From: Butyriboletus loyo
Taxonomy: Eukaryota; Basidiomycota; Agaricomycetes; Boletales; Boletaceae
NCBI GenBank assembly: GCA_038093515.1
Contig: JBBPSI010000106.1
Coordinates: 1-64,000, forward strand
Direction of reading: 5' to 3'
DNA length: 64,000 nt
Part shown: in pieces, positions 1 through 64,000 of the stretch
How positions within the stretch are numbered: the first letter of the stretch is position 1
Layout of the letters: every line of letters begins with the position of its first letter
Translations under genes and position numbers: made by a program
Notes under the pieces: model-generated
Database searches by the model: none
Seen by the model: the letters and a program-made list of their open reading frames with translations, nothing else
What the model was told of the DNA's origin: nothing

Positions 1-475
1 AGAGATGTTGCCTCTGCAGAAATATTAATTTGATTAACGCCTGATGTGCCAGGACGTCGATCTGGAAGTGACTCCGTATGGTGTCCTGAAGATTGTCCCA
101 ATCAGGCCATGCCAGATCTCCCTTTTTTCCCCTAGGTCTATCTTTGGGGTCGATGTATTTTTCCTCGTCGGTGACGTAGTCTTCTAAGAGGATTTGGGAA
201 AAGTCCTGACCCTTTCCCTTAATGCAGCTAAGAACTGCCACAGTCCAGAGTTTATCAGTCTTCCAGTTATTGACAGAGACCCAGACCTTGAGGGAGGTCC
301 ACCAGTGGTGGAACTTTTCCCGATCGCCATCCATTTCTCCTGGGTCAGCAACCTTCTTTGAAATTCCTCCTTGCTGATCTTTTTCCATCCACTGCGTGAA
401 GAGGGCGCACAGGGTTTGGTCATCAAATCCTGGAGCGGGGGCATGTGGAGTGTGGGAAGGCCCTGGATCTGACAT
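1..475 (-). CDS. Gag-like protein of an LTR retrotransposon (3' part outside window)
   Basis: An uninterrupted minus-strand frame runs from an ATG at 475 to the window edge, giving about 158 residues with no stop. The start is MSDPGPSHTPHAP, a Pro/His-rich leader. A Trp-rich segment follows (FHHWWTSLKVWVSVNNWKTD, roughly residues 55-75), then a charged region ending in a hydrophobic IKLIFLQ stretch. This layout (disordered leader, Trp-rich capsid-like helices, no signal peptide) resembles Gag of fungal Ty3/gypsy elements. That is a family-level impression; the zinc knuckle and pol would lie beyond coordinate 1. A small membrane ORF sits 55 nt upstream and an LTR-like inverted repeat lies further upstream, which fits a retroelement. 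A host gene derived from gag cannot be excluded. Confidence 0.55.
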   Translation of the reverse strand, partial: MSDPGPSHTPHAPAPGFDDQTLCALFTQWMEKDQQGGISKKVADPGEMDGDREKFHHWWTSLKVWVSVNNWKTDKLWTVAVLSCIKGKGQDFSQILLEDYVTDEEKYIDPKDRPRGKKGDLAWPDWDNLQDTIRSHFQIDVLAHQALIKLIFLQRQHL

Positions 476-529
476 TCTTTTTTCGTCGTCAACCGGGAAA
501 CCTTCCGAAGTTTCAGAACCCAGATTGAT

Positions 530-772
530 TTAGTTCCAAGTTTGTTGGTCCCACTCGTGATTGGAAAGTTCACCGTCGCCTTGGGGGTGTTGTATGGTAG
601 GGAAAGTGAGTTTGGCGGTGAATTTGTTTCGGTTAAAGGATAGGGTAATGGTATAAGGTTGAGTTTGTTTCACGATGATTGTCTTGAAAACATTGAGTGC
701 GATTATGAGAGTGGTAACGAAAATGATATAGGCGGTGATTGTGGTAAAGACAAAAACTCCAAAGTAGTTCAT
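530..772 (-). CDS. Small single-pass membrane ORF just upstream of gag
   Basis: The minus-strand ATG at 772 opens an 81-residue protein. It starts MNYFGVFVFTTITAYIIFV and continues through a roughly 25-residue hydrophobic helix, then a polar tail rich in Thr, Asn and Gln. The stop at 530 lies 55 nt before the gag start on the same strand, so both could be read from one retroelement transcript. No family is recognised. The long hydrophobic helix followed by a clean polar tail makes a chance ORF less likely, but expression is unproven. Confidence 0.4.
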   Translation of the reverse strand: MNYFGVFVFTTITAYIIFVTTLIIALNVFKTIIVKQTQPYTITLSFNRNKFTAKLTFPTIQHPQGDGELSNHEWDQQTWN

Positions 773-779
773 CGGCAAG

Positions 780-1389
780 TTTTAATTTTCTTCAGCAAAA
801 ACCAGTTTTTCTTCGGCAAATACAAAAAAGAAGCTATGAGATATAGACTTCCTTACTGTCCCCTATCTTCCAAGGGAACTCTGGGGAATCCTACAGCAGG
901 TAGAACGAAGGAAATATTTTTTCGAACGGAGGTAGTATCTCTGATGAAGTCTGGTTCGGTAATGAACCGAAACGGGTAAAGTTTTTACTACGACTAATTG
1001 ACAAATGATGACGATGGGTTTTTTCTTCTACCTCCCGTGTTACCACAGGGACTACTCGGAGAATTGCTCAGCCAAAGGGATTTGGAGGTCCCTAAGTCGC
1101 ACTTCGCAAATCAGGCTCGACCCTGACACAGACTCACAACTCCAAAGGGAGCATCTGAGAATGAATTTACAGGTGCTACTCCGAGACACAAAGACTGCTC
1201 TTCCGAGGAGCTCCCCTAAAGGCGTGGGGGTAAAACGAATTTGAAAACTGGCAAACGCCCAGTAATGATCCTTAACCCTGGATTCCGGGTATGGTTTCCT
1301 AAGTGGAAAAGCTGCTCCTTCAAGTGGTAGCATACTGGTATGTGCATGGAAATGAAAATATCCCTGCCCTGGGAACCGGGTATGTATCA
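780..1389. other. Gene-free stretch upstream of the retroelement ORFs
   Basis: No coding region is convincing here. If the minus-strand element is complete, this is its leader between the LTR-like repeat and the first ORF. I could not identify a primer-binding site with confidence. A short motif, ccgggtatg, occurs near 1287 and again near 1377. Confidence 0.3.
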
Positions 1390-2440
1390 GAAGCTTTAAC
1401 CTGTTATAATCATAACATTTATTCAAACACTTTCACTTCGGACTTAGTCGTTTTTACTTTCAAAGGTCACGTGACATAGCACACGTGATCGTGGGAACTT
1501 ACATGTGATCTCATGCTGACTAAGCATATGATGTCATGGCCTAGACCAGGCCTAGACTCTATGACGTCATGACACATGTATTTAATCTCTGTTTACTTCT
1601 CTTCTTTTTGATCCCCGCGCCTCATGTGGTTAATCACCGTTGCGCTTCTCTTCTTTAGTCTATCCATGTATAGTAGTTCATCACACGCACAGCATGGTCT
1701 GTGCGCATCTCTGTACAATATAAAAAGGCTTGTGGTTAGACTAGGATTCCCTAGTTTTAACCACTTGTCTATTCGCTGGCAACAGTTGAGGATTAAGCTA
1801 AAGCTCCTTGATCATATCTTGCCTGTGCTTTGTGTAGCGCAGCAACTGTGGTGGACCCTGTGTGACAGAGTATTCATACTGGCATTCGACCGTGCGTTGC
1901 TTGCGTAACATAACCAAGTGTTACGAGACAACGGAGTTATCAAGTGGCACATGGGGTTCCGCAACTGTCGCAGCTAAACACAATAACTGGCGAGTGTAAT
2001 GAGGATAGCTCAGACCTTAATCTTCTCAACTGTTGCCAGCGAATAAGACAAGTGGTTAAAGCTAGGGAATCCTAGCCGCAACCACAAGCCCTTTTATATT
2101 ACAAGGGAATGCGCACAGACCATGCAGTGCATGAGACTAGTTACTATACATGTATATACGAAGAAGTCACGAGTCGACGATGATGGGAAATAGAAGTCGA
2201 CGGCGATCAAAAAGAAGAGAAGCAAACGGAGATTAAATACATGAGGTGTGACGTCATAGAGTCTGGGCCAGTCTGGACCATGACGTCATATGCTTAGTCA
2301 GCCTGTGGTCACATGTATAATCCCATGATCACGTGCGCTAAGTCACATGACCTTTGAAAGAGAATATGACGAAGTCTGAACTCAAAAGATGGTTATAAGA
2401 GATACGATTATAACAACAGCACACAAGCTGAAGAAGATGC
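1390..2440. repeat. Large imperfect palindrome of two inverted LTR-like copies
   Basis: The left arm (about 1390-1910) and right arm (about 1917-2440) are inverted copies that meet near 1913, where cgtaaca and tgttacg face each other. Matching blocks include tttcaaaggtca (1460s and reverse of 2350s), ctgactaagcatatga (near 1520 and reverse of 2295), the tatgacgtcat block, cttctctt-ctttttgatc (near 1600 and reverse of 2210), gcatggtctgtgcgcat, and a TATA-like aatataaaa segment followed by ccactt-gtct and attcgctggcaacagt. By eye the arms are about 80-85% identical with small indels. A promoter-like TATA box and the position upstream of gag suggest each arm is an LTR and the right arm drives the minus-strand element. 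Confidence 0.7.
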
Positions 2441-3162
2441 TGATATTCTGGCTCATCTATGCTATGTACATATGTACATTGTAGTAGAAGAACAAGATTG
2501 ATTAGAACTCAGATAGGCTTTCAAAGTACATATATGGACTGACTACTTTATAATTGATTTGATTTTCTGCTCTGCCAGCATGATCTGCCTTTTCTGTGTG
2601 CTTGTTGGGCTTTTTCAATTGACTTGTCACACCTTTTTTCAGGCTACCAAAGTCTGCCAAAGTGACTGTACATTTTGCTGATTAGCAGTAAGTAATGAAC
2701 TCTGACCAGCAGGTAACAGGTCATGGCACCAGAACAACTGGTGTATATACATACATACATATACAGGTCTCCCTGATGGTTGGTTGCTGGTCTCCTTGCT
2801 GCTGGGCTATGAACAAGAATTACAGGACAATGATACTATGTATGTATGTACATACAAATATATCAAGTTCTCTGGAAAACCCAGAGTCAGGGACTGGCTG
2901 CTACGATATCTAGTTTGCATCCGATTCGGATCCATGCAATGGCAGGGTGTGTGTGACTTACCGTGAAGTTCTGAAAGGCTCAAAGACCTGATGCAGTCTC
3001 GTGACTTGGTAAACTAGTCGAAACAGCCATCTATTCCTGAATACACGTAGGATATGTTACATTCTACAAACAATGTTCACCGCTCGGAAATAATTATCCC
3101 ACATACAACCCATCCCGGTCAACGAAAGAAGATGAAATGAAGATATAATAGCACAGGAGGTC
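2441..3162. other. Gene-free stretch with short tandem repeats
   Basis: No supported gene. The notable content is low complexity: runs of tacatacatacatatac near 2750 and tatgtatgtatgtacat near 2840. Several short frames show no family resemblance. Confidence 0.4.
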
Positions 3163-4182
3163 TCACATCTCCAAGAAAGAAACATACTCTCCGTCCTCCA
3201 AAATGACCGACGTGGACGAATGTGCGTCCAAACTCGAGCCAGGACTATCGGTGTACAAACTTCGATATGTTAACACGGTGGGCGCTGGTGAAGATGGCGA
3301 CCTAGGTGGTGCCCCGGAGCTCATTGATGATGGCGATTTACTCCAGCGGGCCAGGAAACTCGGTCTCTTTCTGGAATGCCCTGTGATCGCGTCCTCGCTG
3401 GGCAGGGAGTCCGATGTCACGTCACTGCTTGACGTCACCGCGTTACTAACGCGGCTCTCCACACTCCTTCTGGCGTGAGCAGCGATGGAACTCCCTGAAG
3501 AGCACGTGGTACGGCTTGTTCTAGGAATGGAGCGTTACCCATTGAACTGATGTCAGCACCGGCTTGGTCACGGAATAAGCTCGGGTTCCACCGCACCTTC
3601 TGTCTATGTCACTTCCATCCTGCCCATCGTGTGCCTGCATAACGCCATCGAGGTACGTCGTACCTCTCTCCCGACCCTTCGATGTGAAGAAACGCTTTTT
3701 TGGGACACTCCCGGGCTCTTGCGAACGGCTCCGTCGTCGCGGATCAGATATATTACCGGACCCCCCACGACCAGACGAGCGCTGCACAAAACACCATCAA
3801 CAGTGCACGTGGATGGGCAGAGTGAGATGACTCACGACTATATTGGACTCTGCATGGGTTTTTCTCACCCGTTGCTCGTACTGCGCCTGTACGGCACTGT
3901 GTTGACTGAGGATGGAAGCCGTCAGCGGGTGAGCCTCCAGACCAGACGCCGGTGGCTGGACGTTTCCAGAGCCCCCCCGTCCGCTTGACGTGAACTGATT
4001 CTGTTCGAAACCGTGACAGTTAGTGCCAGCTCTGAACACGCTGGTAGAAACGAAGGACGCACCTTTTTTGCGGAGGGTGTACCTTGACGTTCGCGAGGTG
4101 AAGGGACGGGCAGGTCGGGAGGCGGCTCGGTATTGATGGTTTTGCGTCGAATGTTGCCTGATCCCCCTCGTCCTGACGAAAG
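3163..4182 (-). CDS. DUF3602-type protein with GRGGSGNI repeats (5' end unresolved)
   Basis: Three minus-strand exons each carry a copy of the motif that defines this basidiomycete family: LSSGRGGSGNIRR just after an acceptor at 4182, TSSGRGGSGNVQP near 3990, and RSSGRGGSGNISD near 3770. The usual family motif is GRGGAGNI; here every copy has Ser for Ala. The exons join in frame through introns with gtgagt- or gtacac-type donors. The last exon is Ser-rich and stops at 3163 (VSFLEM then stop). The function of the family is unknown; members are low-complexity and probably disordered. The first exon upstream of 4182 could not be fixed: one candidate ATG is at 4307, separated by an intron beginning gtagca. 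Confidence is high for the family and modest for the full gene model. Confidence 0.65.
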
Positions 4183-4212
4183 CTACAATAGGAGGATCAA
4201 CAAACCACAACG

Positions 4213-5189
4213 ATGTCTACCGACGTCGAACGTACAAATGGATCTCGCTTTTCCTTCGACGACGGTAAGTGTTCTAGAGGGACCAGGCCCACTGCTACCT
4301 GAGCCATGCGAGAGTGGACGCGTGCAGGACTGCGAATTGCCAACGGAAGGTGGGGTCAAAATAGCTGCATTCCCCCTTCGGGAACGACGTGAGGCAGACA
4401 TAAATGGCGGGTGGTAGGTGGGAGGTGATCCAGATCTGTCCAAGTCATGATGTGAAGATTTCCTGCCAAACACAGGAAGCGAATGAATCGTCCGGCGGGC
4501 GTCTGATAAGGATTTGTGCCTCGGCAAGATTGAGTTCTGAGAATGACCCCTGGTGTACAACCCCCGACTAATACCTGGCGAAATCCCTATCTACCCGAGT
4601 GAGCCCGAGTCAGATCCCGTGTCAGCGATGAATTCGAGGATAAATATAGTTGGAAAACTGACCACGGACTGCAGGTTGGCGGTTCTCAGCAAAGGATGGA
4701 CGGCATCCAAAGAAATGAACTATTTTGATGTGTTTGCTGTGCGCCTGCCACAGCCAACGTACGTTGGCTATGATGAACTTCAAGCATGACTCGGATGAGC
4801 GGGTGGCAGACAGCACCACAGGTTGGGGACCTGTTCGCCATCAATGTTTCAGCATCACTGACGCTGACGTACATTTAAGTTGGGGAAATAAGCTTTTTCG
4901 AAAGTACTGCCTGCTTGAGTTCCAGCCCGGACAACGACACTTTTGGTTAGATGGCTATCTACGGCGTGCCGCTGAAGGCGTCGATATCGATAATCATGAT
5001 CCCGGCCACAGTTCAGAACACAATGATAAGCATCATATAAAAGTGCCTCGGTCCGCGGCGGACCAAAATGTGCGGTTATACGAAAAACTGGTCATTTTCT
5101 CTGACTGGGGTTGTACGTGTGCGAGAACGGAAGATACCATTGCTATCAGGCCCGGCCGCGTGAGAGGCGTTGATGATGCGAGAGGTTAG
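4213..5189 (+). other. Weak candidate coding region, divergent from the DUF3602 gene
   Basis: An ATG at 4213 opens MSTDVERTNGSRFSFDD before a good gtaagt donor. Further frames at 4553-4789 (IPGEIPIYPSEPESDPVS) and 4725-5189 could be later exons. No domain is recognised and the frames are not cleanly joined. The first exon also lies antisense to the possible 5' exon of the minus-strand gene, so only one of the two readings may be real. Confidence 0.2.
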
Positions 5190-7376
5190 TGATACCTGAC
5201 ACACGACTCCTGCCTAGCGGTGAGGCACAAGCGCCTGGGAGTGCAGTTCCTGTTCGAAGGTATCTATCTATTAAATAATTCTAAATGAGGAGTCGACGTT
5301 GTCTCACACGACCAGCTTCTACCTGGAAACAACCGCATGTTCCCGACGAGATTGGTCCGCCGTCTGGGCTATTGTTGGGTACCACCCAATCATTGAGAAG
5401 AGAACCTAGACATGGGTTCCACAACTATGCATGCTTGAATCATTGCCTGGACACAGTTGGATTTGGGTCCTTGGGACGTTCCTGCGGGGTTCTCGAGCCG
5501 AGCAGAATTACGCGAGGGACAACCAGTAACCAGTGCCGAATGGGTGTCGACTTCTCAAGGACGTAACCACCTGACGAGGACGCTAAACTAAACCACGAGG
5601 GCAACTGTCAAATGTCTCTAGGTCACGACAGCTAAGTGGTCATGCCTTTCCGTAATCTAGAGAGTGATGCAGTGGCGAGTCGACACATACGTAGAGGCTG
5701 GGGAAAGCAACTGAATCTCCACCTGATAAATAACATAATACTGGTATGTGTATATTGACTGGCCCGGATCAGTAAACGATGTTTTAGTGCAACCAGACTG
5801 CTCATGCTGCACGAAAAGCACGGACCGATGCGTTGCATGCTCCTTATCTGTGGAAACCAGGCCAGGTACAATTATCGGTGGTGATATATGAGCTGAGCCC
5901 AGGCAGAGACAACTGTCAGCTCCTCGCCTCCAGGAATAGCATTGCGAAACATGGGGATCCACGCCCAGATCGGTGGTGGTATGCTGCAGCACCACAACGA
6001 CCGGGAAAACCCGTTGGCTCTGTATTCAAATACGCGTCAGTAACGAGTTCGTCACCGTGACAATACATCAAAGAGGTCGATAAGCCCCTACGCAGTGATC
6101 TCTCAGTATACACCACCCCACGAAGAGGTATTCTGGATAAATGGTTGCTTACGAGGTCTATACGACAGCCATACCTCGTTTCTGACTATGTACACGGTAA
6201 GGCCCATATCAATTACCGCCTCCGCCGGAACCGAGATGTATATATATTGAGATAGAGAAGTGAATCCAGCGAGAAAGAAGCCCCCTTTAAAGAATGGTGG
6301 GATTGTGCTTAGGTATGATGATATGGGAAGAGAATCTCAATTTCACTTGGGTGTGAGGATGAATCCAGCCGAGTGTAATTGCAGGGGTTCCACCCACGGT
6401 AGGTTGTATTTACGCTGAGTACGGCAAGAACGTGTGAATCACTCACTCAGGCGGTTATCCTGTGCCCCGGTGAAATCCCAACCGTTTCGCCAAGACGCAC
6501 CACATACCGGACTTTCAACCACCAACATGAGTGGAAATCTCAGGTTCAGGGAATCCTCGAGAGAGAGAACTTACCATCAAATATTCGGCGCGAGATCGCA
6601 TCCGCGGTCAGGTGCATTAGTATAAGCAAACAGTTTCTGGTTCCCGAGTGTAGCCGAGTGCTGCAGACTGCTAGCCGTTGGTTCTGACCACCAACCATTT
6701 CACTGATGCGGCCTGCTGTAAGTATAAGAATGGACGCTTCGTATGGAGCCTTGACCTGTGATTCACCCGGGATGCCGCAACCAGTGGTAATGGAATCATG
6801 ATATGATCATTTTGGGGGCTTCAGGGCTGCGCCGTCGCGAGAGCGAACTCAGACGATTACCTTGAGTGGCGGATGCCATCCCCTGCAACGGTTATTGAAG
6901 GAGGAATGCGGAGAAGGTTGCCGAGTTACCATGAGTCGGATCCAAAGTGTTTCGTCGGTTAACTCTGCGATGGTACGAGCATGTCATGCAGGACACCGGG
7001 CACCACCGGTTTATTTTTTCGTTGTTTGTCCCGTAACGTCACTTCCCTACCATATTATTGTAGGCGATACAGCACTGCGTTTGCTGGACGGGAGAAAGCG
7101 GTCCGATGCTGCATGTTCTTCGGTAGTATGAATGCACCGGCGCAGTCCTCGGGGTCCAATTTTCGGCTATGTCTCTTCTCCCGTTTTAGCCGTGAAAAAA
7201 GCCTGAGTGATTGACAAGAAAGGCAAGATTAACGGTCGTTGCCTTGCCGAAATAGGCTTGGACCAATGTGGGGATCGTATGACATTCAATTCTTCTTGAT
7301 GGTTTGCCAGGTTCAATCATAAGGCCTTGGACAAAGCTCATCCTTGATTTACCCTCCATTCTCGCTGTCCTCATCG
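5190..7376. other. Gene-free stretch
   Basis: Only short, unrelated frames were found on either strand, with no protein motif, tRNA-like fold or convincing repeat. It is probably intergenic or decayed sequence. Confidence 0.4.
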
Positions 7377-9034
7377 ATGTCGACGGTAGAACCAGCGACT
7401 TCGCCCACCGTCGAGCCCCTCGATGAGCGCGGCAGCTCCGTTCGGTTCGAGACTCAATGTATTGTTATTCCGGATCCTGCCCATCGTTTGAGGAAGCCAA
7501 GACTCGTCACAAAGTCGTATGGGCTTCCGCTGTGGAAGAGACGGACATCCGCCCCGGGTCCTTCTGCTTCTGCACCATCGGAAGACGCTCCATTTGAAGA
7601 GAATCAGTCACACCTCGTCCTGCGAGTCCCCCTTCCAATGTACGTCTCTTGACTTGTGGATATTATTTATGCACCCAACTTTACTCCAGTTTTTCACTTA
7701 AACCTCACTTGATGGCTCGCTCCGTCTATGACACGCCCCTCCTGCCTTGTCTCGTACATCGTCCTCACCCTTCTGGTCCCTCTTGTCCTGGCACCTCTTC
7801 GCTGACTCGACATGCCCGTACCGCACGTAGACCCTCTCCTTCTCCGTCTTGCTTGGACACCATCACGGTACCCTTGCGTCCGTGTTGTGCAGCATGCCAA
7901 CCTGTTACCGAGGCTGCTCTCGCTGATGGTGACGCGTGGCCAGAGCATTTTTCGCGTGCTGCCTCAAGGCGCCGTAGCCTGAGTGCAGATGGCGGTTCCC
8001 GCACTATTACCGTTAGGGGAAGTGCCGCTTCTGCCTCTTATGGCGATCTAGGGGTCTCTATCAGTGTGGATGAAATAGACAAGCGTCGGCGTTCCAGCGA
8101 TACTGGACCCTTGACGACTAATTCGGAGACGCTGTGGTCCGGTGATGTGAAAGCCAAGGAAGAATGCAGGGTGCCGCTGATCCTCCGTCGTACTGCTGCA
8201 TGCAAATCATTTGCGGCCGCCACTCGCTCTCCGCCTTCACCTACTCGTACAACAGCCGCTACACCGCGCATTCCAGAAGAGGAAGACGACGAGGACGAGA
8301 ACGAGTTGTTTCCCCTCCCATCTCCAAAGCGAACCCCTTCGACGAGCCCTGAGGGATCACTATCTTCCCTCACGGTCGTACAAGCTAATCAAAGTTCCGT
8401 GGCAAGTCCCACGCCTTCAACCTGTTCAGGAGACTCTGCTGGCCCGCACCCAAGCAAGCAACATTTTGTCGCACCGCCACCTTGTTCATCCTCCTCGTCT
8501 CTTAGTCTGCCCAAACTCTCCGAGTCGACGCCGAACTTGACCTTGTCCGAGGATGTACCTCGTGCGCCATCACCCCATCTCTTGTCCACACTGCCCTCCC
8601 TCTCTGGTCGCCGTCGTTCCCGGTCGCCTTCGCCTCGCATTTCGTTCATCCCACCCACCCCGACAGATACGTTACCCTCTGCTACGGACAATATCCCATC
8701 TAAGACAACACGATCACACGACCCCGTACCCGAACTTATACACACCACAATACCATCACCTGCTGGTTCTTCGCAGCCCACTTCTTTTCACTATTCACCC
8801 ACACGCAAACGTTTTCCGTGGCGCTCCAAACGTTCTGTTTCGGCAGACATCACATCCCCCACGCCGTCGTCGCCCACACCCTCGTTCTCACCTTCGACCT
8901 CACCCACTTTGTCCACCTCCCCGAATATGAGGAAGTCGTTTTCGTTATCGAGTCCACGGCATATTATTGCGGACGTGATACGTGGTGTCGGGACGATGGG
9001 GTCTGGTGGTATAGGCCTAGGGCCCGGGATGTGA
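7377..9034 (+). CDS. Ser/Pro-rich conserved basidiomycete protein
   Basis: Two exons (7377-7639 and 7690-9034) join in frame through a 50-nt gtacgt...ctccag intron, giving about 535 residues. The N-terminal exon contains VRFETQCIVIPDPAHRLRKP and LVTKSYGLPLWKRRTS, an ordered-looking basic block. Next comes a Cys-containing block (PCLVH and PCCAACQPVTE), then a Ser/Pro/Thr-rich disordered region with an acidic tract (EEEDDEDENE) and several RRRS and SPSP motifs that look like phosphorylation sites. The extreme C-terminus ends GVGTMGSGGIGLGPGM. I recall this combination from unnamed agaricomycete proteins but know no function. The ATG at 7377 was chosen because the conserved-looking block follows at once. 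Confidence 0.75.
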
Positions 9035-10346
9035 TCGTGATGCACGTCTGACGTCGGTCAATTGACGCCACCTGGTCTGAAATTCTATCATTCGATATTC
9101 CTACATTCGGTCCCAAGTTCGTTCATCCACAAAGCCACGCTTGACACCATATTGTTGCGGTCTGTCGAAACGTGTACTGGACACATACGTCTCTATCGTT
9201 TACCATACTGACTTGCCAGCGCTCAGATCTCAGAGCTCGCCTACTACACATTCATACGCGACGTTCGTTTCGTCCGTATGCTGAGCGTGTGTACCTGAAT
9301 TTTAGTGTACCGTACATAGTCCCAGTACTCTTCTACCGTCGGCCTTTATTAATACTTACGATATATGTAATGTAACGACTATTCGTTGCTATGGCTATCT
9401 ATGTCATTCGAATGGGTTTCACGGTCAGAATCGACCCCAAGGTCATTGCGGCAACTTGGACGTACGCAGCGACTCGATCGAATCGGCAACGAGTTGTCGC
9501 AACGCGTTGCGGGAGCCAAAGGCGTGTAACACAACAAAGCAACCTGAGTCGCGGTTGGTACGAGTGCTGTGGCGGCGGCGGCGCGTGACCTCCGAGCGCT
9601 CGATCCTGAAGGCCCGCGCACCGGGTATACCAGCATGGGAGAACTTGACGTCGCCAGCGTGTACTCGATGCCACGGGACTGATCAAATACTCGCACTGGG
9701 CAGTGTAGAACCGCGGAGAAAGCCTCTCGGCTCGCCCGGAGTCTTTCCAGGGACGACTGCCGCATCTGTCGGAAACATGAACGTTTCAAGTAAAAAGTAA
9801 ACGACACCGCTGATGGGCCTTGACGCAAGGGAGTCTCGCTAGTTCATCTTCGCTCGGAATACTATTGACTGCTAGGGCTGAAGTAGTGATCGAATCGCTC
9901 TCACTCGATCAGGAAGTGACTCGATGGGCGATTTGTATGCTCGAGATCCGGGATTGCTAACCTACTACGGAGTCGAGAGCGTTATTGGCGGTGCTGTATT
10001 GCCCGATGGGCAAGGGACAGGATGGTTACAAGGGACGATTGAGTACGATGACATACCCCACTGGGGATTATCGATGCCATAGCTTCGTGAACTTCACCAA
10101 CACCAGCGTCGGACAAAGGACACGAATGCAGGATGAGGGCGCAATACTTCCTCATTTAGTGGTTGCTGCTATGCCTCTTGTCGACGGCAATGACGCATGC
10201 GGGGAGATACTAATTGCATGAATGATCTCGGGGTTAACGGCGAAATGTGCCACGGGCGTGAAGGCGTGTGTACTATTCGTCTGGTTTGAGCCAACGAATG
10301 CTAACAAAGGAGCTCGCGACAACAGATCCAAGAAGGGTGCGTAGAC
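9035..10346. other. Intergenic stretch between convergent genes
   Basis: No supported gene. A 149-codon minus-strand frame at 9379-9828 and short plus-strand frames overlap one another and match no family I know. The stretch contains the 3' flanks of the convergent neighbours. Confidence 0.4.
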
Positions 10347-11280
10347 CTATGAATTCTTGGGCAGTTTAATCTGGAACGTACCTGGGGTAAACGCAGGGTG
10401 AGATGCTCGAATAATGTTGAGCAGAGCTTTGTTAACATACAATGAGGTAATGAGGTGATTTCTGTGGTCACGGTTCCGTGATGTCCGATGCGAGCAAGAG
10501 CGCCACGAATGATTCCTGCCGAAAGGGCGACATACTGTGGGCGTAAGAGGTCAATAAAAGAAGGCGGTTGGATGTGAGACGGAATACGTACTATTCTGGC
10601 ACGCTTGAGAGCTTCAGGCCGACCTTGCCATGAAGATATGCGCGAGATAGGTTTGAAGGTGTTGTCTTGTAGAACAAACACACCCTAAAGACCGATTTAT
10701 CAGCAGTGATATAGAGAGAGGGGACAGGGGACAGACGCGATGATTCGTGCGGAGGTTGTCTACTTGCTTGTCCCAACAGGATACCCAGAGCTCCTTGCAG
10801 ACGAACTTGATCGCGTCGAGAGAGTCACCAAACAAGGCTCTGTCACGACATAATCTAAACGGAACGTCGAGTCGAATGAAAGGCAATCGAACGGAGAGAG
10901 AAGTCGGACCTTTCCACAAGATTTCCACCCACATGGAGCCCAATAGCTTCCAAGCGCGTCCGTACGCCCTCGTCTTCCTCGTCGTCTGCTGATACGGCTT
11001 GTGTGCGTGAGGTCATGCTCCCAACGCTATCACGGTGGGGTTGCTGGGGCTTCATAGCAGGTGGAGGGGGAGGGGGAGGGAGCAAGCCTGCGTCAACCAT
11101 TTCCTGTTCGATCTTTTTGGCGCGTGCGGTTGCTACGGCGGAGGACGCGCGGAGAGCGTTGACGGCTTCGATAAGGAGATAATCCATTGCGGCGCCATCA
11201 ACGAGACGAACGGGCGGATCAGCGAGGAGGGCAAGTGGCGATAGAGAAGCAGGCGAGTGCAAGGAAGGTCGAGATGACAT
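10347..11280 (-). CDS. TRS33: TRAPP complex subunit Trs33/TRAPPC6 (Bet3 family)
   Basis: This is a core subunit of the TRAPP tethering and Rab-exchange complexes of the ER-Golgi pathway. Five minus-strand exons join in frame. The first holds DYLLIEAVNALRASSAVAT and a poly-Pro insert before RLEAIGLHVGGNLVER. Later exons give LCRDRALFGDSLDAIKFVCK, the family hallmark KELWVSCWDKQVDNLRTNHR, FVLQDNTFKPISRISSW, IIRGALARIGHHG and the terminal TFQIKLPKNS. These follow the Bet3-like fold order of Trs33 and TRAPPC6. The proline-rich loop after residue 60 is common in fungal members. The start at 11280 (MSSRPSLHSP) is preferred over an in-frame ATG at 11295. The donor after NHR (gtctgt) is unusual. The gene appears intact. 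Confidence 0.92.
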
Positions 11281-11979
11281 AGTAGGGTGAAACAAGGAGC
11301 GAAGTAATAACTTGTAGCTTTATCGCACAGCATATTGTAAAGGAGTAAGTCTTGATAATCGCATGTAAGTTTCTCGACATAAGTATCACATCATCTCATA
11401 GTACACGGTCGGAGGATTCCTTGTCGCAACCGAAAAGCCGTTATGATTGTCGCACCGGTACACTGACCTTCAAACTCGGATTCGTACTGGAAGACACGAA
11501 ATCCCCATGCATAGACCTCCAACATCCTCCTGTTCAACTCTCATGTTGTCGACAATATCTTCCAGTTGCCAGGATTTCCCAAAGCACCAGGCCTTGGCCC
11601 CCGGTTTACAATCATTGATGGGGTACACACAAATTTAATGATCATGGAATTCCTTGGCACCAGAAAGAATGAAAGCAGCGGGAGGCCGTCGCTTCCCTTT
11701 GGGTCTTGATGAATGGCTGGAAGTCGACCTAGGTCACCATAAGCATTGGAATGCAAGTGAACTCTCATCAGTACAAGGGTGGACGAAAACTTTGGAGTGA
11801 ACTCTTCTCGTTAGAGATTCTGTAAAGATGTCAGTGAAGCTTGTGGCAATGCACGTGACCCATCTGAATCACACCGCCGCGACCATCGAGTCTGACGTCG
11901 AGCTCAGCCCAAGCGGTGATCTCCATCGCATGAACCATCACCGCCCTCATCGTCGCCCTCATCGTTGAGCAGTGGAAAC
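11281..11979. other. Shared 5' region between TRS33 and UBR1
   Basis: About 700 bp lies between two divergent genes and presumably holds both promoters. No extra gene is supported. Confidence 0.4.
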
Positions 11980-14900
11980 ATGTCTGGAATTATGGGTTTC
12001 TTCAACTCCAAATTCCCCCCGACCATGAACCCCCGCGACCGTCCATCAGATCCTCTATCTCGTCTCCGCTTTGCTCTCGAAACAATGCCTGGCTCGCGCA
12101 AATACGTGTTCACGCCCGCAACTCGCGCAGAGATTCTCTCAGAGCTCTACGACGCATTCTGGGGACCGTATGCCCATCTCTTCCTTCCGCTCTCCAACTC
12201 TAGTCTCCCCATGCACGCCACTCTCGGCCAGGTTCAAGCAGAACTTGGCTTTGCAGGCGCGGGCTCGGAGGATCCTGTGATTCCAGGTCGTCCTTGTGGT
12301 CACATATTCACCAAAGGAGAGAGCTGTTTCCGATGCAAGTGAGCACCACTCCATCATTCTCTCCTCTCAAGCCTCATCCTCTCCTTCCAGAGACTGTGCG
12401 CTTGACGAAAGCTGTGTTCTTTGCAGTCGCTGCTTTCGTGCCAGCTCTCACAAGGATCACAACGTCAGCTTCTTCATCGCACAACAATCGGGTGGTTGCT
12501 GCGACTGCGGTGATGCCGAAGCCTGGCGTCACAACTTTCAATGTCCCTTTCACCCTCTCCTCCACGATGCCGATCGCGTCTTTGATTCCTCCGTCCACGC
12601 ACCTGACACAACCCCAAGGGTACTTCCGAGATCCATTTCCGACGTAGACATCCCACCTGTCCCTCATTATCCATTCCGCGCTGCCTTCCCTCCAGAACTC
12701 AGAGATAACATGGGGCGTACGATCGGCTATGCCCTTGATTTTCTTCTCGACACGCTCGACTGCTCGCCGGACGATCCGAGTGTACCTTTAAATGAAGCTG
12801 ACCTTCGGCTTCAGCCCACCGCAGATCCCATGCAGAAAGACCAGTACTCTGTCATCATTTGGAACGACGACAAACACTCGTTCAACGAAGTCATTCAGCT
12901 CATCTGCGATACAACGAATCGTGATCGCAAAGAAGCGACAGCAATGGCACACGCCATTGACGAACACGGTCGAGAGATTATCGACATGAACACCAATGTC
13001 CCTCGTCTCCTAGAGATAGCCCAGGTCATCTCAAAAATTGAGATCGGCGTCACCATTCGGCGCGCTTACGACACTTTCAGAGAGCAGGTCGTCGTGGTCA
13101 TCATCGAATGGCTCCTTGACCTCACCCGCAGTAGACTCGGAACAGATACGCTCATCATCCGCGAGGTCATCGCAGCAGAATTACTTTCACCTAGACGCCG
13201 TGAAAGCAACATTTATGGTTCTGCATCCCACATTCCCGACCTCTCCAGCGAGATTCCCAATCCATGTAGGATCGACTGGATGTTTTTATATCATGCTCGA
13301 CTCTGGAAGAAACCGCGCATTAGCCTGAAGGAGATATACGCATCTGTCCTCATCCTATCTCACCCTCACAAACTAGCTATAGGTTTGGCATTTCCCTAAT
13401 GAAACATCCCAACAGCTAAAATCACTCTCAGGGAGCCATTTTGCGACCGTGTATCCGCGCATCGTGGATGCCTATCTCCTTGTCGACAGAGAAGCTGAAA
13501 CATCTATTAAATATTTTGCCCTCCAGCTCCTTACTGTCCCATCTGTCGCAAGTCATATCGTGCGGTATCACGATCTTGTCACACGTTTACTCGACATCAT
13601 CATCAACTTCTTCACGAACCAAATCGTCGACAAACGTATCCTCAACGCTCCAGAAAACGCCTCCGAGGTCGCAGAACTGGATGTGGATAGTTTCCCGTTC
13701 AAGTCCAAGCGTTTCATGCCGATCTTTAGTGACCTTCGGTACCTCTGCCACAACGAACCCGTTCAACAACTCATTGCCAGGAATTCCTCTTTCATTCGCA
13801 AGTTTGCCAAGGTGTGCCAACTGTTCATGTGTGTCCATCCGAATAAACGTGCGGCCACGAATCATGTCGAGTACGAGACGGACGCTTGGATAAGCGTCTT
13901 TAACGTCACGCTCTCTCTCTCGCGCGTCATCAAGGTGTACGGAGAGGCCTTCAGTTGGGCGACGCCCTCGCAGCTCATCAGCGCCATTTCGATAGTCATA
14001 AGGGATATTCTTTCGGTATGCACATTGGCAAACGACAAGCTCGACAAGAACAAGTTCTCAAAGCCGGCATACCACGATGTTCTCTTTGGAGATGTTGAAT
14101 ACACGATCATAGAGTTTGATGTCTTAGAGGGCTGGGTCAGCTTCCACCACTCGTTGCACTGGCTTTTGGCGGAGCTTTTGAAGAATGTCGACATTCTTTC
14201 AGAAGAATCGCTGAGTCGAGTGGGGGTTGGGAGCGTGCGGGATTTGTTCATGCGAATCGCGACAGAGGAGGCTATTCTCACGCTAATCGATTTTCCCTTG
14301 CGAGGTAAGCTCCTCGATATCCTTGTTCCAGATTGGGGTTTAGTTTAGTCTTGTAGTGCTTGCTATGGTCGCCCAGGTCCGCTCTGGACTATGGGTCCGC
14401 AACGGCTTCCCGATACGCGGTCAACTGTTGCATTATCGCGATTTCATGCTTCGCGAGCTGTGCTACGACCAAGATCTATTCATCCTCCAAACGTCTCTTA
14501 TAATTCTCGACCCAAACACGGTCATCGTGAGTATCCTTGACCGCTTCAAACTCCTCCAATTCTTCCGCGGGGCGGTGGTCCATCCGACATACGAGGGTTC
14601 TCAGCTGTCCAGCATGGTCGAGGAAGTATTGTATGTCATTATCACTCTCTTGACTGAGAAGGGCAGTGCGACAAAGATGCCCCTTGCGGTCGCCGTTCGG
14701 CGCGAGATCATCCATGCACTTGCAGCTGGACCGTGCTCTTACACCGACCTCGTGAAACGTGTTGCCGAGCGCATGGCAGACGACGTCTGTTTCGAACACG
14801 TCCTCAGACAAGTCGCCAACTTTAGAGCCCCAGAAGGAACTGCCGATACGGGTACCTACGAGCTCAGAGATGCACTGTACGACGAGGTCAACCCGTTTTA

Positions 14901-17744
14901 TTACCACTATGCTCGAAACAGACGTGAAGAAGTCGAAGCGGTGCTCAAGGCGCGGTTGAGGAAGAACACGGGCGAGTCGGACCCTGTGATCGTACCGAAA
15001 CCTATCGGTATCGAGACGGGTCCATTCTCGATATTGCCGTCCCTCTTGGAATCGGAGGTGCTTCTCCAAGTGATGTTTTACGCGATTTACAACATTCTCT
15101 TGTTGACGGAAGGGGCGGGGACGACGCCACCGTCCGCGGAGGCGATTCTCGATCAAGCGTTTTACCTTGTCATGATCGCGCTCGTGGAGCGTGCGTCGGT
15201 GTTTAGCCATCTGTCTGCACTCAAGATCTTCGAGGACGGTAAGAATGTGATCGACATCATTTGTGCGATGGAGCATGCGGAACACTTCAGGCCCTACACG
15301 GCTCGGGTGGCGTGGATTTTAGGGGAGATGTCCAAGTTTGTACCGGAGGAGGTGCAGGCCCGTCGCAGGGTTGTCACGGTTGTGGAATCTGGCGTAGACA
15401 CGGAGACGCTCAAGAAACGAGCTGCAAAGGCACGTCAGGAGGCAATCATGGCTCAGATGAAGGCACAACAAGCGAGTTTTGCGATCAACTTTGAGGACGT
15501 GGACGACGAAGAAGACGAAGAGATGGAAGAGACGGCGGAAGAGCTGGTGCAATATGGTTCGTGTATCGTGTGTCAGGAGGATCTCAACGACTTGAAGCCG
15601 TGGGGTACACTTGGGCTCGTCCAGCCCAGCCGTCTGCTCCGGAAACATCCCGATAGTCATAGTGCGTATCTTAACGAGCTGATGGTGATGCAGCCCTCGC
15701 TCGACTGCAGTCCCCATCGTCCACCACTGTCGACTTTCCCGTCTGTGGATATGAACCACTACGAGGACGTTACCCAGTTTGCGCCCAACTTTGATGGTTT
15801 CCCGGCGCAGCATACTCGCTTTGGTTTATATGCATCCATGTGTGGCCACATGATGCACGTGGAGTGTTTCCAAGTTTATAACACGTCCGTTCGTCAACGG
15901 CATCGTTCACATGCAACACGAAACCATCCAGAGAATATTCTTCGCAAGGAATACATTTGTCCATTATGCAAGAGCCTTGGCAACATCATTCTCCCTATCT
16001 CACGACCATCGACGCTCCCTCCTACAACCGTCCCGTTCCCCGACTGGATCCGCGCAGTGGGGATATCGATTCTCAAGTCCAAACCCGATGCGGTGATGGA
16101 TTCATTGCAATTCCGGAATGGTACAGGCGAGTTCGTCTTTTGGAGCGCTCAGGATCCCAACTATGCCGTGCAGATTCGGCGCGGGGAAAACCTTGAGACG
16201 TTCAAGATGTTGGACAGTGTTATGAATGTGGCCAAGACCGTCTCGCAGCAGACGCGTCATCTACGAGAGAGACCGGAGCCCGATCTGGGTGAAAGAGGTT
16301 CAGGGATTTATTTACCGGAGGAGCTCATCGGGTACACGATTGCCTCGATCGAGGTGGCGACACGCGGGACGGGCACGAGTTCGTGTGGGAACGTCGCGGA
16401 CGGCTTGACGGAGACGCAAGTGCGGATGATACGGTCCTTGGTCGGATGTATGGCCTCTTTGGCGAAGATAGAGCTTGAAGGACGACCTGACGGAGGGAAG
16501 GAGGGGATAAAACAGGCCATTATCAAACGCCTACTGCCGGAGTGGAGCAGGACATCTCTCACATCGTATTCGTATCCCTTGCTCCTCCGTGATCCATTTA
16601 CGGTACTCATCGAGACGGCTGCCGTCGCCCCAGAAATGCTTCAGCACGTTCTCGTGCTTTGTTACTATGCAAGTCTGGCTCGCACCGTCATCGGAATGGT
16701 CTATGTCTTGAACAAGGCGCGATCTTGCAGTTCCATTCAAGTCGTGTCGCGAAGCCATGCAGACCTATTTGGTGACGTGCGGATGTTCTTCATGTCTGTC
16801 GTCCGTCACTCGCCTGTCTTTGAACATACCGCGACGCTTGTGTTCGAGATGTTTGGCGAAGCTCGGATCGAAAAGTTGTTGTACGCGTTCACGCTGCCTT
16901 TCCTCCGGCGCGCGGCCATTTTCTGCCGTTCCGTCCTTCCGAATGCGTTCGCGACACCGTCGTCGGATGGTGGTACAGATGATAACGAATACCGGCGCCT
17001 GCTCACGTTACTGCACATTCCCCCGCTATCGGATCTACCCAACCAAGACACGCTTCAAAACGCGCTTTCGGGTTGGTGCGCACACTACGGACATTCGCAT
17101 GCGGCATCGCAGCTCAACTGTGGCGTTGTCCTGGATTATCCCGCTGTCTACCGCCTCGCGCGGCTTCCGATTGTACTCGATAATTTGTTCAACGGAAGGG
17201 CCAAGGTGATGCGTTGTGCGCGGTGCAATACCGTGCCTACCGATGCAGCCATTTGTCTCATATGCGGTACGACGTGTTGCATGCTCAGTCATTGTTGCAT
17301 GGACATTGACTCGAATGAGCGAGGGGAATGTAATATGCACACGCGAGAGTACGTCGAACCTCCATCCACTTGCGCTCTAGTTGATGTGGCTGATACTCAC
17401 TCGGCGGTTTAGGTGCGGCGGTGCGATAGGGTTGTATTTCATCGTCAAGCGATGTTCGCTGCTTTACCTTTACGCCAACAATGGGTCGTTTGCGCAGTCA
17501 CCTTATCTGGACGTACACGGAGAAGTCGATATTTCGATGAGGTACGTTCGTTCGTCCGTTTGTGGTTGCACGTTTGACCCACCTAACTGCGAACATTCGT
17601 TTTGATAGACGGGGGCGGCGACAGTATATCCATAGTCCGCGATGGGAGGAAATACGGAAGACGTGGCTCAACCATGGCATTCCGACAGCCGTCGCGCGAA
17701 AGCTAGAGAGCACGGTCGACAGTGGTGGATGGGAGATGCTGTGA
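11980..17744 (+). CDS. UBR1: UBR1-type N-recognin E3 ubiquitin-protein ligase
   Basis: This ligase recognises destabilising N-termini (N-degron pathway) and hands substrates to the proteasome with an E2. The start is ATG 11980 (MSGIMGFFNS). The UBR box spans the first intron: CGHIFTKGESCFRC, then CVLCSRCFRASSHKDHNV and GGCCDCGDAEAW, with the Cys/His zinc ligands present. A ClpS-like segment follows (YSVIIWNDDKHSFNEVI, near 12850). Further on come an acidic and coiled stretch (near 15500), a RING-H2 (SCIVCQ, CGHMMHVEC, CPLCKSLG; 15560-15980) and the UBR C-terminal autoinhibitory-type domain ending KLESTVDSGGWEML. Introns include 12339-12390, about 13390-13430, about 14308-14352, 17349-17412 and one near 17540. 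The total of roughly 1,850 residues is normal for the family. The gene appears intact. Confidence 0.95.
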
Positions 17745-17891
17745 AGCAATGATAATCCGTTACTGTCCGAATCCATGTATCTGTCAAAAGAACACTGTCA
17801 TTTTTTTTTTGCATATATGTGTATTACAGTCACATGTTTTATGTACGTGAACAAACGCAGCGCTTCGTCGTATGGAAAGGAGGCGGGAGAG
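17745..17891. other. Short convergent 3' gap
   Basis: About 150 bp separates the ends of UBR1 and the minus-strand glutamyl-tRNA synthetase. It contains a poly-T run (about 10 T near 17800) that may serve 3'-end formation. Confidence 0.3.
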
Positions 17892-20179
<2,288 letters not shown>

Positions 20180-20248
20180 TCAACCTGTGTCCAGCTACTA
20201 GTACTCAGCCTACTCCATGTCCGCAACTTTCACTGACTATCACCGCAG

Positions 20249-22958
20249 ATGTCGGATCTGACTGTCCTTGTCTCACCCACACCACTGTATCCCAAACATA
20301 ACTCGTTGGGTTTCAATTTCGCCCGTCGAAGTCAAAATGATATCTCTAGGCCGGTCATGGTCACCCTGGAGAGTGTCGACTCAGACACAGACGTTCCTCG
20401 TTCGCCTGTCGAAGTCTCCAACTTGAACGCGGAACTTCTTTCACCCCCAAGGAGGACGTACAAGTCATCGAGGTCTCCACCTCCCCAGCGGCCTGCTTCA
20501 GCTCCTCCTCTCACGGCTCTGCCGACCTCCCCGGAATCACTCGATACTTTCAAGTTCATAGCAGACGTACCCAGGCGTGTTTTTTCTTCGTCTCCGCCAA
20601 CAGACAGAAGCGAACTTTCTCGCCCACCTCCCCCACTTTGTGAGTGTACGCACCAGTCCGACAAGTGATGGATACTACAACGTATTTTGGCAGTTCGCCC
20701 CACTACGTTTTGGCGGAGGACAAAACGGTCAGGTGTAGCAAGCGCCTCATACTCCCCATCGTCACATCTCATTCGTCGGTCCACCTTCATCGCTGCTGGT
20801 CTTTCATTGGACCAGCCCGAAGCGGACCTATCTGCTCTTGGCGTGGAATCACGGGTGAAATCCATCGTGCTTGGTCCCGACTACAATCCACAATAGCAGG
20901 AAAGCATGGTGTATATACGATCATTAGGTACAAGATCTACTACTCTCTTTAATTGCTTTGCCTACGTCGACACATCCAGGTGTTGCCAACCGGTACGGAA
21001 TTGACCAAGCAATCCCGTCGGTGTCGACCACGTCATACGATTACTCGTGGCCAAATTACGCAGCAGGGGACACGCCAACTTTGACACCCTTGCTTACCAC
21101 TACCCCGGACGCCGATCCAGATGTAGCCACCAGTGCTCAGGACGTCTTCCCCTCAAGCGACATTTCTATCACTCCTTTAATTCAGATCACTGCGTTACCC
21201 CCGGTGGCGACATCACCCCAAGCTGTCTTGCCAAAGCTCCCGTACCGTCGCCGGCTGAACATTCTCTATCTCATCCCATTGTTCATTGCACTCGGTGTCG
21301 TGCTCGGTGCCATCACTATCGCGGTTTTGTTCAAGTGGCGGGAAAGTCGACGTCGCTTACTTCGTACTTCAACTCTCCTGCCTGGTCCTCCGTACATCCC
21401 ACCAGAAACTGAAGTTGAAGACCGCTTGCTCGTTCACGGATATCCGAGTATGGAACAGGTGTCCCTTTTTGCTGCTGGCACTCCTAGCAAATTTACTATT
21501 CATGGATCACGATACATACCCAAAAAAACGCTTGCGTGGCAGACTTTTGGCACAACTCATCCACCCTATGCTCAGCCGACCTACGCTCAGACTATTATTC
21601 CCTCGGGCGATGGTGAGAGATTCGTGGTAGTCACACAGGAGGATCCGTTCCTTGTGACATCTCCGATTGTTATGCGGCAGTCTCCCAAACCACCGAACGA
21701 TGTCTCTCTGCCACAGATATATGGTTCACCGTCATTACCAGACCCTGCCTCCGGAGACAACTCCAGTCATCGTAAAGCGAAGGCTACGAATTTACCAAAG
21801 CCATTCCGACGCAGCATGTTTGACATCTTGAAACTCAAAGGTCCTTACCGCCCCGTACCTAGTGTACGCGAGGAGTATACCGTCCTCGTGCCAGGTGATG
21901 AATCTGTTGATAGAACCCGCGCAGACCGAGCGCGTGGGGTTAGCACATTGAAGACAACGAAACCGACTGCACTTATCGACGGAAGTCACTCCCGCAGCGC
22001 GCATTATGATTTTTACATCAGCGACATGGAAGATGGGCTCGGGCTGCTTGGCTCGCGGGATGGCAAGCAAGATCTCGTAGATACCCCAACGGTTTTGCTA
22101 AAGCAGACCCTTCGTCTCAAGAAGGGGCCTTTGTCTTCTCCCGCTCAGGGTGAAAAAGTGCGGAAGCAACGCAAGGTGACTCCATTTTCCTCCGAATTCA
22201 AAGGGTCACCGAAAGAGGAAATACACAACGAAGACCAGTCAATGAATACGCGTCGGGAGGGCGAACTTGAGGAGGAGAAACCATTTGACATTTACACGAA
22301 GGCACCTCAGCGTCATCGTTCCCGAACACCCCACAAAAGGTTATCGACCGATGGTGCCTCCAGGCGGTTTTCAGCTCCTGATATGCACGCATCAGTCCTA
22401 CCTCTTAGCCCCCCATCATTGATGTCACCGCCTCTTGAAAAGTCTCTCTTTTTTACTTCATCGTCGTCATTGAGTGCGTCTCTCGCAAGCCGCATGAATA
22501 CGCTTGCTACCATCAATTCTTCGCATCTGCCTCATGTAGACGGGTCACCCGAGCTTTCTCTTTTCCCGCTACCATCTAAGAAGACAAAGGCAACGAAAAA
22601 GCTGCGGACCAGCAGGCCGGAACCTCTCTTGCCTTATCCCTCATACCCCAATCACCTTCATGCGCAGCTGACTCCGGGAGAGCGTTCCATCTCTGCTGAA
22701 AATAAGCGGCGGTCCATTTCCCCTGGCTCTCCAAAACCAAAGGGTCGTTCTACTAGTGCAACGCGCCGAGAGAGCACGTCGGGCATCTGTTCGCTTGGGT
22801 CGTTGTCCCCAACAAGTCTTGCGATCGCATTGGCTTCTTCTTCGAGTTTCGATATGCTAAACAAGGTCAATGACATCGTTTCCCAGGGTTATACCCAGAA
22901 GCGAACGTCTATGGGAGGCGGTGAAAAGGTCGTGGCGAGCTTGCCTGATTCTATCTGA
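20249..22958 (+). CDS. Ser/Pro-rich single-pass membrane protein
   Basis: The gene starts at ATG 20249 (MSDLTVLVSPTP). A first exon rich in Ser and Pro ends near 20640. A second (about 20691-20880, SHLIRRSTFIAAGLSLDQPE) follows a gtgagt intron. A long last exon runs to 22958. That exon begins after an acceptor at about 20985 (VANRYGIDQAIPSVSTTSYD). It has one clear transmembrane helix, LNILYLIPLFIALGVVLGAI (near 21260), flanked by RRR on the N side and KWRESRRR on the C side. A cytosolic-type Ser-rich tail of about 530 residues follows. The donor for the last intron is not clean: a TAG at 20894 lies in frame, so the intron must start before it or two genes abut. No known domain; a surface sensor or wall-linked role is only a guess. 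Confidence 0.6.
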
Positions 22959-23295
22959 TAAGCTTTCTGGGCAAAAGGGGAATTGGTCAACGAAAATATG
23001 ACGATAAACATGTGCTCCAATCTAGCTTTACAGCCTGCAATAATCTACGATAACTTGATTACCTGCAACGGATTTTTCTGACAGTGTAGATTTGAAGAAC
23101 GACATCGCCCGTTGCCTTCGTGGCCCTCGCGTATCGGTGGGCTACATTCTACAACACAACAATTTTTAATGCATCAGACACTAAGGATGGGTTGATATGT
23201 ATCTAAACAGCTGCCATAACAAATATAGAGTACACCTGAAGTGTTTTTCTATTGTAGAAATGGAAACGGAATTCAGTGCTTTATCGTGCACCCAT

Positions 23296-23799
23296 CACTT
23301 GTGCCAGCACCGAAAAGAGTAAATTCTAAGCTCCCACCGTCAGCATCATTGTCGTTCCCAATGCAAGTGAGACTTTGAGGAGACGGGAGCCTTGGAGGTG
23401 TCCTGAATGTTGATATTTTCGATGCAATGTATCCTCAATAGTACTGTGACCTCTCCATTCTCCGAGCCCACATCAGGTATATCTACTCGCTGATAATACA
23501 ATGATACTGACACGAAAACATGCATAACCGGCATTTACACTGTGAGAATATGGCCAAGGATTACCCATACAATATGTGCCAGTTCAGATGGTGAAAACGG
23601 ATGACCACAGTCCATCAATGACTGAATGGTCACAAAATGACCATTTTCTGCATGTAAAGTGTGTATTATTCATGATCTGACACACGAGGTTGGGTAAAAT
23701 ATCTAGAAGTACATACAAAGATATCTAATATCATTTTCTGATTTGTTGTAGTGTGCCTCCAGTGCGAGACTCGAGCATTGTACAGTGCTGGCACAAGTG
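23296..23799. mobile_element. MITE-like element with 15-bp perfect terminal inverted repeats
   Basis: CACTTGTGCCAGCAC at 23296-23310 is matched exactly by its reverse complement at 23785-23799. The 474 bp between them are AT-rich with no supported ORF. This is the layout of a small non-autonomous DNA transposon. I see no clear target-site duplication at the two ends, so the inverted repeats could also have another origin. Confidence 0.4.
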
Positions 23800-23866
23800 C
23801 CAGTCCAATACTGTATATGGAATTGGTTTGGATCTTGACAGGAAGAAACCCATTGCTAGCACCTAA

Positions 23867-24280
23867 ATTTGTTCTCAGACTACATTAATCGGGGATTACA
23901 TAAACATCGAGCGTTGCTAGGTGCCGGTACGGTTGAGTAGTGAACAGATAAAGAGCGGTCTCGATGATATATAACGCATCTGGAGGTGGATAAGCGCAAA
24001 AACACGTTGAAAAATAGAATGGCTGATATTGTTCCATCCTAGGCCCATACACCTGGCAGATACTTAACCCGTGCGTCACCTGTCCAGGGGTATATTTCAT
24101 TATTTCATTACTCAGATCTTTATCGTACCTCAGTCTTTGACGACTCCTCGCCACCAGCACAATCACTCGTTAGCGATGGATGCCGATCGGACTTTGGCCG
24201 ACCCATGGGCGCCCAATTTTGTTCTCAGACTACATTAATGGGGCATTACCGGCGCACAAACATCGAGCGTTGCTAGGTGC
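23867..24280 (+). repeat. Pair of ~60-bp direct repeats, 350 bp apart
   Basis: The block 23867-23924 recurs at 24217-24280. Both hold gttctcagactacattaat and catcgagcgttgctaggtgc with a few differences between. The intervening DNA has no supported gene. The pair looks like the ends of a small element or a local duplication upstream of the GH3-family gene. Confidence 0.6.
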
Positions 24281-24471
24281 TTAGTATGCCAACACTGCAT
24301 GCACAGACTTCGACAGTGGTTCCGGATCATTACAAAGTCAGACGTTAAGGCCTTGCCACCGAACCTTCATCGATTCATCGTCCATCTCAACGTTTACCTT
24401 TTCAGCCGCAAGCTCGGAGCCATAGTACAAACTGATATCCATACGATTTAGATTTAGATTTCTTTGACCGG

Positions 24472-26580
24472 ATGGCGGTCGTTGGTGTCAGCGCCACTCA
24501 AACGCCTCAGCAAATAGCTGCTCTAGCAGAGCGAACGAATCGCGCATTGCTCAAGATCATCCGAGACAATCTCAACACCCAATACACAGAGCAAGCAGCT
24601 TCTCTCTCCGGATTTCGTGAAGCTGTCTCACTGCACGGTGGCACCGAGGTCGACGCTACTTTGCTACAGGATTTCCGGTCCCATGTCCCACTGTCGAATT
24701 ACGATCAGTATAAGCCATTCGTGGATAAATTCAATGCACAGCCGTGCAAGGAAGAAGAGGTCGTGAATCTGTTTTCCCCCGGACTTCCGGACTTTTTTGC
24801 AGTTTCTAGCGGCACATCTGGAACGACTCCAAAGCTTCTGCCGAAATACAATCATAATGCAAGATTAAAGCTCCCGCCTCGCCATATGTTTGATCCGAAT
24901 GGAAAAGATCCGGTCGCTGGCGTGGTGTGCACACGATATAGTGATGTTAAGGAGATAGAACGTGCACCTGGTGAAATCGTTCAAAGGATCCCTGTTTGCG
25001 TCATGACAGGGGGAGCGTTTCGCAGAAGCCTTGGATGCTATACTGATGATGAAAGCCGGCTGTCTCTCACCAGCACGTCTTTCCCGCCTACCCTCGATGA
25101 CACATACTAATGTCTTGCGTGTTCCAGTGTCAGGCTACGCTGTACCCTGGGCTGCGACCGTTATTGGACACTTTCCCTCTTTCCTGATCATTCACGGTCT
25201 CTTTTTCCTCGCACATCGAGATCTGGACCATTTCGTGGTAACGTTCGCGACGGTGTTCGTTGATCTCATCCGTTACATCGACGAGCAGTGGGATGTACTC
25301 GTATCCTGCATCAGGGACGGCACACTGCCTGACCTCGAAGGTATCGATCATGTTCGAGAGTACTTGCAGGCAAGTCGGAGGTCAATGAACCAAACCTCAT
25401 TACTGAAATGCTACTCAGGCACAATTCCATGCCAATCCTGAGCGCGCGGCAGAACTACTTGAAATTGGGCCCCCGTTCTCCTTTGAAGGATGGTTGGCCC
25501 GGGTTTGGCCAAAAGCGAATAAGCTTACGATGGGATGTAGTGGCCAATTTGCTACTGTACTTCCGAAGGTGTGTGGTTACATGCTCTCGCACGATTGTAA
25601 TACGTTGAAACATCTCACCCAGGTGAGGTCCATTGTGGGACCAAGTGTCTCCGTCCATAATTTTGGATACGGTTCATCAGAGGCCACGATCGGTCTTCCG
25701 TACGATGCGAAAAATCTAGATGAATTGGTTCTGCAGAGCGACGATAATGTCGAGTTCTTGGATATCTCTCAAGATGAAACCCATGAAAACCTCTGTCAAG
25801 CAGTCAGTGTCTGACCTTCTACCTTGGAACTCTACAAGTTCTCTAACTGTAGCGATGATGCAGTGGGAAGTAGAAGTTGGAAAGCAGTACGAGCCGATCT
25901 TGACGACTAGAGATGGCTTGTGGCGATATCGACTCGGCGATGTCCTCTGCATCGTCGGGTTTGATACCAACAGGAACTCCCCAGTGTTTCAGTACAAGGG
26001 AAGGAGATCGTGAGTATATCGCCATTCATGCGCACCGGACATGGCCTCTGATGATTGGTCTGGGATAGGTTGACGATTCGCCTTACATATACGCAGATTA
26101 CGGATGGTCAGCTCCTAGCAGCTGTCCAGGCCTTTAGCTCGGAGGATGCAGTTCAAGTGCAGGAATTTACGACTGTGCTTGATGTCCGTGCATCACCACC
26201 CACCGTAGGTTTCCTTATCGAACTCGCGGGACCTCTCGGTGCGTCGGCGCGCTCGCGTGCAGTTTACCTCCAAGCATGATGGATGAACGATCACTTACCA
26301 ATCCTATTACACGACAGGGTCGAGCGTACACGGGGCGCCGCGGAAATTATTTGATGCCCTCGCTGCCACTAGCACCCAGCATGAGCGTGCGCTCGAGGAC
26401 GGGCAAGTTCGCCTTCCAACGATCCGCATAGTGAAAGCGGGCACGTTCGCGGAATATCGTCAATGGAGGAGCGAGGTTGCAAATGTTGCTTCCGGACAGA
26501 TCAAAGTACCCCTGGTGTTGGTCAATCCGGCTGTGCAAGAGTGGATCTTGGAGAGGGTTATTCAGGAACTCGGAGGTTGA
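24472..26580 (+). CDS. GH3-family acyl-acid amido synthetase, one frame discrepancy
   Basis: GH3 enzymes belong to the ANL adenylating superfamily and join carboxylic acids to amines, typically amino acids. The start is ATG 24472. The P-loop-like AVSSGTSGTTPKLLPKYN lies near residue 115. Next come VPWAATVIGHFPSFLIIHGL, FATVFVDLIRYIDEQWDVLV, IRDGTLPDLEGIDHVREYLQ, FGYGSSEATIGLPYDA and the hallmark QYEPILTTRDGLWRYRLGDV. The C-terminal exon ends ILERVIQELGG. Introns include a GC-AG intron after REYLQ (gcaagt...ctcag), one after VLPK, one after NLCQA, one after GRRS and one before 26318. Between 25060 and 25130 the frame changes by one base: a likely intron (gtcttt...tactaat...ttccag) joins out of phase. 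This is a real frameshift, an unrecognised splice or a sequence error. Confidence 0.8.
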
Positions 26581-28069
26581 TGTCTCCCGAAAGTAATGAT
26601 GATGCGTACCGGGGACTCCGATTTGGGAGGGTAAATTAAATTGAAGGTGGACTGGTTGGATCTGGTATGGAAAACCACCCGGCTTTACTGCTTGTGCCAC
26701 GCAGTCTAGTTTCCCCGATGGCGTAGGTCTCCAGTCCGACCGAGTCAAGTGCGTACAGGATGAGGTGGGCCGTGGCAAGCTCCGGCGGCCCTCTAAGCGC
26801 TCCATTACCAAGCCGCAGGCCCAATCAGGCCAAAACGAACCAACGTTTCTCAGCCAGGCGCTAGACTAGCCTGTTCAATGCTGAATATGACACTCCACAC
26901 GCTCCACGCAGCGGCTGGCCTTTCCTGCAGTGCACTCTCCGAAAGATCCTTGAATCAGCCTTCCAACGAGCCGTTCCTCGGCGGTCTTGGACAAGGAATC
27001 CTCTCTTGTCGTGTGAAACCGGATAGTCACTCGGTACTGCTTCTGTGGCATGTGTGCAAGTATCTGGCCACGATAGTCCAATGGCGAGCTCGAGATCCGG
27101 CTGCCTTGCGCGACACCGGCTAGCGGAGAGTACGCGCTCGATATGGACATGTAAGCTCCTTGTGGTCAGTGTCATATACAATGAATCCATCCATGTCTTT
27201 GGTGTTTGATTAGGTAACTCTGGGAGGTGACGAGAAAGGACCTTGGAGGTTGGGTGTGCCTCTGCGTTTCCCTGACGTTGGATGCGGGTGCTGGGGATCG
27301 ATACGCTGGCCAAGCATTGAGGGGCATCTTTGTCCGCCATGTCCCGGTCAGGTCTACATTCTTGGCATGTGGGCTGTGCACGTCGGGGGACAAGGGACCA
27401 ATCCGGATCGAGTCACCGCAAGAAACAAATAGTTGGTCGAAATAATCATACAGGAAGGCTGCGCTGATTAATGAGGACCGCAGTGATGTCAAGGGGGTCG
27501 CCATAGCCATAGTCACTGCCGACCAGTGAAACCGTTTTATTTAGCGGATGGAACTACTAATCGGTCTACGTGTGCTGGCGGGGCACATAAACAGCACGGT
27601 GAAGCTCAGACACGATCAGTGGAGTGAGTTGTGGATACTGTACCAGCCTATAGGGCTTTGTCCTGATCCGCGGAGTGGCTACACAATGACTCGGGATGGC
27701 TGATAAATCCGATTCCCGATCCCGCATCCGAGTCGGTTCCACGGGGTTACCGCTTCGATTAGCTCAGACACCCTTTTTTGGCGAGTGTCGTGGTTTGACA
27801 AGTTGACAGGGGAGGTCAGAGTCAGGGTCTGCGATCAAATAAAGCCGATGCCGCACTCGCAATGCAGCGCTCTCAGCGCCTCCCTCGTCTCACCACCCTC
27901 TACTAGGTTTTGTTGGCTGCCCCGCTTCTTGTAAAGTCCTCTCTCCATTCCACACTATAAAAGGCTCACGACATGGTCGATTCCTCCGCCCCATGATTCC
28001 ATCATGCCGTGGTGTCCTATCCTTTCTTGCTTTCCCCGCTATAAAGCGTACACACAGATCAACACGACG
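26581..28069. other. Intergenic stretch between GH3-like gene and metacaspase
   Basis: Nearly 1.5 kb with no recognisable gene. Frames of 80-160 codons on the minus strand (26861-27516) overlap each other and resemble nothing known. The last 100 bp before 28070 presumably hold the metacaspase promoter; a ctataaaa TATA-like box lies near 27957. Confidence 0.4.
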
Positions 28070-30436
28070 ATGTGGGATATGCGGGACAATTATGCTGCCC
28101 AGGAATCGATGTCTTCGCGTCCACGATTCCCGGTGCCGTCAAAGTATGTTCACCGGAACTAGAATCCAAAGTCACCTGCTGATAAGTTTGAAATAGCCCT
28201 GCAGTTCCACTACAGAGGTGAGCGCATATTGCGTTATTCTCCTTGGCTCGATGCCAATCGCATCCCGTCGACAGGCAAGTAGTGCCGACATACTCAGCAC
28301 CATTCAACCCTCTCGGTTTACCAGCTGTGCCTCCACCCAGGAGATCTGCTCCAAAGTGATTCGCTCCTTTTTCGTTACTATAGAACCACATCGCTAAATG
28401 TCGTATCTCACAGTACCCAGTAAGTGGGGCCTTTGACTGAAAACGGTATGATCTTTATTTCCCGCCTTTCAGTGGGTCCTACCATACTTTTCCGCGTCAT
28501 ACCATCGTTCCCGCAGTTACTACGGGCATTTCTCATCCCCGCGGCGCCCTGGGACCACCACCTCGAATGGCAGCCCCGAAACCCGTTCCAGTCCACACTC
28601 AGCCACATCATCATTCGAGCCACCATCATAATCCCCACAGGCACACCCGACATCATTCACACAGTGTATCAGCGGCAACATCTCGTCATGTTCACTATGC
28701 AGATCAGATACCCCAACCTCGGTCACGACAAATATCCACTCGGAATCCGAATATATATATACCCGGTCCAGTCCCAGTAGTTCCTGTCGCTACAACTTCT
28801 CGCCATTTGCAAACGACTGTTTCTCAGAAACCACCACAGGGACATCGCCGCAGAGCAAACTCTACTGGAACTGCCACTGCACCCGTGCTTATCAATTTCA
28901 CACCATCCCAGTCGCAACAACAAGTTCGTGCAAACAGTGGTCATCAATACTCGAGATGTACGGGTCGGAAGAAGGCGCTGTGTGTGAGTGAATAATGTTG
29001 TCGACAGGATGTGCTGGGACGATCGTTCGATCGGGTTGCTATCCAGATCGGCATCAACTACACAGGTCAGAAGCGTGAGCTTCGCGGTTGTGTCAATGAT
29101 ATCCTGAACGTCAAGCGATTTCTTAACCGTAGGTCCTTTGTCGTCATATCCATACTGCGTTGATCTGTCGCTCCCTTAGGCCAATGGGGTTTCAAAGATG
29201 GGGATATCGTCATGTTGATGGATCAGACTACGAATCCTCGACAGATGCCTACAAAGAAGAATATGATCGACGCTATGCGATGGCTTGTAAAGGACGCCAA
29301 ACCTCACGATTCACTATTCTTCCATTGTAAGGATAATTTGCCAGCGTGATCGTTCGTGGCTGCAATTTGGTTTTCATTTAGATTCAGGCCACGGAGGCCG
29401 AATACCCGATGTCCACGGTGACGAGATGGATGGATTTGATGAGGGTGGGTTAATATTTCTGCTGGTGTGAAGGTTGTCGGCTGAAGTAGTTTTTTTTAGT
29501 GATATACCCAGTCGATTACAAGACAGCTGGGATTATCATAGACGACGTGAGTCGGGATATCGTATAATCACGTTTACGATAATAACCAATGGACAGGAGC
29601 TACACCAACTGATGGTTTGCAAGATTTTTCTTGACCTGAAGGGCTGCTGACTAATTTCACATAACAAAGGTAAAGCCACTTCCGCCTGGGTGCCGCCTAA
29701 CGGTGAGATTCTACACATTTTCCGGGGTCAGTTTCATCATTAAATGTTCCCAACGTAGGCTATTTTCGACGTAAGATTTATTCTCTGAATGGGGGGCCCT
29801 TCTTCGTGCTCATAAGCTTTCAGTCATGCCATTCTGGGACAACGCTTGGTACGTTCATTCCGCCTTGCTTGCAAATTCATGACTGATTGTCCTCGTTTAC
29901 TAGACTTACCGTTTATGGTGTGTCAGAAATATCGTTTTCTCTTGAAAGTGTACGACCTTCGTTTTGGCAGTATCACCACGATGGGCGATTGAAGGAAAAT
30001 CATATCGCTGAGCGTTCGCGACGGAAGAGAATGAGTCCAGCAGATGTCATATCATTTGCGGCATGTAGGGATGATCAGACTAGCGCCGACACTGTTCAAG
30101 GAGGGGTAGCCGTTGGCGCGATGAGTTATGTGAGTGACTCTCAATTCCCTAGTCCGGAGTGTCCCAAATCTAAATAAATATCAGGCTTTCCTGACGTCGT
30201 TGAGTAAGTATTGCGCATGTACAAGAGATTAATTCTTATCCGTCCGTCACAGCCCAGAAACCAGCGCAGAGTTATTTGGAGTTATTGTTATCTATTCGTG
30301 ATATTGTGCGGCCGCACTTTCAGCAGAAAGCGCAGCTGTCGAGCGGACATTACATTGTACGTATTTCCGTAGATGTGTCCGCCGTTTGGAAGTGACAATA
30401 ATTTTACAGGATACTAACCTTCGATTTATCTTATAA
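28070..30436 (+). CDS. MCA1: Type I metacaspase with long Pro/His-rich prodomain
   Basis: Metacaspases are Ca2+-dependent Arg/Lys-specific cysteine proteases of the caspase fold, linked in fungi to proteostasis and stress death. Many short introns splice in frame from ATG 28070 to TAA 30436. The first about 220 residues are a Pro/His/Ser-rich prodomain including HHHSSHHHNPHRHTRHHSHS, followed by a Gln-rich patch. The p20 domain opens RKKALCIGINYTGQ and RELRGCVNDILNVKRFL, has the catalytic His in FFHYSGHGGR and the catalytic Cys in IFDSCHSGTTLDLPF. The p10-like part gives VISFAACRDDQTSAD, GAMSYAFLTSL and a terminal DTNLRFIL. The prodomain needs a six-base exon near 28412 for an unbroken frame, so the N-terminal model is less certain than the catalytic part. 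It appears intact. Confidence 0.88.
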
Positions 30437-31237
30437 ATAATAATCATGAACGGATCTGGGAAGCATTTATTCTTTAAATTGACCTCTAATGCTTAGCTGG
30501 CTCGTTTCTTTATTCATCACCCATCCATATACACACTCATTTAATCGGGACCTCGTTGCATACTTTACGAACGATAATGTAATTTTGTAGTTGAAAAAAG
30601 ACATTCGCTCCAGAGTGGTCCCGTGCTGTGATTTTGGGTCGCGTTTTGTTTACGCGTTGTTTACACCTGCGCCCACAAGCACAAACAAGTTCAAGTTCGT
30701 TCCCGACGCGGACGTTCAAGTTTCTCTTCCCCGTGCCGTCGCAGTTAACGACGTCCAGAAGAACAAGTGCTTGCTATCGTCGACCTCGCCGTCGCCGCCT
30801 TCGCAAGCCTTGTCGTTGGCGACCGTAAGTTATTGGCTTCGTCGCTCCAGGTCAGTCGTTGGTGTTCGATTGAATGCCAGCTCAGTTACTTAGGGAAGAG
30901 CTCACAGAGACTCCATTTTCAATCTGCTAACACAAGGCATTAACGAGTTATTCCAGCTCACGAGTCACTTTCGACATACAACACGCTAACTTCGTGCTTC
31001 CCAACGCTCGCGATCGAGCAAGATTTATTCGACTCAACAGTCGAACGCATTCAAGATAACGAACGACAACTGAATCTAACGACTACGCATATTTTCCGTT
31101 CCCGCATCTTTCCCCTCTCAATTGGCTAATCGCTTTCGAATTTCGAAACTCGCCTTGTTTAATAACGAATCAACGCTCGACACGGTCCTACGGTTTACCG
31201 CTGCACATACTTAACGACCTTTTTTTTGTATTGACTA
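30437..31237. other. Intergenic promoter region
   Basis: About 800 bp between two plus-strand genes. A 100-codon plus-strand frame near 30591 has no recognisable features. A poly-T tract (aacgaccttttttttg) lies just before the next start codon. Confidence 0.35.
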
Positions 31238-34200
31238 ATGCCCTTGCAACTACTTTCACGACCAACGACGGATACCGCTCGCTCGCAGTCCCCATCCCCA
31301 TTTGCTACACCCTCATCTAAACCACAGATTCCGACTATCTGCTTGACAACTGCTACTCCTTGCCACGCCCACCCAACAGAACACGTTAGCCAAGTCGCGC
31401 CATGGGAAGCTTCCGATGCATCACCTGTTCCGATTGCACCAAAGCCAACAAGAAACGGAGAAACATCACGGAAGCGTCTCGTTCCCAAGAAGTCGAAGCT
31501 CAGTCTTCTGGGCTCATCATCCTCGTCGGCGAAAGCGCGCGAGCAAGATTTTTCTGATGTAGTCAGACGCGTCGCAGGCTCGTCAGTCAAGAATGGAAGC
31601 ACCGGGTTTGAAATTTATGTCGATCCCGCCAACGACCCTGACGTTGGCGAGATTTTGATGGTGAAAAAGAAGAAATCGCGACTAGGATTGGATGGCATGC
31701 ACTGGGGAACGTTGGGAGAAGTGACAAATGTTCCAGCTATTACGAAACCTAAGGAGAAAAGTGGGAAGAAGGAAAGCTTGTTGAAAGTGAAGGTGGATGA
31801 GAATCAGAAGTGGTGGAGCATTGGGCGCGGAAGGAAGGATTCCAAGGAGAAGGAAAAGACGAAAGATAAGGATCGCGCGAAATGTGAGTCGCTCGGATTG
31901 CATTCACCCAGTCGCCGTACTGAACGATTCCTCAGCTCCTCAACCAACTGACAAACCTGCTGACATGCGCACACGATTCAATTCGCTAGACTCGGAGGTT
32001 TTGCTCGCGAGTCCGGTTTACACAGAGCCTCCTACCAAGTCTCCTGTGGAGCACTTGCGTGTCCCCACACCGCCTTCGGCAACGCTTGCGCCATCTGGTA
32101 CTGCGGCATCAGCGAGCGGCAAGGGCTCCGTTGCCATCAGAGCCATGCGCTCTGTTCGCTCCCTTGCCCGTATTGGCAGCTGGGCTCAACTCAAGAACAC
32201 GCCTAACCCCGACGCAGCTGTCGCTGTTGCACCCGTCAAAGATAAGGAGTCCGACGGGAGGAAAAAGAAGAAAAAGAAGGACAAGGAAAAAGACAAGGAC
32301 AATGGAAGGGAAACGATCCGCTACTCGGGTAGCAGCTTTGAAGCTGGAGCGTTGAGCGCGAGCCCCGTTACCTCCAAGAACGCATCTAAATCCCTCGGGA
32401 AGAAGAAGGCGAGCATCTTGGGGCTTGGCCTACCCTCAACGATGCGGTTACCTTCTTCTCGCAGTGGATCGACGGCATCGTCGGTCGTCGCGGCCAACAC
32501 TGCCAGCCACCGTTTGTCGGCGGACTCTGCAAGTTTGTTGGGTGGTGGGATTCTTGCCCGGGGACGGTCTGGTTCGACAATGTCTACCGCCTCTTCTCTT
32601 CGCCCGAAGTCGGCCAAGTCCTCTGGTTCTCGCGAGTCGTCAGGTAGTTCGGGAGCGGCCTCCGTAAGATGGGATGAGGTAGGGCTACAGACAGTGAAGG
32701 AAATTCGCCGGAAGGACAAGGAGGCGAGGAGCAAGGAGATGGAGGAGAGCAAGGAGAAGAAGAAGCTCAAGAAATCCAAGAGCGGGAAGGACTCTGCCCG
32801 GAAGTCACTGGACAGTCGAAAGAGGACCCCCCTAGCGGCGATATTTGTATCGGAACGCGAGGAAGATGAGAGGGACCAGCCACGGGTAAGGCCCATCGTC
32901 ACAATTGAAGAAGCGACCGCGGTCGGGCACGAACTTGGACAATATGAAGCCGAAGCGGGGGATTCGACGATGGACACACCTGTGAAGCATGTGTGTCCTC
33001 GACCAGTATCAGAGCAACCTCTTGCCCGGAGTCGACCCAAGCCATTTTACGAAGGGGATGATGGTAAGATCTTATGTTGTCACCATCTGAACTTTAACTG
33101 AACTCATCCTAGACAATGCAGTCTTGTCACTCTTGGACGCAGCGACGAATGACCTGGCTCAATTAATCAACAGACTCGACCTTGAGGCAACTCCGCGCAG
33201 TGTCGAGATGACACCGATGAGCCAGCGCTCTCAGTTCTTGCAAGAGCCGTTCGCGAATTCGCCGCCCAACAATAGATTGATGGCAGAGAGCCCAGTCAAG
33301 AATCTGCGACGCACGAATTCATCCATGAGTTCTCTCAGGCCCTATGCGCAATCACGCTCGAGGAGCATCGGTGTGCAGCTCGGTCAGAACATCGCTCCGT
33401 GGTCCGCACTGAACGCGAGTATTTCTCCTTCGAAGCCTTCCCCTGGTACGATCAGGATTAAGTCTCAGGACAACATGGCAACCATCCGGACCCACAGGCG
33501 AACACTGACACCAGCGCCAGCTGCAGATCCATCGCCCGTCTTCAAAGCACTTCGCCCAGCGACTGCTCGTCTCCCAATTTCGAAGACGGTGGCGGGTGCA
33601 TCTACAGGAATCTCGCCATTCGTTGTAAACGCGATCGACAAGTCCCCGTCAAATCTGACGTTCGGCTCGCGTCATTCAAAGACAGATTCTCGAGGCAGTC
33701 TCTCTGTTTCGCCAGTGTTCAAGAAGGCCCAAGGTCACGCTCGGAAGAGATCTTTATTGGTTCCTCAAGCGGCTCTCAATGGCTACAGTCTACCTATCCT
33801 TCCCGAGGTTCGCCGCAACCTTGGGCTTGCGGGTACCATGGGTGGTTCTGTGGGCAGTGTCGCTGAACAGAATTACGATGGGAGTGATCCAGACTCTGAC
33901 ATCCCCGACGAGCTGCAGGTCATCTTGTCGAATTCAGATCAAGAGGATACCATTTCCTTTGATCGCAGGCCAGCGCACCCTTCGCTTGCTTCTCCAGGTT
34001 TACCGCCAGAGATACCTTTACCGGTGCTCGACAGTCCGTCTCCGAGGAGCTCGCTAGCTGAGATTCCTATCTCCCGAGCGACCGTGATCAATGAGAACGA
34101 CCACGCTGACGTTGAGGAAGCTGAGACGTTATCTGAGGACGACACGAAGAGGTCGTTCGACTTCACGGGAGAGTTGCAAAAGCTCAACGAATCTGGTGCA

Positions 34201-37200
34201 TCCGATCGTCACAGCTTCATCGAGCAGCTCGAGAACGCGTTCCGCACTCCCGCCCACGTTGATCTCCGCAACGACTTCGATGACCTACCCCCCATTCCCA
34301 AACTCAATACACTGCAAGATGAGTTATCTCGCGCGGGCGAGAGCTCGTTTAACCTCCCAATTGACTACGATTCTCGTCAGCTCTCGCCGAGAGGTTTCCC
34401 GATCGATGTCAACGCGGAACCATCTTTATTCCCGGGATCGGATAGTTTTGCTGCACCGGCGTCGGACGACGAGCTGCTCGATTTCATCGCACCTGATGTC
34501 CTGCGAAATGCCCCGTCTGTTACGTCTCGACCATCGGACGGGCAGCTCAACCGCGACTTCAAATTTGGCGGAAAGAATTCATCGAGCCAGAAAGACACGC
34601 CGCCCCTCACGCTCTCAGATATCATTCCACCGCCTGAAATCGCGAGATCCCTCTCCATGGCGTCCCTTGCCGATAATGAAAGCTCGTTTATGAAGTCGAT
34701 TCTCGCACACGCCATCGAGATCGAGTCCCCACCTGAGCGTCTTCGGCTCGATTCCGATACCAGCTTTAAGAGCGCGGAATGGGATCCCGCTCGGAATTCC
34801 TACATCGTCGCTGGTCATCAGCGCAACGGTTCCGGGCTGAGTTTCGCAGGATTTGATTCGTTCGCGGAGGTGCGAAGAGGTTTCGAATTTAACAACAGCC
34901 GCCCCGGGTTCTATCCGCCTGGCACATCGTCTGATAAGCGACATCGCAAACACGAATCCTTTTACAGTATCGCTTCGGTCTCATCCTACGGCAAGGTTCT
35001 CCATGGCGGTTCCACCGACCCTTTCGATTATGGTTCAGTCGTTCCTTTGCCAAGCGTGCGAGAGAGGCCCTCATCAGACAATTTTTCGTTCACAATGTCG
35101 ACTTCAGTTGACGATACTTTCTCTTTCCTCCGTCGACAACCGCTTCGTCGTAGAGTTGACAGCGATGTATCAAGCTTCTACCACCGCACATCCCTCCTTC
35201 ACCCCTATAACCGCACTCACCGACGACACGAGTCTGGCATGTCCGTCGGACCTCCCATTAGCCTCTTCAACCGCAACTCCGCCTACCACCGCCGTAACGA
35301 CTCGAGCACAAGCATGAGCAGCGTTGCGCACTCACATGCCAATTGTCAGCGCTTTTCTTGGACTCGACACCGATCGAATTCCTCGGTCGACTCCGTGCTC
35401 AGTGACTTCTCGGGGACGCATTTTGAACGACCCGGACTGGGGGACAAGATGCTCGAATCTGCCCTGGAACGTGGTACACCATTAGTGTCCATATCTGCCT
35501 CACCTTCCTCCAGCCTCGCCGGGAGTGTGTGCGGAGAACAAATTCATTTGGAGTATGACAATCGGATGTCCTACGACTCAATTATGGACACTCGGTACGA
35601 GTCTCAAAAGACCGACTCGCTGTTCGAGAAGACTGGCTATCGAAACTCTGTCTGTTCGTCAGATTCGACATTCTTCGAACAACACTCCGACAATGCTGCC
35701 TTGAAGCCTCCGCGTTATCGCCCTATTTCCAGCATGAGTATCCCGAGCGTCCATAGCCCGCCTAAGGAAGACGACACGATGATCAGTGTAAGGCTTCACT
35801 CTTCATTTAATACCCTTATCTGACACACGACTAGATGCTGGGCGGTGGTCACGTACGACGCCGTTCCGTGACGTCCATGATCGGTGCTTCGCCATGCATC
35901 CAAGCAGAGCGACGCAAGAATATCCTCGCCAACCCTCCCGAGACGGTCTTCAGCCGTATCACGAAAGGCCATCCGGAGGATCACGAGTCTCCCGAGACCT
36001 CGCGCGTTATCGGGACGAAACCGTCGATCGCCTCCACCATAGACTCGTTCAAATTTGGCGACGAACGCATGATTCGCGCAAAGCACGGTCTGCTCGAGCG
36101 CCAGAGCCTCGAGAACTCGGCATTGATGGGAGATGGAGAAGATCTCTCAGGATCACGTAAGTACAACGTACGACAGACGGGTATGATGTTCATCGTAAAC
36201 TGTAGTTCGAATGCCGGTCTTCACTCGGCCCAACTGCGCCAACCGCTCCCGGTCGAGTACGTCCAGCTCGGGGACAGAAACACCCCCGTTATCCATTTCG
36301 GATGGTTATTCTTCATTCTCGGAGGGATCATTGTCGAGTATTGATCTGTCACAGCTAAATGTCTTGCTTTCAACTGTCACACAGCCATTATCCAGTGCTA
36401 CGTTTGATCGCGCCCGTCCTTACGCACGTGGTCACCGTCGACGTATATCCCAGGCTCGCGCGTCACGAACCTCCGTTTACGAAACAATCGAAGAGGAACT
36501 CGCCCCGTCTTTGTCGCACACAGATTCTCCTGAACACTCGGTCGCGGGCTCCACGTCGAACACGGTCCAGCCCGCTGATGCTGCGATGACAACAATGGAT
36601 CCACCGCAAGTTTATGTTGTAGATCCCGAAACATCGTCTTTGGATTCGTATTCGCCGTGGGATGATGAGCAAGGGATCACAGCGCTCAGAAGGTACTATG
36701 CTCTCCGGGACGAAGCCGAGGACGTGGTCACGGAGAGCAAACTTACGTGGATGGACACGGCGTTATCGCTTTTCGCGCTTCAATGTAGGTTGTCTGCGCG
36801 CACGTCGTTTTTGGTGCTGACACCTTCGCTAGCGTTTGACCCTCCACGTCATCCGTCAGGAATGCAAGCGATACTGCAACACTCGCTGCAAACTTATGGT
36901 CCGCTTCCGTCTGATCTTCGCCCTCGTCGCGTGCGATCACGGGTCAATAGTCGACCCTCGCCATACCCTCGAACTGTCAAAACATCATTTACGTCGTCCC
37001 CCTGTTCAGAACATCTACGGGCGACGGTCGCAGCTTCTCTCACCACGTCTATCGACAACGTCGCGCCTCGTCACACTTCCCCGCTTTCTACCGCATTACA
37101 ACAAATCACAATTAATCCGAATATACCATCGACGGTGTCCGCGGGGCCGAAGGAATGCATTATCTCCCCGGACAAGCCTGAACGCATCTTTGGACTTCCA

Positions 37201-37504
37201 TCTCGGCCTTATGCTGGGTCGACGGCACGGCGTGCTGCGTCGGGATGGTCGAAGAAGAGTACAGGTCGGAATGGTGTTGATAATAAGGAGAACAACACGA
37301 CGATTGGTAACATCAGCATTAGAGCCCCTACTGCAGCAAATATCTCGCAAGGAACCATGATGACGTGAGTGATGTCTTCCTGCCAGGCGATGGTTCACAC
37401 TGAAAGATGCTTGAATTCGTACAGGCCTTCAGATGGTTTGCGACTGAATCGACCGAGGCCGAAAGGGCGCCCGACGCCGGCGTCGATGAGGCCCATCCGT
37501 GCTT
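31238..37504 (+). CDS. Very long Ser-rich, low-complexity protein, conserved-looking C-terminus
   Basis: Exons join in frame from ATG 31238 to TGA 37504, about 1,960 residues. Introns lie near 31885-31935, 33063-33113, 35788-35834, 36159-36205, 36786-36833 and 37364-37425, all with GT-AG ends. The N-terminal part has a compact block, EIYVDPANDPDVGEILMVKK, then KWWSIGRGRKDSKEKEK. The middle has Lys-rich runs (RKKKKKKDKEKDKD) and many RRxS/SP-type Ser motifs. A C-terminal block looks folded and conserved: LTWMDTALSLFALQ spliced to SFDPPRHPSGMQAILQHSLQ. A KEN-like KENN lies near the end. The protein is probably a disordered phospho-scaffold; no function is known to me. It could be two genes, but the splice phases fit one. 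Confidence 0.7.
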
Positions 37505-37915
37505 GAATGAATGTAATGACGCAAACCCGCTGTTTTTCGACATACTGCCGTCTCCCCCACCGCTTTTTGTCATCTATGTACTTATGCCTATCGATTCCTT
37601 CCTATGCCACACCTCTTTTCTTCAGATCAATTGTGACGGTGCTCGCGAGATCATTGGGATGAGTCACCTTGTAGTTGGTTATAGACCTCTTTTTGCAGTG
37701 ACATATATTACGACGAATCTTGTCGTATTGAAAGCTCAAATTAAAAAATGTCGCAAACTGGTTTCGCACACAACAATGAGAGCACCTTGACAATACTCCA
37801 TCGTGGGCGATAACGATGCACATGTTTCCGACTCAAGTGCCATTCTTTGTTATTCTTATTTACAAAGATTGCGACACCATTCATATTGTACTTATCTTAT
37901 TGTTGATTTCCTTGG
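37505..37915. other. Convergent 3' gap
   Basis: About 410 bp between the ends of the Ser-rich gene and the minus-strand phosphatase. AT-rich, with no gene seen. Confidence 0.4.
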
Positions 37916-40106
37916 TTATTTCCATTCCGAGTTGCCGAAATCGTGCGCTTTATACAACGTTGCGGAATCGAGGACGCTTCCGTTTGCGCTCGCGACGAAC
38001 TCGTGCGTGAGATGCGTCCGGTTGTGGAACGTCAGCCGAGACCAACCATAGGCACTGTGTGCGTGAGCGCCATCGTCATCAGCACCCATATACGACCCAT
38101 CGCAAAAAAAAGGAAAAACGCAAACGAAGAGTGATATCATGCCAACGAGCCCGGGGCAAGCCAAAAAAAGGGGGGGATGTGCGGAGGAAAACTCACTTGT
38201 CAAAAGCCTTGACGGCGTAGTACGGGGTCGACGTGAACGCGTCGAGACCGTCGTAGTGACCTGCGGCACCGTTGACGATGTTCCAGGGTGCGGTGGGGTT
38301 GTCGAGTCCTGCTGGATCGACGGAGTCTGAGGAAACGAACGATGAGCGAAAGATTTTGGGATGCCAACGCCGCATGTGGGTTTGGTAGCAAGAAAGCTGC
38401 ATGGGGTACGTACAGTTGGCGATCGGGGCGTTCCGCTCGTATAGCTATTAGATGGCCAAATCAACGTCATTTTCAAAAGATAAAAGAGGCTGGGCAATAA
38501 CTGAGGAAGACGACAACTCACGTGGATGTGTCCTTGCATGTACAGGTCGACGCCGTACTTGATCATCAATGGCTCGAACGCCTGCTGACAAGTCAAGCAG
38601 ATGTTCGACGAGGTGTTCTTGGAGCCGACATACCACGGCCGATGGAGACCGACGATCACCCAAGGCGTCTTGTCGCGGTCGAGAGAGGCGAGATCGTTCT
38701 CGAACCAGTCGTACTGCTGGTTCGGGTATCCAAACGGACCGCTGTTCGCACCTGCGTCGGAGCCCCCCACTTCGTCTGGCGATTGGAGACCGGTGGGGAG
38801 GTCAGTTTCGGTGTCGAGAACGATGAAATGGGCGAGGCCATAGTCGAAGGAGTACCATAAATTGCTGAGACCGCCGGATTCTTTAGAGGGCATGCTGAAG
38901 TGGTTGACTGTAGAGATGGGAAACGGTATTCGTTCACGACGAAACGAGGGTGGGACGCGCGACGGTTGGACTCACTGTATCCGGTAAAGTTTGATTGGCC
39001 TGGAACGCAAATGGAAGTGGTATAGGTGATGTTGTGGACGGAATCTGTGGTTCCACTACGAGTGCGGTGAGTCCCATCTTGAGTCGTACGCACACGTATG
39101 TGAGCCTTACCCATTATCACAGTTGGCCTGTGGGAATGTACATGGTGAGTATAAGGATGGGCGAGGGGATGAGAAGGGAACACTCGCCTCGTGGTTTCCT
39201 ACACCAACCATGTAGGCCTTTGAACTAGTGAGGGGCGTCATCTGGTCATAGAACTGCTCGAGCAAGACGTTGTAGCCATTGACGATACTCGTCATGTTGG
39301 GGATAAGGCTGTTGTTGCCAAAGTAGCCTTCCCAGCTCTCCTTGATAAAGTAATCGGCATAGGCGATGTCGCCGAAGTGAGCGATGAAATTATAAGTACT
39401 TGGCAAGGGATGAGCGAGAAGAGTGGCAGATTAGGTGAAAGAAAGGCATACTCCTTATTCTCGATGAGACTCTGGACTGTGTTGAGGTCAGTGGGTCCGA
39501 GTGGGTTCAATGGACCTCCATATGGGCCGACCTTGGTGCTGAGACCGTCAGCACCCATCAATCCAAGATCGATGACGACCGCCACTGTGAAGGGGCTTTC
39601 GTCACCCACTTCACGAGCAGTGGTGAAGGTGTCGGTGGATCTGTATGCACACCCAGCACAGTTTCTGCAAAAGAGAGTGGTGAGAACCGAAACAAAATGG
39701 GGATGAATAAAACACTGAACTGGTAAGAGGTACGGTACCAGTACTGTGTGTTTGGTTTGAGTCCGGTAAGTTTGACGTGGTTGTCCCATACACGAGAGGT
39801 TGGATAGGTGCTCGAGTTTCCGGTGGCGACGTTGGTGAGGGCGGTGGGGCACTCACCGTACCAGACCTGCGGAATATCGAGCTGGGCATGCGTGCTCCAG
39901 CTGACGGTCATGCCGGTCGGGCTAGCAAAGGCGAGGTGCTGCTGGAGAGGTTCATAAGGGTTGCAGGGAACGGTGCCAGGAACGTGTACGCCCGTGGACT
40001 CTGCGAGACATGAGAGTGGGGTAGAGCTGTTGGTAAGGTCGATGAACTGGGCATCTACGCCGACGAGGGCGGCTGCAACTGCGAGGAGGGTGAGCTGCAG
40101 CATCAT
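37916..40106 (-). CDS. Secreted purple acid phosphatase
   Basis: This is a dinuclear-metal acid phosphatase, expected in the secretory pathway or outside the cell, releasing phosphate from organic esters. The ATG at 40106 opens a signal peptide, MMLQLTLLAVAAALVGVDA. A fibronectin-like N-terminal domain follows (GMTVSWSTHAQLDIPQVWYG, LTGLKPNTQYWYR). Metal-site motifs in order are VIDLGLMGADG (DxG), HFGDIAYADYF (GDxxYAD), VGVGNHEA (GNHE), VIVGLHRPWYVG (HRPWY) and MQGHIHVS (GHxH; usually GHVH). The C-terminus continues GWSRLTFHNRTHLTHEFV and stops at 37916. Introns fall near 39720, 39440, 39160, 38940, 38500 and elsewhere. All ligands expected for the family are visible, so it looks functional. 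Confidence 0.9.
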
Positions 40107-41399
40107 GATGATGGGGTGATTCACGACTCACAGGATCGCTCGCTCAGCGGCGTTTTGACGGGCGGGAATTACCAGTTAGCATGAACCGCAGTGACCGGTG
40201 ACCAGCGAACGTGCGCTGATACTTGCTAACCAGAGGCACTCGTCCGCATGGTTTCATCGTCGTGAACAAGACTCGCACGGAACTCTGAAAAAACTGCCAA
40301 TGAGTGCACTTTACCCCACCTTCAGCGCGACGGACAGTCACGCGGACAGTCATCGGTTTCTGTTTTCAATCAACGCCAGGAACAACCGCTGGCCCCGGGC
40401 ACAACTTACGAATGCTCCTCAGCAACAGAATGGCCGAAATAAATCGATGAGGACTCCCTAACTCACAAGTTCAACTTGACGGACCAAGAGGCGAAGAAGG
40501 CCGCAGAAAGTAGCGAACCACAACATCGCGAGGACACGTTTGGCAATATACCTCCGTAGCGGAGCCCTATCGATCAGCATCTCCACACTCAAATGCGCTC
40601 AAAAGACGAGATATGGGCCAGGCTATGCAGCGTATCCCCCTGCACACTCAGGCGAGCAAATACAATGATAACGCGCCATCGAACTCTTTTACCAAGCACG
40701 TAACGCATCCATCAAAACGATATATTCCCTGGCTCCCCGGCCCCCACGGGACACATTTACATCTCCATCGCATCACCAGACTCACGCAAATGTCCTCATT
40801 GTGAAGATAAAGACGAGACAGTCAAGCATTTTTTATATACGCAACCACCTAAATACACTCACGACCGACAAATCCTGAGAAACGCCCTGGGTCAACACAC
40901 CTCTTCATTCCCTAATTATCACGAACGTTGACGCATGCGACTACTTGATTCGCTACGTCAACGGGATGGGTCGCCTCAAGGTAATGTACCCTCACCGCGT
41001 CTTGAAACGGTCAACGCTACCACGCATCACGTCACCACGCTCGTCAAACCGGGAAAGCCAACTAGGGTTAAGTCGGGGGATAGGAAAAGAGGGTGGGGGT
41101 TAAAGATCTAGCTGCGATGGCCCTCAAGACCCGCCTCACAACTCAAGTCCTCTTGCGGAGCAGTCCGAGAAGACTCAACATCCGACACACTCGCTTCACA
41201 CACTCCTGCTCTCCGCATTTCCTTATACAAGTAGACGATCCGAGTGCTCGTCTACCTACAGCCTACATATGATAGTCTACCCCACACGAGACAGAAATCG
41301 GATTTTAAAAAAAGCTCACTTGCCAGTGTCAGACCTGAGCTGACGCGATGGTTCTACTGCGCTCAGTATCGTTATGTAATCGACAAGTTAGCCTCATAG
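40107..41399. other. Divergent intergenic region
   Basis: About 1.3 kb between the divergent phosphatase and hydrolase genes. No coding region is supported; it presumably holds both promoters. Confidence 0.4.
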
Positions 41400-42705
41400 A
41401 TGATCTATGAACTACGTGAGCAGCCCTGGTGTTCCCTTTACTTGGCCTACCAGGTCGTCTCTACCGCACTGTTCAGACTTCCGTATTGGTGTCTTTCTGC
41501 TTACCCACAGTCGTGGCGTCCCCGCCCGAGCTGGTCGATCGCTCGTACTGTCCTCGTACATCTGTTCCGACATCTCTATCAGGTAACTCAAAGGTGCGTT
41601 TACCATCCGTCTTGTGTTTTTCACACAACCAAGCGCAAGAAATTCATGTTGACGTTTCACGCGATGCGACAGAACCGGCCCCCTCGTCCGTTTCCCGACC
41701 CACCACGCTATCGTGTCCGGTCCAGGCGTCAAAGCCGTCTGGGTTGACCCTGTTCCCCATCTCATCACAGGCACCATCCTTGCCCTCGCCCGCGCCGCTA
41801 ACGTCACCTGCACTCGCATCCCCGGCTACTGGATCGACCGCGATACCACCCTCTCCGCTGGTGCCCCACCCCAACCAGGCGACAAAGTTCTCTACCGTCT
41901 CCACGGGGGCAGCTACATCCGACTCTCTGCCCACCCTGCTGACCCAACCGCTAACATCGCACGGGGGATCTTGGCCCACTCCCCCCGCGTCACGCGGACG
42001 TTTGCAATCGAATATCGGTTGTCGAGTGCGGCACCGTACGACGATGCTAATGCATTCCCAGCGGCATTTCTGGACGCGTTAGCGGGGTACGTTTATCTCG
42101 TGGAGCAAGTTGGATTTCGGCCCGAGGATGTGATCGTGCAAGGGGATTCTGCAGGTGGAAACCTCGCGTTGGCGATGATGCGGTATTTAAGAGACTATGC
42201 GGACTATCATCCTGATTTGAGACTCCCGCGGATGCCGAGTGGTTTGCTCCTTCTCTCGCCTTGGGTGGACTTGGGCACGTCGCACGACGGCCCATTGAGT
42301 TCCATCGCAAGCCCGTTCTCGGTGGATTACACAGGCACTGCGGGGCCCGACCGGACGCGCACAGTGAGCTATGGCAAGGTGGCATTTCTGGGCCCATTCG
42401 GACTCGGCTTCGCAGAGAAGAGCATGTGGGTGAGCCCAGCATCGCTACACGCATGCATCGACGCGCGGTTTGATGGGTTCCCGAGGACGCTGGTGTGTGC
42501 AGGGGGGGCGGAACCGATGTTGGATTCGATTCGGACGTTGTGGTGGAAGATGGCGAGAGATATGGGGGAAGGAGAGGGTAAGGGACAGGCAGCTTATTAC
42601 GAGGCCAAGGACGCGCTCCATGATCACTTACTGTTTACGTGGCACGAGCCCGAGGTGGGGGAAACGTTGATGAAGATCGCATCCTGGGTCGACAACGGGG
42701 AATAG
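41400..42705 (+). CDS. HSL-type alpha/beta hydrolase (alpha/beta hydrolase fold 3)
   Basis: The gene encodes a serine esterase or lipase of the hormone-sensitive-lipase group. Exon 1 starts at ATG 41400 (MIYELREQPWCSLYLAYQVV) and has a hydrophobic N-terminal anchor-like stretch before SWRPRPSWSIARTVLVHLFR. A gtgcgt...gcgacag intron of about 80 nt joins in frame to RTGPLVRFPTHHAIVSG. The fold markers follow: LYRLHGGSYIRLSA (oxyanion HGG), VIVQGDSAGGNLALAMMR (nucleophile Ser in GDSAGG), then a lid-like region, EPMLDSIRTL with a candidate acid, and DALHDHLLF with the candidate catalytic His. The stop is at 42705. It appears intact, about 410 residues. A broken relative lies at the right end of the window on the other strand. 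Confidence 0.88.
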
Positions 42706-43290
42706 GGGTGGCTATGGCTAATGGCGACTTCACTTTTTAATCTCGCGCAGCGCTCACAAGAAAACAACAACGCCCACAACAATCGACCAATTCTTTCGTA
42801 CACTCGGATCCAACTGTAGAAGGCGAGAAGTTCACAAAGTCAAAAAATTCGGTTGCATTGGCGGGCCGATCGATTCTTCGCATTCGTGCACGGTATATTC
42901 AGCTCTCATTTAGTAACGAGCCTCTCATGTCGAGCAATCACAAGTCCTTGATATTCTCGGGTCTGAACAGTGTCTCCAGTACCAAGACTTGGCAAATTGA
43001 TATGCAAAGTCTTTGCAACTCGATCGCTCTATTAGGGAAGTTGACCAACGACGCGATGGTAGTTCAGAGAAGAGAGCATGCTGAAGATATCTCGCCAGAA
43101 TACACCCATGTAGGTGATATTTTAGGGTTCGTTTGGCAAGCGATCTCGGTTTCAGTGGCGAAAGGAGTCACATTGGCTGATGAAACTGCAAGATTTTTCT
43201 TCTTCATCCAATTTACGAGACTCATGATCAGGATACAGCAATACAACGACATACTCCCTGCCCTCCTTATACCACTTCGAGTCACTTCAT
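42706..43290. other. Gap with one unexplained plus-strand frame
   Basis: The region between the hydrolase and the convergent iminopeptidase-like gene. A 155-codon plus-strand frame (about 42858-43325, no ATG at its first codon) overlaps the neighbour's 3' end. It has no domain that I recognise and may be fortuitous. Confidence 0.3.
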
Positions 43291-44252
43291 TCAGACTATC
43301 GTCAAGAAATTCCCAACGATATTGAAGTAACGATCAGGTTCCTCGAAAAAGGCCATGTGACTGCTTTTTGCGAATGTCACCCAGCGCACTTTTTGGATCT
43401 TCGTAAAGAACGGTCCTACACACACATCTTGCGCTTCGTCATCTATGCCGTGCGTCAGAAGAGTCGGGCAGCCGATAGTATGAATTTGGTCCAAGCAAGA
43501 CCAATCCTTCAATGTTCCGGAGACGGTGAATTCTGATGGACCCCACCTATACCACAAGGTCAACGTGCTGCGAGGGAATAGACGCACGGAAGTACTCGCA
43601 TCGTCGAATAAACGACGGGGTCAGCTTGCATAGCAGAAAAGGAGGCATTTAGTTCTTCCGGCCATGGAGTGAGCTGGCAAACGTGTTTTGCGTAAAAGAT
43701 GTCCATCCCCTTCTGATACTCCGGGTCGTCCGTCGACCCCTCCCTCTCGTGCTTCTCTATTGTCTCTCTCAGCTCCTTTGGCAGCTTCTGCATAAGTTGA
43801 CGCGTGCTCTCCACCCAGAGATGCATGGATGGCGCCCCGCTCGCAAGGACCAAGTGTCTTAGTCCAGGTGGGTGTCTGTGGCTGACATAGTGCGCCGCCA
43901 GCATTGCACCCCACGAGTGACCTGCCAGATCAAAGTTGGCGCTGATACCGAGATGATGGATAACGTTGTGGAGCTCGTCCATGAAGAGGTCAACCGTCCA
44001 GAACTCTTTGGGGACGTTTTTGGGATGAGAGGACTCGCCGATACCGATCTGGTCGTAAAAGATGACAGGTATGTTGAAGCGAGCGTGGAGTTGTTTGAAG
44101 GGGAGGACATAATGATGAGAGAGACCGGGACCGCCGTGGAGCACTATCAGCGGTCGAACGCCCGAGCGGAGGTCACCGAAGATCCTGTACCATGTCTGGT
44201 ACGTCTCGTCTCCGACACGAAAATCGATCTTCCCTGTGGTTTCCTGAGACAT
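43291..44252 (-). CDS. Proline iminopeptidase-like alpha/beta hydrolase (S33 family)
   Basis: S33 enzymes remove N-terminal proline or hydrolyse small amino-acid amides. The ATG is at 44252 (MSQETTGKIDFRVGDETY). Family marks are the oxyanion motif HGGPG at residues 39-43, FYDQIGIGESSHP, the nucleophile elbow LAGHSWGAML (Ser113), the acid in THGIDDEAQD and the catalytic His in FAKSSHMAFFEEPDRY near the end. One intron near 43545-43590 splits VVYSTM from WGPSEFTVSG. The exact donor is uncertain because the best phase leaves a few extra residues (RVLP). The gene looks functional. It directly borders the repeated peptide/UstYa-like array, so a link to peptide trimming is possible but unproven. 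Confidence 0.85.
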
Positions 44253-44331
44253 CGCTGTTGCAGTGAGCGGTCGCTCGAGGGGTCATAGCCGCCGAACTTT
44301 CATATGTAGTTGGTTTATACATCAAGTTCTC

Positions 44332-44391
44332 GACCAACTTCCTCTCTCGGAGTCCCTTCCACTGTTTTTTTTTCTTTCTGTTTCCGGATAC
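44332..44391 (+). repeat. Dispersed ~60-bp repeat, copy 1
   Basis: The block starts gaccaacttcctctctcgga, then agtc, a pyrimidine-rich run and tttctgtttccggatac. It recurs near 45722-45770 and 47432-47480 in the same orientation. All three lie in gaps between array genes. Confidence 0.65.
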
Positions 44392-44605
44392 ATAACATGT
44401 ACACGCACAAGCAGTGCCATCAGGTTCGCATGAAAATATCAAGTGATTCTGAGTTCGCGAAGTCACTTATGAACTGCGGACCATCAATGGAAGCCAAGCA
44501 GAAGGTTCCAACTCTCTCAAAACTGGAAAAGCCACGTATGTAATTCTGATGGATCATTTCTCTATATTCACACGTGCACAGCTATCTTCACTAATGAAGT
44601 TCTCA

Positions 44606-44940
44606 TCATTGAGTCATGATCAAGTCACGGAAATTGGACTGATACTCAGGATACCCTGGGGTGGATGCTTCTGATGGGGATGGGCTAGTGTTTTCTTCAT
44701 GTTGCAACTCGATCAGAAAGTACTGCCCACATCGTGGATAGAGGTTCAGCTCCGCAACGTTCGAAGCCGTCGCCGTCCCCCTTCTCGTTGCGAATCTGCG
44801 GTGGTCCTTTGGGAAACGGTTCACACCTGTGCCACCGGAAGAAACTAGAAGAAAGGTCAGCACTTTCCGCGGGTACATAACAACTCGCTGAGCTGGGTGG
44901 CATTCGGCAATCTCTCGTCAGAAATAGATCGATCGATTAT
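44606..44940 (-). pseudogene. Relic of the UstYa-side upstream region, module 1
   Basis: Read on the minus strand, this matches the DNA just upstream of the intact UstYa-like gene at 54788-55454. Shared blocks include ctc-gcgagttgttat, cctttcttct and ggtggcacaggtgtga-ccgtttcc, then a-aggaccaccgcagattcgc with its FATRRG/FATRKG translation. The HxxHC-coding part is missing. It lies 209 bp from a plus-strand peptide gene, repeating the divergent layout seen elsewhere. Whether the region ever encoded protein is unclear; it may be the shared promoter and leader. Confidence 0.5.
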
Positions 44941-45148
44941 CAATGCAATAGCCCTTCGCATGATCATTCAAGTTGGCCCGTTCTCCAGTGGCGTATCCCG
45001 TAATAATACATAATCTGGCCTACTGGAAATTTGGGTAGGCCTCGCAGCGCGTTCTGATCTTTGTACAGCAAGTTTGTTTTCTTTGTGAACTTGCCCCACG
45101 CACTTTGATGGCCGGGCTCCCTCCGAATGCCCCACGGAAACAGATAAA

Positions 45149-45486
45149 ATGGCTAGCGGTGAGTTTCTTCGTCCCAGTACGGCAGCTACTTTCTTCCCTT
45201 CTCGCTTTTTGAAAGTAATTGGTGGGTAGCGATCCTCGGGCGAGCCATACGGACAGCAATGCCTGACCGTTGTTGTACCACAGACAGAATGCATCTCGCG
45301 CGACCCTTTCTCGTCATTTTTTGGCTTTGCGCACTCGCCCTCGCTGCGCCAGAAGACGCAGGGTCTAATGATCAAGACAGTTCTGATGGTCCTGTCGGTG
45401 AGGCACCGGTTTGACTCGCACGTTTGACAATCTCCTTCTGACGTGACTTGTTTGTCTTGTGGGGATCAGAATTCTGGGGCGCCTAG
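45149..45486 (+). CDS. Small secreted peptide precursor candidate, copy 1
   Basis: Three exons (45149-45221, 45284-45397, 45470-45486) join in frame to 67 residues. Exon 2 carries a signal peptide from an internal Met at 45289 (MHLARPFLVIFWLCALALAA, likely cut after AAP) and an acidic spacer (EDAGSNDQDSSDGP). A phase-1 intron with gtgagg donor, ctgac branch-like motif and atcag acceptor joins the 17-nt last exon, giving EFWGA and stop. Without the splice the frame would end at 45414. Four other copies in the array have the same exon-2/exon-3 structure. Exon 1 (MASGEF...) joins in phase here but not in all copies, so translation may start at 45289. A role as a modified-peptide precursor is inference. 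Confidence 0.6.
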
Positions 45487-45721
45487 TGACGTAGTCAGCA
45501 CTTTTGACAAACGGCTGCTGGTCATTTTGAGCGTGTTGTCGACTTGGGCCTAAGTTACTCGGAGTTAATTTATTCCCGTTAATCACAAAGCCAGCCTTTG
45601 TTCCGAGTTCATTACGGAGTGACGCCAGCAAAATCAAAGTTGGCTCTGAAGTGATGCCACGTTGTCGAGGTCGTCGTTGAACAAGTCAAGTCAGAGGGTT
45701 TCTGAGTTTACGTGTCTCTCC

Positions 45722-45770
45722 TTGAACTTCCTCTCTCGGAGTCGTTCCAACCTTTTCCTTATCCGGGTAC
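45722..45770 (+). repeat. Dispersed ~60-bp repeat, copy 2
   Basis: Same core as copy 1 (cttcctctctcggagtc then ttatccgggtac), with a short deletion in the pyrimidine run. It lies downstream of peptide copy 1. Confidence 0.55.
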
Positions 45771-46599
45771 TTCTGCGGTAAATGAAGACGCAAAAGCGCA
45801 TTAGTGACGAGTTCGCACGAAAGATCAAGTTAGTTTGCGAAGAATTTTGTTCATCGCAATGTTTCAGATCCGTCCGCATCTGCCGGAAGAGATGATGAGT
45901 CCGCAATCCGCTGTCATTCTTGTGCATCGCATTCCTATCCTTGATCTTACCGAGATCAGGCATGCTCAGGAATCTGAAGTTAGGCGATGATCTCTGACTG
46001 GATCCTGAGCGACCGCATCAGTGAAATGGTTATTGGTTGGAACTAACGGCTACGGTCGGTTAGCATCGGAAACCAGCAACTGTTTTACTGATGGATCTCT
46101 GGCTGATGACTCTCTGACCTGCCCAATTCTCGTCAGTTCTAATGTTTCATGAAGAGTACACTGCACGTTCGGGCCGCTGACTACCTCAGGTGTATTTTCG
46201 ATCTGTCCAACCTCAAACAAGTTCGGATTATATATGTATACCGGGGACACCTTCAAGTTCATCTCGGACGAACCATGACGTTTCAAATTTTCTCCAGCTC
46301 CCTGGCGGCATGTTTCGTAATACCACGTCAACCCGGCCCCACCGAGGAAATGGGTAAGCTTCAAACCACATTCTAATACTTATTTGGGCTGCATGTTCTC
46401 CCGTGAGCTCGCGTCAATCGGGAGTCGGCGCTTTGATGCTCTGGTAACGTTCGGCGGTCGCATCAGAGTCAGAGCACCGGCTTTCCACGTTCGCTTCAAT
46501 AGTCCTCCCGAGTAGGAGTAGACCATTCCAGACTATGCGTAACGGTCCCATCATACACTTGAAGTGACCGGTAGTCGCTCGAGTCTTGACGATGTCATA
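45771..46599. other. Gap between modules 1 and 2
   Basis: No supported gene. The segment 46390-46600 matches flanks of other modules: ttctcccgtgagctcgcgtcaatcgggag resembles 55905-55935, and the downstream flank of the peptide copies recurs in reverse here. Confidence 0.4.
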
Positions 46600-46781
46600 G
46601 TCTAAGCGTCGAAAAAAAATACAATCCTCACTAGAAATAAGTCATATCATATCAGAGGGCCATCGTCATCGACAGGGCCATTGTAAATGATATGTCTCCG
46701 TCAGTACACCCTACGTGTGCTGGCGCAACAAGAGCTAGTGCACAAGGCCACAAAAAACCAGAAAGGGCGCACGATATGCAT
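46600..46781 (-). pseudogene. Broken peptide precursor copy, module 2
   Basis: The minus strand from the ATG at 46781 begins MHIVRPF as in the other peptide copies. It loses frame inside the signal peptide, where about one extra base lies in the ttttttgtggccttgtgc stretch. The following DNA still aligns with other copies up to the 3' flank. Its ATGCAT is shared, palindromically, with the opening of the adjacent UstYa-like relic, so the promoter between the two has been deleted. Confidence 0.55.
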
Positions 46782-47366
46782 GTCATTCTCAATATCTTGG
46801 AGATGCGTCAATAAATGGACCTCAGTCGCAACCAGCAGCTCGTGGGTCACTCCACATTGTACTAAGTCATTCACAGTAGGCCATTGACTCACCTTCGTCA
46901 CGCAAATCCCTGAGTATAGCTCGCGGCGCCGACTACCACTACCCCATTGAGCTACCTTTCCACGTCTCCGACGGTCCCAAGATGACTTCACGAGTTTGAC
47001 CATTTCCCGTTCAACGGGACTGGTTTCGTTGCTCAGATGGAGTGGGACAAGCTCGTTACGGCACCAAACGGGCCAGTCATACGCGACTCGGTCTAGACCA
47101 CGGGGTCTTTGCAGTGGTATTTTCCACTGCCTGTAGTCAATCCAGAGAGCGTTGACTGCAATGATAACTACCCTGGATACGATCATCTGCATCATTGTCT
47201 CAGTCACCTGTGGCAGACGCTGCAGTGTTAGGCTGCCGACACGCTTGAACTCCGAAACTTTGTGGAGAGGGATCACGAGAATAATCGTGGAGATACGCTG
47301 GTCTGCAGGGACTGGCAACAGGTTTACACTGCGTTGGATGAGAATTGTCAGAATTGGTTAGAGTGA
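46782..47366 (+). pseudogene. UstYa-like pseudogene, module 2
   Basis: The sequence aligns throughout with the intact gene at 54788-55454. It includes cttggagatgc-tcaataaatgg near the start and the second-motif region GYDHLHHCLSHLWQTLQC, followed after a stop by AADTLELRNFVERDH, DTLVCRDWQQVYTALDE and NWLE. The first HxxHC motif is destroyed by a small deletion plus a TGG-to-TAG change near 47133. A second in-frame TAG follows LQC. It is a clear decayed copy, reading away from the broken peptide copy. Confidence 0.75.
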
Positions 47367-47431
47367 CGAGAACCGAACGCAGTACTGCAATGCCGCGCCG
47401 CCACCGCCGGGGTCACACGAATTCTCTTATG

Positions 47432-47480
47432 GACCAACTTCCTCTCTTGGAGTCGCTTCAACTCTTTCTGTTTCCGGATA
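47432..47480 (+). repeat. Dispersed ~60-bp repeat, copy 3
   Basis: The block gaccaacttcctctcttgga, then gtcgcttcaactctttctg and tttccggatac. It lies between the module 2 pseudogene and the intact UstYa-like gene at 47821 and could belong to that gene's promoter. Confidence 0.6.
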
Positions 47481-47820
47481 CTTGTATCGCAGTCAATAAA
47501 CTCACACCTTGAAGCCCATCAGGAGGTGCATGCGGTTCTACTCATTCGTGACGAGTTCGCCCTGACACATCAGTTAATTCAAAGCCAGCCGGTGTTTGAA
47601 TTAGCGGAACCCATCAGAATTGAATGTATGTATTTTTGATGCAAAATCATCTCAGGATTCTCATGATATCGATGATAAAGAACTTCCCATACTCAAGTTG
47701 CCGGGACTTCTCAGGCCGTGAGGTGATACTGCACAGGATAACCTGTTCAAGTTGAGGCTTGAAAGTGGTACCCGCGTACTTCCGTGGATAGAAACTCATC
47801 GAACTTGAATCAGATTCACC

Positions 47821-48389
47821 ATGTTCAAGCTTGCTGCTGCACTCGCACTCGTTCTCTGTATATACTTCTGCCTCGTATCCGCAGATAGCATACGATTGGC
47901 CAAAGGTAAAGGGGCGATTGTTCTGCCTCGACCCACTCTAACCATCGTCCGAACACAGACCTCTCGCTTTCGGTTCCGTTTGGGGACCCAGTAGTGATCC
48001 GTGTAGACAAGACCGCTCACTACAGTCTCGAGTCGGACGAGGGTAAAGCCGAATTCGACGCGCTCATTCCAGATGGAGATCACACGGTCGTCCTCCCCGA
48101 CCCAAGGAGCGGAAAGCCCGTCACTTATACGGTCACACTTCTCCACCAGCTCAAGTGTCTGGGCATCATCCGTGACAATTACAACTCTCGCGAGCCGCTG
48201 TCTCAGCTCACGAAGCATTGCATGAGCTATTTACGGCAGTCAGCTTTGTGCAATATCAACACGAGAATAGAACACTCGGTCGAGGCAACAGGAAAGGCTG
48301 AGAGAGGGTACGATATGGTTTGTCGGGATTGGACAAAGCTGTATGATGAAGTAGAGAGGATCCACAAAGCCGACTTTGGGGCTGAATGA
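47821..48389 (+). CDS. UstYa-like (DUF3328) protein with altered HxxHC motifs
   Basis: Two exons (47821-47905 and 47959-48389) join in frame to 171 residues. The N-terminus is a signal or anchor helix (MFKLAAALALVLCIYFCLVS). The family core is visible: TVTLLHQLKCLGIIRDNY, LTKHCMSYLRQSALC and YDMVCRDWTKLYDEV. UstYa-family proteins have two HxxHC motifs thought to bind the active-site metal. Here the first is HQLKC (residues 91-95, second His replaced by Lys) and the second LTKHC (112-116, first His replaced by Leu). The frame is clean, so this is a divergent paralog, perhaps with changed or lost chemistry, not a fresh pseudogene. It has no peptide gene opposite it. Confidence 0.78.
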
Positions 48390-49085
48390 TAATGCCGGAC
48401 TGCTGACTTCCCTGGGGCACTGGAATCGCTATACCACGTAGCCTCACGCGCCGTTACGATGAAAGGGTTCATAAATACATGGTTTGCAATCGGCGTTCGA
48501 GCACAAACTAACTAGTGTATTACCAGCGACCGCGCACGAGCGGTGACAGAAGTCCACCTCTACAAAGATGGTCCCCCGGACTTGGCAAGGCCTCATGACA
48601 TCGCTTCGCAACTCCGGACAATATTAGCGGCATTGTCAAAGGCATGATCGGGATTCCGCAGTTCCCATCTCGACCAATTGATATGCATTGTTCTGTCACA
48701 TTCGTTGAGAAATTTCATTGACCGCGCACCGCGTGGATAGCCTATCTACAAGACCTTGACAGGTATGTAAAATAATGTTATCCAATTACTTGGAAACTAC
48801 CACAAGTTACTGAGAGCTGTGCCTGGAGGACGGTTAGCAAGATGTTCCATCGCGTTCGATGACTCTGAGGTTGACCCTGGGGATCACTGTAACCTGCTCA
48901 GAACCTTGGCCAAGTTGCGCAATGAATATTGAATCCTCCACTAGTGCGACAAGGCAAGTGACAGACGTCCTACAGATATCCCGACGTTCGGTACACTGTC
49001 ATTTGTTTGGCGACAGGTTATTAACCAGGCCATGGTCAAGTCATACACACTTCGCTCACTGAACGCGCCTGCCTGCCTAGTTGAC
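48390..49085. other. Gap; right part belongs to the 7TM duplication
   Basis: No gene. From about 48955 the sequence (aagtgacaga, ttcggt-cactg, caggttatcagccaggcc-like) matches the DNA upstream of the second membrane-protein copy at 51800-51880. Confidence 0.45.
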
Positions 49086-49975
49086 ATGTCGTCCAACTCG
49101 AGTTGGGTCCTAGATGAAGACGCTCAGAGGTGCTGGATTCAAGGTGTCATCATCAGTTCTATCGCATACGGCATTACCGTCGCCCTATACTCCTTGTCCT
49201 GCCATCTGCTCGTTCGCGGGAAAAACCGTATGGAATTCAAGAAACGGTTGCTTCTGCTAATTTATATCACCGTCGCCTTCGTCCTCGGTACTCTCTTCAT
49301 GATCGCACTCGCAGTATTCACCCAGATGGCGTTCATCGGCGATCATAATTATCTGGGTGGTCCAAGCGCATTTGAGAACCATATGTTCTCGATCCATGTA
49401 AACGATGCGTGCAACGCGGCGTTTGTTCTATCCAACTGGCTGTCCGACGCTCTAGTGGTCAGTTGGCATCGAATTGGACGGTCTACTGAACGACTTATCA
49501 AAAGGTCAGGTGTGGCGCTTCAAAGTCATTTATCAGGAATGCGGGGTCCCTATCTGGATCGTGATGCTCTTCCCTTGCCTGGTGCTCGCAGGGTCGGTGG
49601 GTCAGTACCTTGAGTCATTATAAACTTGTGAGAAGGCTTGACACACGCTACAAAAATGCAGCGTTGGGGATAATGTTTCTCATTCAAGCCTCGACCGCAA
49701 ATCCCTATGTCACGAACAATATCAACTTTACGCTGCCTTATCTCGGCCTGTCCCTCGCTTTAAACGTCGTCCTTACCATTTCCATCGTCCTCCGTTTGTT
49801 GATCATCAGACATCGGATCGTCTCTGTACTGGGCCCCAAATACAGGACACAATACACGTCAGTTGTTGCGATGACCATCGAATCCGCTGCGATCTACTCT
49901 GGGTTGAGTTGGCCCCGGGGCAGTTTACCTCTGCTGGCGCCTCGGTTACGGTGGCAAATGCTGGGAAAATGGTAA
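49086..49975 (+). pseudogene. Seven-helix membrane protein, C-terminally deleted copy
   Basis: It begins MSSNSSWVLDEDAQR and matches the intact copy at 51927-53129 almost residue for residue: IQGVIISSIAYGITVALYSL, NRMEFKKRLLLLIYIT, FVLSNWLSDALVV, then after introns IVMLFPCLVLAGSVG and TNNINFTLPYLGLSLALN. After VVAMTIESAAIYSG the sequence jumps directly to DNA matching the end of the other copy (ctgctggcgcc...gctggg-aa-ggtaaag). About 260 bp coding for the last helices are missing and the tail is out of frame. The product, if made, would end at 49975 without its last helix or helices. Confidence 0.75.
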
Positions 49976-51926
49976 AGAACGTTAGTGGGGATGCAGCGTA
50001 GCGTCTGAAGTCCTCTATACCCACTGTCGGTCCCGAGCAGATTCCCATAGTTTTATTGTATTCATCGGAATAGGGGCGTACTGACGAGTATAGGACTTAC
50101 TCGTCCATCTATCTAGTTCGTGTTCCCTCACACTTGTGAACCGACCCGCCTGCCTCGTGTAAAGCACTCATGATCATGGTGATTCCTGGCTTCCAATATT
50201 CGCGTGAGGCTCCTAGGACCGTTCGAGCGTGAACGTTGGTTTGTATTTTGGTAGATCGTGATTGGTGGATCATTCCGGTGGTACCATTGCACTATTACCT
50301 ATTCAAGGCATTGGAGGTCGCTGCACAAGTTTGTTGTGGCCAAAAGCGAGTACACTTGAACACCAATGATGGTCTGCAAAATATAACATGTGGTCACGGT
50401 GCAAAACCACCAAGCTATGGGGCTATTTGGTTGTCGGTGGCTTTTGGCCTCAAACACCAAATCAACACGTCGGACTTTGTGATACGCAGCTCCTAGCCAT
50501 TTCGGCGGGATGCCGGTGGTTGGGAAGAATTTACTGTAAAATCAACCCACCCTCAAAGAGATATTTACTGAAAAGTCAACCCCTCCCCCCCTCAACGGAT
50601 TATTTGTTACCAGCGGTGGAACTACCGAGCACGAGCACCCTCAGCTGAGTCAATTTGATGACCACAAACTTATCTGCAAGTAGCTGTCTGACACAGATAG
50701 CGAGTGGCTTCGATGTCGTGTGTCGACATTGCCTGCCGTGCGATTTCGATCTTCTCAAAAGTTTATTGGCTACTATGAGATGCATGACACGTCGAAATGC
50801 ATATACTTGCAATATTTGATTCTCTCAACCCATGACGGCTTATTCAGGTGAATAATACGTAGATTTCATTTTGGTGGATTATCAGCGATTTTTTACAAGG
50901 GTTATTCTATTACTCTCGAATTTCGTCAGCGGAAGGTCGTTCCAATCGGTCGTTTTACGTGTACATGCCGCATATCACCATTCTAACTCCTTACTCATGA
51001 TGTGTGACCGGGGCACCGCCGAAGTCGAAACAAATGACGCCGTTAATAACGTACTTCGCGTGTGGCATCAACGTATCCGTGACGAGAAGGTGCCAGTGCC
51101 CACAAGCACTAGTAAGTAACTATCGCCCCCGCAGCAAAATAATCAGTAAATTCCTCCCACAGCCCTCACAACCACACTTATGGGATCGGAAATACACAGA
51201 CTACTCTATACCTCTACTACAGTAAACTGCACATTGTTCTGTTTTTTTTTCTGTCTTTTCTGCTGTGAAACAAGAGATGTACCAAAATTTAGGGGCCTAT
51301 TCGAGTCCAACAAAAGATTCTGTCACGCTTGGGTTACCCTGAACTGTTTAGACCTTTCTAGAACCGTACTACGACGTTATGCTATTCGGTCCTGTAATTG
51401 TCAGATACCCCCCTGGTAGCGTAGTCCATGACTTGCAAGTGTCAGATGTAAAAAAGTTCCATATCAGCTTTTGCACATGAACAGTTTTACATTTCATTCG
51501 GAACGCAACATTATCTCGATACCCATTTCTCTTTGGTACATAGTATGAATACACTATCACACAGCTCCTGTAAATTTTGTGGGTCTCTAGAGTGTCGAGA
51601 ATGAATCGTTTTGTAAGATTTACATTGCAGTAGACATTTTCACTTAGGTGTGCGGACGATTCTTTGTCGAGAAACCGAAGCTACCGTGGGACCCCACGGA
51701 TCTGTGAGGTAATAGAAAAATCAACGTTTCAACTCCAAGGCTAAATCGGGATTCATAACGGAAAAGTGGAACCAAACGAATTCCGCTTCAGGTCCACTAG
51801 GGCGATAAAGTAAGTGACAGAGGTCCCCATGTTCGGTGCACTGGTTTCAATTCGCAGCAGGTTATCAGCCAGGCCGCACTAAGTCATGCCCTTCCCTCAC
51901 CGATCTTACTTGCCTGCCTACTCGAC
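49976..51926. other. Gap holding the relic of the downstream duplicated gene
   Basis: The 3' flank near 50020 (cccactgtcggtcc-gagcag) matches 53165. At about 50995-51110 a fragment (gtgaccgggg-caccgccgaa, caaatgacgccgtta) matches the start of the But2-like gene at 53506, then diverges. The rest has no supported gene. Confidence 0.5.
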
Positions 51927-53129
51927 ATGTCGTCCAACTCGAGTTGGGTCCCAGACGAAAGCGCTCAGACCCTCTTCTCTGAGAGGGCCTGGCTTCAAGG
52001 CGTCATTATCAGCTCCATTGCCTACGGGATCACCGTCTCGCTATACTTCTTATCCTTCCATCTACTCGTGCGCGAAAAAAACCGTATGGAATTCAAGAAA
52101 CGACTACCTCTGCTGATTTATATCACCATCTCCTTCATTTTCGGTACTATCTTCATGGTCACACTTGCAGCATTCACCCAGATGGCGTTCATCGACGATC
52201 GTAATTATCCGGGCGGTCCAAATGCGTTCGAGAACAACATGTTCTCGATCCCTATAGACGACGCGGGCAACGCAACGTTTGTTCTGTCCAACTGGTTTTC
52301 TGACGCTTTAGTGGTCAGTTAGCATCGAATTGGACGGTCAAGTCAACAATTTACCATGATGTCAGGTATGGCGCTTCAAAGTCATTTATCAAAAATGCCG
52401 AGTCCCTCTCTGGATCGTGATGCTCTTCCCTTGCTTGATGCTCACAGGGTCGGTGGGTCAGTAGAGTTCTTTTCTAAGCTTGCGAGGAGGCTTAACAGCC
52501 CGAAATACAGCCATGGGAATATTGTTCCTCATTCAAGTTTCGACCACAAATCCCTATGTCACGAACAATATCAACTATACGCTGCCTTATCTCGGCCTGT
52601 CCCTTGCCTTGAACATCATTCTCACCATTGCTATCGTTCTCCGCTTAATGCTTTTAAGATATCGCATCGTTTCGGTGCTGGGCCCCAAATACGGGACGCA
52701 GTACACGTCAATCGCTGCGATGATCGTTGAATCTGCCGCACTCTACTCCACCGTTTCTATCGCTTTTCTCATCCTGTTCGGGATCGGAAACGCAGTTTCG
52801 CAGGTGTTCCTACAGTCCATGAACCAAATCCAGGTTTGGCTTGCTTGGAATGCCTGTCATCTTTTTCTCATCCCTCATTACAGACAATCGCCACTCTATT
52901 AATCGTGTTCCGCGTTGCGCAGGGCAAAGGATGGACCGAGGAGACTGCTGCACGTGTGATGACAGCTCAGAGGTCGTCGCCAAACTTGGAGTTCAACAAG
53001 AGGCGGTCTACCTCAGCTGGCGCTTCCCTTACGCTAGCAAGTTCTGGGGGAACGGTAAAGAGCGATGGTAGGGAATTCCAAGGCAGTCCGCGTTCAAACA
53101 ACTTTGCCATGATATCGAATCCAGCGTAG
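51927..53129 (+). CDS. Fungal seven-helix membrane protein, intact copy
   Basis: Four exons (51927-52313, 52366-52456, 52499-52833, 52884-53129) join in frame to 352 residues. Hydrophobic segments include IISSIAYGITVSLYFLSFHL, LLIYITISFIFGTIFMVTLA, FVLSNWFSDALVV spliced to VWRFKVIYQ, LWIVMLFPCLMLTG, MGILFLIQVS, YLGLSLALNIILTIAIVLRL and IVESAALYSTVSIAFLILFG, then a short helix TIATLLIVFRVA. That is about seven transmembrane helices and a cytosolic Ser-rich tail. The layout (FVLSNWxSDALVVWRFKVI, TNNINYTLPYLGLSLALN) is common in unnamed agaricomycete membrane proteins. A receptor-like role is a guess. It is a tandem paralog of the deleted copy upstream. Confidence 0.8.
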
Positions 53130-53505
53130 TATCGGAAGTTCAATGTCTATACCCCCTGAGACCCAATGTCGGTCCTGAGCAGACTTGGCCGTAATCTCAT
53201 TGCACTTATCGAGTCAGACGACAGTGTAACTACATATTAAGTTTGTAAGATCTGAATCATCCCACAGCGCTGGAAAGTACGGGAGAGGGGCGACCGATTG
53301 AGTCACCCAGATTATCCAGCTGCGTCGTGATAAATAATATTCCCAGCCTACGTTACTTAGTATCAATCAGGCACTTCGTAAATGATAAATATCCAACTCG
53401 AAGCTTATCCCAACTATGAAATTCACGGCGCGGGCTGTGACCATGCCCCAGGTTTGGTTTATTTATGGCATCTGACCATCCTGTCCTCCTGGTCATGATC
53501 GTAAT

Positions 53506-54096
53506 GTGACCGGGATTGCCGAAACGGCGCAAACGACGCCGTTGGTGGTCATCCGAGTCGTGTGCACGCCCCCCTCGACGTTACACTCAGTGTCTTCGGC
53601 ACTCACCCCGAGTAAAGAGGTGCTTTGGACTGACACGCTCATCAAAAGGCAGAGCATCCACCGCCTCCGTCGACAACACCAGTACATCGTGTTTGACGAG
53701 ATACCGCTGCCTCCCCCTGTTAGTCGTCAATTGATCACGTACCCAATATTACTCGACTTGGTGGACGCTGCCGCATCCCCGGAGGACAGCGTCTTCGACA
53801 ATGATGTCTCTGCACGCATGGCCCATAGCGATACCATCACGCCCGATGATAGGAGAGTGCGCATTACGCCCACCGTGAGTCACGGATCCGGACCTTCAGC
53901 GCTTCAGCCTCCGAGTCGGCTTATTTCTGACGCAAAAAAAAACGGAAAAACGACAACGATCATCCAGTTCCGTGCAATTGACTGGGGAATGGAAAATTAC
54001 GAGCTCAACATGGATCTGACTTGCCGGAGTCCTTTGGTCAGGAGGGCCATTCTGGTTCTCTCCCACTGTATCGCGTCCACGACACAACTCCGTTGA
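53506..54096 (+). CDS. But2-like conserved basidiomycete protein (5' end uncertain)
   Basis: An open frame of 196 codons ends at 54096. Segments that look conserved are HQYIVFDEIPLPPPVSRQLI, TPDDRRVRITPTVSHGSGP and TTTIIQFRAIDWGMENYELN, the last typical of agaricomycete proteins sometimes annotated as But2-like. The first codon is GTG; a true ATG and an N-terminal membrane segment may lie in an unrecognised 5' exon. A poly-A run (a-rich, near 53932) is in frame. A fragment of the same gene follows the deleted membrane gene at 51.0 kb, so the two genes were duplicated as a pair. The function is unknown. Confidence 0.5.
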   Translation: MTGIAETAQTTPLVVIRVVCTPPSTLHSVSSALTPSKEVLWTDTLIKRQSIHRLRRQHQYIVFDEIPLPPPVSRQLITYPILLDLVDAAASPEDSVFDNDVSARMAHSDTITPDDRRVRITPTVSHGSGPSALQPPSRLISDAKKNGKTTTIIQFRAIDWGMENYELNMDLTCRSPLVRRAILVLSHCIASTTQLR

Positions 54097-54787
54097 ATCT
54101 TCCTCCTCGCCAAACTTGGAGACGTTCAACTTGGGAAGGGTCTTGTGACGTGGCACAGAAACTTTGGCTGTGCAACGGAAGAGGTGCTTTCATTTGAGCT
54201 CAGCTGCCTTCCTTGTCGGACTCCGGCGGTGATTTCAATTGCTTTGCGGAGCGGGTAGAAATCAAAGAACGCAGTATGCACGGGTACCTGGTGAGCACCT
54301 AGAACGGGATATCGATGAGATAATTCTTATCGACGTTACAGTCATTCATATGGTGCAACTATTCGACCATGTGATGGCAGTAGCGCTCATTTCACGGCAA
54401 GCCCCTCGATACGCTCTGCCTCATAATCTGGGGTCTGGGTACGTGTGACGTCCGCTGATACCATATCAAAACAAATTGAACTTTCCGTCGTCTTCAATGT
54501 TGCAGAACATTGTGGCATGCAGAAAATTAGATGCGGCTTCGTCGGAACGTGTTAACGTGATGACGGACATGCGGAATTTGAATCTGATACCCTCAGTCGA
54601 GCATACACGTTTTCCGTAGCCATGACACGTAGCCAGTCGATGGTATCTACCTTTCCTGTTCTACGTATTCGAGATCGATTAGCTGAAAGTCGGTGCACGG
54701 TGTTGACGCCGTCTCTGGCGAACCGAACACGGTTTGGTACCGTAGTATGTTAACTTTGTAACAACGCGTTGGACAGTATTACCATGC
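54097..54787. other. Convergent gap
   Basis: About 690 bp between the But2-like gene and the minus-strand UstYa-like gene. No gene seen. Confidence 0.4.
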
Positions 54788-55454
54788 TCAATTCCACTCT
54801 TTTGCCCACTCTAACCAGTTCTGATAATTATCATCCAACGCAGTATAAACCTGTTGCCAGTCCCGGCAGACCAACGTATCGCCAACGCGATCGTTCTCGA
54901 AATCCTTCTCCATAAAGTCTCCGAGCTCAAGCGTGTCCGCAGCCTGACAAAGCAGCGTTTGCCGAAGGTAGTTGAAACAATGATGGAGATGACCGTAACC
55001 GGCGTAGGTGTCATTGCGGTCATTCAACGCCCTTTGAATTGACCATAGGCAGTGGAAATGATGCCAGAATACTAGCGTGAACACCCTATGGTCTGGACCG
55101 AGGCGTGTACGACCAGCCTCTTTGGGTGCCATGACGAGCTCGTCCCACTCCATCTGAGCAATAGGATCAGTCCCGTTGAGCAGGAAATGCACGGTCTCGT
55201 GGAGAGTCATGGCGACCGGATCGTCGGTGATGTGGAAAGGTAGCTCGAGCGGGTAATCGGCGCCTCGATAGCTGTATCTTGCAGGCTCTGAGGGATTTGC
55301 TTGACGGAGGCGCGTCAGGGATAGTCCAGTGTGAATTACTCTTCTGAAGTGACTTACGCGCTGCTGGTTGCGACTCTGAGGTCCATTTATTGAAGCATCT
55401 CCAAGTTGTGAGGAGGATATTGAGGACGGCAAGGATTTTGTAGGTGAGGTTCAT
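54788..55454 (-). CDS. UstYa-like (DUF3328) oxidase-family protein, intact
   Basis: UstYa-family enzymes carry out oxidative cyclisation of ribosomal peptides in ascomycete dikaritin pathways; other members act on other substrates. Two exons (55454-55358 and 55299-54788) join at a phase-1 intron to 202 residues. An N-terminal membrane or signal helix (YKILAVLNILLTTW) precedes the core: ARYSYRGADYPLELPF, MTLHETVHFLL and DHRVFTLVFWHHFHCLWSIQ, with HxxHC motif 1 at residues 112-116. GHLHHCFNYLRQTLLC holds motif 2 at 136-140. Then come DTLVCRDWQQVYTALDD and a Trp-rich end. All four His and both Cys are present. It is divergent from the secreted-peptide gene 611 bp away, forming the best-preserved module. 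Confidence 0.88.
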
Positions 55455-56064
55455 CTCGGGCGATGACTGTAGAACGCAGGGCAAAGTGGAACTTTGGTAT
55501 CTCAGGCTCTGCGATGGGGGTTGAGCTTATCGTTACTGTTGACTCATTTGTGGAACGACTTCCCTTTCTCGTGGCAAATCTTTGAAAATCCTTTTGGAAA
55601 CGGTCACACCTGTGCGCATCAGAAGAAACTCGTCTCACTGGCGAGTCCATCAATTGTTGCAGAAGAAAGGACAACGCCTTTCCATGGATTCGGATAACAA
55701 CTCGCCGAGCTGCACTGCACTAATGGGTGGTTTCACATCAGAAATTGAACGGTACCTGTTGATGGTGACCAATATTAACGTCGGATGTTTGAACCCTTCG
55801 TCAGTTTTCCGGTGTCATACTGCGTAATCCTACATCAATCCAGACCTTCAGGTCCCACTGCGAAAACGGGTAAGCCCTGAAGGGCATTGTGATGATTGTG
55901 CGGGAAGTTCTTCACGCGAGCTTACATTAATCGGGAGTTAGCACAATTAATGATGTCCGCTCTACATCCCAGGGCGTAATTATACTTTGTATGTACCCTG
56001 AATCATGAATGTCCCACGCAGGCTGATAATTTGAATCTCCTCCGATGATACGTGCGCATGTGCC
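55455..56064. promoter_or_regulatory. Presumed bidirectional promoter of the intact UstYa/peptide pair
   Basis: This 610-bp interval separates the two divergent start codons. Parts of it recur between the peptide and UstYa sides of other modules: ctc-gcgagttgttat, cctttcttctgcaaca, tttctgatgaaa-like blocks and tgtgcgggaagttctt near 55897 (also near 58820 and 60510 in reverse). Conservation of the interval with both genes suggests shared control; no specific factor site can be named. Confidence 0.45.
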
Positions 56065-56283
56065 ATGAAGGACAAATCGTTACATCGGACAGACAAAACG
56101 TATTTCACGCGGCACTTGCTGCTAGTTTTTTGGTTTTGTGCACTCGCTTTCGCAGCGCCAGCAGACGTTGGGTCTTTGGACGATACTGATGTCAGTGAGA
56201 GACCGGTTCTCCACGCATATTTGACGATCACCGTCTGACATTGCTTCTATCTTTTGTGGGAATTAGAACCACCAGGCGCCTAG
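56065..56283 (+). CDS. Small secreted peptide precursor candidate, copy 2
   Basis: Two exons (56065-56194 and 56267-56283) give 48 residues. The usual signal-peptide Met codon is ACG here, but an ATG 33 nt upstream restores an in-frame start (MKDKSLHRTDK). The hydrophobic core is LLLVFWFCALAFAAP. The variable part is ADVGSLDDTD, then VKPPGA after the phase-1 intron (gtgaga...attag). The last exon is again 17 nt and ends Gly-Ala-stop. It is divergent from the intact UstYa-like gene. The altered start makes its activity less certain than copies 1, 4 and 5. Confidence 0.55.
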
Positions 56284-58425
56284 TTAAGACTAGCAAGCAA
56301 CTGGACTCGCCAACGTTCCAACTTTGGTTCACTTGTACTCAACGTTATTTAAATTTAAATTACAGCTGAATCTGACCGTAAAGCGTTGTGCAAACGAGCC
56401 ACCTTTTTTTTTTGCCACGCCGATCAGACTTTTGAACCTTGACCGCCCTCCGCCAGAGGACTCATACGTACGGGACACGATTCATGCATCATGTACGAAA
56501 ATGCCAAATTGATGTTCAAATACAGCCAACCTCGATAGACAAAATAGACTGACAGTCGTTCTGGTCGGCTCGGCAACTGAGGGTAAATGCAATGGAAGCA
56601 AGCCAATATGTACGTACATTGAACCTGACTAGTCTGGGGCTGAACTCATCGAACATAGCCGGCGGCCGTGACGTGTGGAAAACATGGAATGGTCTCCACG
56701 AAACGTCAGAGCTGACGTACATTGAGGTGGGATTGCGGTGTTAACGCTCACTCTGCGACCTGTCCTGCATTTTCTTATAGTCAGGCTGAAATATCAGGCT
56801 AGTACCGCTACACGTTTTGCGTGTGCATTTCCGATCGCATATCCGCTTGCAAGTTCCCCGCTTGAAAGTTGGCGCACACAAAGCATATTCTCAGCCACTT
56901 TCAACCACTACACACCATCCTGTCTCCCTCAAGGGCACGAGCCCATTTGCCTATAGCGTGCTCCAACACTCCATCCCAACGATACGACCAATGGTATGAC
57001 GATTTGAACTTTCCAAGTATATCTCGTTCGGCTGTGCAACGGCGCGCATGCTCTCGCTTTCGATGTCTATCTCATATTGTCAAGACGTCCTTGACAACTG
57101 AACAGAACTTCCCCACGTGCGTCGACATGAGTACGCCTTTACCTTTATTATCATATTGTCATGTACTACAAGTGCAGGCCATATTCATCGTTTCGAGCAA
57201 GCTGAACGTAACCGTGCCAGTGGACTGTGCACTGAGTCACCCCGCACCACTTTTAAAAGCGCAGGACAAACAAGTGTCCTTCCTGTTTATCGTCCGGTCT
57301 ACCGTTGGTCCTATTTGGCCTTGCAAATAGATAAGTGGCACTTACGAACGCACATACAACTCTGTTGTAGACTTTTGGTAGTGACTCGAACATCCTGTGA
57401 AGTTTGCAGGCACCCCCAAGGAGAGTTGTAACCCGGGGATGGCGACTTCGACGTTACGGAGTGGATCACGATCCATGTACTGCTTCACAGAGGCTCGAGT
57501 CGAGCGAGAATGATGATACATTTACGGTCTCACTTGGTGTTCGCGAACTGACTGGAGGTGTCAACTTAAGGAGCTGCGTACCCCCGGAACTAGGCATCCC
57601 GAGCATACGAGTCCCACGATTGGTGGATGTTCACTGCCAACAAGTGAATTCGTTTCTCTTTGAAATTGGTGCGTGACGAGGCCATGTCATGAAATGGGAG
57701 AGTATGATCATCACTCATCTGATCGGGCTGCGATGTTGAGAGCGAGTCAAGGTGGAGGCGACGGATTTGCAAGCAACACAAGCAAGAAGAAGGAAGCACT
57801 CACGCTCGAAACGTCGTGCCGCGTCATGGCCTGAGCTTTGGAGCTCAACTGAAGCGCACACAATCGCGCTTGGGGCGTCTCGTGCACGGGTGAGGGCATG
57901 CGTAGTACTACTCACTCCCCTATGCCTATTCTTGGCATCCAGTCCACGGCGGGTCGGTGAGCTTGACGTGCCATCAGACTCATGTCGAATGAGGCGCTGC
58001 CGCCGTGTTTTCCATGTTATCTGGCACTCACTTTGCGGCAATGGGTTTAATCTGGGTGCACGATGAGGGAACACAAACTATTGATCAGTACGAAACAAGT
58101 AATAAGTGTAGAGTATAGCTTACCTCCAGTCGAGCATGTACGAGACCGGAGGAAAGTGGAGCAAGGCAACGCATCGAGAGAAGAGTACAGTGTCCGAACA
58201 AGGATATGTATTAATAATCAATGTAAAAGTGGTTTAACGGTCTTTGGTTCGCTGTAGACAACTCCGAGTAGAACCAGAGTCGAGCATTCCAGCCCACGCC
58301 CAACATTCTATCACGCTCTGGAAGCGGGAAAGAGTCATCTGAGTCCTATTAACTAAGGCGGACTGAAAATCTAATCACTCACAAGAAGTAGAAACCATGT
58401 CATAGACTCATAGGGCGATCGTAGA
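56284..58425. other. Gap between modules 3 and 4
   Basis: More than 2 kb without a recognisable gene. Plus-strand frames at 56869-57431 and 57404-57676 and a minus-strand frame at 57715-58074 show no motif known to me. A poly-T run lies near 56405. Confidence 0.4.
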
Positions 58426-58554
58426 TCATTCGAGGGAACGTGGCCCCGCGCCGATAGGGAGAGGGTTCGCTCTAATTTGGGGTACGCCTATTGGTGCAGC
58501 GAGAGCTAGTGCACAAAGCCAAAAAACGACGAGAAAAGGCCGCGAGAAATGCAT
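58426..58554 (-). CDS. Small secreted peptide precursor candidate, copy 3 (divergent tail)
   Basis: The ATG at 58554 opens a signal peptide nearly identical to copy 1 (MHFSRPFLVVFWLCALALAA). After the AAP site the sequence differs: IGVPQIRANPLPIGAGPRSL, with a stop at 58426 and 42 residues in all. The usual gtgagg donor at the end of exon 2 is absent; gattag followed by an 18-nt stretch ending in TAG is still visible near 58362. This copy is either a variant product or an early pseudogene. The leader region upstream resembles copy 1 (aaagtaattggtgggt) but has ACG for the first-exon ATG. Confidence 0.45.
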   Translation of the reverse strand: MHFSRPFLVVFWLCALALAAPIGVPQIRANPLPIGAGPRSLE

Positions 58555-58899
58555 TCTGTCTGTGCAATGTAGGAATAGAATAGTTAATAGTTATGCTTTG
58601 TCCTTCACACTCATCATTGAAGGATCACCCACCAATTACTTTGAGAGAGTAAGAACGAAAGAAGAAGAAGAAAGAGGTGTGCTGTGGCAAGGAAAGCTGC
58701 TGGCGTTGTCGTTTTATCAGTCTCTCTGGGACTGCATCGGCTGCATCGCCCTGGACAGGTTCGGACGTAGATCAGTCACCAAAGTGCTAGATCCTGGGCG
58801 GTGCAAGCTCGCGGGGAGATCTTCCCGCACAGATATCAGAATGCGCTTCAAAGCCTGCCTCGAACCTCCAGTAGACTTGATTAGTAGTGTACGGTCAAA

Positions 58900-59160
58900 A
58901 TGGGGGATGAAGTTAATTTACACTTGCTAATTAACCCCTGTAAATTTGCTGACCCACTTTTGTAAATTAGGGTAAATTAGGAGCAACAAAGTGCCAGCAC
59001 CCCCTAAGTATATAGCAGTGCTAGCCAAGTACTAGCCAAGTACTACTAGCGCCACACTGATCAGGGGTGACGGCCGGTGACAAGCGTGTGAGGCCGTCGG
59101 CTTTATTTTGGTAGAAGCGCTTGGTGCAGGCAGGGGATCCGTGCAGGCCCTTCTAGTGTA
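58900..59160. repeat. AT-rich short tandem repeats
   Basis: Near-repeats of gtaaattagggtaaattag (58960s) and of tagccaagtactagccaagta (59020s). No gene. They separate the peptide copy from the UstYa-side relic of module 4. Confidence 0.45.
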
Positions 59161-59199
59161 TTACGTTAGAATATGAAACCGGAGAAAAGATCGAGGTTC

Positions 59200-59453
59200 A
59201 AACATATATCATGATGAGAGCTATTGAATTCATAATCAACCGATCCATTTCTGACGAAAACCGAGCTGATACTACTTGTGTGGCTCAGCAAATTATTATC
59301 TGTACGCAGAAAGGTGTCCTTTCTTCTGCGACCATTGATGCGCTCGCCGAAGCGGCGCGTTTCTTCCGACGGCATAGGACGACCTATTGTTTGAAGGACC
59401 ACTGCCAATTTTCAAAATCATCGCCACGAGCAGGGAAATTATTCCATAAATAG
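59200..59453 (+). pseudogene. Relic of the UstYa-side upstream region, module 4
   Basis: The segment matches the upstream part of the intact UstYa-like gene (atttctgacgaaaa, ggtgtcctttcttctgc-acc-attgatg-gctcgcc, cgccacgag). No HxxHC-coding sequence follows, so the gene body is gone. Its position opposite peptide copy 3 preserves the divergent layout. Confidence 0.45.
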
Positions 59454-60052
59454 TCTAGAACGCTGATCGCGAGCTATATAAATGTTTTAGAGATCGTTCA
59501 TGACGAAAACGACCACCTTCGCCCCGTCATCGATTTTGCGGCGTTGACCAGATGTTGGAACAATTCAGAGCTTGTCACTGTATGTGGATAGAATTGGTCG
59601 TTGGCACGATTGTATGGTTGTAACTTTATCGAAGGAAGGAGGGGGAGCAAGCCGTACGTGATTTTGAAAGGTGATGATTCTGCATTATGCAGGACGACAT
59701 TGTGGTCGTTATATTTGAACCTCGGATGTCAATTTAAATGTCCTGGACGGGGACGGTGTGCAGTCATTCGAGCAGAACTACCACAGCGCAGGAACGAATC
59801 CATATTTATGCCAGTGGAACAATAGTGTCACAATGAAACGAGTGTCGCATATTCTGTCACAGAGGCTACTAGGCAACCATGCCACGGCACCGATTTCGAT
59901 TCAAAAGATTGATGAACGTGGCAGAAAAGTGGTGTAATGATTTGCGGTGGGCCGGGAATTAATAACTCTGAGTAGAGCCTAAGTCAACCATTGCAGACTA
60001 CGCGCAACGTTCCGCTGCACGCCTGAAGCGGCCGCCGTCGCTCAAGCCCTCA
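59454..60052. other. Gap between modules 4 and 5
   Basis: About 600 bp; no supported gene. The right part is the 3' flank of peptide copy 4, which aligns with the flanks of copies 2 and 5 (ctctactcagagttattaa-like, read on the minus strand). Confidence 0.4.
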
Positions 60053-60269
60053 CTAAGCACCTGCTGCACCTAATCGCCCACAAAAAATAGATGTCATGTC
60101 AAAGGGCAATCATCAAACATTGGAGGTGAATCGGTCCCTCACCGAGACTGCTATCCTCCAAAAAAACAGAATTGGCCCCATCAGTAGATCCTATGTTCTC
60201 TGGCGCAGCGAGAGCTAGTGCGCAAAGCCAAAAAACAAAAACCATGAGAACGCCCCGCACGAAATGCAT
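60053..60269 (-). CDS. Small secreted peptide precursor candidate, copy 4
   Basis: Minus-strand exons 60269-60143 and 60069-60053 join in frame to 47 residues. The signal peptide is MHFVRGVLMVFVFWLCALAL then AAP. The spacer is ENIGSTDGANSVFLEDSS, and the last exon adds LGAAGA and stop. The intron has the same donor (gtgagg), a ttgac branch-like motif and gattag acceptor as the other copies. It is divergent from the UstYa-like pseudogene of module 5, so this apparently intact peptide gene has lost its adjacent partner. Confidence 0.6.
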
Positions 60270-60779
60270 TGTACCTGTGAAAGGTAATAATGATTAGCCT
60301 CTGATGCTCACATGGATCATTGGAGAATTACCCATCGATTGTTTTGATGGACCAAGGAAAAAACAAGGTAGATGCTGTATATCGGGGCGAGGAGACTCGC
60401 CGCTGGCCATTTTATCGGTTTTCGTGTGACATTATAATAGGACCGCGGGCGGACCCGAAGATAGACCGAATGTAGAAAAGCTAACTTCCGATCTGCGCGA
60501 GGGGGTAGAACTTCCCGCACAAATATCGGAATGCGCTTCAAAGCCTACCCAGTTCCTCGCCAGGACTTGATCGACGTGTTATAGTAGACTTTCACATAAT
60601 GCAGTGTCAGGGAGTTGCACTCCAGTCCTCTCCCAGCCAAAACGCAGCACAAATCTCGTAGTGCATCAACTTTTGTTGCTCCCGACGCTGTGCACTATGA
60701 GAGCGTCACCGTATTATGGAGAACTTAGGCCACCGGAGAACCGAAGACCCGAACATCATGCTGACAAGAGATTGCATTA

Positions 60780-61490
60780 GTCACCAACGGGTCGATTTCT
60801 GACGAAACTACCCAAGCTATGCGGCACGGCGTGTTGTTGTCTGTCTGTTGAATGGCGCTGACCTTTCCTCTGCAACCGTTGATGAGCTTGCCCAGAGCAG
60901 CGAGGTTCTTTTGATGGAACAGGTACGACCAACGGACTACCGTGGATTTGTCACGAGCAGTTCCGTAAATGAGTCAACAATGACGATAGGCTCAGGGCTC
61001 AGCCTCCCCGCAGAGCCCGAGATATCAAAGTTCCACTGCGCAGTGCCCTGCGCACACAGACCTCGTCTGAGATAAACCCTCCTTACAAAATTCTTTCCCT
61101 GCTCGATCTCCTCGTTACGGTTTGGAGACACCTCAATAAATGGACCTCAGAGTCGCAACCAGTAGCTCGTAAGCTACCCCACAGGACTGAAGCATCCACT
61201 CACCTCCATCATGCATTCCCTGAAGAGGCTGGTCGTACGCGTCTTGGTCCAGAATGGCGTTCACGTTGGTATTCCGGCATCATTTCCACTGCCTGTGGTC
61301 AATTCAGAGGGCGTTGATACCTACACTGCTACGATCATCTGCACCATTGTTTCAACTACCTTCAGCAAACGCTGCTGTGTCGGGCTGTGGACACGCCTGA
61401 ACTCAGAGACTCTATGGAGTGTGATTTCGAAAATGATCGTGTTGGGGATACGCTGGTCTGCCGGGACTGGTAACATGAGAATTGCCAGTA
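60780..61490 (+). pseudogene. UstYa-like pseudogene, module 5
   Basis: It aligns over its whole length with the intact gene: the upstream region (60780-61080), the exon 1 block cctcaataaatggacctcag near 61130, cggcatcatttccactgcctg (motif 1 region), atcatctgcaccattgtttcaactacctt (motif 2 region) and ttggggatacgctggtctgcc-gggactgg. A deletion of about 15 bp after motif 1 shifts the frame, and a TAA replaces the codon after GTDWx, so no full product is possible. Much of the middle part of the intact gene is also missing. Confidence 0.7.
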
Positions 61491-62484
61491 GTCCGATAGG
61501 GTGGGCGGATGAGCGGAATTTAAGCCCGGAATGGTGTACCCGACATACTGTTGGCGAGGACCGTCGCGTCTATCGACGGTTTACCTCATGGATGGATTGA
61601 TCACCAGTCTAGCTGACAGGATGACTCGGTACTGTACCAAATTGTGTTCGGTTCGCTGGAGTGAGTACCGTCAGACCTGAGAGGCAGTTTTAGCCGATCG
61701 CTGAAACCCTGGGAATTTATGTGTACACAACTCAACTGTTCAGCGCCAGCAACTGGGAGGAGACTATCCTCATTACCAGTGAAAGCAACCTGTGCCCACG
61801 TTGACCCAGAACTGGCAATCCGAGGTTGAACCCATCGAACCCATACCTTACCCCTTCTCTCCACGCATCCCACACCTCCTTGAACGCTTCGCGGAGCAAC
61901 CTCCTGCGGGCCCCGTTCGATGACGGTTGTCGAGACCCCCAATCTTCCACCACCCGATCCTCCCACCAGAAAAATACGACCGCATTGTTTCGGGAGAAGC
62001 ACGAGTTCAGACCACAGGAACTTTCCGAGTGCCTGAGGGCACCACAGACGAATTCCCATTCTACATGCAAAATTCAACAAGCAAGCGACAAGAGCGAAGG
62101 GCATCGAGGGCGATCCGCTCTGCGTAGGTACGGACAACGTGGGCGGGGCAGTGAGCCGTTTGAGAAAATCACCACATGCCCTGGTACAAGCGAAGAAAAC
62201 ACGGGTGACATGGGTCATTCTCAGACGGGTTCAGTATTGGAAACGGCAGACGGCCATAATCGGCTGGGGTAGGTTTTCTTGAAGTATTCTTCGAAGCTTG
62301 ACACCTTCCACACCTCCTGTAGTTGTTGCGCTTGAAAAAACCGATGAACATGACAAAAAAGTGCTTTGTTGCTTTCTGGTTTAGCTGTACATGTTTCTGA
62401 GTAGAATCCAAATTAACCATTTCAAACTAAGTCACACAATGCTTCACTGCACGTATCAAGCCCCAGTCGTCGCTGGGGTCCTAA
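61491..62484. other. Unassigned stretch between modules 5 and 6
   Basis: Overlapping long frames exist on both strands (61601-62218 minus; 61826-62272 plus), without any domain that I recognise. The right end is the 3' flank of peptide copy 5. Confidence 0.35.
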
Positions 62485-62693
62485 CTAGGCGCCCGCGCAT
62501 CCTAATCCCCCAAGAAATACAAGCCATGTCAGAGAAGGATCGTTAAACATTTGAGGGGAACCAGTCCCTCACCGAACGCTGCATCAGGCTTAAAAGTATT
62601 AGTATCTGTAATACACCCTGCGCGTGCTGTCGAAGCGAGAGCTACTGCACAAAGCCAGAACACTACGAGCTTGAAGGTCGGCGTAAAGTACAT
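62485..62693 (-). CDS. Small secreted peptide precursor candidate, copy 5
   Basis: Minus-strand exons 62693-62573 and 62501-62485 join in frame to 45 residues. The start is MYFTPTFKLVVFWLCAVALA with a signal-peptide hydrophobic core. The mature part is more divergent: CITDTNTFKPDAAF, then GCAGA and stop after the phase-1 intron (gtgagg...gattag). This copy has Cys residues in the mature part (one before and one in the last exon), unlike the other copies. An upstream exon-1-like ATG (about 62846, MAMAGLL) does not join in phase, which supports a start at 62693. Confidence 0.58.
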
Positions 62694-63029
62694 TTCGTCT
62701 CTGAGATGATTGCTAATGATGAGATGGTTAGGCTTTGCCGTTCGCACATATCGTCGGAGGATTGATCGATTACCCACCAACTGCGTTGAAAGAGCAAGGA
62801 TGGCACAAAGTAGCCGCACTGGAGCAAGGAGACCCGCCATAGCCATTTTATCAGTCTCCGTGGTTCATTCACGTGGGAATGCGTACGCCCCGAGCACAGT
62901 TGGAGTTAGACCGGACATCAAAATGAAAACTCCCGAGCGAGCAGCACGAGTTCACGAAGAGCACTTCCTGTGCAAAAATTAAAACGCGTCCTGATTGACG
63001 TGTCATCACGGAATATGCAGCCGGAGAAC

Positions 63030-63450
63030 CTGAAAGGGTCAAAGATTAATATCTCAATTTCTCGCGAGAAACATTCAGCTGAGCGAGTTGTTATCGATCC
63101 GCAGCAAGGCACTGACTGACCTCTCCTCCGCAAACATCATGATGGGCTTGCCAGAACGACACCTACAAAATTATATTCCTGAGCAAAATATTTGCATTGA
63201 ACATGATATTCTTTGCACCGCCTGTGGCCAGTTCAGAGGGCATTGAATGACCGCAATGATAGTCACGCAGGTTACGATCATACCTGCCACCATTGTTTTA
63301 ATTACCCGAGGCAGTGCTGCTGTGCCAGGCTGTGGACACACCTGGGTCCTCTATGGAGAGGGATTTCAAAAATGATTGTGTCAGAGATGCACTGGTCTGA
63401 CGAGATGTTAATGTTGTCTTGGATGAGAATTATCAGAATTGGTCGGAGAG
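63030..63450 (+). pseudogene. UstYa-like pseudogene, module 6
   Basis: It keeps the upstream block (attcagctgagcgagttgttatcg near 63080), tgcaccgcctgtggccagttcagagggcattgaatgaccgcaatga (motif 1 end) and gttacgatcat-ccaccattgttttaatta (motif 2 region). A degraded tail (gatgagaattatcagaattggt) follows. Several frameshifts and deletions preclude a product. It reads away from peptide copy 5. Confidence 0.65.
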
Positions 63451-63565
63451 GGTATAGTGTATCCAACACATTGTTGTCAAATTAACATGCCGCAGTACTA
63501 ACGTTCGGTTCGTCAGAGTCAGCACTGTACACTAGCCTTCGGGCAATTGGTGTTAAAGGACAGGT

Positions 63566-64000
63566 CAGTGTCGAGTAGAACGGATTGAATCGATTGACCG
63601 GCCCTGAGACCACAGCCTTTTCAGCTCGTGGTAAGCTGCTTGTCCCTTTCCTTGTCCCAACCTTATATCTTTCGTCGTCTTCCACCACCACGTTCGAATC
63701 GAATGAAACGAGACTCCCTTACATACCAACACCCCGGGAAACCCATCAAATCGCGCGTCGACGTATGTGTGCAGTGACGCTGGACGCATCCACGCAATCC
63801 TTTCTGCGAAACAAAGTCAGGACAGACCTGGAAATGGGCCTCGTATCGTCCCTGTAATCTCCTGACAAGTACATTGAACGGGCTCGGGAATTCAATGGCC
63901 CCTTGTACGATGGCCCAAGGCAAGAGAAGAAATAAACCACTTGGTATCCGTCGCTGTCCCAGATCAGAATCATACGTGGAGACTGTCGAGGAATTTGTCG
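63566..64000 (-). pseudogene. Broken HSL-type hydrolase copy running off the window
   Basis: Minus-strand translations match the intact hydrolase at 41400-42705. Near 63790 the segment RPASLHTYVDARFDGFPGVL matches its PASLHACIDARFDGFPRTL. Then SIRTWWWKTTKDIRLGQGKG and QAAYHEL correspond to its SIRTLWWKMARD and GKGQAAYYEA. In another frame further upstream, LGPSYKGPLNSRARS matches LGTSHDGPLSSIASP. The frame changes between these blocks and the GGAEPMLD part is shortened, so the copy is decayed. The GDSAGG region would lie beyond coordinate 64000. Confidence 0.75.

Follow-up and report, generated by a model that had tools for sequence, protein, structure and literature searches.

A divergent array of secreted-peptide and UstYa-like genes in Butyriboletus loyo, a candidate RiPP-like family

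The genome of Butyriboletus loyo carries a repeatedly duplicated two-gene unit, in which a small secreted-peptide gene lies divergent to a UstYa (DUF3328) gene of one type, here called B-type. The gene structures, the shared ancestry of the copies and their co-duplication are evident, as is the decay of eight B-type UstYa copies other than the intact one, UstYa B. Coding constraint is evident both in the peptide family and in UstYa B, and the peptides end in a hypervariable tail set between fixed residues. Judged from sequence, the explanation we consider best, with a probability of roughly 0.4, is that the secreted peptides form a birth-and-death family of precursors on which a lumenal copper oxidase acts, a system that resembles RiPPs but is distinct from the dikaritins. 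The earlier note on this DNA had proposed that peptide and UstYa-like genes were duplicated together and functionally linked, the peptide being substrate of, or co-regulated with, the oxidase. That interpretation is supported in part, in that the co-duplication holds. The peptide as UstYa substrate is unproven, because simple adjacency also produces co-duplication whether or not the genes cooperate, because the UstYa genes have mostly been lost while many peptides persist, and because tyrosine occurs in just one of nine C-terminal pentapeptides.

Extent and layout of the array

Six divergent modules within 19 kb, separated internally by a conserved interval, had been described in the window (the whole stretch of 64,000 nucleotides that was analysed). 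Homology extends to all six places, and the divergent order is the same in each, but the array is larger than first described: it does not end at 63.5 kb and runs on to 86 kb. The interval is recognisable in five of the six window modules and has been lost in the module at 46.6-47.4 kb, where peptide copy P2 and the UstYa pseudogene overlap by about 10 nt. On the UstYa side, an intact gene stands only at 54.8-55.5 kb. Frameshifting indels or large deletions have broken the copies at 46.8-47.4, 61.1-61.5 and 63.2-63.5 kb, and at 44.8-45.1 and 58.8-59.5 kb upstream DNA alone was found. The features are as follows.

44776..45075, minus strand: P1 module, remnant of the UstYa-side upstream interval; no UstYa gene found
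45289..45486, plus strand: P1 peptide gene; coding exon 45289-45397, intron 45398-45469, 17-nt exon 45470-45486; MHLARPFLVIFWLCALALAAPEDAGSNDQDSSDGPVEFWGA; intact
46670..46781, minus strand: P2 peptide copy; broken, with an in-frame stop, no GT donor and the 17-nt exon not placed
46772..47368, plus strand: B-type UstYa pseudogene beside P2; six deletions relative to UstYa B, in-frame stops
47821..48389, plus strand: UstYa-like gene A, a distant paralogue of 171 aa
54788..55454, minus strand: UstYa gene B; exon 1 55454-55358, intron 55357-55288, exon 2 55287-54788; 198 aa
55461..56060, no strand assigned: interval between UstYa B and P3, parts of which recur in other modules
56065..56283, plus strand: P3 peptide gene; coding exon to 56194, 17-nt exon 56267-56283; ends VKPPGA
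58353..58554, minus strand: P4 peptide copy; broken, with no GT donor (the 5' splice site reads GCGCGG) and an 18-nt last exon; signal exon intact
58781..59457, plus strand: P4 module, interval remnant; no UstYa gene found
60053..60269, minus strand: P5 peptide gene; exons 60269-60143 and 60069-60053; MHFVRGVLMVFVFWLCALALAAPENIGSTDGANSVFLEDSSLGAAGA; intact
61068..61520, plus strand: B-type UstYa pseudogene of the P5 module; internal deletion, frameshifts
62485..62693, minus strand: P6 peptide gene; exons 62693-62573 and 62501-62485; MYFTPTFKLVVFWLCAVALASTARAGCITDTNTFKPDAAFGCAGA; intact
63204..63455, plus strand: B-type UstYa pseudogene of the P6 module, 3' part
64.4, 66.3, 67.8, 70.6 and 86.0 kb of the same contig: peptide copies P7, P8, P9, P10 and P11
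Contigs C53 and C105: peptide copies Q1, Q2 and R1

Across the 30.3 Mb genome there are 14 peptide copies, six in the window, five further along the same contig and three elsewhere, so that the family is spread over three contigs in both orientations. A 23-nt signal-exon pattern, allowing up to three mismatches, matched 14 places in the 30.3 Mb, of which 13 belong to the peptide family and one, on contig C36, is a chance match; P9 was not caught. The reversed pattern, used as a control over the same 30.3 Mb, matched 0 places. Eleven of the 14 peptide copies have UstYa-side DNA in divergent position, and each of the nine B-type UstYa copies found in the stretches examined, on three contigs, has an adjoining peptide copy. 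A genome-wide protein search returned no B-type place beyond these nine. Dispersed peptides lacking UstYa neighbours, the pattern named in advance as speaking against the pairing, were sought genome-wide and are not what was seen. Parts of the interval are likewise common to several modules.

Genes of ribosomal S7 type and lipoyl-E2 type are situated within the array. Double telomere repeats were absent from the stretches examined, and a check for tandem-repeat origin over 40-64 kb found a single short array, unrelated to the family.

The peptide genes and their UstYa partners

On sequence evidence, the peptides form a genuine gene family. In the family's gene structure a signal-like exon is followed by a GT-AG intron, 57-73 nt long, and by a 17-nt last exon, and in 8 of 10 introns a branch motif, CT[AG]A[CT], precedes the acceptor by 28-33 nt. 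The predicted 17-nt exon, noticed previously, is exact in nine copies; six of them (P1, P3, P5, P6, P10 and P11) also have the Gly-Ala ending that had been ascribed to the family, and the remaining three have PA or CA instead. Searched genome-wide, the exact pattern ending in Gly-Ala-stop occurs at five places, all in the array (P1, P5, P6, P10 and P11). The encoded N-termini are signal-like, with a maximum 15-residue hydropathy of 2.09-2.82 in all eight peptides scanned.

Half of the 14 peptide genes, seven, are fully intact; those in the window are the three that start at 45289, 60269 and 62693. Five are clearly broken and two more have no start codon. In P3 the homologous start position, 56098, reads ACG, an in-frame ATG lies upstream at 56065, and the 5' UTR donor motif is missing as well. 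The intact UstYa B adjoins P3, the copy that has lost its original start codon. At P1 and Q1 the peptide persists where no UstYa gene was found.

The length of exon 1 is 1 mod 3 in 12 of 12 copies with an anchored start, over nine distinct lengths (97-139 nt) and even in copies that are otherwise broken; the lengths of nine GT-AG introns fall into all three mod-3 classes. In the signal exon (11 copies), the proposed frame gives a pN/pS of 0.62, lower than the 0.82 and 1.12 of the two alternative frames. Taken together, the in-frame exon 1 and a signal-exon pN/pS below 1 indicate that the peptide was under selection for much of the time over which the copies diverged. For the segment after the signal, pN/pS is 1.05, which relaxed constraint fits equally well as diversification. 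Within the 17-nt exon, diversity is 0.125 in the last 8 nt against 0.63 in the first 9 nt. The C-terminus follows the pattern D-x-x-[VILF]-x-x-x-[G/P/C]-A, in which the x positions are as variable as the DNA after the stop codon.

UstYa B, the sole intact copy among nine of its type, scores 44.4 bits against Pfam PF11807 (gathering cut-off 25) and keeps the HxxHC(x)nHxxHC copper motif as HHFHC and HLHHC (54788-55270, minus strand). Its N-terminus is hydrophobic in a hydropathy scan, with a 15-residue maximum of 1.68 at residues 7-21. Splice acceptors at CTGCAAG or ATACAG were rejected since they result in a frameshift; the acceptor CCCTCAG yields an open frame with canonical sites, and the idea that the gene is a pseudogene was dropped. 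A search of PDB sequences with UstYa B gave no match, and a structure model built on four rows from its own genome had a mean pLDDT of 42 and was set aside. Gene A scores 40.9 bits against PF11807, its altered motifs (HQLKC and LTKHC) do not fit the copper motif, and no divergent peptide copy was found for it.

The differences between UstYa B and the other copies fall mainly on third positions of codons, with p<0.05 in five of six pairwise alignments and in four of six comparisons in the joint alignment. This excess implies that the B line remained under coding selection. Evidence of coding selection on the decayed copies is weak: among pairs that do not include B, third-position bias reaches p<0.05 in 3 of 15. 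These pairs weaken the excess between B and the decayed copies as a sign of past selection on the latter, and function of several UstYa copies after duplication is thus not established.

Proposed mechanism and competing readings

We envisage the array as a two-gene unit under birth-and-death. The first gene would encode a small secretory precursor in which a signal peptide is followed by a short linker that is not conserved and then by a C-terminal segment, D-x-x-hydrophobic-x-x-x-(G/P/C)-A, most of which lies in the 17-nt exon. Its divergent partner, a UstYa oxidase with two HxxHC motifs, would by analogy with CctR be a binuclear copper enzyme that is anchored in a membrane and faces the secretory lumen. 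Precursor and oxidase would meet in the lumen, where the variable segment would be oxidised; the fixed D-x-x-hydrophobic residues and terminal Ala may act as recognition or trimming signals. The lone UstYa B would act in trans on several precursors.

An unlikely reading, although the one that survives best among the competitors, is that the array is a dying family of formerly functional gene pairs, whose copies are relics, in which a few genes at most still work and no role is left today. All but one of the nine B-type UstYa copies are broken, as are the peptide copies counted above, and there is little codon-position bias among the decayed UstYa copies. Moreover, simple arithmetic shows that the intact fractions, 7 of 14 for peptides of about 130 nt and one of nine for UstYa genes of about 600 nt, are close to neutral decay by target size. 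We therefore rejected intactness alone as proof of selection on the peptides. What the relic explanation does not accommodate well is the in-frame exon 1, retained in broken copies too, and the constrained signal exon.

Less likely again, the products might be unmodified secreted signalling or defence peptides that have a bidirectional promoter region in common with UstYa genes whose target is a different one, so that the pairing is regulatory or incidental. The persistence of P1 and Q1, the tails' freedom from any tyrosine requirement and the interval parts common to the modules agree with this, and a fixed C-terminal Ala with a hypervariable middle may recall recognition peptides. The peptide partner of every B-type UstYa copy found, on three contigs, and the continued coding selection on UstYa B speak against it. 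A mobile or repetitive element bearing two chance open reading frames could account for the spread over three contigs and for the occurrence of both orientations, but is very improbable for a family with normal exon-intron genes of which about 14 copies were found in 30.3 Mb, one contig holding 11.

Relation to known peptide systems

In amatoxin-type families there are numerous short precursors whose cores are hypervariable, and MSDIN and borosin RiPPs are marked by an MSDIN-type leader or a precursor fused to a methyltransferase. The array peptides have neither of these, and differ from the amatoxin/MSDIN family in their signal-like exon; we know of no pairing with UstYa in that family or in the borosins. 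Basidiomycete mating pheromones carry a C-terminal CaaX box and no signal peptide. Among the array tails, Cys occupies position -4 in one of nine (P6), and the signal-like exon is present.

With the dikaritins of ascomycetes (ustiloxin, phomopsin, asperipin, victorin) the array has in common UstYa/DUF3328 genes beside a secreted ribosomal precursor. The remark that repeated Kex2-cut cores are missing was borne out, with 0 dibasic sites in eight of eight peptides scanned and one non-repeated tail in each. The array departs from the dikaritins (PMC9233826) in having no repeated cores or Kex2 sites, one variable C-terminal segment that mostly contains no Tyr, and, where they have one repeat precursor, many small precursors each encoded by its own gene. 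On the contig, 70 open frames reach 130 codons or more; a Pfam scan of 66 of them, some in part, found no P450, methyltransferase or tyrosinase.

According to a survey of Kex2-processed repeat precursors in 1461 fungal strains, a DUF3328 gene lies near 22% of them, and 65.6% of the repeat sequences of precursors beside such genes contain Tyr (PMC7329392). The array pentapeptides, with an aromatic residue in four of nine, contrast with that figure in having Tyr in one of nine, which counts against the modification model. The DUF3328 copper enzymes CctR, ApnU and AprY have the HxxHC(x)nHxxHC motif in common with UstYa B, whose N-terminus is hydrophobic; their reactions are known, whereas UstYa B is known from sequence alone (PMC12435403). 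CctR is copper-dependent, and its catalytic domain is proposed to lie in an organelle lumen (PMC12435403).

That the array represents a new fungal RiPP class, with a single variable C-terminal core largely in a 17-nt exon, Kex2-free release, oxidation by a divergent UstYa and precursor duplication, is doubtful. Diversity would there come from duplicated precursor genes and not from repeated cores inside one. Among the matches listed in a search of titles and abstract openings of open-licence papers, no non-repeat micro-exon precursor beside UstYa genes appeared. Surveys of UstYa-type peptides sought repeat precursors with Kex2 sites (PMC7329392, PMC6339444), and peptides like those of the array would thus be missed by the former. 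If the pairing is real, very small precursors encoded by micro-exons would be an overlooked class, and UstYa-rich genomes such as that of Pleurotus ostreatus, for which 16 UstYa-like genes are given in PMC8893723, could be looked at again. The two-gene unit may represent a peptide system of a new kind, genetically encoded and modified by an enzyme, and for a single enzyme the array offers seven or more naturally occurring candidate substrates that vary in sequence.

Distribution and structure of the peptide family

In this genome of 30.3 Mb (420 contigs), profile and pattern searches recovered 14 copies in total of the small secreted-peptide gene on three contigs, including C106 (88,628 bases, the window being 1-64000).

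Copies of the secreted-peptide gene
P1 to P6: C106, within the window
P7: C106, 64.4 kb, fragment
P8: C106, 66.3 kb
P9: C106, 67.8 kb
P10: C106, 70.6 kb
P11: C106, 86.0 kb
Q1, Q2: contig C53
R1: contig C105

Self-comparison of the window bore out the earlier note's view that its six places are related segments of one family. The dispersed repeat that the note had named as its refuting case was not seen at the sensitivity of our genome-wide searches: a 23-nt signal-exon pattern, allowing up to 3 mismatches, gave 14 matches genome-wide, 13 of which belong to the family. The match on C36 was rejected as chance, outside the family; P9, which has a deletion, escapes the pattern.

The first coding exon of intact copies opens M-[HYR]-[FL] and has a hydrophobic stretch. 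In nine copies the next element is a GT-AG intron (57-73 nt); P4 has in its place an 81-nt gap lacking a GT donor. The last exon, where placed, is 17 nt long in 9 of 10 copies (18 nt in P4), and in eight of these ten a CT[AG]A[CT] branch motif precedes the acceptor by 28-33 nt. Seven of the 14 copies (P1, P5, P6, P9, P10, P11, Q1) are intact throughout: the conserved start position holds ATG, the frame is open, the two splice sites are present and the last exon has 17 nt. P3 (ACG, with an in-frame ATG upstream) and R1 (GTG) are defective solely in the start codon; P2, P4, P7, P8 and Q2 are broken. Upstream of the start, 8 of 13 copies examined have a GATAAA box at 134-169 nt, and 8 of 13 have a GTGGGT/GTGAGT donor at 66-85 nt plus a CA[CG]AG acceptor just before the start, possibly marking a 5' UTR intron.

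Several other features were noted on C106 (L029 and L030 are fetched stretches of C106 with their own numbering).

43560-44252: alpha/beta hydrolase frame adjoining the array on the left
48937-53126: two tandem copies of a multi-span membrane protein gene, about 79% identical over 980 nt, the first apparently without one segment
1402-2415: imperfect palindrome of about 1 kb, two head-to-head arms, aligning end to end with its reverse complement at 74% identity
42383-42603 and 63625-63836: distant inverted segments, 71% identical, the former falling within the frame of an alpha/beta hydrolase
C106 68.7-69.4 kb (L029:4671-5444): ribosomal S7-type gene between P9 and P10
C106 73.1-74.7 kb (L029:9112-9939 and L030:2-706): dihydrolipoamide-acyltransferase-type gene about 2.5 kb past P10

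The last two are housekeeping-type genes inside the array. The hydrolase at 43560-44252 scored 57.5 bits for Abhydrolase_1 and a lower 42.5 bits for 'Serine aminopeptidase, S33'; we take it to resemble proline iminopeptidases, a likeness worth noting since the mature peptides are predicted to start near Ala-Pro. The membrane protein gene had no Pfam match above cut-off in the pieces scanned. The P6 and P10 modules are also alike in flanks outside both genes (window 61850-62300; L029:5690-6300), which means that some duplications took in more than the two genes.

Coding evidence and the variable tail

All 12 copies with an anchored start have a first coding exon whose length is 1 mod 3, across nine distinct lengths (97-139 nt), including copies broken elsewhere. 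Anchors were placed by homology, even where the ATG or donor is mutated; the count leaves out Q2, which has in-frame stops and no start, and P7, a fragment. If each new length is taken as an independent one-in-three event, the probability of eight more agreeing is about 1.5e-4, a rough figure because the copies are related. Intron lengths, by comparison, spread over all three length classes. Across the signal region, pN/pS was 0.62 in the proposed frame versus 0.82 and 1.12 in the others (gap-free, 11 copies); after the signal it was 1.05.

Nine copies have both a GT donor and a 17-nt exon, and in these the splice junction reads GAT-n-n-n-n-n-n-[GATC]TC-[GA] ahead of the last exon. P2 and P4 deviate at the junction GAT, and P8 keeps it and has lost the last exon. 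The nine predicted ends are DGPVEFWGA, DTDVKPPGA, DSSLGAAGA, DAAFGCAGA, DASIDFQPA, DVSVDFEGA, DDPIISEGA, DSSIGSYCA and DAFIGSDCA. Pairwise diversity in the last exon was 0.63 in the first nine nt versus 0.125 in the last eight, and was 0.34 in the final 14 nt of the intron. As it reached 0.62 in the first ten nt past the stop (mean of alignment columns), the variable tail positions are no more conserved than non-coding DNA. Judged from these alignments, they may be either unconstrained or diversifying, the data fitting both. The final Ala codon varies at its third base alone (GCC in 7 of 9, GCT in 2 of 9), as would be expected under constraint on the amino acid.

Decay and selection on the UstYa side

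UstYa-side sequence lies 5' of, and divergent to, 11 of the 14 peptide copies. The queries were UstYa B and its upstream DNA, run against the whole of C106 and some 10 kb from each of C53, C105 and C102; at P7, P8 and Q1 they detected no such sequence.

UstYa genes and copies
55454-54788, minus strand: UstYa B, intact, two exons, canonical splice sites, 198 aa
C106 at 46.8, 54.8, 61.1, 63.2, 68.4, 71.1 and 86.7 kb, one on C53, one on C105: the nine B-type copies
47821-48389: UstYa-like gene A, more distant, motif histidines lost
46277-46432: stray UstYa-side upstream fragment without a peptide

Exon 2 of UstYa B matched PF11807 at 44.4 bits, and the protein carries HHFHC and HLHHC. All nine B-type copies found have a peptide partner and eight are truncated or frameshifted, with exon-1 pieces being all that is present at 68.4 and 71.1 kb; a genome-wide protein search found no further B-type places. 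On C105, the pseudogene next to R1 contains one piece (fetched stretch L033:4292-4396) in the reverse orientation to its remainder. On C102 (L005:3636-8348), a beta-lactamase-type gene (PF00144) sits between two UstYa genes of the opposite strand, both with canonical HxxHC motifs; no peptide copy was found in the fetched stretch.

Compared with UstYa B, the C53 copy differs at 46/310 first and second positions and 51/155 third positions (p=1e-5). Third-position excess also appeared in u86 (p=5e-5), the C105 copy (p=0.004), u61 (p=0.025), u63 (p=0.018) and u46 (p=0.088), the u copies being named by kb position on C106. In a joint alignment, four of six copies gave p<0.05 (u63 0.085; u46 0.13). 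When the decayed copies were compared with one another, position 3 was higher in 14 of 15 pairs and p<0.05 in three of 15; thus, the bias mostly marks selection on the line of UstYa B, and gives weak support to the possible reading that other copies also worked after duplication.

Possible pairing of oxidase and peptide

UstYa-like genes are present in the basidiomycete Pleurotus (PMC8893723), and of the fungal precursors with Kex2 repeats, 22% have a DUF3328 gene nearby (PMC7329392). Dikaritin precursors are described in passages of PMC9233826 as multi-core and Kex2-cut, whereas the peptides here show neither feature: the earlier note saw no repeated Kex2-cut cores, and we likewise found 0 dibasic Kex2 sites in eight peptides scanned. 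We therefore do not file them as dikaritins, though a like working mode may apply. Among the open-licence papers listed by our searches, none describes this kind of precursor in its title or the opening of its abstract.

The UstYa oxidase may face the secretory lumen, as the catalytic domain of CctR is proposed to lie in an organelle lumen (PMC12435403). A precursor with a signal peptide would pass through that lumen too, which makes an enzyme-substrate pairing of UstYa B with the peptides plausible. Adjacent genes duplicate together anyway, however, and the broken UstYa copies and the low aromatic content of the tails also argue against pairing. So does a scan of 66 of the 70 open frames of C106, which turned up no P450, methyltransferase or tyrosinase, a survey that gene fragments can escape. 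That intact peptides outnumber intact oxidases can be explained by target size alone. Under the pairing, the remaining UstYa B would act on several precursors. The simplest account is that a two-gene unit was duplicated many times; the peptide went on changing without leaving its frame, and the oxidase decayed everywhere except in a single unit.
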